The notes beneath the pieces were generated by a model, which saw nothing but the letters and a program-made list of their open reading frames with translations, was not told the DNA's origin and did not search any database. Positions 1 to 29,823 of a stretch of DNA of 29,823 nt are shown here, in pieces. The DNA lies in the IMG/VR virus record IMGVR_UViG_3300032291_001438, positions 1-29,823 of that record; one strand, given 5' to 3'. Source of the DNA: a virus. The translations under genes and the position numbers were made by a program. The number at the start of each line of letters is the position of its first letter. Within the stretch, counting starts at the first letter, position 1.

Positions 1-123
1 ACGCCTACGCCTACGCCTACGCCTACGCCTACACCTACGCCTACGCCAACACCAACGCCTACGCCAACACCAACGCCAACACCAACACCAACACCAACGC
101 CAACACCAACACCAACACCAACG
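1..123. repeat. Left copy of 123-bp terminal direct repeat (circular overlap)
   Basis: Bases 1-123 are identical to 29701-29823. The repeat is made of hexamers ACGCCT, ACACCT, ACGCCA and ACACCA, all coding Thr-Pro. It lies inside one reading frame that starts at 29119 and stops at 405. The most likely meaning is an assembly overlap of a circular or circularly permuted genome, broken inside a low-complexity repeat. A true terminal repeat is possible but less likely. Confidence 0.9.
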
Positions 124-405
124 CCAACGCCTACGCCTACGCCACCGGCAACGTATTCTTTTTTATTAGCATATGATGCTAGTAGTGGACCAGGTGCATG
201 TACAAATTATGGTACATATACTAATATGAGTACTAAATGGAGTTTAAGTAGTTCAATAGGTACTGGTGTATATTTGTATAATACACAATTGGGTGCACAA
301 ACTGGTGATAGTGGTCAATATGTAACTGATGGATATTATTCAAATGGTACAAATTATTGGTACTTTGCAGGTGGTAATACGGGAGATGCAGGTACTGCAT
401 GTTAA
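1..405 (+). CDS. 3' part of (Thr-Pro)-hinge tail fibre/baseplate protein, split by contig ends
   Basis: This is the C-terminal portion of the gene starting at 29119. The frame is open from base 1 and stops with TAA at 403-405. It codes 24 Thr-Pro units (1-144), then a compact C-terminal domain of about 86 residues beginning PPATYSF. That domain is rich in Gly, Ser, Thr, Asn and Tyr, holds one Cys near its start (GPGACTNYG), and ends in GTAC. The WYF and DGYYSNGTNYW segments resemble C-terminal domains of Bacteroidota phage fibre and surface proteins, which may bind host surface structures; that is inference. There is no start codon in this part because the N-terminus lies at the other end of the window. 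Joined length is 328 aa. The exact Thr-Pro count is uncertain because the assembly breaks here. Confidence 0.85.
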   Translation, partial: TPTPTPTPTPTPTPTPTPTPTPTPTPTPTPTPTPTPTPTPTPTPTPTPPATYSFLLAYDASSGPGACTNYGTYTNMSTKWSLSSSIGTGVYLYNTQLGAQTGDSGQYVTDGYYSNGTNYWYFAGGNTGDAGTAC

Positions 406-431
406 TTGTTCACCTATAAAATGTTCTAAAA

Positions 432-442
432 ATGTTAAAATG
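432..442 (+). promoter_or_regulatory. Recurrent WTGTTAAA element (candidate late promoter)
   Basis: ATGTTAAAATG lies between the fibre stop at 405 and the small ORF at 445, which precedes the tape measure gene. It matches the intergenic element seen at nine other places. Its first base is 13 nt before the ATG at 445, too close for a normal leader if it is a -10 box; 581 would be the first comfortably spaced start. Confidence 0.4.
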
Positions 443-444
443 AT

Positions 445-588
445 ATGATAAAGCACTTAATAGATTTATTAAATAAAAACGATTACTATGGTGTATCTAA
501 AAACATTGATATAGCTAAAGGAAAATATTCAATTCCATATAAATGGAAAGATGGATTTAAACAAATAAAGAGAATTTGGTATGGATAA
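445..588 (+). CDS. Small 47-aa ORF overlapping the tape measure start
   Basis: The frame opens with ATG at 445 (MIKHLIDLLNKNDYYG) and stops at 586-588, 8 bases into the tape measure gene. The product is basic and rich in Lys, Ile and Tyr, with no membrane segment and no family I recognise. It fills an otherwise empty gap of 175 bases between the fibre gene and the tape measure gene, and its end overlaps the next start in an arrangement suited to translational coupling. It could be a small tail protein or a leader peptide. It could also be chance in AT-rich DNA, although a 47-codon ORF ending exactly at the next start is suggestive. Confidence 0.45.
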   Translation: MIKHLIDLLNKNDYYGVSKNIDIAKGKYSIPYKWKDGFKQIKRIWYG

Positions 589-3103
589 TACTACTACATA
601 CACAACAACAATAGATGTTGAGGTAACAGGTCAGGAAGATTTACAACAATTAGGTGAAAAAGCCGAACAAAATGATTCGAAATTTAAATCTTTAAAATCT
701 CAAATCAGAGAAACAACTGTTGCTTTACAAAAATTGGCTGATGCTGGGCAAGAAGGTACAAAGGATTTTGAAGATTTAAGAACAAAATTGGATGATTTAA
801 ATGATGCTCAAGAAAGAGTAGCATTCCAATCAGGCCAAATTGATGATAAGTTAGCATCTTTACCTGGTCCAGTAGGGCAAGTTGGACAAGCTATTCAGGG
901 TTTCAATGAATCGGTAAATAGATTTGGTAAAGGATTAACTGCTGCATTAGGTGTAGTTGGTTTAATAGTAGGAGCTTTTTTAGCATTAAAAGAATCTTTA
1001 AGTAGAACTGAAGAAGGACAAAAGAAATTAACACAAATTACTGAAGCATTTACTAAGATAATGAACGGATTGTTTGCTATCATAGAACCAATTGCTATGT
1101 TGTTAGCAGATTTAGTTGTTCAGTTTCTATCAAACGATAAAGTTCTTAAAGTACTATCTAAAACATTTGCTACTTTTGCAGCTATTGTAAAAGGTTCATT
1201 TACTATTGTAAAAGAACTAGCTACCTTTGTAGGTAATAACTTAGTTAATACTTTTAAAACTGCAGCTGGTATTATAGGTGGATTTGGTAAAGTATTAGGT
1301 GGAGTATTCACATTTGATTTAGATAAGATTAAAGAAGGTTTAGCTGAAGTTGGAAAGACTGTAACTACTGGAGTTGGTAATTTTGTAAACAATGTTAAAG
1401 ATAGATACAAAGGAATTAAGGATGGTGTTGGTGAAGCATTTGTAGGTGCTGAAACTCAATTTACAAAAGGTACAAAGAGATTAACCGATTTAGAAAAGAA
1501 GAATTTAGAAGAACAAAAGAAAAAGGATAAAGAAGCAGCAGATGCAGCTAAAGCAGCAGCAGAAAAAGCACTTCAGGATAGATTAAAATACTTAGATGCA
1601 ATAGATAGGTTAGATGAAGCTGCGTTAGAGAAGGAGAGACAAAATGTGTTAGCATCAGTAGCAATTCAGCAAGATGCAAATGCAAAACAATTAGAGTTAG
1701 ATAAACAATCTGAATTAGCTAAAGCAACAACTGTTGGTGAGAAACTTTTAATTGAGCAAGAATACCAAAAGAAATTAGATGAGTTACTTTTAGATGGTGA
1801 AGAAGATAGAATAAGAATAGAGCAAGCGTTTGCTAAAAGGTCTTTCGAAACTCGTAAAAAAGATATTGAGGATAAAAGAGCATTATATCCTAAAGCAAGT
1901 AACGAATACAAAACATATACTGCTGAATTAACTAAGTTAGATTCAGATTACATAAAACAAACTTCAGAGTTTACTAAGCAATTTTCTGATAATAATCAAA
2001 AAAGAATTGATGCACAAAAGAAAGCATTAGATAAACAAATATCAGATATACAAACTTATAATGATTTAGTTGCTGCTATTAACTTAGCTGCAATTAAGGA
2101 TGAGATATTAAGAGCAGAAGTTGCAAGAGAGCAAAAGAGAAATAAAGATGTTGAAGCAATTAAAGCAACTGCTGAATTTGCTAAACTAACTGCGGAAGAG
2201 CAAGCTGGTGTATTAAAGCAAATAGAGAAATCGTTCCAAAATGATTTGGCTAAGATTAGAGAAGATGCTAGAGTTAAAGAAAACGAAAAGTTAATAAAAG
2301 GATATGATGAACAATTACGTTTATTAGAACTTATAGGTCAGAATCTAATAGCTGGAACTAAAGCATATTTTGAGAATCGTGCTCTTATATTAGATGAAGC
2401 TGAAGCTAAGGAGTTAGCTAAGTTGGATATTACTGAAAGAGAGAAGACAGCAATAAAAGAAAAGTATGTTAAACTTCGTAAACAATTAGATGAAGATGAG
2501 ATACGTTCTTACGCAGCAGTAGCATCTCAAACACTATCTGCATTATCAGGTGTAACATCTGCTTTGGCATCTGCATTAGATGAGGAAGCTAAAACATCTA
2601 AAGAGGCATTTGAGAAAAGAAAGAAATTACAAAAGGCAACTGCTATTATGAGTGCAGCTAGTGGTATCATCCAAATACTTGCACAGCCATCTACATTACC
2701 ATCACCATTTGATTTTATTGTAAAGGGTATAAACGCAGCAGCTTTAGGTATAGCAACAGCAGTACAAATTAAGCAAATTAATGCTACACAATTTGAAGGA
2801 GGAGGTTCGGTATCTTCACCATCATTATCATCTGCATCTGCTACACCTCCTAGTGTTAAGTTACCAACAATTGAATCAAAAGGAGCACCAACTATACAAG
2901 GTACGCAAGGTGGGCAAAACCCAACAAGACAATTAGCTGAAACATTAGCTAATAGAACCGATAGGATGGTTACTACGTTAGAAGCAAATAATGAAAGACC
3001 TATTAAAACATATGTAGTTAGTGGAGATATGACAACACAACAGGCATTAGATAGAAGGACTAATAGAGCAGCAACATTTAGTGGAGGTGCAACATTAGGA
3101 TAA
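581..3103 (+). CDS. Tape measure protein
   Basis: This 840-aa protein would act as the ruler inside the tail tube and pass through the tail on DNA ejection. Residues 20-90 and about 290-640 are long, highly charged Lys/Glu/Ala-rich helices that should form coiled coils. Hydrophobic segments occur near residues 118-136 (LGVVGLIVGAFLAL), 160-184 (IIEPIAMLLADLVVQ) and about 640-735. Gly- and Ser-rich patches follow near the C-terminus. It is the second longest gene in the genome, as expected for a long-tailed phage. By the usual relation of about 1.5 angstrom per residue it predicts a tail of about 125 nm. It follows the distal tail genes around the circular join and precedes the protease gene. 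The ATG at 581 overlaps the end of the small upstream ORF. No lytic enzyme domain is visible. Confidence 0.85.
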   Translation: MDNTTTYTTTIDVEVTGQEDLQQLGEKAEQNDSKFKSLKSQIRETTVALQKLADAGQEGTKDFEDLRTKLDDLNDAQERVAFQSGQIDDKLASLPGPVGQVGQAIQGFNESVNRFGKGLTAALGVVGLIVGAFLALKESLSRTEEGQKKLTQITEAFTKIMNGLFAIIEPIAMLLADLVVQFLSNDKVLKVLSKTFATFAAIVKGSFTIVKELATFVGNNLVNTFKTAAGIIGGFGKVLGGVFTFDLDKIKEGLAEVGKTVTTGVGNFVNNVKDRYKGIKDGVGEAFVGAETQFTKGTKRLTDLEKKNLEEQKKKDKEAADAAKAAAEKALQDRLKYLDAIDRLDEAALEKERQNVLASVAIQQDANAKQLELDKQSELAKATTVGEKLLIEQEYQKKLDELLLDGEEDRIRIEQAFAKRSFETRKKDIEDKRALYPKASNEYKTYTAELTKLDSDYIKQTSEFTKQFSDNNQKRIDAQKKALDKQISDIQTYNDLVAAINLAAIKDEILRAEVAREQKRNKDVEAIKATAEFAKLTAEEQAGVLKQIEKSFQNDLAKIREDARVKENEKLIKGYDEQLRLLELIGQNLIAGTKAYFENRALILDEAEAKELAKLDITEREKTAIKEKYVKLRKQLDEDEIRSYAAVASQTLSALSGVTSALASALDEEAKTSKEAFEKRKKLQKATAIMSAASGIIQILAQPSTLPSPFDFIVKGINAAALGIATAVQIKQINATQFEGGGSVSSPSLSSASATPPSVKLPTIESKGAPTIQGTQGGQNPTRQLAETLANRTDRMVTTLEANNERPIKTYVVSGDMTTQQALDRRTNRAATFSGGATLG

Positions 3104-3115
3104 ATTAAAAGATAA

Positions 3116-3126
3116 TTGTTAAAATA
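3116..3126 (+). promoter_or_regulatory. Recurrent TTGTTAAA element (candidate late promoter)
   Basis: TTGTTAAAATA stands in the 25-base gap between the tape measure stop and the protease start. Its first base is 13 nt before the ATG. Read as an extended -10 (TGnTAAAAT) it would place the transcript start at or just past the ATG, so a leaderless mRNA or a non-promoter role must be considered. Confidence 0.4.
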
Positions 3127-3128
3127 GT

Positions 3129-4496
3129 ATGATATACGAATTAGTAATAGAAGACGAGAACATAGATGAAGTATTTGCTATCTCATTAGTTAAATCACCA
3201 GCTATGGAAAGCAATTTTATTTACTTTGATAAAGAAGAAATAAAGTTTGCTGAAGTAAATGATGAAAAGAGATTAGTGATGGGTGCAATACTAATACCTG
3301 ATAAAAAGGTATTGCGTATAGATGGTGAAGGAAACCCATATCATGTTTTCTTTAAACCAGAAACTATTAGAAGATTATCTGAAATGTATTTAGAAAATAA
3401 ATACACAGACAAATCTACATTAGAGCACGATGGTGCAGTTGCTGGTGTGAATTTGGTTGAGTCATGGATAGTTGAAGATAGAATGAAAGATAAATCAGCA
3501 GTGTATGGTTTATCACTTCCAGTTGGAACTTGGGCTGGTACATTCCGAATCAACAACGATGAGATATGGAATGATTACGTTAAGGAAGGTAAAGTAAGAG
3601 GATTCTCAATCGAAGGCCTATTTGGACATAACTTAGTATCAGCTGCTAAAGAAGAGATTTGGATGAGCAAAGATATGGATGAGTTAAGTGATGATGAAGC
3701 CAACTTGTTCCTATCAATGATTAAAGATATAGTTAAGTTTCAATCTTATGCTGATTATGGTGATGAGATTAAAAACAATGCTAAAAGAGGAATCGAATTA
3801 AACGAAAAGAATGGTAATAAATGTGCTACTCAAACAGGTAAAGTAAGAGCACAACAATTAGCAAATGGTGAAGCAATATCAGTTGAGACAATTAAAAGAA
3901 TGTATTCTTTTTTGAGTAGAGCTGAAACATACTACGATGAAACTGATGTTAATGCTTGTGGTACAATATCATACCTATTATGGGGTGGTAAATCAGCCCT
4001 AAGTTGGAGTAGAAACAAACTAAAAGAATTGGGATTGTTGGAAGAGCAAGAAGCACAACCATCAATCGCATCTACATACCCTGGCGAAATAGCAAGTGGA
4101 AGTATTGCCCCTGCATTGTTAGCAGAAGGTGGTTGTCCCGAAGCAACGCAGAACATTGGATTAAATCTATTCAATCGACAAACTGCTATCAGGAAAGCAA
4201 AGTATGGACCTTTAAATCCAAACGAACCAAACGAAGAATATTGGAAAGCAAAAGCAGACCAATTTGGAAGTTCAGTTGAAGAAGCTAAGAAAGCACTATG
4301 TGCTAATTGTGTATTCTTCTACCAAACTCCACAAATATTAGATTGTATTGCTGGAGGTATAGAAGCAAAAGGAATGGATGACCCGTATTCGGCAATTGAT
4401 GCTGGTGATTTAGGTTATTGTGAAGCATTCGATTTCAAATGTGCAGCAAGTAGAACGTGTGATGCTTGGGTAGTAGGAGGTCCGATAACTAAATAA
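3129..4496 (+). CDS. XkdF-like prohead protease fused to a MAR-like and a cysteine-rich domain
   Basis: The N-terminal ~190 residues match the XkdF-type putative serine prohead protease pattern: MIYELVIEDE, an AISLVKSPAMESNF segment, STLEHDG, then VESWIVED, DKSAVYG, GTW and GFSIEG. Such proteins process capsid and scaffold proteins inside the prohead. Residues about 215-300 (NAKRGIELNEKNG, then VRAQQLANGEAIS and SYLLWGG) match a module I know fused to phage proteases and head proteins. Residues about 390-455 carry six cysteines: CANCVFF, ILDC, GYCEAFDFKC and RTCDAW. The CxxC...C...C spacing with adjacent aromatics recalls high-potential iron-sulfur proteins. The start is supported because MIYELVI is the usual beginning of this family. 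It is unusual that the protease lies after the tape measure gene, far from the capsid gene at 20964. Confidence 0.75.
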   Translation: MIYELVIEDENIDEVFAISLVKSPAMESNFIYFDKEEIKFAEVNDEKRLVMGAILIPDKKVLRIDGEGNPYHVFFKPETIRRLSEMYLENKYTDKSTLEHDGAVAGVNLVESWIVEDRMKDKSAVYGLSLPVGTWAGTFRINNDEIWNDYVKEGKVRGFSIEGLFGHNLVSAAKEEIWMSKDMDELSDDEANLFLSMIKDIVKFQSYADYGDEIKNNAKRGIELNEKNGNKCATQTGKVRAQQLANGEAISVETIKRMYSFLSRAETYYDETDVNACGTISYLLWGGKSALSWSRNKLKELGLLEEQEAQPSIASTYPGEIASGSIAPALLAEGGCPEATQNIGLNLFNRQTAIRKAKYGPLNPNEPNEEYWKAKADQFGSSVEEAKKALCANCVFFYQTPQILDCIAGGIEAKGMDDPYSAIDAGDLGYCEAFDFKCAASRTCDAWVVGGPITK

Positions 4497-4497
4497 T

Positions 4498-4824
4498 ATG
4501 AGAAACGCATTTTTATCTAACTTATACGAATTCGCAAAAAGAACTGAAATATCTTATCAGGAAATGAAAAAAGTTATTTTAGAAGCTGGTAGAGGTGGTT
4601 TACCTGTTACAATCTATTCAACTAAATTGGATGGTAGTAATAGAGTATTTGATGATAGTATTACCGTTAATGGACCAGGTGGTAAAGCAATGGGAGGTAC
4701 AATATATTGGAAAGCTCCTTACTATTATATGATTGTAAGAGAAGCAGGTGTTGGATTTAGAACAGTTATATTAAGAAATGTAAGTAAATTAAAAGTAGGT
4801 GGAAAAACACTCTACGTTAAGTGA
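4498..4824 (+). CDS. Unknown 108-aa protein at end of late operon
   Basis: It starts one base after the protease stop (TAATATG) and so is translated in the same operon. The first 30 residues are helical (FLSNLYEFAKRTEISYQEMKK), followed by a beta-rich part with Gly-rich turns (GPGGKAMGGTIYW) and a basic C-terminus. There is no signal peptide and no membrane helix. I do not recognise the family; position suggests a minor virion or head-assembly protein. Its last 13 bases overlap the 3' end of the convergent sigma gene, and no terminator separates the two. Confidence 0.7.
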   Translation: MRNAFLSNLYEFAKRTEISYQEMKKVILEAGRGGLPVTIYSTKLDGSNRVFDDSITVNGPGGKAMGGTIYWKAPYYYMIVREAGVGFRTVILRNVSKLKVGGKTLYVK

Positions 4825-5711
4825 TACATTTTTCTATACTTACTTTCGTAAGTTAATACATTACGAATTATATTCTCTTCTATATTAAGCTTTCTAGCCA
4901 TAGCAAGTATTCCATTAGTTCTACTACAACGTGGTTCGTAGTTATCTAATATATATTTTATTATTTCAGCCGATACTTGATTTGATTTTCTAAATTCAGG
5001 CATTTGACCTGTTTCCAAATAATGTTTTTTGGCATTGTAATAGTAGATGTTCAACCTATTATGAGCATCAGTAACAATCTTTTTCCATCTATCAGAATCA
5101 TGCTTCTTATCTAAACCTAATCGTTTAGCTATATCCGCTTGGAAGAACTTACGATTAAAATCTTCTATTTCATCCATCTCATAAAAGTATTCTAATGATA
5201 GATTACCAATCATAATATTAAGTTCACTTGTCATTATCTCTTCCATATTATCTTGCAAATAAGGAATTACCTTTGAAATAAAATCAGAATTAAGTTTTTT
5301 ATTATTCGTATCTGAATTATCTTCTTCCAAATCCATACCATCATCACCCCAGCTATCTATATACAATTCTTTTTTCATATCTTTGTAATTTGCTGCTGAG
5401 TCCTGAAAGTAATGGTTTCTTGCAATTATAGTAAAGTAAGAGAATGCTTTACCTTTTTCACCTTTGAATAGGTGTAATTTATCAAACATAAATACAACAC
5501 AATCCATCATTGCTTCACGTGGTTCTCCCATATAAGATATTTTGTATTTGTTGTAAACAATTTCAGCTATCTTATAGAATGGTTTGTAAATGTGTTGTGA
5601 AAATATTCTATCCCTTTCAGAATAGTCCGTGGACTTGTTATATGCATTTATAGCATCTTCAGTTTCTTGGGTGAAGTATTGTTTTGATTTTGGTTTTCTT
5701 CCTCTTGCCAT
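4812..5711 (-). CDS. T4 gp55-like late-transcription sigma factor
   Basis: This 299-aa protein matches the T4/cyanophage gp55 type of late sigma factor. Residues 40-60 (HIYKPFYKIAEIVYNKYK) and 70-102 hold the core, FMFDKLHLFKGEKGKAFSYF followed by TIIARNHYF. The family signature is a conserved D-K-(x)n-F-KGKAFSYF-I-A-N stretch in sigma region 2. gp55 factors bind host RNA polymerase and recognise a -10 element only, with no classical region 4. The C-terminal ~100 residues are helical and include a possible HTH-like segment (GILAMARKLNIEENIIRNVL). I chose the ATG at 5711 (MARGRKPKSK) over one 51 bases upstream because the upstream extension is not family-like and runs towards the promoter. It is the only minus-strand gene in the genome and would switch on the late genes. 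Confidence 0.78.
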   Translation of the reverse strand: MARGRKPKSKQYFTQETEDAINAYNKSTDYSERDRIFSQHIYKPFYKIAEIVYNKYKISYMGEPREAMMDCVVFMFDKLHLFKGEKGKAFSYFTIIARNHYFQDSAANYKDMKKELYIDSWGDDGMDLEEDNSDTNNKKLNSDFISKVIPYLQDNMEEIMTSELNIMIGNLSLEYFYEMDEIEDFNRKFFQADIAKRLGLDKKHDSDRWKKIVTDAHNRLNIYYYNAKKHYLETGQMPEFRKSNQVSAEIIKYILDNYEPRCSRTNGILAMARKLNIEENIIRNVLTYESKYRKMYHLT

Positions 5712-5759
5712 GTGTAACTTTATAGTATAACAAATAAACATTACTTTGTTATAATGGTA

Positions 5760-5791
5760 CAAAGATACAAAAAATATTTAACAAAAACAAA
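5760..5791 (-). promoter_or_regulatory. Host-type (Bacteroidota) promoter for the sigma gene
   Basis: On the minus strand a TTTG (5788-5791) is followed after 20 bases by TATCTTTG (5760-5767). This matches the Bacteroidota primary sigma consensus TTTG / TAnnTTTG exactly in both boxes. The transcript would start about 40-50 bases upstream of the sigma ATG. Confidence 0.72.
5774..5784 (-). promoter_or_regulatory. TTGTTAAA element inside the sigma gene promoter
   Basis: The minus strand reads TTGTTAAATAT here, matching the late-type element found elsewhere on the plus strand. It lies in the spacer of the host-type promoter and points toward the gp55-like gene, so that gene may be both an early gene and a target of its own product. 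Confidence 0.45.
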
Positions 5792-5793
5792 TT

Positions 5794-5976
5794 ATGTTAC
5801 CTGTAATAAATAAGAACGAAGATAAGAGTACTTACATACGAAGATGTATGTTTGAGTTGTGTGTTAATGGAAATAAGCAAGAGGATGAAGCATTCTATAT
5901 GTGTGAGGTTGAATACAACGTACAATTAGCTGAATTAGATAAACCTAAAACCAAAAAGAAAGATGCCAGTAGATAA
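5794..5976 (+). CDS. Small 60-aa protein with C-motif (paralogue of next gene)
   Basis: The product is small and charged: KNEDKSTYIRRC, a second Cys (FELC), then EDEAFYMCEVEY, and a Lys-rich tail. The pattern S/E-x-Y-(x)n-C ... D-x-A-x-x-x-C-x-x-x-Y resembles a short cysteine motif common in phage structural and accessory proteins, often near the protease or portal. The next gene carries the same pattern, so the two may be paralogues. It overlaps the next gene by 14 bases, and both are transcribed divergently from the sigma gene. The function is unknown. Confidence 0.65.
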   Translation: MLPVINKNEDKSTYIRRCMFELCVNGNKQEDEAFYMCEVEYNVQLAELDKPKTKKKDASR

Positions 5977-6286
5977 GCCAAAAGCAGGAGAAACGGAAGA
6001 GCAATACTTAGGATATTGCATACCAGAAGAAATTAAAGCAGGTAAAGCACAAGATGTTGCAGCTGCAATATGTTACTCTAATTATAGAAGAGAGAAGATG
6101 AGTAAGATTAAAGATACATCTAGAAAAGTAATGGCTAGAGTAAAGTACGATTCTGATTTTAGAGGAATACGTCTTACAAATTTAGGTGAGAACTCTGATG
6201 CTTGTTGGGAAAATTATATACAAGTTGGTACAAAGATATTAGATGGCAAAGAAGTACCTGATTGTAGAGGTCCAGTAGAAGATTAG
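5963..6286 (+). CDS. 107-aa protein with two cysteine-pair motifs
   Basis: The N-terminal half reads KPKAGETEEQYLGYC ... KAQDVAAAICYSNYRR, the short C...C motif seen in many phage proteins. The C-terminal part reads SDACWENYIQVGTKILDGKE then VPDCRGP, another short motif (NYxxxGTK-(x)n-VPxC) that I know from the ends of phage proteases and capsid-associated proteins. Here both motifs form a free-standing small protein. It overlaps the preceding gene by 14 bases and ends just before a strong terminator, so the two genes form a compact dicistronic unit. The role is unknown; the cysteines could bind metal. Confidence 0.68.
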   Translation: MPVDKPKAGETEEQYLGYCIPEEIKAGKAQDVAAAICYSNYRREKMSKIKDTSRKVMARVKYDSDFRGIRLTNLGENSDACWENYIQVGTKILDGKEVPDCRGPVED

Positions 6287-6307
6287 TTTATTTACCCATA
6301 ATTTAGA

Positions 6308-6338
6308 AACCCAGCTGATTATATCGGTTGGGTTTTTT
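6308..6338 (+). terminator. Rho-independent terminator after the 5794-6286 pair
   Basis: AACCCAGCT (6308-6316) pairs with GGTTGGGTT (6326-6334) around a 9-base loop, with two G-U pairs, followed by a run of six T (6333-6338). It closes the two-gene operon and insulates it from the ATPase promoter downstream. Confidence 0.8.
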
Positions 6339-6385
6339 GTGTTTATAGACATGGTAGAATAACATCAAAAGTTGGTAAAATAGCA

Positions 6386-6417
6386 TTTGTTTTTTCGGAT
6401 ATTTTTACTTACCTTTA
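6386..6417 (+). promoter_or_regulatory. Host-type (Bacteroidota) promoter for the AAA+ gene
   Basis: TTTG at 6386-6389 is followed after exactly 20 bases by TACCTTTA at 6410-6417, close to the TTTG / TAnnTTTG consensus. The transcript would start about 40 bases before the ATG at 6462. The promoter overlaps a longer upstream reading of the ORF from a TTG at 6387, which argues against that start. Confidence 0.65.
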
Positions 6418-6461
6418 CAATGTACTTCAATAGTGATTTACATAAAATAAACATATATAAA

Positions 6462-7319
6462 ATGGCTAAAATTAAGTTTACAAAAAAGCAAGAACATCTA
6501 ATTGAAATGGGTGCTATTAAAAGAAATCGTTTAGTTCAGTTAGCTGACAAAGCAGCTAATGCTACATTAGATTCAAAGTATAGGCACACTTACATTTATT
6601 CTCCACCTGGTTTAGGTAAGACATTTACTGTTGAAAAATCGGTAGATAGTACTGGTGTTAATTTCGTAACAATTAGTGGTAATATATCAATGTTTTCATT
6701 TGGTATTCAATTAGCAGTTACTAATCATGTAATTCCAAAAGATGAGCAAGTGGTGGTAATTGTTGATGATTGTGATGAAATTTTGAAAAATGAAATTAAT
6801 GTTAATATAATGAAGAATATATTAAGTGGTAAGGAAGTTTACGCTTATGAAAAATCATTACAATCACAATGGAATAATCTTTCAGAGCTTCAAAAAGAAG
6901 CAGTTGAAAAACATTCAAGTCCTGCTCGTATGGGATTCGTAGTACCAACTGATAGGTTTGTATTTATTTTTACATCAAATTTCAAACTACCTACTGATGA
7001 TGATGTTAAATTGGCAAGAGAGAAAGGACAAGCAAGAGCTAATATGAAAGCTCACTTAAATGCTATTCGTTCACGTTGTAAGCCAGCTGATTTTGAATTA
7101 AATGATGATGAACAATGGGGTTGGATTGCTGATGTAATTCTTAATGAAAATTGTGTTGATTTGAGTAATGAAGATAAAGTTATATTATTAGATTGGATGT
7201 ATAATAATTGGGATGATATGACTGAAAGAAGTATTCGTACAGCTGAAAAGATGGCTGAAGTTATAGCTGAAGACCCAACTGGTTATAGAGATACTTGGGA
7301 AATTGATTATATTAAATAA
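6462..7319 (+). CDS. AAA+ ATPase with SRC-like motif
   Basis: This is a 285-aa P-loop ATPase. Walker A is SPPGLGKT (about residues 46-53), Walker B is VVVIVDDCDE (about 97-106), and a sensor-1-like segment FIFTSN lies near 168-173. An IRSRC sequence lies near residues 201-205. Such SRC motifs are typical of clamp-loader subunits (RFC, DnaX, T4 gp44), though related AAA+ proteins also show R-x-R-C. The C-terminal part is helical, as in an AAA+ lid. It is the first gene after an early-type promoter, which suits a role in DNA replication or transcription remodelling. No sliding clamp or polymerase is recognisable nearby. The ATG at 6462 (MAKIKFTKKQEH) is preferred to a TTG at 6387 inside the promoter. 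Confidence 0.78.
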   Translation: MAKIKFTKKQEHLIEMGAIKRNRLVQLADKAANATLDSKYRHTYIYSPPGLGKTFTVEKSVDSTGVNFVTISGNISMFSFGIQLAVTNHVIPKDEQVVVIVDDCDEILKNEINVNIMKNILSGKEVYAYEKSLQSQWNNLSELQKEAVEKHSSPARMGFVVPTDRFVFIFTSNFKLPTDDDVKLAREKGQARANMKAHLNAIRSRCKPADFELNDDEQWGWIADVILNENCVDLSNEDKVILLDWMYNNWDDMTERSIRTAEKMAEVIAEDPTGYRDTWEIDYIK

Positions 7320-7325
7320 TTTAAC

Positions 7326-7769
7326 ATGAATAAGGAAGATTTAAAAAAATTACAGTTAGAATTAAAAAATATTGAATCAAATTTCAATATACCAGAATGG
7401 AAAATTGATAGAGCTGAAAGGATGAAATCACTTGCATCAATAGCTGCTTCATCAATACCAAACGAATTAAGACGTAAAGGTGGATTAAAAAATGTTGAAT
7501 CTGGTCATTGCAATCGTATTGCACATCTTGGTGGACAAGCAAATTCAAAATCAGGTCATATTCAGAGATTACAACCTATTGCTACAAAAGCAGCTAGTGA
7601 AGTTAATAAAAAGGAAGTTATTAAATTAGATAAAAAAGGAAATATTATTAAATCATATTCATCTATATTAGAAGCTTCTTTGGATAATAATAGAACACAA
7701 TCTACAGTATCAAACAATATAGCTGGTAGGACTAAGTATTGTGGTGGATTTAAATATAGGTTTAAATAA
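7326..7769 (+). CDS. NUMOD-containing DNA-binding protein (homing endonuclease remnant)
   Basis: The C-terminal ~50 residues (EVIKLDKKGNIIKSYSSILE then ASLDNN and GGFKYRF) match NUMOD1, the helix-turn-helix module found at the ends of HNH and GIY-YIG homing endonucleases. The middle carries two copies of a GG-x-x-N-x-x-SGH pattern, typical of linker regions in these enzymes. No nuclease motif (H-N-H or GIY-YIG) is visible. At 147 aa it is either a nuclease-less derivative used for DNA binding or a truncated homing gene. It follows the ATPase gene by six bases, apparently in the same transcript. Confidence 0.7.
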   Translation: MNKEDLKKLQLELKNIESNFNIPEWKIDRAERMKSLASIAASSIPNELRRKGGLKNVESGHCNRIAHLGGQANSKSGHIQRLQPIATKAASEVNKKEVIKLDKKGNIIKSYSSILEASLDNNRTQSTVSNNIAGRTKYCGGFKYRFK

Positions 7770-7869
7770 TACTATTTAGAATGATTATAAATTTCTATAT
7801 TATTGGCATTTTTTTAGCGTTTGTAGTGTCAGCATAATATTTATACATACAACAATAAACAAATATATT

Positions 7870-8334
7870 ATGAAAAACATTATTATTTATGACTCACATT
7901 TTGAGTTAATCAATTCACTAACCGATGAACAGGCAGGTATCCTAATAAAAGCAATTGGGTTATTTCGGTTAGGACAAGAACCCACAATAACCGATTCGTT
8001 AGTGTTGGGTATTTTTATGGCTATCAAAAGAGATTTCATTATCCAATCTGAAAACTATCAGAAAAAGGTTAAAACTAATCAGGAGAACGGAAAAAGGGGT
8101 GGAAGGCCTTCTAACCCAATTGGTATTAATAATAACCCACAAAACCCAGTCGGTTTATTCATAACCCAACCTAACCCACAAAACCTTAAAGATAAAGATA
8201 AAGATAAAGATAAAGATAAAGACAATATACAGTTACCTGGTAAAGCAGTCAGCAGTCCTGCTCCTGATTTATTTAGAAATAAGAATTTACCTAAACTTAA
8301 AGAAGAAGAATTTAATGAAATATTTTTTGGATAA
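7870..8334 (+). CDS. DUF6291-type replication (replisome organiser-like) protein
   Basis: The N-terminal ~70 residues (NIIIYDSHFELINSLTDEQ, ILIKAIGLFRLGQEP, LVLGIFMAIKRDF) follow the DUF6291 pattern of phage and prophage proteins encoded in replication modules, and the GKRGGRP segment after it is also typical. A low-complexity linker follows (Asn/Pro-rich, then six Lys-Asp units). The short C-terminus ends KEEEFNEIFFG, which looks like a protein-interaction tail. I infer a role in replication initiation or helicase loading with host factors, since no phage polymerase is present. The DNA coding the linker holds repeats that could be an origin (see separate entry). A 100-base gap with no convincing terminator precedes it; a TTTG at 7820 and A/T-rich boxes there could be a weak promoter. 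Confidence 0.6.
   Translation: MKNIIIYDSHFELINSLTDEQAGILIKAIGLFRLGQEPTITDSLVLGIFMAIKRDFIIQSENYQKKVKTNQENGKRGGRPSNPIGINNNPQNPVGLFITQPNPQNLKDKDKDKDKDKDNIQLPGKAVSSPAPDLFRNKNLPKLKEEEFNEIFFG
8113..8223 (+). repeat. AACCCA repeats plus (AAAGAT)5 tract; candidate origin
   Basis: Inside the replication gene, AACCCA occurs five times (8113, 8134, 8143, 8163, 8173); two copies are part of a longer TAACCCACAAAACC repeat. These are followed directly by five AAAGAT hexamers and one AAAGAC (8188-8223), an easily melted tract. The layout resembles iterons next to an unwinding element within an initiator gene, as in lambda O. The protein linker alone (NPQNP and Lys-Asp repeats) could also explain it. Confidence 0.35.
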
Positions 8335-8357
8335 TTCAGGAATATTTCGTATCTTTA
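8326..8357 (+). promoter_or_regulatory. Host-type (Bacteroidota) promoter before 8397
   Basis: TTTG at 8326-8329 and TATCTTTA at 8350-8357 are separated by 20 bases, one mismatch from TTTG / TAnnTTTG. The upstream box overlaps the end of the replication gene. The transcript would start about 30 bases before the ATG at 8397 and serve the small-gene cluster to 8914. Confidence 0.65.
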
Positions 8358-8396
8358 CACTGTTGATAACGTAATCAATAATAAACAAACAAAACA

Positions 8397-8582
8397 ATGG
8401 ATAATATAAGATACATAACGTTTGGTTGTAGTGAATCAATCCATCTATATAAAATGGAAGGTGGATATAACCCAACTTACCCATATAAGTCTCATAATAG
8501 TATGGATGAAGCGAGGACTTATTTGATTGAGCGAGGAGTAACGGATGTAAAAATAATTAAACACTATGGAACAAAACATTAA
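8397..8582 (+). CDS. Small unknown 61-aa protein
   Basis: It begins MDNIRYITFGCSESIHLY about 40 bases after a host-type promoter. A C-terminal segment (MDEARTYLIERGVTDVKIIK) looks like an alpha-beta unit. There is no signal peptide or membrane segment. Its last 17 bases overlap the next small ORF. I do not recognise it; early phage genes of this size often encode host-modulating proteins, but nothing here shows that. Confidence 0.6.
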   Translation: MDNIRYITFGCSESIHLYKMEGGYNPTYPYKSHNSMDEARTYLIERGVTDVKIIKHYGTKH

Positions 8583-8724
8583 CAAAGCATTAGAGGAAGC
8601 GTTTCAGCAGAATCTATCTAAGAATAAACTTTCAGAAGACTTGAAAGAATTTATTGAAGAAAATTATATAATTGAAAATGGCACTATTAAAGAAAAGAAA
8701 AATGAATCTGGAAACCCTTCTTGA
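8566..8724 (+). CDS. Small acidic 52-aa ORF
   Basis: The ATG at 8566 lies within the last codons of the preceding gene and the stop at 8722-8724 lies within the start region of the next. The product (MEQNINKALEEAFQQNLSKN then KLSEDLKEFIEEN) is a highly charged, helical protein. It bridges what would otherwise be a 95-base hole in a tightly packed small-gene operon. The function is unknown. Confidence 0.55.
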   Translation: MEQNINKALEEAFQQNLSKNKLSEDLKEFIEENYIIENGTIKEKKNESGNPS

Positions 8725-8914
8725 TACAAGAATGGTAAACTTAGAAGTAAATGAATTAGAGTGGATGATGGACCATGCTACCTTTGGTGAGATGGCAGAG
8801 TATCTTAGAGAAGAACATCAGCACCTTAGAGCTTTATTTGCGGAAATGATTTACGAGATTAATACAATGGAGATGTTAAACTTTATCGGTAATGATGATG
8901 ATGAAACTGAATAG
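8678..8914 (+). CDS. Small helical 78-aa protein
   Basis: The product is almost wholly helical, Met/Leu/Glu-rich in the body (WMMDHATFGEMAEYLREEHQ) with a basic N-terminus and an acidic end (GNDDDETE). The ATG at 8678 (MALLKKRK) is chosen over a TTG six bases earlier; an ATG at 8702 is also possible. It overlaps the previous small ORF by 47 bases, and is the last gene before the structured intergenic region. No family is recognised. Confidence 0.6.
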   Translation: MALLKKRKMNLETLLDTRMVNLEVNELEWMMDHATFGEMAEYLREEHQHLRALFAEMIYEINTMEMLNFIGNDDDETE

Positions 8915-8916
8915 CA

Positions 8917-8927
8917 TTGTTAAAATA
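8917..8927 (+). promoter_or_regulatory. TTGTTAAA element before a structured intergenic region
   Basis: TTGTTAAAATA begins two bases after the stop of the preceding gene. It is the only copy of the element not close to a start codon; the next gene begins at 9151. It precedes a run of hairpins ending in a terminator. Confidence 0.4.
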
Positions 8928-8943
8928 TTGTACAAAGGGTTAC

Positions 8944-9087
8944 TGCCATTACCTAGTGTACATAGGGGTAGGATAGACGCTGGTTTGTTTGTTCTTACGA
9001 TTATATCTTATATACAGCACCTACCCCGCAAATATTTATTTGTTAGTTGTGTTAAAGGGTGCTGCTTTTAGTGGCATCCTTTTTATT
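8944..9087 (+). ncRNA. Candidate structured small RNA or attenuator leader
   Basis: This gene-free stretch (8915-9150) folds into successive hairpins. GGGGTAGG (8965-8972) pairs with CCTACCCC (9020-9027), enclosing GCTG (8979-8982) with CAGC (9015-9018). CAAAT (9029-9033) pairs with ATTTG (9038-9042). A terminator follows at 9054-9087. The G-rich arm can instead pair with upstream TACCTA (8951-8956), so two exclusive folds exist. It is not a tRNA: no T-loop motif, and the stem-enclosed span is only 63 nt. The element at 8917 could start the transcript. The remaining 63 bases to the HNH start hold only A/T-rich leader. Confidence 0.4.
9054..9087 (+). terminator. Rho-independent terminator upstream of the HNH gene
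   Basis: AAAGGGTGC (9054-9062) pairs with GCATCCTTT (9074-9082), nine pairs with one G-U, with an 11-base loop and a T-rich tail (9080-9087). It ends the 8397-8914 operon or the candidate RNA. Confidence 0.72.
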
Positions 9088-9150
9088 GCTTTAAAAAAAA
9101 TCTAATACTTATAGTAGGGTTCACCCACTAACAAACTAAACAAAAAACAA

Positions 9151-9543
9151 ATGGCAAGTAAAATAAAACAAATTACAGAAATTCCAGATTATTATATCAC
9201 TAACACAGGTCAAGTGTTCTCAACTCGTATATCACCTCGTTACAATAAGAAAGGTGAAATGAGACAAGTAAGACCAAAGCTAACTAAAGGTGGTTATCTT
9301 TATATTGGTGGTTACTCAGGAAATGGAGCAGATAAGAAAAGAAATTGGTTAAGGATACATAGAGTGGTTTATCAGGAGTTCGTTGGACCTATACCCCAAG
9401 GAATGGAAATTGACCACATAAATAATATAAAGACTGATAACCGATTAGAGAACTTACAAATGCTGAGTAAGCTAGATAATGTAAGGAAATGGTTTTTTAA
9501 AGATAAACAAATAAGAGATGCTAAAAAGAATAAAGTTAGGTGA
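9151..9543 (+). CDS. HNH homing endonuclease (NUMOD4 + HNH)
   Basis: The N-terminal part (ITEIPDYYITNTGQVFSTR) is a NUMOD4 DNA-binding motif. A central block (PKLTKGGYLYIGGY) is typical of the link, and the C-terminal HNH core reads IHRVVYQEFVG, MEIDHINNIKTDNRLENLQM, with the catalytic IDHIN...D..LENL pattern complete. At 130 aa it is normal length for a small phage HNH enzyme. It stands between complete genes and not inside an interrupted one, so it is a free-standing mobile gene, not intron-borne. Its 3' end overlaps the next gene by 26 bases. Confidence 0.85.
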   Translation: MASKIKQITEIPDYYITNTGQVFSTRISPRYNKKGEMRQVRPKLTKGGYLYIGGYSGNGADKKRNWLRIHRVVYQEFVGPIPQGMEIDHINNIKTDNRLENLQMLSKLDNVRKWFFKDKQIRDAKKNKVR

Positions 9544-9721
9544 TTGGATTGAAGCACTAATTCATGTAGTAACATTAGGATTTGGAAAGAGATTATCAGA
9601 ATGGATAGCAATAGATGTATTAGGATATCAGAGTTGTGGGTGTTGTGAAAGAAGAGAATGGTTAAACAAACTAACAAATCCTAATTATGATGGGGGATGT
9701 AATCAAATAAAATTATATTAA
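9518..9721 (+). CDS. Small 67-aa protein with CGCCERR motif
   Basis: The product reads MLKRIKLGDWIEALIHVVTL, then GFGKRLSEWIA, then a SCGCCERREWLNKL motif. This KLGD ... L-G-Y-x-S-C-G-C-x-x-R layout is familiar from small proteins of Bacteroidota phages. A moderately hydrophobic helix (WIEALIHVVTLGFG) lies near the N-terminus, too short to claim as a membrane segment. The cysteine cluster may bind metal. Its start lies inside the end of the HNH gene, which suggests the HNH gene was inserted upstream. The function is unknown. Confidence 0.65.
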   Translation: MLKRIKLGDWIEALIHVVTLGFGKRLSEWIAIDVLGYQSCGCCERREWLNKLTNPNYDGGCNQIKLY

Positions 9722-9722
9722 A

Positions 9723-9983
9723 ATGGAAGAACTACAACCAAACGTACCTGAATCAAGATATAAACCTTTAAACTTAGAAGAGTTTCAGGAATTAAAACTA
9801 AACTTACAAGGAGTAGGAACACACCTACCTACACACTTAGCAGGATATATGTGGGCAAAGTGTAACGCAATCAGAGGAGAAAGAACTGCACAACCATGCA
9901 CTTGCCAATCATCAGGTGGATTATGGATGGCATGTATCAATGACTTAAATAAATTTGTAAAGGATAAAGAGAATGCTCAATAG
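9723..9983 (+). CDS. 86-aa Cys-motif protein of Bacteroidota phages
   Basis: It starts one base after the preceding stop. The C-terminal half has MWAKCNAIRG, then QPCTCQSSGGLWMACINDLN, a C...PCxC-xSSG-xLW pattern I associate with small conserved proteins in this phage group. The four cysteines suggest metal binding or DNA contact, which is inference. Its end overlaps the sigma-like gene by 11 bases, in a tight operon with it. Confidence 0.62.
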   Translation: MEELQPNVPESRYKPLNLEEFQELKLNLQGVGTHLPTHLAGYMWAKCNAIRGERTAQPCTCQSSGGLWMACINDLNKFVKDKENAQ

Positions 9984-10515
9984 TGGTGATGAAAATATAA
10001 GAAGATTAGAAAATCTATATAAGCAATCACACAAATGGTTGATGGCAGTTTCATATAACACATCAAAGAATAAAGAAATATCTGAAGAGTTAGTATCGGA
10101 CTTGTATCTTTACCTTGCTGAAAGAGTTAATCCAAATCTATGGTGGGGTAACGATTCATTTAATTTAATGTACTGCCACTCATTCATTAAGACCCGTTTC
10201 ATAAACAAAGTAAAAGTTCTTAATCGTATGTGTACCATATCTCCTCACTACGATACGATTGAAGAAGAATACGATGAAGAGTTCGATAAGAGATTAGAAA
10301 CCGCTTACGATGGAGTTATTGAAGAATTAAAGGCAATGGAGAGAACGAAGTTGTGGCCGGCATCTAAACTTTATCAAATGTATGTGTTCACCGAAGGTAT
10401 GACGTTGGACAAGCTAAGTAATGAAATCCATATCAGTAAGAGTACATCATTCTTAAATGTAAAGAAAGCAAAGAAGCATCTAAGAGAAACAATACAAAAC
10501 CCATTTAAAGACTAA
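9973..10515 (+). CDS. Sigma-70-like regulator (small phage sigma-like protein)
   Basis: This 180-aa protein has the layout of a small sigma or sigma-like factor. A region-2-like helical block covers residues about 10-85 (SEELVSDLYLYLAERVNPNL, MYCHSFIKTRFINKV). A C-terminal helix-turn-helix block like sigma region 4 follows (residues about 130-175: LYQMYVFTEGMTLDKLSNEI, HISKSTSFLNVKKAKKHL). An acidic linker (EEEYDEEFDKR) joins them. It could direct middle or late transcription or regulate packaging/terminase genes downstream. It is distinct from the gp55-like factor on the minus strand. It is followed after one base by the methyltransferase gene. Confidence 0.65.
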   Translation: MLNSGDENIRRLENLYKQSHKWLMAVSYNTSKNKEISEELVSDLYLYLAERVNPNLWWGNDSFNLMYCHSFIKTRFINKVKVLNRMCTISPHYDTIEEEYDEEFDKRLETAYDGVIEELKAMERTKLWPASKLYQMYVFTEGMTLDKLSNEIHISKSTSFLNVKKAKKHLRETIQNPFKD

Positions 10516-10516
10516 T

Positions 10517-11152
10517 ATGAAAGAACAAATAGAACAAGCATTCACAAACACTTACGATAAAAGATTGTGGGAAGCAGAAGGAAGTAGAAGCGGATTAGGT
10601 TCATCGCTGGAATACACAAAGAATATTAGAGTACAAATTGTGAAAGCAATAAAACAACTAAAGATACAAACGATATTAGATTTATCTTGCGGTGATTGGC
10701 ATTGGATGAAAGAGATAAAAGATGATTTACCAACATACACTGGTATAGATGTGGTGAATGAAATGATAGAAGTAAACAAATCACAATATCAATCAGATAC
10801 AATACAATTTCAAAAAGGAGATATGTTGGAAGAATTAAAAAAGTTGAAGAATGGAGATATAGATTTAATTATATGTAGACAGACATTAGAACATCTTCCA
10901 TCTGATTATGTAGAGCAGGTACTAACTGAAATCCGTAGAGTAGGTAAGTATGCATTGATTACATCGGTAAACACTACTACTGCAAACGATACTATTACAA
11001 TGGATGGGTATCTTTCAAGACATATAAATTTAGATGAATCACCTTATGTTGAGATTATTGGAAAGGCAGTTAATAGGATTTATGATTCAATAATGCCTGA
11101 AGCTGAAGTAGGTTGCTTTATGAATCTATATCACTATCCAAAACTTAAATAA
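10517..11152 (+). CDS. Class I SAM-dependent methyltransferase
   Basis: This 211-aa protein has a Rossmann-type methyltransferase core. Motif I is ILDLSCGDWHWM (about residues 54-65), motif II is TGIDVVNEMIEVN, motif III/IV is QKGDMLEELKKLK then DLIICRQTLEHL (about 116-127). The N-terminal SRSGLGSSLEYTKNIR segment is the hallmark of a subfamily with SxSGxGSS-x-x-x-T. No target-recognition domain or DPPY-type DNA methylase motif is present, so the substrate is unknown; DNA base, protein or glycan are possible. It lies at the end of the early/middle operon. Confidence 0.8.
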   Translation: MKEQIEQAFTNTYDKRLWEAEGSRSGLGSSLEYTKNIRVQIVKAIKQLKIQTILDLSCGDWHWMKEIKDDLPTYTGIDVVNEMIEVNKSQYQSDTIQFQKGDMLEELKKLKNGDIDLIICRQTLEHLPSDYVEQVLTEIRRVGKYALITSVNTTTANDTITMDGYLSRHINLDESPYVEIIGKAVNRIYDSIMPEAEVGCFMNLYHYPKLK

Positions 11153-11203
11153 CTAACGCCTAACGAACGAACTCACAACCCATCAATACAATCTATCCAA
11201 TCA

Positions 11204-11214
11204 ATGTTAAAATA
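11204..11214 (+). promoter_or_regulatory. WTGTTAAA element before the terminase genes
   Basis: ATGTTAAAATA lies 30 nt before the ATG of the terminase small subunit, in an 81-base gap after the methyltransferase gene. It would be the entry point of the packaging operon and marks the early/late boundary. Confidence 0.45.
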
Positions 11215-11233
11215 TCAGTAGATAACAAATATT

Positions 11234-11533
11234 ATGTTTGAGAAAGGAAATAAATTAAGTAAGGGTAGACCATCAGGTGCATTGAATCGTTCTACCGAAC
11301 AAATGAAACTAACATTGGCTAGAGCTGCTAACAACACACTCAATACGATAGCAGAAGATTTAGAGAAGATAAGAAAGAAAGACCCAGAGAAAGCCATTGA
11401 GCTATCCCTAAAGCTAATGGAATATGTCCTACCTAAATTGAGTAGGACAGAGATGAAAGCAGAGATTGATACACGGATACAAGCAATCAATGTAAACATA
11501 GCACAAAAGAACATAGATGAACTTAGAGATTAA
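11234..11533 (+). CDS. Terminase small subunit
   Basis: The N-terminus (MFEKGNKLSKGRPSGALNR) is the basic GNKLxKGRPxGxxN motif common to small phage DNA-binding and terminase-small-subunit proteins. The remaining part is helical, with KKDPEKAIELSLKLMEYVLP, the pattern seen before the large terminase in many phages. At 99 aa it is short but usual. It overlaps the large subunit gene by 17 bases. It would recognise the packaging site and load the large subunit. Confidence 0.72.
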   Translation: MFEKGNKLSKGRPSGALNRSTEQMKLTLARAANNTLNTIAEDLEKIRKKDPEKAIELSLKLMEYVLPKLSRTEMKAEIDTRIQAINVNIAQKNIDELRD

Positions 11534-12677
11534 TACAACAGTAACGTATAGTAATCAGCAGGATTCTCCAACTAGAGTAACTCATCACATAGGTGGAACT
11601 CGTAGTGGTAAAACATACGCATTACTTCAATGGTGTATCGTACAAGCTCTTAGTAGCAAGGAAACGATTACTATTGTAAGAAAGACAATACCATCGCTTA
11701 AACGTACAGTAATGAAGGACTTTAAGGATGTGATGATGAGCTTGGGTATATGGAATGAAAATGATTTTAATATCTCTGATAGGATATACAACTTCTATAC
11801 TGAATCTCAAATACAATTCATATCAACGGATGATGCTGAAAAGCTGAGAGGATTAAAGAGTACTATCTTATGGTTGGAAGAAGCTAATGAGATAGATGAA
11901 GAATCTTACTTTCAGCTACAAATTCGTACAACAGGTCCAATCATATTATCCTATAACCCAACTATATCTCCATACCATTGGATAAGGTTAATGCAAGAGT
12001 GTACAAGACACTTTACAACCTATAAGAACAATCCTTATTTAGAAGCTAGTGTTAAGAAAGCTATTGAAGATTTACAAAGAACAAATCCAAAGGCATGGTT
12101 AGTGTATGGATTAGGAGAGTATGTAAGTAATGAGAAAGCAATCTTCCAATTCAACGTAGTAGATTTCCTACCTGATGAAGCCACCTTTGTTGCATTCGGA
12201 TTAGACTTTGGATACTCATCTGACCCAACTGCATTAGTTAGTGTATGGAAGATGGATAATGAGCTATACATTATGGAGCATTGCTATGAGAAAGGAATGG
12301 TAACATCCGATATAGATAATATGTTAAGGAGTGTTGTGAAAGATAGAGAAGAGATATGGGCTGATAGTGCAGAACCAAGATTGATAGATGAACTATACCG
12401 ATTAGGATGGAATATAAGACCTGTAATAAAAGGAAAGGATAGTATTAACTTTGGTATTCAGGTAATGCAGAACTATAAGATTAACATACCAAAGACATGC
12501 CAAAACCTAACCAATGAGTTCTATTCATATGAGTGGAGTTCAGATAGGTTCGGTAAGCAATTAGATAAACCAGTAGATTTCAATAATCACCTAATTGACG
12601 CAGCTAGATATGCAGCAATGATGAGGTTATCAAACAAAGCCACAGCGCAAGGCAAATACATAATCAGCGTAAGATAA
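11517..12677 (+). CDS. terL: Terminase large subunit
   Basis: This 386-aa packaging motor has an N-terminal ATPase with Walker A GGTRSGKT (residues about 26-33) and Walker B STILWLEEANE (about 115-125). The C-terminal RNase H-like nuclease shows FGLDFGYSSDPTALV (about 227-241), the second acidic site IWADSAEPRLIDEL (about 279), and NHLIDAARYA (about 357-366). This is a PBSX/phage-terminase-large-subunit type. It is a little short but all motifs are present. It powers DNA translocation into the prohead and cuts the concatemer. The N-terminus overlaps the small subunit end. Confidence 0.93.
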   Translation: MNLEINTTVTYSNQQDSPTRVTHHIGGTRSGKTYALLQWCIVQALSSKETITIVRKTIPSLKRTVMKDFKDVMMSLGIWNENDFNISDRIYNFYTESQIQFISTDDAEKLRGLKSTILWLEEANEIDEESYFQLQIRTTGPIILSYNPTISPYHWIRLMQECTRHFTTYKNNPYLEASVKKAIEDLQRTNPKAWLVYGLGEYVSNEKAIFQFNVVDFLPDEATFVAFGLDFGYSSDPTALVSVWKMDNELYIMEHCYEKGMVTSDIDNMLRSVVKDREEIWADSAEPRLIDELYRLGWNIRPVIKGKDSINFGIQVMQNYKINIPKTCQNLTNEFYSYEWSSDRFGKQLDKPVDFNNHLIDAARYAAMMRLSNKATAQGKYIISVR

Positions 12678-12687
12678 ATAAAACCAT

Positions 12688-12948
12688 ATGGCAATAGACT
12701 TAGATAACCTAACAAAAGAAGATTTCATAGAGATGGCAAAGTATGTACACTCAATGGAATTAAGAGTACAACAAATGAAAGCAGAGATGCTTGCGTTGGC
12801 AACCCAAAGGGATAATGCACAATTCAAATTAAACCAATTGAGTTCGCAGGTTATTACACCAATCACAAATATCCCAAAGAAAGCCAAACTAACCGATGAG
12901 TTAGATTTGGTTAATCCGGAACAATATAGAATAAAGAAACAATTTTAG
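12688..12948 (+). CDS. Small coiled-coil protein
   Basis: The first ~55 residues form an amphipathic helix with heptad character (EMAKYVHSMELRVQQMKAEM). A Pro/Lys-rich linker (ITPITNIPKKAK) and a short acidic tail follow. There is no family I can name. It sits between the large terminase and the tail assembly chaperone, with gaps of ten and two bases, so it belongs to that operon. It may be a minor assembly factor. Confidence 0.65.
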   Translation: MAIDLDNLTKEDFIEMAKYVHSMELRVQQMKAEMLALATQRDNAQFKLNQLSSQVITPITNIPKKAKLTDELDLVNPEQYRIKKQF

Positions 12949-12950
12949 TT

Positions 12951-13628
12951 ATGAAGAAGGAAGTAAAGATAGTAGTACCAAACGATTGGAGTGCAGTAAC
13001 TCTAAAGAAGTATTTGGATTTAAGAAAAGATATGGCTAACTATGAAGATGATAAAGATGCAGTTGTAGCTTGTATGTTTCACCACCTATGTGATTTCCCA
13101 GTTGAATACATAAACGGATTAAGATATGATACATACAATCAGATAGTAACTGATTTAGTTAGCTTTCTAAATAAGATTGAGTATCCTCTACAAAAGCTTA
13201 TACACATAGATGGGATTGAGTATGGATTCGAACCTAACCTATCACAAATGGCATATGGTGCTTATGTAGATATTACTAAGTATGAAAGCATAAACATAGA
13301 TGATAATTGGGCAGAGATAATGAGTATCCTATACAGGCCTGTTACAAAGAAGGTTGGACAACTATATGAGATACAACCATATTCAGGCAACATAGATAAA
13401 GATAGATTCCTAAACGTAAGTATGGATAAACACTTTGGTGCAGTTTTTTTTTTCAAAAGTTTACTGATGGACTTATCCAAAGATACCCTGAGCTCTTTGA
13501 TGGACCTCAAGGAGATATCTCCCAACATCAGCACAACTTTGGAAAGAAGTGGAAAGCTTATCCATCAATTGTCCAACTTGCCAATGGTGACATCCAACGA
13601 ATTGACGAAGTTACTAAAGAACCCTTAG
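12951..13628 (+). CDS. Tail assembly chaperone, unshifted product (G-like)
   Basis: This is the 225-aa zero-frame product. The pattern VPNDWSAVTLKKYLDLRK, GIEYGFEPNLSQMAYGAYVD, SILYRPVTKKVG and HFGAVFFF is one I know from tail assembly chaperones of Bacteroidota siphophages (beta strands, then the RPV segment). After the T10 run (13444-13453) this frame continues for 58 codons and stops at 13626-13628. In lambda-like phages the G protein binds the tape measure protein during tail assembly. Its gene is usually next to the tape measure gene; here it follows the terminase, on the other side of the genome. See the overlapping -1 frame entry. Confidence 0.7.
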   Translation: MKKEVKIVVPNDWSAVTLKKYLDLRKDMANYEDDKDAVVACMFHHLCDFPVEYINGLRYDTYNQIVTDLVSFLNKIEYPLQKLIHIDGIEYGFEPNLSQMAYGAYVDITKYESINIDDNWAEIMSILYRPVTKKVGQLYEIQPYSGNIDKDRFLNVSMDKHFGAVFFFKSLLMDLSKDTLSSLMDLKEISPNISTTLERSGKLIHQLSNLPMVTSNELTKLLKNP

Positions 13629-13717
13629 AGAAGTGCCTGTTGTTTTTGGCTTTCAAAGCTGATGAGGCATTCATAGAAGAGTTGATGTATAAGGAAGCAA
13701 TTAAGAAAGGTGGATAG
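12951..13717 (+). CDS. Tail assembly chaperone, -1 frameshift fusion (GT-like)
   Basis: A -1 shift in the T10 run joins residue 167 of the zero frame to an ORF in the -1 frame (re-read at 13451, stop at 13715-13717), giving 255 aa. The new part reads FQKFTDGLIQRYPELFDGPQ, then FGKKWKAYPSIVQLANGDIQ, RIDEVTKEPLEKCLLFLAFK and a Lys-rich end. The FGxKW-x-YxSI-x-x-LAxGDIxxxDEVTKxPLxxCLxxLAF pattern is what I expect of the T-domain of such chaperones. The -1 ORF has no ATG near its start, so it needs frameshifting, or the T-run length is wrong. The sequence gives both frames open for 174 bases with unusual third-position C use for this genome. Confidence 0.72.
13444..13453 (+). other. T10 slippery run, putative -1 frameshift site
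   Basis: Zero-frame codons are GTT TTT TTT TTC. The heptamer T TTT TTT (13445-13451) is a canonical X XXY YYZ type slippery site; a run of ten T could also give transcriptional slippage. A weak hairpin CAAAGA/TCTTTG lies at 13478-13499, further away than normal stimulators. Confidence 0.65.
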
Positions 13718-13731
13718 TATATCATACTTTT
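13716..13731 (+). terminator. Weak terminator-like hairpin
   Basis: AGTAT (13716-13720) pairs with ATACT (13724-13728) around a three-base loop, followed by a T/C-rich run. The stem is short and A/T-rich and overlaps the stop of the -1 frame. Weak support only. Confidence 0.25.
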
Positions 13732-13741
13732 TCTTCTTTAA

Positions 13742-13752
13742 TTGTTAAAGTA
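13742..13752 (+). promoter_or_regulatory. TTGTTAAA element before 13774
   Basis: TTGTTAAAGTA is 32 nt before the ATG of the small Cys protein, which heads the fibre gene cluster. It stands in the 56-base gap after the tail chaperone genes. Confidence 0.45.
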
Positions 13753-13773
13753 TAAAAAAGAAATAAACCTATT

Positions 13774-14022
13774 ATGGGAACACCTGCATATAGACAAAAC
13801 CAACGTAAAAATAGTGGAATATATCTAGGGCCAACTAGAGGTAAATCATCTCCAAAGAACTCAAGAATGGGTTGTTTGTGTTTGAATACCGACACATATT
13901 CAAAAAAATGTTGCAATGGTGCTTTACAACAGCAAGGAATTGGACAAACGCAAGGACCTCCAATACAAAGAGGAGCGTTTAGTTCTGGGTTCTCATCAGG
14001 ATTTGATATAGGAAATATATAA
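13774..14022 (+). CDS. Small Cys-rich virion-associated protein
   Basis: This 82-aa protein has a central motif RMGCLCLNTDTYSKKCCNGA then LQQQGIGQ. The GCLC-x(n)-YSxxCC(N/D)G-x(n)-QGIG motif recurs in small proteins of many Bacteroidota phages, encoded near tail genes. The four cysteines could form a metal site or disulphides. The N-terminus is basic and the C-terminus is Gly/Ser/Phe-rich. It stands 18 bases before the collagen-like fibre. Function is unknown; a small structural or fibre-linked part is a reasonable guess. Confidence 0.6.
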   Translation: MGTPAYRQNQRKNSGIYLGPTRGKSSPKNSRMGCLCLNTDTYSKKCCNGALQQQGIGQTQGPPIQRGAFSSGFSSGFDIGNI

Positions 14023-14040
14023 AAATTAAAGATATAACAC

Positions 14041-17000
14041 ATGTCTCAATTAAACAAAACGCAGTTAGAACAAGAAAACCAAACTAACTTCCCAAATAAC
14101 AATACAGGTTTTATAACTCCTACTAGACTAAGAGAGTTTAATACTGATATGATTGACTCAATGACAACTGAAGGTCAATTCAATTCTGCTTCATCATCAT
14201 TAAGTGCATCAATAGCAATGCTTGAATTACAAGTAGATGCATTAGTATTATCAGGTAGTGGTGTTGTAATATTAGATGAAGGTGTATCACAGGGCTCAGC
14301 TACAACATTAAACTTTGTTGGACCTACTATACAAGTAAGTGTAACAGGTTCACAAGCTAACATATATGCTAACACATCTGGATTAGCAACAACTGGTTCT
14401 AATACATTTAGAGGTGGACAACAAATAAGTGGAAGTAGTGGAGTTACGGGTTCATTCAGTATAACAGGTAGTTTAATAATAAATGGAACATCATATGCAT
14501 CAGCAACAAGTGGAACATCCGGCACCGGAGGTACATCAGGTACGTCTGGGACTAGTGGAACGAATGGAACGGCTGGAACAGGCGGTTCATCAGGTTCGTC
14601 TGGAACAAGTGGAACTTCGGGAAGCAGTGGTTCGTCTGGTTCATCAGGTTCAAGCGGTTCAAGTGGAACTTCAGGAACTAGTGGAACATCAGGTACAAAC
14701 GGTACGGCTGGTAGTGGAGGTTCATCAGGAACTTCAGGCACTTCGGGCACAAGCGGAACATCTGGATTAGATGGTTCGCAAGGTGTAAGTGGAACTGCGG
14801 GAAGCAGTGGTTCTTCTGGAAGTTCAGGTTCATCTGGTTCAAGCGGTACATCGGGTACTTCTGGAACAAGCGGAACATCTGGTTCTAGTGGAAGTAGTGG
14901 TTCATCAGGTTTGTCTGGAACTGCTGGTACATCTGGTACATCTTTTCTATGGAGAGGAGATTGGAATAGTGGAACATCTTATAATATAAATGATGTAGTA
15001 TCATATAATGGTAGTTCATACATAGCAATAAATGGAGTTGGTAATACAAACCAAAATCCAGCAATACAAACTGCGTTTTGGTCATTAGTAGCATTAGCAG
15101 GAACAAACGGAACTGCTGGTAGTGGTGGTTTATCAGGTACTTCTGGAACAAGCGGAACATCTGGTGTTTCTGGTTCTTCAGGCTCATCTGGTTCATCAGG
15201 AAGTAGTGGAAGCAGTGGAAGTAGTGGAACATCAGGCACTAGTGGAGTTGATGGAACAGGCGGAAGTTCTGGAAGTTCTGGATTAAATGGAACATCTGGC
15301 ACAAGCGGTACATCAGGTACTTCTGGTAGTAGTGGTTCAAGCGGAAGCAGTGGAAGTAGTGGAACATCTGGTAGTTCAGGTATAAACGGAACATCGGGTA
15401 CATCGGGAGCAAGTGGTGATTTATATCGTACAACTTCAGTAACTTCATTTACATTAGGTAACGCAGGAACAATAACAGTAGGTACTGGATTAGCATATTC
15501 AGTAGCACAATCAATAATAATAGTATATGATGCTAACAACTTCCAAGAGTGTGAGGTAATAACTTACAATAGTGGAACGGGAGCATTACAATTTGCTGCA
15601 CCAACTAGAACTGTTGGTAGTGGCACATATTCAGCATGGACTGTAAACTTAGATGGTGCAAGTGGTGGAGATGGTTCTTCGGGTACTTCTGGTACATCTG
15701 GATTAACTGGAACTTCTGGTGTTAATGGTTCATCTGGTTCATCAGGAAGTAGTGGAACAAGCGGCACTTCTGGTACAAGCGGAACTTCTGGTTCTTCTGG
15801 TTCAAGTGGTAGCAGCGGTTCAAGCGGTAGTAGTGGAACATCTGGTACTTCTGGTAGCTCATTTACTTGGAGAGGACAATGGAACTCAATTGACATTTAT
15901 GTAGTAAACGATGTAGTAGAATATGATGGTAGCTCTTATATATGTGTAGTAGGTAATACTGATGAAGACCCAATAGCATATCCAGACAAATGGGATTTAG
16001 TAGCTCAAGCAGGAACAAATGGAACTGCTGGTTCAAGCGGTACTTCGGGCAGTTCAGGTTCTTCTGGAACATCAGGAACTTCTGGTACTTCTGGTACATC
16101 GGGAACATCAGGTATAAATGGTACAAATGGAAGTAGTGGTACTTCGGGTACATCTGGGACTAGTGGAAGTAGTGGTACTTCGGGCACTTCTGGTACAAGC
16201 GGTGTAAATGGAGTAGCAGGTAGTAGTGGGACATCAGGTACTTCTGGTACTTCTGGAATCAATGGTGTAGCTGGTAGCAGTGGAACTTCTGGAACAAGCG
16301 GTACATCTGGTACAAGTGGAAGTAGTGGAGCAAATGGTTCATCCGGTAGTAGTGGAACATCTGGTACTTCAGGTTCAAGTGGAATAAATGGAGTAGCTGG
16401 AAGTAGTGGAACATCAGGAACAAGCGGTGTAAACGGACTTGCTGGAAGTAGTGGTTCATCAGGTACTTCTGGAACATCAGGAGCAACAACAATATCAACA
16501 ATAGCTGATGATGGAATTGTACAGGGTACTGCAACATTCTTAAACTTTAGTGGAAGTGGTGTTACTGCAACTGTAAATTCAAACACAGCATCTATTATAA
16601 TATCTGGTGGTGGTGGAAGTGGAGCAGGATTCCCATTCTCTGGTTCTGCTGAAATAACAGGTTCTTTAATTGTAACTGGTAGTTACAGAAGTTTAGTTGT
16701 ATCAACATCAATAGCTTCAAATACATCATCAATAGATTTATCAAAAGGTAATTATTTTACTGCTGGTGTTAGTGGAAGTACATTCTTTAATTTCCAAAAT
16801 GCTAAAGCTGGTCAAACTGCTGAAATAATTGTGACTACATTAACAAATGGGGCATTAGCAACATTTGATACTCAATCTGTGTACTTTGCAGATGCTACAT
16901 TTTATGGACCAACTGTACCATCTCAATCAATAGATTTATTAAATGTATTCGTAAAAGATAACAATAATATTTTAATAGTACCAGATAAAAACTTTATAAA

Positions 17001-17856
17001 ATATCAAGTTAGTGAAGCTGTAACTGCATCTTATTTAGTAGTAGCAGGTGGAGGAGCTGGAGCTTATACTGGATTTAATGGTGGACGTAGTGGAGGTGGT
17101 GGTGCTGGTGGATATCGTAATTCATTTGGTACTGAATATTCAGGTGGAAATAGTGCAACTGAAACACCATTAACAATTGCTTTAGGAACTTCTTATACTG
17201 TAACTGTTGGGGCAGGTGGAACTTTAAGAGGGTCTGGTTCATTATCTCAATTTAGTTCAGTTATATCAACCGGAGGTGGTGGGGGTGGTATTATGGATAA
17301 TGTTGGTGGAGCTGCTGGAGCAGGAGGAAGTGGTGGTGGAGCTGGTGCTAATGGTTCTGGTGGAAGTACATTAGCAGGTGGTTTAGGTATTTCTACTCAA
17401 GGATTTAATGGAGGTACTACTGCAGCTGGTTCTGATGTTGCTGGTTCTGGTGGAGGTGGTGCTGGAGCAGTTGGTGGAAATGGAGCTAGTGCAGTTGGTG
17501 GAGCTGGTGGAACCGGATTAGCATCATCAATCACAGGCACTTCTGTAACTAGAGCTGGTGGTGGTGGTGCATATGGTGGTAATAGTGGTGGAGCTGGAGG
17601 AGATGGTGGTGGTGGAGCTGGAGGAACTGGTGGTGGAACTGCGGTAGCAGGTACTGCAAATACTGGAGGTGGTTCAGGTGGTGAATCTTCTGGAAATGGT
17701 GAACCTGGCGGTAGTGGTGTAGTAATCATTAGATTTCCAGCAACATTAACAGCAACATTCACTGGAGGTGTAACACAAACAACATCAACTATTGGATTAG
17801 CAAAAGTTGCTACTATAACTGCAGCTGGTGTAAGTGATACTGTAACATTTAGTTAA
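14041..17856 (+). CDS. Collagen-like tail fibre with binding modules and Gly-rich C-terminus
   Basis: This 1271-aa protein is the largest in the genome. Residues 1-150 form a beta-rich head with a DEGVSQGSATTLNFVG module (79-110). Residues about 157-300, 360-455, 545-600 and 660-812 are collagen-like Gly-X-Y repeats, nearly all GTSG, GSSG and GTNG. Three globular inserts interrupt them: two paralogous modules (about 301-355 and 606-660; WRGDWNSGTSYNINDVVSYN and WRGQWNSIDIYVVNDVVEYD) resembling carbohydrate-binding domains of the CBM5/12 type, and a beta domain at 458-545. Residues 823-855 repeat the head module (DDGIVQGTATFLNFSG). Residues about 998-1240 are a Gly-rich domain starting YLVVAGGGAG. 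I infer a trimeric fibre or capsid appendage that binds host glycans. Confidence 0.75.
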   Translation: MSQLNKTQLEQENQTNFPNNNTGFITPTRLREFNTDMIDSMTTEGQFNSASSSLSASIAMLELQVDALVLSGSGVVILDEGVSQGSATTLNFVGPTIQVSVTGSQANIYANTSGLATTGSNTFRGGQQISGSSGVTGSFSITGSLIINGTSYASATSGTSGTGGTSGTSGTSGTNGTAGTGGSSGSSGTSGTSGSSGSSGSSGSSGSSGTSGTSGTSGTNGTAGSGGSSGTSGTSGTSGTSGLDGSQGVSGTAGSSGSSGSSGSSGSSGTSGTSGTSGTSGSSGSSGSSGLSGTAGTSGTSFLWRGDWNSGTSYNINDVVSYNGSSYIAINGVGNTNQNPAIQTAFWSLVALAGTNGTAGSGGLSGTSGTSGTSGVSGSSGSSGSSGSSGSSGSSGTSGTSGVDGTGGSSGSSGLNGTSGTSGTSGTSGSSGSSGSSGSSGTSGSSGINGTSGTSGASGDLYRTTSVTSFTLGNAGTITVGTGLAYSVAQSIIIVYDANNFQECEVITYNSGTGALQFAAPTRTVGSGTYSAWTVNLDGASGGDGSSGTSGTSGLTGTSGVNGSSGSSGSSGTSGTSGTSGTSGSSGSSGSSGSSGSSGTSGTSGSSFTWRGQWNSIDIYVVNDVVEYDGSSYICVVGNTDEDPIAYPDKWDLVAQAGTNGTAGSSGTSGSSGSSGTSGTSGTSGTSGTSGINGTNGSSGTSGTSGTSGSSGTSGTSGTSGVNGVAGSSGTSGTSGTSGINGVAGSSGTSGTSGTSGTSGSSGANGSSGSSGTSGTSGSSGINGVAGSSGTSGTSGVNGLAGSSGSSGTSGTSGATTISTIADDGIVQGTATFLNFSGSGVTATVNSNTASIIISGGGGSGAGFPFSGSAEITGSLIVTGSYRSLVVSTSIASNTSSIDLSKGNYFTAGVSGSTFFNFQNAKAGQTAEIIVTTLTNGALATFDTQSVYFADATFYGPTVPSQSIDLLNVFVKDNNNILIVPDKNFIKYQVSEAVTASYLVVAGGGAGAYTGFNGGRSGGGGAGGYRNSFGTEYSGGNSATETPLTIALGTSYTVTVGAGGTLRGSGSLSQFSSVISTGGGGGGIMDNVGGAAGAGGSGGGAGANGSGGSTLAGGLGISTQGFNGGTTAAGSDVAGSGGGGAGAVGGNGASAVGGAGGTGLASSITGTSVTRAGGGGAYGGNSGGAGGDGGGGAGGTGGGTAVAGTANTGGGSGGESSGNGEPGGSGVVIIRFPATLTATFTGGVTQTTSTIGLAKVATITAAGVSDTVTFS
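14509..16485 (+). repeat. Collagen-like minisatellite region
   Basis: The DNA is a set of nine-base (three-codon) near-repeats built from GGA/GGT, AGT/TCA/TCT/ACA and the like, interrupted by three unique stretches (14938-15110, 15413-15670 and 15853-16015). The synonymous codons vary heavily, which limits recombination between copies. The tract invites length variation, and its exact length from short reads deserves caution. Confidence 0.8.
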
Positions 17857-17877
17857 AATATAAAATAAAGATAGAAT

Positions 17878-18246
17878 ATGGCACATTACGCAATATTAAA
17901 TGAAAATGACTATGTAAGACAAGTCATAGTTGGAAAGAATGAAGATGAAATCGTGTTAGATGATAATGGAAATCCTATTGATTGGGAAGTATATTATGGA
18001 GCTAAAAGAACATCATATAACACATGGAAAGGAGTACACAAATTAGGTGGAACTCCTTTCAGAAAGAATTATGCAGGACCTGGTTTCTTTTATGATAGAA
18101 GAAGAGATGCATTTATACCACCTAGACAATTTCCTTCTTGGTTATGGAATGAAGAAGAATGTAATTGGAATCCACCACAACCGTACCCTAACGATGGTAA
18201 TGGATATTATTGGGATGAATTTACAACAACTTGGAAATCTTTATAA
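17878..18246 (+). CDS. Conserved phage structural protein (MAHYAxLNENxxV type)
   Basis: The 122-aa protein starts MAHYAILNENDYVRQVIVGK, then TSYNTWKGVH and GTPFRKNYAGPGFFYDRRRD, and ends YPNDGNGYYWDEFTTTWKSL. This pattern (MAHFAxLDENNxVxxVIV ... SYNTxxGxH ... FRKNYAGxGxxYDxxRDAF) is familiar from marine T4-like, T7-like and Pelagibacter phages. It is a small conserved protein of unknown function, probably virion-linked. It lies 21 bases after the fibre gene, in the same operon. Confidence 0.75.
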   Translation: MAHYAILNENDYVRQVIVGKNEDEIVLDDNGNPIDWEVYYGAKRTSYNTWKGVHKLGGTPFRKNYAGPGFFYDRRRDAFIPPRQFPSWLWNEEECNWNPPQPYPNDGNGYYWDEFTTTWKSL

Positions 18247-18304
18247 AGTATTTAAACAATACAAATACTACTCAAACTAATCTTAAATAAAAACCCAAAC
18301 TTAA

Positions 18305-18315
18305 TTGTTAAATAA
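18305..18315 (+). promoter_or_regulatory. TTGTTAAA element before 18330
   Basis: TTGTTAAATAA is 25 nt before the ATG of the spike-base-like gene. The whole leader is nearly identical to that at 20228, with both followed by A-rich AAATAAA runs. Confidence 0.45.
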
Positions 18316-18329
18316 ATAAAAATAAAAAT

Positions 18330-18611
18330 ATGAAATTAGAAACACAACAATCATATGTAACTAATCCACAATTCGTAGGTGGTGTAGCTGTAACTCCAGT
18401 ATCTGGTTCTACATTTGCAAACTTTAACGAAAACAATCCTCAATTTGGATTTGTAGCAGGTGGACTATATGTTGGAAAGGAAGGAGATTTAGTAGTAAAA
18501 ACTTATGATAGTTCAGTATTGACATTTGCATCAGCATCAGGATTCATACCTGGTATTATTACTGCTGTATCAGCATCTTCTACTGCACAAATCATTATTG
18601 CTTTAAGATAA
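18330..18611 (+). CDS. Small beta protein, spike-base/decoration-like
   Basis: This 93-aa protein has the layout of the small phage spike-base family (RCAP_Rcc01079 type): residues about 45-90 read FVAGGLYVGKEGDLVVKTYD, then LTFASASGFIPGIITAVSAS and a final IIIAL. The pattern is GGLYVGxxGDLxV ... VxFxxVxxGxxxPIxxxxV ... xIIAL. In other phages such proteins sit at the base of tail spikes. Here it lies directly before a Gly-rich fibre, with nine bases between, which fits an adaptor. It could also be a capsid decoration protein. Confidence 0.55.
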   Translation: MKLETQQSYVTNPQFVGGVAVTPVSGSTFANFNENNPQFGFVAGGLYVGKEGDLVVKTYDSSVLTFASASGFIPGIITAVSASSTAQIIIALR

Positions 18612-18620
18612 TAAAAATAT

Positions 18621-20201
18621 ATGCCTACTTTAAATCTAAATTATAACACAACTCCCACATTAGGAGAAGGTAAACGTAAATCACCTAGATACCAAGCTCA
18701 ATATATTATTGTAGCAGGTGGAGGTGGTTCAGCCGGTGGTGGAAATTTAAAAGCTGGACAAGCTGGAAATGGGGGGCAAGTATTACAAGCAGCGTATTGC
18801 TTTGAAGCAAACTCAAACTATTCAGTAAGAATTGGTGATGGGGGAAATGGTGGAGCGGTAAGTGGCAGTTTAGCTATAACTACTGGTTCATCAGGTCAAA
18901 CTTCATCACTTGCTGAAGTAATTGCATTAGGAGGAAATGGTGGAGTTTATCAAAGTGCGGTAACAAATTCATTTTTTGGTGGAGCAGGTAATAACGGAGT
19001 TTATCCTCCATCAAATGGTAATGGTGGTTCGGGTTCTCAATGGGTTTATAACTTAGAAGGATGTCTTCCTCCATTTACAGGATGTCATGGTGGTGAATAT
19101 ATTACATCATCTTATTATTCTGGTGGTGGAGCTGGCTTTATAGTTGGTGTTCCTGTCATAGAATATATGATTATCGGTGGTGGAGGTGGTGGTGCCTTTA
19201 AAGGAGGTGGCTGGGGAGGTGAATGGAACACAGGTTCATTTACAGCATTCCCATCTGAATCTTTTGCAATTAGTGTAGGTACTGGTGGTAAAAACGCTAT
19301 TACAACAGCATTTCCTAATAACTATGGTTTTATTGGTACATCATCTTTTATATCCGGTTCAAATGTAACTACTCCTTTATTTTTAACAGCAAGTGGTGGA
19401 AAAGGTGGAGCTGGAGGAACAGACCCTGAAAATGGTCTTGGTGGTGGTTCTGGTGGTGGTGTATATCCATATTCTTCATCAAATGACCAAAATGGTGCTA
19501 ATGGTATTCAATGGTTAGATGGATTCTACTATGGTGGTGGTGGTGGAGCATCAAGAGAAAACCCTATACCTGGTAATGGTAATGGTGGCTGGGGTGGAGG
19601 AGCTAATGGTGGAGGTTCTACTTCAACAGGTTCATTTGGTGGTGATGACCAAACATTCTATCCATTTGGAATTTATTCAGGCCCTCCGGGTTTGCCTGGT
19701 AATATTCAAGTTAATAGAAATGTTTTTGGAAATGGTATGGGTGCTGGTGCCTCTGGTTTAAGAACAGGTGGTGAAACTGGAGGAGCTGGTGGTAATGGTA
19801 CTGTAGTTTTAAGATATTCAGGAGCTCCAGTAGCAACTGGTGGTGAGATTATAACTTCAGGTTCTTTCACATATCACTATTTCGCATCTTCATCTAATTT
19901 TAATATGACACTTAGTGATTTATTAATTAGACCAGGAGCACCTGGTGAAAGTGGAGCAGTAACTGGTTCTAACGCAGCAAATAATACTGGTGGTGGTGCA
20001 GGAGGCTCATTCTATAATATATCAGGTTCTAAGGGTGGAAGTGGTTTTGTAGCATTTAGATATGAAGGATTAATTGTTAGTGCTAGTGGTGGTCAAATTA
20101 TTAATACTGACCATTATACTTACCATATCTTTACATCAAGCGGAAACTTTTATTCAGGAGAAGGAAATACTCAAAATCCAAACATTAACCCTTGTGGATA
20201 A
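18621..20201 (+). CDS. Gly-rich fibre/appendage protein
   Basis: This 526-aa protein is built from repeats of a Gly-rich domain. The first starts YIIVAGGGGSAGGG (about residue 27) with YSVRIGDGGNGG; the second starts IEYMIIGGGGGGAFKGGG (about 180) with FAISVGTGGKN; more GGGG blocks follow. Two C-terminal motifs (GGEIITSGSFTYHYFASSSN and GGQIINTDHYTYHIFTSSGN) are paralogous. The pattern [YF]x[IV]VAGGGG ... Y.V.[IV]G.GG is the glycine-rich domain of tail fibre and appendage proteins of many phages. It is related to the C-terminal domain of the protein at 14041, so these two probably act in one complex. A single Cys lies at the second-last position. Confidence 0.7.
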   Translation: MPTLNLNYNTTPTLGEGKRKSPRYQAQYIIVAGGGGSAGGGNLKAGQAGNGGQVLQAAYCFEANSNYSVRIGDGGNGGAVSGSLAITTGSSGQTSSLAEVIALGGNGGVYQSAVTNSFFGGAGNNGVYPPSNGNGGSGSQWVYNLEGCLPPFTGCHGGEYITSSYYSGGGAGFIVGVPVIEYMIIGGGGGGAFKGGGWGGEWNTGSFTAFPSESFAISVGTGGKNAITTAFPNNYGFIGTSSFISGSNVTTPLFLTASGGKGGAGGTDPENGLGGGSGGGVYPYSSSNDQNGANGIQWLDGFYYGGGGGASRENPIPGNGNGGWGGGANGGGSTSTGSFGGDDQTFYPFGIYSGPPGLPGNIQVNRNVFGNGMGAGASGLRTGGETGGAGGNGTVVLRYSGAPVATGGEIITSGSFTYHYFASSSNFNMTLSDLLIRPGAPGESGAVTGSNAANNTGGGAGGSFYNISGSKGGSGFVAFRYEGLIVSASGGQIINTDHYTYHIFTSSGNFYSGEGNTQNPNINPCG

Positions 20202-20227
20202 AAAAATAACTATAAAAAAGAGTACAA

Positions 20228-20238
20228 TTGTTAAATAA
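20228..20238 (+). promoter_or_regulatory. TTGTTAAA element before the capsid operon
   Basis: TTGTTAAATAA lies 27 nt before the scaffold ATG, in a 53-base gap. It would start the transcript for scaffold and major capsid protein, which the hairpin at 21936 may attenuate. Confidence 0.5.
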
Positions 20239-20254
20239 ATAAAAAATAAATAAT

Positions 20255-20950
20255 ATGAATCCAAAACACGTATTAAGTAAGATTATGGCCGTTCTTTCTG
20301 CAAAGGAAGAGGTTTTATTCACTTACGCTAGATTGGCTGATGGAGCGATAGTAGAGTCTCCAACATTTGACTTAGGAGAAACTGTTGAAGTAGTAACTGA
20401 AGATGGTAAAACTCCAGCACCAGATGGATACCACGATTTAGAATTAAAAGATGAATCAGGTAACGAAGTGTACATTAGAGTAAAGACCGAAGGCGGTGTA
20501 ATTACTGAAAGAGAAAATGTTGAGGAAGCTAAACCAGCTGCAAAAGCAGAATTTGAAAGCGTAGCAGGTGAAGATATTGGAGGTGGTGAAGGTGAAGCTG
20601 ATGAGCAAACCGATACTGCTGAACCATTGACAGAAGATACTGATATGAAAAAAGTAATCCAAAAATTACAATATCGTATTGAAGAGATGGAAAAGAAAAT
20701 GCAATCAATGGAAGAAATGTTTCCAAAGCCATCAGGTGAAGAAACAATATATGATGGTAAAGGAGCTGAAGAAACTAAGGAAATCAAACCTGAAATGATG
20801 GCAGCTGTTGACCCAGAAGAGGAAGAGGAAGAACTTCCAAAATTAGATGGAGCTCCTGTTGAGGAAAAAGCACCATTTAAAGCAAAACAAAATTTCGGTA
20901 AGAAAATAATGACTCCACAGTCTTCTTTCTTATCTAAACTATATAACTAA
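20255..20950 (+). CDS. Putative capsid scaffold protein
   Basis: This 231-aa protein is strongly acidic (EEEEEELP; GGGEGEADEQTDTAEP). Residues 1-90 form a small beta-rich domain (LFTYARLADGAIVESPTFDL, YIRVKTEGG). A coiled coil follows (about 129-158: MKKVIQKLQYRIEEMEKKMQ), then a disordered acidic part and a basic C-terminus (APFKAKQNFGKKIMTPQSS). It is immediately upstream of the major capsid gene, 13 bases away, and acidic coiled-coil proteins with basic C-termini in this place are typically scaffolds whose C-terminus contacts the capsid protein. The XkdF-like protease elsewhere would digest it. There is no sequence family I can name firmly. Confidence 0.65.
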   Translation: MNPKHVLSKIMAVLSAKEEVLFTYARLADGAIVESPTFDLGETVEVVTEDGKTPAPDGYHDLELKDESGNEVYIRVKTEGGVITERENVEEAKPAAKAEFESVAGEDIGGGEGEADEQTDTAEPLTEDTDMKKVIQKLQYRIEEMEKKMQSMEEMFPKPSGEETIYDGKGAEETKEIKPEMMAAVDPEEEEEELPKLDGAPVEEKAPFKAKQNFGKKIMTPQSSFLSKLYN

Positions 20951-20963
20951 AATAAAAATTAAA

Positions 20964-21917
20964 ATGAGAAAACAACAAAACTTTGCTGAACCAAGGTTCA
21001 CTCAAAATACTTACGCAGGTGAATTCGCTGGTAAGTATATTGCAGCAGCGTTGTTATCAGCTACAACTTTGGACAACAAAAACATCACAATCTTACCGAA
21101 CGTGAAGTATAAGCAAGTTATCCAAAGAATTGATGTTGATAGCATTGTAAATGATGCATCTTGTAATTTCGTAACTTCAGGTACAGTAGCTCTTTCTGAA
21201 AGAATTATCGAACCTAAAGAATTACAAGTAAACTTAGAATTATGTAAGCAAGAATTCGTAGATTCGTGGGAAGCTCTTCAATTGGGTTACTCTGCATTCG
21301 ATGAGATTCCAGCTTCTTTCAATGACTTCTTAATCTCTTATGTTGGAGGTAAAGTAGCTCAAGCAACTGAAGAATCAATTTGGAGAGGTGTTGGTGCAAC
21401 TAACGGACAATTCGCAGGTTTATTACCAGCTTTATCAGCATCAGCAGCAGCAGGTGGTACTGGAGCAGTAATCAAATCTTCTGCTTCTGGTTCAATCACT
21501 GCAGCTAACGTATTAACTAAATTAGATGCATTAGTAAATGCTATCCCTGAAGCAGTTTACGGAAAAGAGGATTTAGTAATCTACATCCCAACTAACGTAG
21601 CTAAGGCTTACCAACAAGCATTGTCTGGTAATGGTGTTACTAACGGTTTCAACAACCAATTAAACGTTGGTGAAAAACCATTCAATTTTAATGGTATTGA
21701 ATTAGTATGGTCACCAGGTATGACTTCTTCTTACTTAGTAGCAGCACAAAAATCTAACTTATTCTTCGGAACAGGTTTATTAAGTGACTACAACGAAGTT
21801 AGAGTTTTAGACATGGCTAACTTGGATGGTTCACAGAACTATCGTGTGATTATGAGATATACAGCTGGTACGCAATTTGGTATCGGACAAGATATCGTTA
21901 TCGCAGTTCCTAACTAA
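20964..21917 (+). CDS. Major capsid protein
   Basis: This 317-aa protein is assigned as the major capsid protein. It starts RKQQNFAEPRFTQNTYAGEF, with a helix and beta segments typical of HK97-fold proteins (ITILPNVKYKQVIQRID; ELQVNLELCKQEFVDSWEAL). A long helix at the middle (VGGKVAQATEESIWRGVGAT) precedes an insert (LSASAAAGGTGA). The C-terminal half holds a beta domain (LVIYIPTNVAKAYQQALSG) ending RVIMRYTAGTQFGIGQDIVI. Length, codon quality and position behind a scaffold support it. No N-terminal delta domain is seen, as expected when scaffold is a separate gene. The A/T-rich leader and absence of a Shine-Dalgarno sequence fit a Bacteroidota host. Confidence 0.8.
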   Translation: MRKQQNFAEPRFTQNTYAGEFAGKYIAAALLSATTLDNKNITILPNVKYKQVIQRIDVDSIVNDASCNFVTSGTVALSERIIEPKELQVNLELCKQEFVDSWEALQLGYSAFDEIPASFNDFLISYVGGKVAQATEESIWRGVGATNGQFAGLLPALSASAAAGGTGAVIKSSASGSITAANVLTKLDALVNAIPEAVYGKEDLVIYIPTNVAKAYQQALSGNGVTNGFNNQLNVGEKPFNFNGIELVWSPGMTSSYLVAAQKSNLFFGTGLLSDYNEVRVLDMANLDGSQNYRVIMRYTAGTQFGIGQDIVIAVPN

Positions 21918-21935
21918 TAAAAAAATTGAGTATGT

Positions 21936-21960
21936 AATGGGAGGGTGAGATTCCCTCCTT
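21936..21960 (+). terminator. Hairpin between capsid and tail tube genes (partial terminator)
   Basis: GGAGGG (21940-21945) pairs with CCCTCC (21953-21958) around a seven-base loop; the flanks GTAA/TTAC add pairs. The T tail is short (TTT). It may stop part of the transcripts so that capsid protein is made in excess over the genes downstream. Confidence 0.55.
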
Positions 21961-21996
21961 TACTCTAAAAAAATTAACATTTAAACTTATAATATT

Positions 21997-22548
21997 ATGG
22001 CTTGTAATTTAAGCGCTGGAAGAAATGAAGTTTGTAAAGATAGTGTAGGTGGACTTGCAGGAGTTTACTTTCTTAACTATACAACAGGTTCTTTCACTAA
22101 AAACGCAAACGGAGAAGTTACTGCATTTCCTTCAGCTAGTACTGTGTACTACTATGAATTGAAAGGTAACTCAAGCTATACTGAAACTGTTAATTCATCT
22201 CGTGACAATGGTACAACTTTCTTCTCTCAAGAATTAACTCTTAACTTGAAGAAATTGACTAACGAAATGACTACTCAATTAAAGCTAATGGCTTATGGCC
22301 GTCCTCAAATTGTAGTTTCTACAATGGCGGGTGATGCTTTATTAGTAGGTCAAAACGAAGGAGCAGATGTAACTGCAGGAACTATTCAAACTGGTGGAGC
22401 TATGGGTGACCTTTATGGTTATTCAGTAACTTTCACTGGATTAGAGCAGTTACCAGCAGCATTCATTTCTGGTTCTACTTATGGTAATCCATTCGGCGCA
22501 TTAGCTGGAGCAGGAAAACCAACCATTGTTTACGGAAGTAATTCTTAA
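21997..22548 (+). CDS. Major tail tube protein
   Basis: This 183-aa protein matches the tail tube proteins of Bacteroidota siphophages: the N-terminus MACNLSAGRNEVCKDSVGGL, then YYYELKGNSSYTETVNSSRD, NGTTFFSQELTLNLKKLTNE, MAYGRPQIVVSTMAGD and GAMGDLYGYSVTFTGLEQLP. The ELKG-x-SS-x-T ... SRDNGTTFF ... L-x-x-L motif is a good family sign. It polymerises as the tail tube. A strong terminator follows at 22568, as expected for a highly expressed virion gene at the end of an operon. Confidence 0.75.
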   Translation: MACNLSAGRNEVCKDSVGGLAGVYFLNYTTGSFTKNANGEVTAFPSASTVYYYELKGNSSYTETVNSSRDNGTTFFSQELTLNLKKLTNEMTTQLKLMAYGRPQIVVSTMAGDALLVGQNEGADVTAGTIQTGGAMGDLYGYSVTFTGLEQLPAAFISGSTYGNPFGALAGAGKPTIVYGSNS

Positions 22549-22567
22549 TCAGTATAGATAAAATATT

Positions 22568-22595
22568 AAAGGGAGACATAGTTCTCCCTTTTTTT
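22568..22595 (+). terminator. Strong rho-independent terminator after the tail tube gene
   Basis: AAAGGGAGA (22568-22576) pairs perfectly with TCTCCCTTT (22583-22591) around a six-base loop, followed by a run of T to 22595. It ends the capsid/tail tube transcript. The next TTGTTAAA element lies 30 bases downstream. Confidence 0.92.
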
Positions 22596-22624
22596 ATGCC
22601 CAATAACTAAAATTTGAGTTAAGT

Positions 22625-22635
22625 TTGTTAAATAT
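22625..22635 (+). promoter_or_regulatory. TTGTTAAA element before the portal operon
   Basis: TTGTTAAATAT lies 37 nt before the ATG at 22662, directly after the strong terminator. This pairing of a terminator with the element supports its role as a new transcript start. Confidence 0.55.
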
Positions 22636-22661
22636 ATAGATAAATCATAGATAAAGACAAG

Positions 22662-23015
22662 ATGCTATCATACTATATATCTGGAAGTAATGTGTTCACA
22701 CTTAGAACTAAACCTACGGGTTCTTCCAATTTAACTTTACATCTACAAGATATGTACACATTGGTGAATACATCTTCATCAATTAGTAGATATACATACA
22801 ATGCTTACCAAAGTTTGTTGCAGTTTACAGGTTCTATTGTATCATCTAGTGTAGGTGATGAATATAGAGCTTACATAAGTGATACTACTTGTTCTATTTG
22901 GAATGGTTCTATACAAGTATATACATCACAATCTATTGATAAACCAGCATATGTAAACCAAAATGATGGATATATCAGTAATTTATCAGATAATGCATTT
23001 ATTATATTAGACTAA
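22662..23015 (+). CDS. Unknown beta-rich 117-aa protein upstream of the portal gene
   Basis: The product is rich in Ser, Thr and Tyr and beta-prone (YYISGSNVFTLRTKPTGSSN, YQSLLQFTGSIVSSSVGDEY, RAYISDTTCSIWNGSIQVYT). A similar small protein with an xDxYR-A-x-I-x-D...IWxGxIxxY pattern is common in Bacteroidota phage structural gene clusters. It ends one base before the portal gene, in the same operon. It may be a head or neck component; the exact role is not known. Confidence 0.65.
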   Translation: MLSYYISGSNVFTLRTKPTGSSNLTLHLQDMYTLVNTSSSISRYTYNAYQSLLQFTGSIVSSSVGDEYRAYISDTTCSIWNGSIQVYTSQSIDKPAYVNQNDGYISNLSDNAFIILD

Positions 23016-23016
23016 T

Positions 23017-24264
23017 ATGGAAATTAAACACAAACAACAAAATCTTTCGGTAGTAAGTTTATCTCAACAGGAGATACCAATCATTACAGAAGATGTAAAG
23101 ACAAGATATGCATGGGTGCCAGTAGGTATTATAGATATTGATGATTACTTTCAAAATGTAACTGATGCTTATACAACATCTACAACAAATGCAGCTTGTA
23201 TTGAAGGTATAGCTGATTTAATCTATGGTAAAGGATTGTATTCTAAAAGTGAAGAAATACAAAAGATATTAGATAAAGTATTACCACAAGAAGAAACAAA
23301 GAGAGTAGCATTTGATTTAAAATTATATGGTAATGCTGCTTATCAGGTATATTGGAATGATGACCATAGTAAAGTAATTAAATTTTACCATGTTCCAGTA
23401 CAAAACATTCGTGCTGAAAAGATATATGATAATCCTCGTATAGAGAACTACTACTATTGTACTGATTGGAGTGACCATAAAGCACAAAGAAGTAAAAAAC
23501 TAATTCCAGCGTTTGGTACATCAAATGAGAAGATGGAGTTGTTATATATTAAAAATTACACACCAGGCAAATATTATTACTCATTACCTGATTGGATATC
23601 TGCATTACAATTTTCATTTGTAGAAGCTGAATTATCTAACTTACACCTTAACAATATTGAGAATGGTTTCTTACCATTGGTAATGATTAATATGAACAAT
23701 GGTATTCCAGCTCCTGAAGAGAGAGATACTATTGAAGATATGATTGAATCTAAGTTTACAGGTACTAGAAATGCTGGTAGATTTATTCTTACATTCAATG
23801 ATGACCCAGAAAGAAAACCTACAATTGATGCTGTACAAATTGATAACTTACATGAGAAGTTCCAATATGTTTCAGAATATGCACAGGATAGAATATTGGT
23901 TGCACATAGAATCACATCTCCTTTATTATTCGGTATCCGTACTGCGAATAATGGATTTAGTTCTCAATCTGAAGAGATGAAAACTGCATTCTCTATTATG
24001 CAAACAATGACAATACAACCATTCCAAAATACAATCATTGGAGCATTAACAACTGCATTGGCTGATGGTGGATATGAAGATACTAAATTATACTTTGACC
24101 AATTAACTCCATTAGTTATTCTTTCACAAACTGCTGAAGAGACTGGTAAGACAGTTGACCAGGTAGCAGAAGAAACCAATAGAGAAATGGAAAATCCAGA
24201 TGTTACTGAAACTGATGGTGAAGGAATGATTGATAACAATACATTACAAAATGATACAATTTAA
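23017..24264 (+). CDS. Portal protein
   Basis: This 415-aa protein fits the portal of siphophages. It begins with a region ending YAWVPVG, then DIDDYFQNVTDAYTTSTTNA, AACIEGIADLIYGKGLY, the wing block FDLKLYGNAAYQVYWNDDHS, and VIKFYHVPVQNIRAEKI. A long helix region follows (FVEAELSNLHLNNIENGFLP; RDTIEDMIESKFTGTRNAGR), and the clip/crown region (RILVAHRITSPLLFGIR) precedes the acidic C-terminus. It forms the dodecameric channel in the capsid vertex and binds the terminase. It is unusual that it lies downstream of the capsid and tail tube genes. Confidence 0.85.
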   Translation: MEIKHKQQNLSVVSLSQQEIPIITEDVKTRYAWVPVGIIDIDDYFQNVTDAYTTSTTNAACIEGIADLIYGKGLYSKSEEIQKILDKVLPQEETKRVAFDLKLYGNAAYQVYWNDDHSKVIKFYHVPVQNIRAEKIYDNPRIENYYYCTDWSDHKAQRSKKLIPAFGTSNEKMELLYIKNYTPGKYYYSLPDWISALQFSFVEAELSNLHLNNIENGFLPLVMINMNNGIPAPEERDTIEDMIESKFTGTRNAGRFILTFNDDPERKPTIDAVQIDNLHEKFQYVSEYAQDRILVAHRITSPLLFGIRTANNGFSSQSEEMKTAFSIMQTMTIQPFQNTIIGALTTALADGGYEDTKLYFDQLTPLVILSQTAEETGKTVDQVAEETNREMENPDVTETDGEGMIDNNTLQNDTI

Positions 24265-24274
24265 TTAAACAGAT

Positions 24275-24793
24275 ATGGCGTACGCATTATTTATTAGCAG
24301 AAACGATATAATCAAAAATACCCCATTACAGGGTTCTATTGATGCGGATAGAATACTTCCGTTTGTAAAAACAGCGCAAGAAAAGTATATTCTAAACATA
24401 TTAGGAACTGTATTATACTATTATTTACAGGCTAGAATAGAAGCAAATACATTCAGTCAATTGGATTCTTATTATCAGGACCTAATGAATGAACATATCA
24501 AACCAACTCTAATATGGTATGCAACGGTTGAGTATTTACCATTTAGTGGAGTACAATTTAAAAGTGAAGGTGCAGTAAAGCATAAATCAGACCAGAGTGA
24601 TGCAGTTGGTAAGAATGAAATAGATTACCTATTGCAAAAAGCTATGAACAATGCTGATTACTATTCTACTAGAACACAGAACTATTTAATATCTTATTCA
24701 AACCAAATACCACAATACTTAGAATCAGTTGGGAATCAAACTCAAATTTATCCTGATATGGCTAACCAATACTTTGGAGGTATAAACTTATAA
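24275..24793 (+). CDS. Head-tail connector / head completion protein (DUF6712-like)
   Basis: This 172-aa protein is largely helical: SRNDIIKNTPLQGSIDADRI, KTAQEKYILNILGTVLYYYL, LIWYATVEYLPF and SEGAVKHKSDQSD. The pattern of an N-terminal loop, then two or three long helices and a short KSDxS segment is what I know of DUF6712-type head completion proteins of Bacteroidota phages. It lies ten bases after the portal gene and before the tail completion genes, which fits a protein attaching to the portal. Confidence 0.65.
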   Translation: MAYALFISRNDIIKNTPLQGSIDADRILPFVKTAQEKYILNILGTVLYYYLQARIEANTFSQLDSYYQDLMNEHIKPTLIWYATVEYLPFSGVQFKSEGAVKHKSDQSDAVGKNEIDYLLQKAMNNADYYSTRTQNYLISYSNQIPQYLESVGNQTQIYPDMANQYFGGINL

Positions 24794-24797
24794 TAAT

Positions 24798-25334
24798 ATG
24801 GGACAAGCAGTAGTTAATAATGTAGGCACAAACTATATGTTGTACTATAACATAATAGATTTCTTTGCAACTATTATGGCAAATCACCCGTCTATTGCTA
24901 AAGTATCAACAGGTGATATGTACGAAATTGATACAACTGAATTTCCACAATATCCAATTGGTAATATAAACATATTGGGAGCTAGATTTGGTACAAAAAC
25001 TACTAATCTTACTGTTCAATTAACAATTGCTGATAAAGTTAAAGATAAAAATAACGAATCAGTAGGTAGAACAAATTATCAGAAAGTCCCATTCTACGGA
25101 ACTGATGATACAATGGATATACACTCTAATACTTTGAGCATACTAAACGATTTATTAAGTTATACTGATTATGGTGTAAATGCATTTGAATTCGCTGGTG
25201 AACCAAATGCCACCCCATTTAAGGACAACTTTGATAATGGACTTGCTGGTTGGGTTTGTAATTTTGATTTAATTGTGTTCAATGATGTTGATAGATGTTT
25301 ATTTAATCTATCAGGTAAAATCAATCTTTGTTAA
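24798..25334 (+). CDS. Tail terminator / tail completion protein
   Basis: This 178-aa protein shows an alpha-beta layout (YYNIIDFFATIMANHPSIAK; YPIGNINILGARFGTKTTNL; TVQLTIADKVKDKN) followed by a helical stretch that reads DTMDIHSNTLSILNDLLSYT, and a C-terminal beta part ending NFDLIVFNDVDRCLF. This combination, just before an HK97 gp10-like protein, is typical of the tail terminator class. The stop (TAA) and the next start (ATG) share a base, TAATG, so translation is coupled to the next gene. Confidence 0.65.
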   Translation: MGQAVVNNVGTNYMLYYNIIDFFATIMANHPSIAKVSTGDMYEIDTTEFPQYPIGNINILGARFGTKTTNLTVQLTIADKVKDKNNESVGRTNYQKVPFYGTDDTMDIHSNTLSILNDLLSYTDYGVNAFEFAGEPNATPFKDNFDNGLAGWVCNFDLIVFNDVDRCLFNLSGKINLC

Positions 25335-25768
25335 TGAAAACTTTTCAGGAAGTAGCTAATGCATATGGTGTACTTCCCTACAATGTTGCTAACACATATA
25401 GGGATGTTGCTCAATCTTATATCAAAAATGGATATTCAGGTTGGCCAAATCCTCCATACTTAACAGGTAATTTATATCGTAGAGTAGGTTCATACAATAC
25501 CGCTGCAAAGATGACACAAAAGCGTGGTAAAACATATTCAGTAACTTTAGATTTCGCACCACCAAAAGCAGAGTATGGATACTTTGCAGAAACTGGAACA
25601 GGTACTCATAGTAAAAAAGGTCCAAGACCATATGCACAATTAGGTGCAAACTCATTACAAGTTAGAAAAGCAATTGGAGAATGGGAAAGAGGATTGGTGG
25701 CAAGTATTAACAAAGAAGTAGGTAATCAAATATCAACTGTATTCGGTAATTTCGGTAAAAAGAAATAG
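25334..25768 (+). CDS. HK97 gp10-like neck/tail-completion protein
   Basis: This 144-aa protein (start MKTFQEVANAYGVLPYNVAN) carries PPYLTGNLYRRVGSYNTAAK, then a beta hairpin KTYSVTLDFAPPKAEYGYFA, and the hallmark YFAETGTGTHSKKGPRPYAQ near the C-terminal third. The TGxLxxxI ... YxxxxExGTxxxxxxP[FY] pattern is typical of HK97 gp10-type connector proteins. The ATG at 25334 is chosen in place of a TTG at 25328 because it overlaps the preceding stop. It would join head and tail. Confidence 0.75.
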   Translation: MKTFQEVANAYGVLPYNVANTYRDVAQSYIKNGYSGWPNPPYLTGNLYRRVGSYNTAAKMTQKRGKTYSVTLDFAPPKAEYGYFAETGTGTHSKKGPRPYAQLGANSLQVRKAIGEWERGLVASINKEVGNQISTVFGNFGKKK

Positions 25769-25792
25769 TATCCAATAAATTATTCATTTTTA

Positions 25793-25803
25793 TTGTTAAA
25801 GTA
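25793..25803 (+). promoter_or_regulatory. TTGTTAAA element before the distal tail operon
   Basis: TTGTTAAAGTA lies 31 nt before the ATG at 25824, in a 55-base gap. It would begin the transcript for the distal tail genes running across the contig join. Confidence 0.5.
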
Positions 25804-25823
25804 ATAAAACATAAGATTTTAAT

Positions 25824-26990
25824 ATGTCTTTATCAATAACACAAACTCCAGCGCAAGTAAATTTGGCACAATCGCCAATTATATTTACTGTTTCTGAATC
25901 AACATCGGTAATAAATTCCTCATCATTTCAATATTATGGTGATTTATACTATTGGATTGGAACACCCAATCAATCAGGTTCAGTTCCACAATATACAATG
26001 GTCAAATATCCAAATGCATCTAATGTTGGAATATTTGATGTTAGTAAAGTAATAAATTCAGCACTAACTGCATCAGCACAACAGAATTCTTCCAACGTAA
26101 CATATATAGCAATGGACTTCTATTGGCAATTCCTTAGTGGAAGTACATATGTTAGCAGTTCTAAAACTAAATCGCTTAGATATAAAGGAATAGATGGATA
26201 CGCAACATTCCAGCAACCAATTGGACAGGAGATAACATCAAAATCATTACATTGGCCTTTGATGACATCTGGTCCTGTAACACAATCATTTTTTGAAACT
26301 AATAAAGGTAATCTAACTGTATATACAGGATATGCTGAAACATTTAATGTAGTACCAACTAAAGTAGTTTACTCAGGTTCATTAGGTAATGGTTCAATTA
26401 ATGTAAGTGGGTCATTATCATCTTCACAACAAACACAATATGTACCAATTGGACCTGCACAAAGTGGGTTTCCATTATCAACATCATCTGAATTTTATAC
26501 AATACAAGCATACAATGGTAACATTGCATTAGGTAAACCAATAAGATTTGAATATAAGTGTAAACAAAAATATCCAAATGTAAGATTAAAATGGAAGAAT
26601 GCATTTGGGCAATTTGATTGGTTTAACTTTGATATGGTTAATAGACAATCATTTACAACTACTAATAGAAGCTACCAACCACAAATTGGAAGTTGGGAAG
26701 GCCCTACTTTATCTTATCAAAATTATGATAGTTCTAACTTAAATTATATTGTAGATTCAAAAGAAACAATCACAGTTAATACTGATTGGGTTTCTCAGGA
26801 TTATAATAACATATTTAAACAGCTATTAGTTAGTGAAGAAATATATTGGATAAGTGATGAGGCAACTAATACATTAGAACCAATAACAATATCAACTAAT
26901 ACAATAGAATTTAAAACAGGTGTAGTTAATAAGTTAATTCAATATCAATTTGATTTCAATAGAGGACAAGGCTTTAAGCTAATATTATAA
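25824..26990 (+). CDS. Distal tail / baseplate protein
   Basis: This 388-aa protein is rich in Ser, Thr, Tyr and beta strands. The N-terminus is MSLSITQTPAQVNLAQSPII, FTVSESTSVI, then a typical IFDVSKVINSAL. The C-terminal half has KYPNVRLKWKNAFGQFDWFN, FDMVNRQSFTTTNRSYQ, and ETITVNTDWVSQDYNNIFKQ, LLVSEEIYWI. I know this pattern (YxNxxGxxDxxxF ... ETxTVNTDW ... LLxSxxVY) from tail proteins of Bacteroidota phages upstream of the hub protein. It is likely part of the distal tail ring or a Dit-like adaptor. It is followed by the hub gene after one base. Confidence 0.65.
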   Translation: MSLSITQTPAQVNLAQSPIIFTVSESTSVINSSSFQYYGDLYYWIGTPNQSGSVPQYTMVKYPNASNVGIFDVSKVINSALTASAQQNSSNVTYIAMDFYWQFLSGSTYVSSSKTKSLRYKGIDGYATFQQPIGQEITSKSLHWPLMTSGPVTQSFFETNKGNLTVYTGYAETFNVVPTKVVYSGSLGNGSINVSGSLSSSQQTQYVPIGPAQSGFPLSTSSEFYTIQAYNGNIALGKPIRFEYKCKQKYPNVRLKWKNAFGQFDWFNFDMVNRQSFTTTNRSYQPQIGSWEGPTLSYQNYDSSNLNYIVDSKETITVNTDWVSQDYNNIFKQLLVSEEIYWISDEATNTLEPITISTNTIEFKTGVVNKLIQYQFDFNRGQGFKLIL

Positions 26991-26991
26991 T

Positions 26992-29112
26992 ATGGGAGTA
27001 GTTTCGCAACAAGGTATAAATTATCAGTTAGTAGCTGATGGTCAAATTTTAGACCTATTTAATGATGAGGATATTAAATTATCTGATAACGTAACAGGTC
27101 TATTTGATTTAGGTATAATTCCAGCTGATTTTACTCGTCAATTTACATTGCCAGGTACAAAAAAGAATAATGCTTTCTTTGAGCACGTATATGATATATC
27201 AATTTTATCACCCGATACGTGGGCAACTAATCAAAAGGTAAGTTGCTATTTAGATTTCGGTGGAATTTACATAGCGCAAGGATACCTTCAATTAAATAAA
27301 GTAAACGTTCTAGCTAATAAGTTTATTGATTCGTATGAGGTATCATTATATGGTGCTATTTCATCTTTCGCAAGAGAAGTTAATAGAACATACCTAACTG
27401 ATATGACGAGCTCTCTTGCTCAATTTAATCACAAAGCATCAATAAATAATATTACATCAAGTTGGAATAACGGATTGTTCAATGGAGCAATAGTATATCC
27501 AATGGCAGAATATGGACAAAAGATTATATATTCACCAGAAAGTGCATTAACAGGTATAGATGCACCATCAGGTTCCCTATTTGTTCAGGATTATAAACCA
27601 GCTATTAGAATAAAAGAAGTATGGGATGCTATATTTGAACAATACGGATTTACATATTCAGGTTCTTTTTGGGAGTATCCATTTTTGGACAATGTGTATA
27701 TGGTGTGTAATAACTCATTACGATATCCTATATTTACAGAAGAGAATTTAGAAAACTATGGACAGATAAAGATTGGTCCAATTAGTGGGAGTACTGGTGG
27801 ACAACTAACTCCATCTGCATCATCATATTTACCTTGGTATAATATTACTAATAACCCAGATAATAACATAAACTCTGATTTAGTATATGGTTTAGAGTAT
27901 CCATCTAAGTTAAGAGGAACAATAAACTTAAATATAAAGTTAAGTAATACATTAACTTCATCATTAGCTGGAACTCCTAAGTTTTTATTGCAAATATATA
28001 ATTTAAGTAATACAAAAATAGATAGTATTCCTTTAGTTGCTATAAATGAATACTTTACAAATTTACAAAGTGGGTGGAATTCGCAAGGATTACCAACACC
28101 TACACAAAAATATACAATAACTGATGAATGGAATAGTGCATACTTACCATCAGGTTCATACAAATTTGCTATTGAATATCAGGCAGTAAATTATAACTCA
28201 TTTGATGTTATATTGGACCCAGATGGTGAATTAAAATCATATTTAGAAGTTACAAAAGTTGGTAATGTTGGTGAAGGATGGAATATGAATATTGGGGCTA
28301 ATATGCCTTTTGGTACTAATGGTATAAAACAAATTGATTTTATTACTGCTGTACAAAAGAAATTTAACTTAGTAATATATCCATCAAAAACTAAACAAAG
28401 AGAGTTTGTAGTTGAAACATTTAATAATTGGTACAATAAAGGTACGTTGTGGAATTTTGATAATTACATAAACTTAGATGAAAAGATTGAAGTAATACCA
28501 GCTAACAATCTTGCAGTAAACGAATTAAACTTTGGTGACACTCTTGATAATGATTATGTATCGCAACAATTTTCTAAAGAAGCTAATAGAGAATATGCTA
28601 AAACTTATTATGTTGATACTCAAAACTTTTTCTCACAAGGTAAGTTTGAAGTTAAAACAAATTTTGCATCATCTCCACTAATATACTTAGATGGTACTGG
28701 TGTATCTGGTTCTCAATCTACTGTTGTAACTAATAAAGTAAGTGTAAGTGATGTTTTAGATAACACATATCAATTAGATTGTTTAGGTACACTTTACCCA
28801 GCTACCACAAGAGCAACTATTGCAAAATATACCGATTCAAGTGGTGTTGAAACTATAAACTATGGTTCACCTGTAAATGTTTTTGTAAATTATGATTTTC
28901 AACCTTGTTTTGGTGGAAGTTTTAGCACACAACATATAATTGTAATACCATTTGGTGCATCACAAACTGCATATGTTTATGATAGTAGTAGAAAAGTAGA
29001 TTGTGGTAGTGGAATTTGTATAGATGAAACACAAACAATAGATTGTGTAAGTTCAGTAAGTGGACAATCAGGTATAGCATTATATTCAGGTTCACCAATA
29101 GCAGCATGTTAA
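26992..29112 (+). CDS. Baseplate hub / tail-associated protein
   Basis: This 706-aa protein begins QGINYQLVADGQILDLFNDE, then NVTGLFDLGIIPADFTRQFT, LPGTKKNNAFFEHVYDISIL, a start known from large tail proteins of Bacteroidota phages (DFTxxFTLPGTKxNNxxF). A beta block follows (IAQGYLQLNKVNVL; SYEVSLYGAISSF). Residues about 440-500 (FGTNGIKQIDFITAVQKKFN, LVIYPSKTKQREFVVETFNN) resemble the hub fold shared with T4 gp27. The C-terminal ~70 residues are Cys-rich (QPCFGG, VDCGSGICIDETQTIDCVSS, ending AAC). It would form the central hub under the tail tube. It lies six bases before the fibre gene. Confidence 0.68.
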   Translation: MGVVSQQGINYQLVADGQILDLFNDEDIKLSDNVTGLFDLGIIPADFTRQFTLPGTKKNNAFFEHVYDISILSPDTWATNQKVSCYLDFGGIYIAQGYLQLNKVNVLANKFIDSYEVSLYGAISSFAREVNRTYLTDMTSSLAQFNHKASINNITSSWNNGLFNGAIVYPMAEYGQKIIYSPESALTGIDAPSGSLFVQDYKPAIRIKEVWDAIFEQYGFTYSGSFWEYPFLDNVYMVCNNSLRYPIFTEENLENYGQIKIGPISGSTGGQLTPSASSYLPWYNITNNPDNNINSDLVYGLEYPSKLRGTINLNIKLSNTLTSSLAGTPKFLLQIYNLSNTKIDSIPLVAINEYFTNLQSGWNSQGLPTPTQKYTITDEWNSAYLPSGSYKFAIEYQAVNYNSFDVILDPDGELKSYLEVTKVGNVGEGWNMNIGANMPFGTNGIKQIDFITAVQKKFNLVIYPSKTKQREFVVETFNNWYNKGTLWNFDNYINLDEKIEVIPANNLAVNELNFGDTLDNDYVSQQFSKEANREYAKTYYVDTQNFFSQGKFEVKTNFASSPLIYLDGTGVSGSQSTVVTNKVSVSDVLDNTYQLDCLGTLYPATTRATIAKYTDSSGVETINYGSPVNVFVNYDFQPCFGGSFSTQHIIVIPFGASQTAYVYDSSRKVDCGSGICIDETQTIDCVSSVSGQSGIALYSGSPIAAC

Positions 29113-29118
29113 TAAATT

Positions 29119-29823
29119 ATGGCAACTAAACAAAAAATATACATACCAACTTATATCTCCAGCGTAACATATCAACCTGCTAGAGTTCAACCACGTATCC
29201 TATTTTACAACTCAACTAAAAATTGTGAAACATATTACATAGCATCAGGTTCATCAGTTCAAGCACAAGAATCATTTCCATATTTTGACAATTATAGTGG
29301 AATTAATACAACATCTGATTCATTATCACTTTTATTTAATAATGAGGATGCACCATATGGTGTAATTCCATCTCAATCTTTGTACACAACTTATTGGGAA
29401 AAGTATGTTGATTTATTATACAATCCTAGAACTCGTTTATTTAACGCATCAGCGATTATTCCATTAGCAAAGTACTTTGAGATGGAATTAAATGATATCG
29501 TTCAATGGAGAGGAAATACATACCATTTAAGGGCAATTAACGATTACAATCTAAGTACAGGTGAATGTAGTATTCAATTATTAGGACCTATATTGGAAGG
29601 TGCATTATTTCCAGAGGAGTTTGACCCAACTCCTCCTGCACCACCAGTTCCTCCTAGTCCTCCAGCTCCTCCTAGTCCACCATCGCCAACACCAACGCCT
29701 ACGCCTACGCCTACGCCTACGCCTACGCCTACACCTACGCCTACGCCAACACCAACGCCTACGCCAACACCAACGCCAACACCAACACCAACACCAACGC
29801 CAACACCAACACCAACACCAACG
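29119..29823 (+). CDS. 5' part of (Thr-Pro)-hinge tail fibre/baseplate protein, continues at position 1
   Basis: The ATG at 29119 lies six bases after the hub stop. Residues 1-172 form an N-terminal domain (MATKQKIYIPTYISSVTYQP; LYNPRTRLFNASAIIPLAKY; FEMELNDIVQWRGNTYHLRA; DYNLSTGECSIQLLGPIL) of the kind that closes Bacteroidota hub proteins (a beta domain with W-x-x-x-Y-x-L-xxI ... L-xxP). A Pro-rich linker (PPAPPVPPSPPAPPSPP) leads to Thr-Pro repeats from residue 191, running into the contig end with no stop. Continuing at base 1 gives (TP)26 in total, a C-terminal domain and a stop at 405 (328 aa). The overlap 29701-29823 repeats 1-123 and must be counted once. It may carry the receptor-binding domain on a stiff stalk. 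Confidence 0.8.
   Translation, partial: MATKQKIYIPTYISSVTYQPARVQPRILFYNSTKNCETYYIASGSSVQAQESFPYFDNYSGINTTSDSLSLLFNNEDAPYGVIPSQSLYTTYWEKYVDLLYNPRTRLFNASAIIPLAKYFEMELNDIVQWRGNTYHLRAINDYNLSTGECSIQLLGPILEGALFPEEFDPTPPAPPVPPSPPAPPSPPSPTPTPTPTPTPTPTPTPTPTPTPTPTPTPTPTPTPTPTPTPTPTPT
29701..29823. repeat. Right copy of 123-bp terminal direct repeat
   Basis: It is identical to bases 1-123. It begins exactly at a codon boundary of the gene at 29119 (582 bases from its ATG), so joining 29700 to 1 keeps the frame. The unique genome length would be 29,700 bases. Confidence 0.9.

Follow-up and report, generated by a model that had tools for sequence, protein, structure and literature searches.

A phage gene cut by the ends of its contig probably encodes the second half of a two-ORF tail hub with a Thr-Pro linker and a putative host-binding domain

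We found that the two ends of the window (the whole stretch of DNA analyzed here, a virus record of 29,823 bases) very likely carry the two parts of a single gene. Its product would be the second half of a tail hub encoded by two ORFs, followed by a Thr-Pro (TP) linker and by a putative host-binding end domain, and the repeat coding for the linker probably broke the assembly.

Among lengths from 10 to 2000 nt, the sole exact suffix-prefix overlap of the contig ends is 123 nt long (copies at 29701..29823 and 1..123, on the + strand, as are the parts of this gene and its neighboring genes described below). Joining the ends on this overlap gives a gene of 987 nt, in frame, coding for 328 amino acids (aa) plus the stop, and both the reading frame and the phase of the TP repeat are kept. 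The 5′ part of the gene (29119..29607) encodes residues 1–163, hereafter the N-domain, while 29608..29823 encodes the end of this piece, then the Pro-rich linker and the start of the Thr-Pro tract up to the contig end. In the joined protein, the tract spans residues 191–242, with 26 Thr-Pro units without interruption, inside a stretch composed only of P, T, S, A, and V (residues 170–245); the 5′-end copy holds 24 of these units (1..144). The gene then closes with the C-terminal end domain, or bead (145..405), a presumed receptor-binding module that ends in Cys just before the stop. The initial annotation had described one gene cut by the contig ends, with an N-domain, a Pro-rich linker, 26 Thr-Pro units, and a C-terminal domain, and the joined protein has exactly this architecture. 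Its expectation that automatic annotation would miss the whole gene was too strong: an annotator allowing open ends gets two fragments, one of 235 aa with no stop (29119–29823) and one of 134 aa with no start (1–405).

A 30-base marker taken from the tract has two copies in the window, one per end, and TRF placed a period-6 array at the window ends only, with the 123-nt end repeat falling in this tandem array. The tract is G+C rich in an A+T-rich genome, as already noted in the initial annotation (60% G+C against 34% for the window). Furthermore, its codon use departs from that of the genome, since ACG encodes 16 of the 26 Thr residues of the tract and 4% of the Thr residues in 15 window genes. 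At lag 3, the order of the codon units gave a signal that was only weak (p 0.04, five lags tested), and we do not claim that slippage has recently expanded the repeat. The window gave no tRNA or Rfam match.

The N-domain had no match in Pfam and PHROGs. In a distant relative (locus L024), it forms the end of a single 731-residue frame, the start of which resembles the 706-aa protein encoded in the window just upstream of the N-domain (26992..29112); only a few bases separate the two window ORFs, the first stopping at 29112 and the second starting at 29119. The fused family comprised 16 loci, one of them being the L024 contig again. By hhalign, the 706-aa protein aligned to residues 3–560 of the fused 728-aa hubs (probability 99.9, E 1e-35) and the N-domain to residues 582–724 (probability 97.2, E 3.8e-11); as negative controls, the N-domain against the hub first half gave a probability of 1.4, and the end domain against the fused hub 0.1. 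On these alignments, the N-domain corresponds to the C-terminal ~145 residues of a tail hub of the gp27/Mu gp44 type, which is single-chain in other phages, and the 706-aa protein would be its first half (residues 1 to about 560) with a C-terminal end domain of its own. Nine relatives have this added domain in the same position, and in one case, L163, it also closes the second-half ORF. The alignments set the cut at about residue 568–577 of the fused chain, where the fused relatives have, by eye, a short loop of variable length. Among the contigs having both hub parts, 93/94 encode them on separate ORFs, and L024 alone has them fused.

By sequence, the fused hub had no match among solved structures. 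We then modeled a fused relative, L229, with AlphaFold, on an alignment of 34 sequences with rows from both halves, including those of the window (pLDDT 72.6, pTM 0.65). When the model was compared with 988 PDB chains using VIA-align, the top 27 rows were tail hubs, tail tips, and VgrG-type spikes, with Z from 12.2 to 8.8. These include the phiCD508 needle (Z 12.2, 286 residues, 4.5 Å), cyanophage A-1(L) (Z 12.1), the HFTV1 tail (Z 11.9), Mu gp44 (Z 10.6), T5 (Z 10.4), and T4 gp27 (Z 8.8, 280 residues, 4.8 Å). The predicted model thus has a gp27 hub fold, seen on the fused relative rather than on the window proteins. Foldseek TM-scores of the model were low, at most 0.54 on target among the matches listed, and the N-domain modeled alone was poor (pLDDT 48). 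In the viral library, 131 matches had E ≤0.001, some of them named for BACON or collagen domains. Inserted at residues 258–407 of the model is a domain with matches to TNF-like jelly rolls (TRAIL and CD40L, Z about 8), which rank below the hub rows; this domain is perhaps a decoration of the hub. The initial annotation had read the gene as a fiber gene, in which the N-domain would be the base of a separate fiber; the profile alignments, the fold of the fused relative, and the controls lead us to reassign it as the C-terminal piece of a two-ORF gp27-type hub.

The order of the genes in relatives bears directly on whether the join is real. IMG/VR scans gathered the loci around N-domain and tape measure homologs, giving 97 distinct contigs, 96 of them with the N-domain; in the counts of synteny and domain sharing, L151, L152, L158, L187, and L207 are left out as repeats of contigs already included, and other near-identical contigs are kept. 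In the window, the hub gene adjoins the tape measure gene (581..3103; PHROG 9483, tail length tape measure, E 5.1e-8), which stands downstream rather than upstream, and a conserved 47-aa ORF (445..588) lies between the two and overlaps the tape measure start. A homolog of the 706-aa gene lies directly upstream of the N-domain in 94/96 contigs, a homolog of the tape measure or of the 3129 protein lies downstream in 53/96, and both sides are present together in 51/96. The 47-aa ORF follows the N-domain in 57/96. The 43/96 contigs with no tape measure or 3129 match after the N-domain are those in which the stretch ends, a long insertion intervenes, or the gene has diverged. The closest N-domain relatives listed, which include L146, L147, L148, and L150, are 75–79% identical. 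Among them, L147 and L150 have an empty site: the N-domain, its stop, the 47-aa ORF, and the tape measure gene follow one another unbroken, with little between them, and L146 and L148 keep the same order up to their contig ends. This shared order confirms the join: the two window ends are neighbors in the genome, and the linker and the end domain are an addition that follows the N-domain.

Whether the genome is circular is a further matter. The direct end repeat, at 123 nt, exceeds the 20 nt required of a complete circular genome. Nevertheless, it lies inside a tandem repeat and is weak evidence of closure when taken alone: our low-complexity check by TRF identified it as a period-6 array (CheckV’s authors used dustmasker for this, according to the available part of PMC8116208), and the same part of that paper reports that 45,448 of 751,567 end-repeat contigs were dropped when the CheckV database was built, because low-complexity end repeats are likely false positives. 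Thus, of the circular genome proposed in the initial annotation, the adjacency of the ends holds, on the overlap and on the relatives. Closure is not proved by an overlap within a repeat, and circularity is only partly shown; the virion DNA may be a circle, or a permuted or redundant linear molecule.

We compared the tails that follow the hub domain in the best 80 of 245 confirmed N-domain relatives (L151, L152, L158, L187, and L207 being kept in this count). As many as 58/80 are extended by at least 107 residues, with 49 distinct tails, and may exceed 1000 aa with many domains; the other 22/80 are bare, ending at most 27 residues after the hub domain. A 20-residue stretch with at least 85% Thr, Ser, Pro, or Ala is present in 44/58 extended relatives, and most linkers of the extended relatives follow, by eye, a PTTTTT, STSTST, or VPTTL pattern. 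The longest Thr-Pro run among the 58 is 2 units, so the pure Thr-Pro hinge of the window is unusual in its own family, though common elsewhere.

The end domain of the window has no family in Pfam or PHROGs beyond weak hits to the tract and no significant match in named phages. Its one relative in IMG/VR, in L025, is 76% identical (82% at the DNA level over 260 nt). There, it lies within a 449-aa protein of a 67-kb phage contig, beside a G+C-rich PSPTP linker, and it is internal, among several domains. The window hub had no match in this 67-kb record (the hub search was positive in 4/4 other records), nor did the window terminase, in a search run without a positive control. A 76% identical end domain in a phage with no match to the window hub or terminase points to a module that moved between different phages, perhaps with the edge of the linker. 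Inside the family, we considered recent exchange of end domains among 41 distinct complete extended tails: the terminal domain was common to 21 of 820 pairs and more alike than the N-domain in only 1 of these 21. This signal is weak and suggests turnover of the end domains rather than recent swaps, leaving L025 as the one clear case across phages.

Two other readings of the gene have to be weighed against these data. An overlap wholly within a tandem repeat, in a setting where TP tracts often end contigs, could come from a linear fragment with two genes that both contain a Thr-Pro tract and are cut at the repeat, so that the overlap does not close the genome. We consider this extremely improbable: the genes flanking both sides adjoin in the unbroken relatives, the window has no second tract, and the frame and the TP phase are preserved over the end overlap. 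The initial annotation had itself raised the possibility of two genes, which the synteny in relatives contradicts. The domain order and the linker, as well as the extended relatives with many domains, would also suit an independent tail fiber, with its own attachment domain, rigid stalk, and tip. This reading is very unlikely, given that the N-domain matches the last part of the fused hub in the alignment and almost always comes directly after the hub first half; moreover, the bare relatives have the N-domain without any fiber part, so carrying a fiber is not its basic job.

The number of Thr-Pro units calls for a similar comparison. Contrary to what had been proposed, Thr-Pro tracts are not rare in phages: at least 120 stretches of (TP)15 or longer occur in IMG/VR. 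In the 120 loci listed (L026–L145), 21/140 TP tracts come to 10 nt or less from a contig end, where uniform placement predicts 0.19, and 27/140 lie within 150 nt, where it predicts 2.58; the longest among these loci reach 87 units (L096). If a 29.7-kb circle were cut at random, the overlap would fall within the 156-nt tract with a probability of 0.0011 (0.11%). Because of this low chance and of the enrichment of tracts at contig ends, the contig break at the tract is probably an assembly effect. Conversely, the tract could have exactly 26 units and the contig start could be the random cut of a perfect circle, as an overlap of k-mer length is what assemblers leave on randomly cut circles, according to the available part of PMC8116208. 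The low chance of such a cut and the enrichment of tracts at contig ends make this unlikely, and so does the joined linker itself: its longest internal repeat, at 41 nt, is too short to break an assembly graph with k near 123, which hints at more repeats or variants than were assembled. Longer or mixed tracts in the sample are a likely cause of the break. If repetitive DNA caused the break, 26 is the assembled number of units, and the true one may exceed it or vary in the population.

Under the preferred reading of one gene across the contig ends, the hub of this presumed Bacteroidota phage lineage would be made as two adjacent ORFs (26992–29112 and 29119 through the join to 405), the chains of which would assemble into one hub at the tail tip. 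The second half carries a Pro-rich linker that is ~76 residues long and includes 26 or more Thr-Pro units, and then the 86-residue end domain, which probably binds the host surface. The linker may act as an extended spacer holding the end domain off the hub. A polyproline II helix rises 0.31 nm per residue; in this conformation, the spacer could reach up to about 24 nm. The mode of action would resemble that of lambda gpJ or T5 pb3, hubs with C-terminal extensions. The tract had also been described as prone to O-glycosylation, and the protein gives no support for this: the Bacteroidota O-glycosylation motif, D-(S/T)-(A/I/L/V/M/T), has a single occurrence, which lies in the hub domain and outside the tract.

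A more general model can be put forward, tentatively and with more doubt than confidence. Cutting the hub at a surface loop would leave two free C-termini per subunit, and linkers of simple repeats would be joints prone to slippage and recombination. End domains could be swapped through the linker DNA and the linker length changed by slippage, so that host adhesion could be tuned quickly with no diversity-generating retroelement involved.

Other proteins of the window may also serve adhesion. A 1271-aa protein (14041–17856) with nine collagen-like stretches and with CBM5/12 and Gly_rich_2 domains is probably another surface or tail appendage, and a 526-aa protein with Gly_rich_2 stretches (18621–20201) is likely a second adhesion protein. 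Two ORFs (7326–7769 and 9151–9543) resemble, by eye, NUMOD/HNH homing endonuclease proteins.

The host is presumed to belong to the Bacteroidota. The assignment stays a presumption because two scans of 84,980 genomes, one with the N-domain alignment and one with the portal, found no relative, and because it relies on the terminase, for which Flavobacterium phages are the best among the matches listed (about 36% identical). Among named phages, the N-domain had no significant match (best E 1). A weak, non-significant hit (E 5) falls in Bacteroides phage BT03, in the last part of a gene that immediately precedes the tape measure gene, a position that agrees with the hub reading.

These results would give a function to an unnamed phage gene family, with 245 confirmed places in one IMG/VR scan: the second half of a tail hub, serving as a docking point for changing adhesion domains. 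In addition, hinges of adhesion genes coded by repeats break short-read assemblies, so the most variable genes of uncultured phages, which probably decide the host, are lost or halved in databases.

Our literature search, with most subscription journals outside its range, found no description of this linker or of this hub cut, and one may exist. Several known systems can be compared. The gp27/gp44-type hubs (T4 gp27, Mu gp44, the T5 tail tip hub, and the phiCD508 hub) resemble the predicted fold of the fused relative (model residues 1–728) and likewise adjoin the tape measure gene, whereas the window hub is made as two ORFs, each ending in an added domain. The hub of Nonlabens phage P12024L (AFM54766.1), annotated with a BACON domain, is a homolog (28% identity over 226 aa); unlike that of the window, it is one chain, and the Thr-Pro tract is not seen in the aligned sequence. 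According to the available part of PMC13243795, a single chain makes up the hub subunit in T5, compared with as many as three in lambda, where the cut point is a focus of hypervariability. Hubs of several chains, as in the window, are described there for lambda (gpL, gpI, and gpJ) and Salmonella phage Jersey, whereas the cut of the window hub falls near the C-terminal end, at the alignment position given above. Finally, in the evolved Tal proteins, lambda gpJ, and T5 pb3, the available part of PMC7291167 describes a hub followed by a C-terminal extension for adhesion. An additional variable domain after the hub is also what the extended relatives of the window have; in the window, however, the spacer would be a low-complexity (TP)26 linker on a separate second-half chain instead of fibronectin repeats.

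Follow-up and report, generated by a model that had tools for sequence, protein, structure and literature searches.

A two-part sequence element as the probable late promoter of a Bacteroidota virus, with an ECF-like protein as candidate reader

From sequence comparisons and structure predictions we conclude that the TTGTTAAA boxes described here very probably act as start signals of late genes in a Bacteroidota virus. The fuller reading, which we consider reasonably likely, is that these boxes belong to a bipartite phage late promoter that starts transcription at position 13 (counting the core as 0 to 7), that it is most likely read by the ECF-like protein encoded at 9973-10515, and that two of the transcripts are leaderless. 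The preliminary description had also proposed late promoters, and this proposal is supported by the relatives, in which the motif, its two parts, its strand, and its spacing are conserved. We found no published late-promoter description or transcription map for such phages in the open-licence literature searched, and the sites in Table 1 amount to a map of promoters and start sites, open to testing, for a phage group that is abundant and uncultured.

Table 1. Predicted promoters, related motif copies, and sigma-like genes in the window, the whole 29,823-base stretch analyzed (rank, position in the matrix scan)
Feature	Coordinates	Strand	Motif	Predicted start	Gene(s) downstream	Rank	Remarks
Predicted late promoter	408-445	+	ATGTTAAA 432-439	445	445-588, upstream of tape-measure gene	8	Upstream part present
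Predicted late promoter	3092-3129	+	TTGTTAAA 3116-3123	3129	3129-4496 (XkdF-like protease)	9	Upstream part poor
gp55-like sigma	4812-5711	-					C-terminal HTH-like extension; family alignments, weak fold matches to sigma factors
Possible late-type promoter	5720-5733	-	TTGTTATA 5733-5726		gp55-like gene	6	Position 13 is A 5720
Putative host-type early promoter	5760-5791	-	TTTG-N20-TATCTTTG		gp55-like gene		Spacer holds 5777(-) copy of TTGTTAAA
Putative host-type early promoter	6386-6417	+	TTTG-N20-TACCTTTA		AAA ATPase gene		
Putative host-type early promoter	8326-8357	+	TTTG-N20-TATCTTTA		8397-8582		
TTGTTAAA copy	8917-8924	+	TTGTTAAA			71	No upstream part; position 13 is G, not A; kept in L001
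ECF-like sigma factor, proposed late-promoter reader	9973-10515	+					180 aa; fold, domain, and PHROG matches in family
Predicted late promoter	11180-11217	+	ATGTTAAA 11204-11211	11217	11234-11533; terminase large subunit 11517-12677	7	A at position 13
Predicted late promoter	13718-13755	+	TTGTTAAA 13742-13749	13755	13774-14022	1	Conserved in L001
Predicted late promoter	18281-18318	+	TTGTTAAA 18305-18312	18318	18330-18611	5	A at position 13
Predicted late promoter	20204-20241	+	TTGTTAAA 20228-20235	20241	20255-20950; major capsid 20964-21917	2	A at position 13
Predicted late promoter	22601-22638	+	TTGTTAAA 22625-22632	22638	22662-23015; portal 23017-24264	3	A at position 13
Predicted late promoter	25769-25806	+	TTGTTAAA 25793-25800	25806	25824-26990	4	A at position 13

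It is the placement of the motif, not its abundance, that matters, since counts over the whole window are raised only mildly (8 copies of TTGTTAAA against 4.2 expected and 15 of WTGTTAAA against 9.1), yet all eight TTGTTAAA copies are intergenic. By our own gene calls, noncoding DNA makes up 1,360 of the 29,823 bases (about 4.5% of the genome), and 1,000 simulations under a first-order model of the same sequence gave a mean of 0.51 intergenic copies and a maximum of 4. TTGTTAAA is also the commonest 8-mer of the window's intergenic DNA. The ten coordinates listed in the preliminary description all proved right when checked against the window sequence; every copy lies in the sense of the next gene, and the full form is absent from coding regions, as had been claimed, while five other ATGTTAAA copies lie inside genes. 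A comparison with shuffled intergenic sequence had been named beforehand as a test on which the idea could fail, and the finding survived it (8 copies against 0.5 expected).

A position matrix trained without the window and without its relative L001, that is, on relatives' sites only, placed 432, 3116, 11204, 13742, 18305, 20228, 22625, 25793, and 5733(-) as the top nine sites in the window. The earlier view of all ten copies as one element thus holds for eight of them, which form one class, and fails for the copy at 8917 (Table 1), which is probably outside the late class, and for that at 5777(-), which ranks 790th. The site at 5733(-), which the first reading had missed, lies 22 nt upstream of the gp55-like ATG.

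Relatives were collected from IMG/VR with the capsid, terminase, and protease genes (80 loci each), and 26 longer records were analyzed over their entire length. In the 241 upstream regions that remained after deduplication, no 8-mer is more overrepresented than TTGTTAAA, with 52 sense and 4 antisense copies, although homologous loci are not independent and p-values for strand and distance are therefore overstated. Aligning the relatives' sites brought out a second block upstream of the core, and while the conservation of the core in that alignment is due to exact-match selection, an EM analysis of the relatives is free of this selection and returned approximately CATCCAATAYWTTT, N10, TKGTTAAA, N5, A. 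In the EM model, which thus has two blocks, GTTAAA is nearly fixed, the first two core bases vary, and position 13 is A at 94% of the family's sites. Scores above the 99th percentile of their own reverse complements were reached by 71 of the 233 upstream regions. The upstream block, about CAMTAYAWTTT, spans positions -20 to -11 at a fixed distance from the core. The motif had originally been read as an extended -10 box with no -35, and the second element found at fixed upstream spacing by both site alignment and EM overturns that part of the interpretation.

The start position is suggested by the same sites, as position 13 is A at all eight late sites of the window. Where a sense site lies no more than 100 nt from a start, exactly 5 nt separate core and start codon in 14 cases, versus a mean of 1.6 for each other distance from 0 to 12 nt, and some of the short distances may be gene-start errors; the other sense sites include few at 6 to 12 nt, and most lie at 15 to 24 and 29 to 36 nt. 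The simplest reading would be an RNA that starts at position 13, with a zero leader at some genes and mostly 10 nt or more elsewhere. Most relatives, even at about 53% identity, carry GTTAAA-N5-ATG at their homologue of gene 3129; a sister group has GTTATT with the same spacing (one nucleotide more in G012). Leaderless mRNAs are predicted because these homologues mostly keep the exact spacing, and what had been raised as a caveat for 432 and 3116 is thereby supported as a sequence prediction. At both sites the predicted start is the A of the ATG, and the N5 spacing of gene 445-588 recurs before similar genes at other loci. In this phylum most transcripts have leaders (over 10 nt for 87% of those in F. 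johnsoniae, PMC6847099), and leaderless mRNAs whose exact spacing had persisted through deep divergence would be noteworthy there.

We favor the protein encoded at 9973-10515 over the gp55-like protein as the reader of the late promoters, because its gene occurs in all genomes that cover the locus, because it has an ECF fold, and because a cultured phage offers a parallel, while the gp55-like gene is dispensable for the motif; the argument is one of association, from co-occurrence and fold. The gene immediately precedes the terminase operon and occurs in 19 of the 19 family genomes covering its locus (G009, G010, and G018 lack it only because their contigs end there). The structure of the protein was predicted with a pLDDT of 87, and its best PDB fold matches are ECF sigma factors, at modest scores (top E 1.3e-4, TM about 0.4). 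Of its 35 family members, 7 match Pfam Sigma70_r2, 9 match Sigma70_r4, and 21 match the sigma factor family phrog_1740, with the window protein itself below the Pfam threshold. Fold and family matches together indicate sigma-2 and sigma-4 domains only, the arrangement that characterizes ECF sigma factors, and the window family likewise pairs a two-part promoter with near-constant spacing. It differs from other ECF systems in that the candidate sigma, which sequence annotation alone had missed, is phage-borne and would control a late structural-gene regulon with the core TKGTTAAA. No promoter was found directly before gene 9973 in the window, and the terminator-like stem at 9054-9082 separates this gene from the 8326 promoter.

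The parallel comes from the Nonlabens phage P12024S, a distant phage that could serve as a cultured stand-in for the uncultured group. It encodes a Sigma70_r2 protein near the terminase that scores above the Pfam cut-off and whose similarity to the window family is weak (E 2e-5). In its genome, AAAAC-N14..18-CGTTA has 8 matches where 1.0 would be expected, and seven of the eight immediately precede annotated starts; these seven sites have the form AAAAC-N16/17-CGTTA, which we take to be an ECF-like late motif, and their core lies 5 nt from the ATG in six cases and 4 nt in one. The -35/-10 spacing is about 2 nt shorter in the window family than in P12024S. A tblastn search of 9973-10515 against cultured phages gave no match, and Cellulophaga phi46:1 showed neither a TTGTTAAA bias nor a clear sigma match. 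The 9973 sigma family is weakly matched in five distant relatives (G019 to G023; L360 to L369; E 1e-5 to 1e-12), which showed no GTTAAA or GTTATT bias.

Under the favored reading, early genes would use the host housekeeping promoter, TTTG-N20-TAnnTTTR, and the late operons would then be switched on by a sigma factor of the phage, for which the ECF-like protein is the likeliest candidate. The core would act as the -10 side, recognized by the sigma-2 domain and setting the start, and the upstream element would act as the -35 side, recognized by the sigma-4 domain; at two promoters the start would fall on the A of the ATG and yield leaderless mRNAs. A broader picture, which we offer tentatively, is that of a Bacteroidota siphophage group with a phage-borne ECF-type sigma for late genes and with some essential head genes that are always leaderless, one branch of which was joined by an extra gp55-family sigma with a fused DNA-binding domain.

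The preliminary description had assigned the motif to the gp55-like sigma. PHROG and Pfam searches with the gp55-like protein alone gave no useful match, and two members of its family match a PHROG late sigma. The family is also found in large phages, including Flavobacterium phage immuto, and most of the small-phage proteins carry an added C-terminal HTH-like region. Eight relatives lack the gene although their sequence extends across the stretch that follows gene 3129 (G002, G024, and G025, in which this slot is not covered, were left out), with no convincing six-frame match, and both neighboring genes are recognizable in six of the eight. One of these relatives, G014, has an apparently complete genome with ends that overlap by 127 bases. 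The motif is nevertheless kept in seven of the eight, as GTTAAA in G013, G014, G015, and G017 and as GTTATT in G008, G012, and G016, with the same upstream block in all seven; in G011 the motif is unclear. Its strand bias is 59 sense to 5 antisense in genomes with the gp55-like gene and 22 to 1 (GTTAAA) and 16 to 0 (GTTATT) in those whose covered slot lacks it. The attribution to gp55 is unsupported because the promoter persists in these seven relatives without the gene, which is probably an early gene that the motif does not require.

It is rather unlikely that the two sigma-like proteins share control of the late class where both occur, or that the gp55-like protein forms an added layer, be it for a middle class or as feedback through 5733(-). 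Both genes are kept in G000, G001, G003 to G007, and G026, and the gp55-like gene has a host-type promoter plus a late-like site, but the gp55-like-positive genomes yielded no separate second class of phage motif. The 5733(-) site is at the same time an arm of an inverted repeat and may be an operator instead of a late-type promoter. The repeat itself (TATAACAAA / TTTGTTATA, 5726-5753, minus strand) lies between the host-type promoter and the gp55-like ATG, has similar counterparts in relatives, and could be an operator or a promoter.

The T4 late box lies at -13 to -6, and the distance of 13 nt from the first T of the motif to the predicted start equals that of T4. In T4, a sigma factor encoded by the phage directs the host polymerase to late promoters that are short and A/T-rich; the window also resembles T4 in having a gp55-like gene, and the motif is strongly biased in genomes with that gene. 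It is still quite unlikely that the late promoter is an extended -10 box alone with the gp55-like protein as its sigma: T4 late promoters, which depend on gp55, gp33, and the sliding clamp (PMC2988020, PMC7892883), have no upstream element (PMC2988020), whereas the window family has one at fixed spacing, its motif persists without the gp55-like gene, and some of its mRNAs are predicted to be leaderless. The large-phage gp55 relatives (L005 to L084), tested as a source of the same motif, lack it and have a different upstream word, ATATTTAT. Their upstream regions are rich in CGTATATTTATA on the sense strand (72 to 9 for ATATTTAT), which is possibly a phage promoter class of their own.

The Bacteroidota housekeeping promoter has the consensus TTTG / TANNTTTG (PMC6847099), and the window's putative early promoters resemble it: the gp55-like gene (5791-), the AAA gene (6386+), and gene 8397 (8326+) are each preceded by TTTG-N20-TAnnTTTR, and G003, G004, G005, and G007 have a similar promoter before their gp55-like genes. 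The late sites differ in lacking the -33 TTTG, which stands at the expected place in only about 2 of 71. This makes it very unlikely that a host -7 box (TAnnTTTG) accounts for the upstream element, with the start near position -2 and TTGTTAAA at the mRNA 5' end; TAYWWTT does resemble TAnnTTT and position -2 is A or G in 91%, yet such a box would lack the TTTG found at N20 in the early promoters and would leave the A at position 13 and the exact N5 to the ATG unexplained. A role for TTGTTAAA as a translation signal (a ribosome-binding or RNA-processing element) is highly improbable, for although the motif always closely precedes a start codon and lies in the sense direction, its distance from that codon varies from 5 to 36 nt, a second block lies upstream, and in the window it precedes the first gene after a gap, not closely packed internal genes.

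A scan of the window for sigma-70 consensus promoters gave hits not above those in shuffles, and Rfam and tRNA scans of the window returned nothing. The noncoding stretch at 8915-9150 has a conserved counterpart in L001, is predicted to fold better than its shuffles do (z -2.8), and includes the stem at 9054-9082; a small RNA without an Rfam match is possible there. The ends of the window overlap by 123 bases (1-123 / 29701-29823) inside a Thr-Pro repeat gene, and the genome is probably circularly complete, or the end join is a repeat artifact.

Follow-up and report, generated by a model that had tools for sequence, protein, structure and literature searches.

We propose that positions 5712 to 5793 of the window (the whole 29,823-base virus record analyzed here) form a two-input control region in front of a gp55-like sigma factor gene. 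Through this region, the host sigma would switch on the gp55-like factor, the gp55-like factor would switch on a second, ECF-like sigma factor (sig2), and sig2 would serve both the late genes and the gp55-like gene itself; we put the probability of this sequence-based reading at about one half. The sequence shows the gene, its strand, promoters of both types with their conservation and distribution over genes, and two sigma folds; we infer factor-motif recognition, timing, feedback, and occlusion. The wider picture is offered more tentatively, namely, a ~30 kb phage family with two sigma factors of different families (gp55-like and ECF-like) that activate each other, the circuit being started from one host-type promoter, with the reciprocal element packed together with a facing late promoter into ~80 bp. 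We take the host to belong to the Bacteroidota, based on the promoter type and on kinship to Nonlabens and Flavobacterium phages. The gene order is kept in every relative covering the locus, running from an XkdF-type protease gene through the opposite-strand sigma gene and g5963 to the later ECF-like gene and terL.

The gp55-like gene (4812 to 5711, minus strand) encodes a protein of 299 residues beginning with MARGRKPK. Its start codon is the ATG at 5711, which is homologous to the start in relatives, and its stop is located at 4812; with the in-frame TTG at 5762 as the start, the reading frame would enter the promoter. The first-pass annotation had described this gene as the only one on the minus strand, and it is indeed the sole long minus-strand open reading frame (ORF) that is not buried inside a plus-strand gene; in every relative holding the gene, it is opposite in strand to the remaining genes. 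The gp55-like identity given to it earlier is backed by fold comparison. A structure model prepared from 12 aligned family sequences (mean pLDDT 73) matched phage sigma factors and gp55s in BFVD and sigma factors in the PDB, and the best solved structure after realignment was T4 gp55 (7d7c_F; Z 10.2, rmsd 3.2, 115 residues). Z values of this size are common among helical proteins, and the Foldseek PDB match had an E value of only 0.013, so the consistency of the sigma list outweighs the single values. As modeled, the protein has a sigma-70 domain 2 fold and is gp55-like. PHROG, Pfam, and PDB sequence searches yielded no direct assignment for the window protein, and the hints from sequence families are weak (phrog_234 for one relative, E 0.015; the immuto homologue, E 0.008). 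The versions in small phages have an extra C-terminal HTH-like part (weak HTH match), which is missing from large-phage homologues. In the large phages (L189 to L263), the homologue is preceded by a small ORF. The N terminus of its product resembles a membrane segment, it carries a DDE(V/T)G motif, and it gave no convincing family match, so we do not claim it as gp33.

The host-type promoter proposed by the first-pass annotation at complement 5760 to 5791 stands. It reads TTTG-N20-TATCTTTG on the minus strand, with the –33 TTTG at 5788 to 5791 and the –7 TATCTTTG at 5760 to 5767, in agreement with the Bacteroidota primary-sigma consensus (TTTG / TAnnTTTG, ~20 nt spacing). The promoter consensus and a 4- to 5-nt spacing to the transcription start are known from F. 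johnsoniae (PMC6847099), which places the predicted start at ~5754 to 5755. A single copy proves nothing because 1.4 chance occurrences of the pattern are expected per window; it is conserved by pattern in relatives, with matches at 23 of 24 loci, the window included (one of the 23, in G007, is probably spurious), and at 18 of 19 nonredundant loci, where chance would give 4% per locus.

The strongest upstream motif of the window family is TTGTTAWA, which precedes structural genes. Starting from no prior motif, TTGTTAAA came first in enrichment among the 8-mers in front of 1,586 ORFs from 158 loci (239 vs 3.6 expected), although such k-mer and profile counts, drawn from related sequences, show conservation and not independent events. 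Nearly all copies are in sense (247 vs 27), mostly 20 to 44 nt ahead of the start codon. Applied to the T4 late region as a control, the k-mer method recovers TATAAATA. A second conserved block (~T-N-A-C-T-A-T-A-A) lies 13 to 21 nt further upstream, indicating that the late promoter is bipartite. The element marks the first genes of structural operons; it was found at 0 of 81 capsid, 0 of 79 terL, and 0 of 45 portal starts, these genes coming later in their operons. On the plus strand of the window, it is located before genes 13774 (13742 to 13749), 18330 (18305 to 18312; present in 60/60 loci), 20255, which is directly upstream of the putative major capsid gene (20228 to 20235; 72/77 loci), 22662, which is directly upstream of the portal gene (22625 to 22632; 61/63 loci), and 25824 (25793 to 25800). 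A further copy, TTGTTAAA at 3116 to 3123 (plus strand), precedes the XkdF-type head protease gene (3129 to 4496; Peptidase_S78_2, E 3.8e-14), with 13 nt between it and the ATG; this spacing (3116 to 3129) is kept in most relatives, suggesting a leaderless protease transcript. A TATAAATA sequence upstream of the capsid gene was rejected as a promoter, being the coding end of the preceding gene. When a late profile was built without the sigma gene and g5963, it ranked six structural sites of the window first and an element in front of the sigma gene (5733, minus strand) seventh.

The second sigma factor gene, sig2 (9973 to 10515, plus strand), is located upstream of terS/terL. ECF structures, among them 6dv9_F (E 1.4e-4), 9m9e_F, and 6kop_F, top its fold search, and the modeled protein appears as an ECF sigma with regions 2 and 4 only. 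Sigma70_r2 and r4 matches are weak and come from relatives; sig2 homologues occur in most of the terL loci, and profile comparison detected no similarity between the gp55-like and ECF-like proteins. Eight large phages have a gp55-like factor (immuto, Mel-JY01, and six metagenomic records). In all eight, TATTTATA is enriched upstream of genes (20 vs 0.24 and 14 vs 0.27 among them), and the motif is not fully specific, since the T4 control also shows it (5 in sense). A TATTTATA profile trained on these large phages alone finds same-strand sites upstream of genes leading to sig2 in most genomes of the window family; these sites lie ahead of the HNH gene and the gene in the DUF6291 position or elsewhere in that upstream stretch. 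One such site in the window, a putative gp55-like promoter of 10.6 bits, lies 32 nt before the DUF6291 gene (7838 to 7845, plus strand). Before the HNH gene preceding sig2, TATTTATA is present in 19 of 46 loci; the copy directly before this HNH-sig2 operon is weak in G003 and in the window, where it reads TACTTATA (9106 to 9113, plus strand), and TATTTATT at 9033 is a profile-scored alternative. In the window (7811 to 7845) and related loci, the TATTTATA before the DUF6291-type gene often has GTTTG ~20 nt upstream; the gp55-like factor of the small phages, which has the additional C-terminal part, might use this as a –35-like block.

The element in front of the sigma gene, TTGTTATACTATAAAG (5718 to 5733, minus strand), is a proximal phage promoter element 22 nt before the ATG. 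It scores 14.8 bits, a value for which 0.1 equally good sites are expected by chance in the window, and an element of this type lies 15 to 32 nt before the sigma start in 23 of 24 loci (chance, 1.7%). The first-pass annotation overlooked it; its claim that a late element and a host promoter are combined at one gene holds, since a phage-type late element is conserved there, but for another copy than the one it named. The copy named, TTGTTAAATAT, is present inside the promoter spacer (5774 to 5784, minus strand), includes an exact TTGTTAAATA, and belongs to 28 bp identical in the nearest sister, L001. This sequence is lineage specific: apart from L001 and the doubtful G007 match, the spacers of relatives hold different AT-rich sequence. 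It scores 2.5 bits by the family-wide late profile (33rd in the window, with ~17 equally good sites expected in a shuffled window), lies 73 nt from the ATG, and, allowing up to 2 mismatches, is no commoner in the window than in shuffles. On conservation and profile score, we rejected it as the working late element, a role that we regard as very improbable; it is probably mere AT-rich promoter spacer, and AT-rich blocks at –18 and –28 are usual in F. johnsoniae promoters (PMC6847099).

A facing element, TTGTTATA (5746 to 5753, plus strand; 10.7 bits, eleventh in the window), points towards g5794/g5963. Given the predicted start, it covers ~+2 to +9 of the host-type transcript. The facing copy is found in most relatives, and among the records listed, g5963 has an element at –44 to –58. 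The two elements form a pair of arms (left TATAACAA, right TTGTTATA), fully complementary in 15 of 21 loci, which could suggest that they act as an operator, or as a hairpin in the RNA of the sigma leader, instead of as promoters. The gap between the arms, however, is 7, 12, 15, or 25 nt; variable positions change on a single arm more often than on both; either arm may be of the TTGTTAAA type while the other is not; and the right arm retains late-type downstream sequence and its distance to the ATG. The folding of the leader is unremarkable (mean z about –0.9). Because the arms change independently and the gap varies, we rejected a hairpin or fixed operator, which is an improbable explanation, and two facing promoters fit better. 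Two features weigh against the circuit favored below: a well-placed –35-like block is missing from the proximal element, and its distance to the facing arm varies.

Which factor reads TTGTTAWA decides whether the gp55-like factor boosts its own gene late through the proximal element, a reading close to that of the first-pass annotation, which had placed the self-activating element in the spacer. The element is there, before the sigma gene in 23 of 24 loci, its TTGTTAAATA resembles the T4 late TATAAATA, the extra C-terminal HTH-like part could read a –35-like block, and a late sigma that feeds back via a late promoter has been proposed for phage 7-11 (PMC8948821). Recognition by the factor itself is nevertheless doubtful, since the eight large phages with a gp55-like factor show no clear enrichment of TTGTTAWA while carrying TATTTATA, and a similar bipartite promoter of the GTTAATA type occurs in phages without a detectable gp55-like factor. 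These phages, P12024S and its relatives, have an ECF-like factor (hhalign, 90% for the P12024S protein), and no gp55-like gene was detected in them; conversely, searches in large phages gave no sig2. The promoter of P12024S and its relatives is AAAAC-N17-CGTTAATA, mostly 12 to 15 nt before start codons. In the P12024-type loci L265, L303, and L305 to L309, this promoter is rigid and usually lies 12 nt before the ATG, so their transcripts would be leaderless or nearly so. The window family combines the two factors and the two motifs. Based on this co-occurrence in related groups, the ECF-like factor is apparently the reader of TTGTTAWA, and true self-activation is unlikely. Since phages with a gp55-like but no detectable ECF-like factor show TATTTATA, and those with an ECF-like but no detectable gp55-like factor the bipartite GTTAATA type, the "late sigma" may be a "middle sigma."

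In the circuit that we favor, host RNA polymerase with its primary sigma would start early at TTTG-N20-TATCTTTG and yield the gp55-like factor, which would direct polymerase to the TATTTATA promoters of middle genes, including the operons leading to sig2. The sig2 protein would in turn bring polymerase to the bipartite TTGTTAWA promoters that precede structural genes, as well as to the TTGTTATA elements of this region, of which one lies 22 nt ahead of the sigma gene and the other faces towards g5963. From these two steps, it follows that the gp55-like and ECF-like factors would each turn the other on in a mutual feedback loop. The position of the facing element further suggests competition between overlapping promoters; polymerase bound there would cover the host-type transcript start and could shut it off.

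The gp55-like factor shares with T4 gp55 the sigma domain 2 fold and, in related large phages, a single short –10-type motif; it differs in that the motif is TATTTATA instead of the TATAAATA of T4, in the extra C-terminal part in small phages, and in probably controlling middle genes. Sigma cascades are classic, as in SPO1, where gp28 is followed by gp33/gp34. The order of host sigma, middle phage sigma, and late phage sigma is the same in SPO1-type cascades, whereas other protein families, siphophage genomes of ~30 kb, and an apparent loop back from late to middle distinguish the present case. Nonlabens phage P12024S has a related putative capsid, an ECF-like sigma near terL, and a bipartite late-gene promoter but differs in its motif and in the gp55-like gene, which was not detected. 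That a late sigma feeds back on its own gene has already been proposed for gp47 of phage 7-11 (phiEco32 group), which is expressed early from host promoters and then, as proposed, through positive feedback via a phage promoter (PMC8948821). In that phage, the early transcripts arrive by read-through and the factor recognizes a promoter of its own, whereas here the sigma gene has a host-type promoter immediately in front of it and the evidence points to a second sigma. The literature searched contained neither this layout for Bacteroidota phages nor, in ~30 kb phages, a gp55-like and ECF-like pair in which one gene is preceded by a host-type promoter together with the element of the other factor; earlier descriptions may nevertheless exist. 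For a group of uncultured phages of the Bacteroidota, whose relatives are numerous in metagenomes, the analysis provides predicted promoter classes and their probable reading factors, and the known range of gp55-type sigma factors now reaches past large T4-like phages. The proposed circuit is simple and can be tested: two viral sigma factors of different kinds would reinforce each other, as opposed to a one-way cascade or plain self-activation.

Both ends of the window (1 to 405 and 29119 to 29823) lie within a (PT)n repeat coding frame; the record therefore probably represents a genome, circular or permuted, whose break point fell within a low-complexity repeat. Positions 14041 to 17856 encode a probable fiber, a protein of 1271 residues that contains long TSG/SSG repeats.

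Follow-up and report, generated by a model that had tools for sequence, protein, structure and literature searches.

A recoded gene downstream of the terminase

The window is the whole stretch of viral DNA analyzed here, 29,823 nucleotides long. Shortly after its terminase gene lies an open reading frame of 225 aa (12951-13628) that contains a run of ten Ts, where the codons are GTT TTT TTT TTC. Past the run this frame (frame 0) remains open for 57 further codons and a stop. The -1 frame is open as well, for 90 codons including the run, and its stop ends at 13717. Only 15 nt of open frame lie upstream of it, and no ATG, GTG, or TTG start for it is found in the window within 150 nt. The original prediction, made from the sequence of the window, had placed the 0-frame gene, the run, and the -1 frame correctly. 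It had also described the -1 frame as a coherent domain that lacks its own start, and this holds, the domain being conserved in relatives. The features of the locus are collected in Table 1.

The run stands out from its surroundings. It is the sole T run longer than seven in the window, the next-longest A/T runs being A8 and T7, and a first-order model predicts only about 0.1 runs of ten or more Ts in a window of this kind. The shared stretch had been said to carry more C at third positions, which is borne out: in the -1 frame of the overlap the proportion is 22%, compared with 13% in the N-terminal part and 9% genome-wide, although the first value comes from 58 codons only. An AF2 model of the 0-frame tail has helices at 191-208 and 210-223, with low confidence. 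Elsewhere in the window, one Thr-Pro repeat coding sequence occupies both ends (1-405 and 29119-29823), which suggests a circular genome broken or collapsed there. Positions 14041-17856 hold a collagen-like open reading frame of 1271 aa, rich in GTSGTSG/GSSGSSG repeats.

Table 1. Features of the recoded locus and of related genes in the window.
Feature	Coordinates	Strand	Evidence
Tape measure protein, away from the recoded gene	581..3103	+	PHROG tape measure families
Terminase large subunit, conserved upstream neighbor	11517..12677	+	Pfam Terminase_3 / 3C; synteny in relatives
86-aa ORF between terminase and recoded gene	12688..12948	+	Homologues only in G001 and G002 of the records compared
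N-terminal domain, 164 aa, common to both predicted products	12951..13443	+	69 viral loci, 28-64% identity; phrog_32199 (E 7e-10); PF10109 below cut-off in 9/34 relatives
T10 run, candidate slippage site	13444..13453	+	Sequence; T9 or T10 in 72/72 clusters
In-phase heptamer T_TTT_TTT within the run	13445..13451	+	
In-phase heptamer T_TTT_TTC within the run	13448..13454	+	
C-terminal tail in frame 0 (57 codons plus stop), overlaps the -1 domain	13454..13628	+	Halved third-position substitution rate; dual-coded constraint over about the first 38 codons
T-domain-like 90-aa domain in the -1 frame, lacking its own start codon	13445..13717	+	47-66% identity to relatives; at least 510 encoding stretches in IMG/VR
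178-aa tail-module protein	24798..25334	+	Homologues in G004 and G006 have a second T10 and a C-terminal extension; the window has neither

The frame break is conserved

A search with the N-terminal part returned 69 viral contigs, and 80 of the IMG/VR stretches returned by a search with the -1 domain alignment were examined. In all, 151 loci were compared, in 72 clusters. Some contigs came up in both searches, so there are fewer than 151 contigs and the clusters are the fairer count; the clusters are themselves related to one another, so that counts overstate independence. Two loci are cut by contig ends.

Among the 151 loci, every one that reads through the junction has T9 or T10 there, with the -1 domain continuing beyond it. 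This includes two distant contigs (L072 and L073), which carry the junction run and an open -1 domain too. It also includes a sequenced isolate, Nonlabens phage P12024S, whose homologous gene, at 24% identity, has a junction run of T9 and a homologue of the -1 domain. Its genes 38 and 39 are the two pieces, annotated as separate hypothetical proteins. Neither a run length that gives one continuous frame nor an unshifted copy of the gene was seen in the 151 loci, the two observations that the original prediction had named against itself. Homopolymers are error-prone, but it is hardly credible that the true gene is a single continuous frame hidden by mistakes in sequencing or assembly, or that the gene has decayed, when the same break and a conserved -1 domain recur in several run registers across 151 loci including an isolate genome, which rules out sequencing error. 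By this comparison the T10 frame break is confirmed as real and as a conserved -1 recoding site.

The phages of this group are bacterial viruses from water. Their hosts are probably Bacteroidota, to judge from the one named relative. L072 and L073 are assigned to MAGs of an alphaproteobacterium and an archaeon; their gene content fits this phage group, and they are probably mis-binned.

Both frames are constrained over part of the overlap

If frame 0 is under selection beyond the run, then the third positions of the -1 frame should change slowly, because they are the second positions of frame 0. This is what is found. In the first 40 codons of the overlap, third-position change in the -1 frame is 0.13-0.14 per site (about 45 disjoint pairs), whereas it is 0.27 in the single-coded N-terminal part and 0.29 after the 0-frame stop. 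The difference between overlap and flanks is much smaller at first and second positions. A codon-identity statistic agrees, with an excess identity of 0.32 (0.20-0.45) in the overlap, 0.09 (0.00-0.19) after it, and 0.18 (0.13-0.22) in the N-terminal part. The claim that both frames are coding is therefore supported, over a limited distance. Constraint is strongest at codons 5-37 and absent by codons 40-49, even with frame 0 still open. It was considered that the constraint might end at the 0-frame stop of each sequence, but this was rejected, the end being near codon 38. About 38 residues is also the shortest length of the 0-frame tail in the main clade.

What if only the -1 product matters, and composition together with amino-acid constraint leaves frame 0 open as a by-product? 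The openness of frame 0 in the window has P = 0.003 under the window's own codon usage, but P = 0.23 when codons are only shuffled within the region. In addition, the last part of the tail is unconstrained, and in P12024S, L072, and L073 the tail is only about 25 codons long. Against this, nearly all relatives too have a 0 frame whose openness the window's codon usage makes improbable, and third-position change of the -1 frame is halved over the first ~38 overlapped codons. An RNA structure might have explained such constraint, but no conserved one was found from 30 nt upstream to 140 nt downstream (RNAalifold, 32 sequences, -0.48 kcal/mol, no compensatory pair). Some other RNA signal might also account for it. 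A by-product is thus an improbable explanation, and selection on both frames over about 38 codons is supported. Since the within-region shuffle is not significant for the window, this support comes from the substitution rates.

The length of the run and the mechanism of the shift

All 72 clusters have a run of at least nine Ts inside the gene, as expected of a programmed transcriptional slippage site. It is T9 in 43 clusters and T10 in 29. The site always keeps one register (codon 1, Phe, Phe, codon 4), and the codons at the two ends compensate for each other. Of the 38 clusters with TTT as codon 4, 37 have a codon 1 that ends in another base than T; all 34 with TTC, TTG, TTA, or TAT as codon 4 have a codon 1 ending in T. 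On the best tree the register has switched about eight times, at least three of them on well-supported branches. A sign test of this compensation on the starred branches had three pairs, too few to reach significance.

The run is also bounded from above. T11 does not occur in the 72 clusters, although common codons would create it. After NTT codons a Phe at codon 4 is always TTC, although TTT makes up 66% of Phe codons. Similarly, the Leu codon CTT is absent before TTT TTT TTT, and Leu at codon 4 is TTR only. A separate peculiarity is that the base 5' of T9 is G (27) or C (10) and never A in the 37 T9-class clusters. This runs against usage, A-ending codons being about half of the Leu codons before TTT, and no coding reason for it was found.

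Two mechanisms could produce the shift, and both would yield the same fusion protein. The original prediction put ribosomal frameshifting first and transcriptional slippage second. Programmed -1 frameshifting at T_TTT_TTT, of the type used in lambda G/GT and P2 E/E+E', has points in its favor. The in-phase heptamer is present in 72 of 72 clusters, and the codon compensation preserves it too; the long run would then be a set of overlapping heptamers that raise efficiency. The P2 slip site, TTTTTTG, functions without a downstream hairpin (PMC3091744), and the reviewed phage tail chaperones of the G/GT layout use ribosomal frameshifting (PMC5009743). Nevertheless, several observations do not fit. 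A heptamer needs seven Ts, which leaves unexplained a run fixed at nine or ten, the restriction of Leu to TTR at codon 4, and the avoidance of T11. U_UUU_UUU is much less shift-prone than A_AAA_AAG on E. coli ribosomes (PMC5009743). No conserved stimulator was detected, RNA structure in that role having been rejected on the RNAalifold result given above. Frameshifting by the ribosome is rated a little short of even.

Slippage by RNA polymerase is suited to runs of this length. Efficient slippage by the bacterial enzyme in vivo occurs at nine A or T, and the RNA-DNA hybrid is 9-10 bp (PMC5009743); nine is also the run length under selection in many genomes (PMC1088944). A strict need for T_TTT_TTT would account for the compensation, but neither for the floor of nine nor for the ceiling of ten, and because of this the family pattern leans, at modest odds, to RNA polymerase slippage on T9/T10 as the mechanism. 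It reverses the predicted order of the two mechanisms without settling it. The maximum of ten could also come from avoiding slippage during replication.

A second T10 run in a tail-module gene

Another gene of these phages bears on the mechanism. In G004 and G006 the homologue of the 178-aa tail-module protein contains T10 (TGT CTT TTT TTT TTA) followed in frame by an extension of about 113 aa. The sites are at about 8566 in L164 (G006) and at 3168-3177 in G004, and others lie in L168-L247; in L191 the extension is kept and the run is absent. An exact T10 is found in 34 of 35 clusters of this gene. In all 34, the +1 and -1 frames each meet a stop within seven codons, and in 33 the +1 stop (TAA, TAG, or TGA) is at the end of the run. 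Third-position change is 0.009 in the four junction codons, against about 0.27 around them.

A slip of one base in either direction would therefore give a short form, the form that the window has. The dnaX gene of T. thermophilus likewise has stops in both other frames, and there run lengths other than 9 or 9+3n lead to the short product (PMC1088944). For -1 ribosomal frameshifting a +1 stop would be needless.

Are the products tail assembly chaperones?

The gene had been predicted to encode a tail assembly chaperone, and this identification is plausible but weakly supported. In its favor is the layout, which resembles G/GT: in all relatives the sequence is arranged for two predicted products that would share an N-terminus, by a -1 shift near the 3' part of the gene. 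Pfam PF10109 (Phage_TAC_7) is matched by the relatives noted in Table 1 with a best E of 5e-4, and the one scored in detail reaches 15.5 bits against a cut-off of 25. A single relative of 34 matches phrog_3140. Less favorable is the absence of similarity to P2 gpE in a profile comparison. When both models were searched by fold, the PDB gave no significant match, and BFVD gave one to an annotated chaperone only at E 0.02 and TM 0.34-0.38; the products are therefore assigned no fold. The NCBIfam matches are chance only, and T4 gp26 and gp51 belong to other PHROGs.

Gene order cuts both ways. In the window the gene is not between the major tail and tape measure genes, as it follows the terminase and the tape measure gene is elsewhere. 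However, in L072, L073, and P12024S it stands between the terminase and the tail-module genes, a position that suits a chaperone. Taken together, the products are quite probably tail assembly chaperones.

A model and its relation to known systems

In the proposed model, one gene gives rise to at least two proteins that would share an N-terminal domain and differ at their C-termini. Most mRNA would be read in frame 0 to yield a G-like protein whose tail is itself under selection; it has 57 residues here, and about 38 of them are constrained in the family. A fraction would change to the -1 frame at the T run and yield a GT-like protein with the 90-aa domain. The likeliest cause of the shift would be slippage of RNA polymerase on T9/T10, which would leave one extra U in the mRNA and need no stimulator. 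The run would be held between nine and ten to set the product ratio, and the proteins would most likely serve as tail assembly chaperones. The model as a whole is mildly favored.

The likeness to lambda G/GT and P2 E/E+E' lies in one start that would here too serve two products, a short one from frame 0 and, after the -1 shift, a longer one that gains a C-terminal domain. P2 also has a U-rich slip site without a downstream hairpin. However, frame 0 of P2 gene E closes about 20 nt past the slip site, whereas the overlap here spans 38-57 codons, about 38 of them under constraint in both frames. The lambda and P2 sites are heptamers rather than runs of nine or ten Ts, and in contrast to those chaperone genes the window gene is not beside the tape measure. 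Other parallels are T. thermophilus dnaX, Shigella mxiE, and IS elements, in which, as here, a homopolymer of at least nine is present and no other signal has been found. Those are cases of programmed transcriptional slippage, which for the window gene is a proposal. In the literature searched, no phage tail gene using programmed transcriptional slippage was found.

Tail chaperone ratios are a standard example of ribosomal frameshifting. Should transcription set the ratio in this lineage instead, a different machine would be filling the same need. The chances are about equal for and against a broader proposal: that in a lineage of probable Bacteroidota phages tuned RNA polymerase slippage replaces ribosomal frameshifting in the tail-chaperone gene, with both ends selected over about 38 codons, and that some members reuse the T10 cassette in a second tail-module gene for long and short forms. 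The long constrained overlap would mean that selection acts on the end of the short product as well, in contrast to P2.

There is also a consequence for annotation, which misses the -1 domain or, as in P12024S, makes it a separate hypothetical gene. Gp10 of Flavobacterium phage 6H, matched weakly by fold in BFVD, lacks a T9 run at its end and was set aside as a counterpart. Nevertheless, at L154:10044-10939 gp10 is followed by an unannotated open frame of 105 codons in another frame, and its PHROG profile is 293 long against 191 for gp10 itself. Possibly this is another recoded gene.
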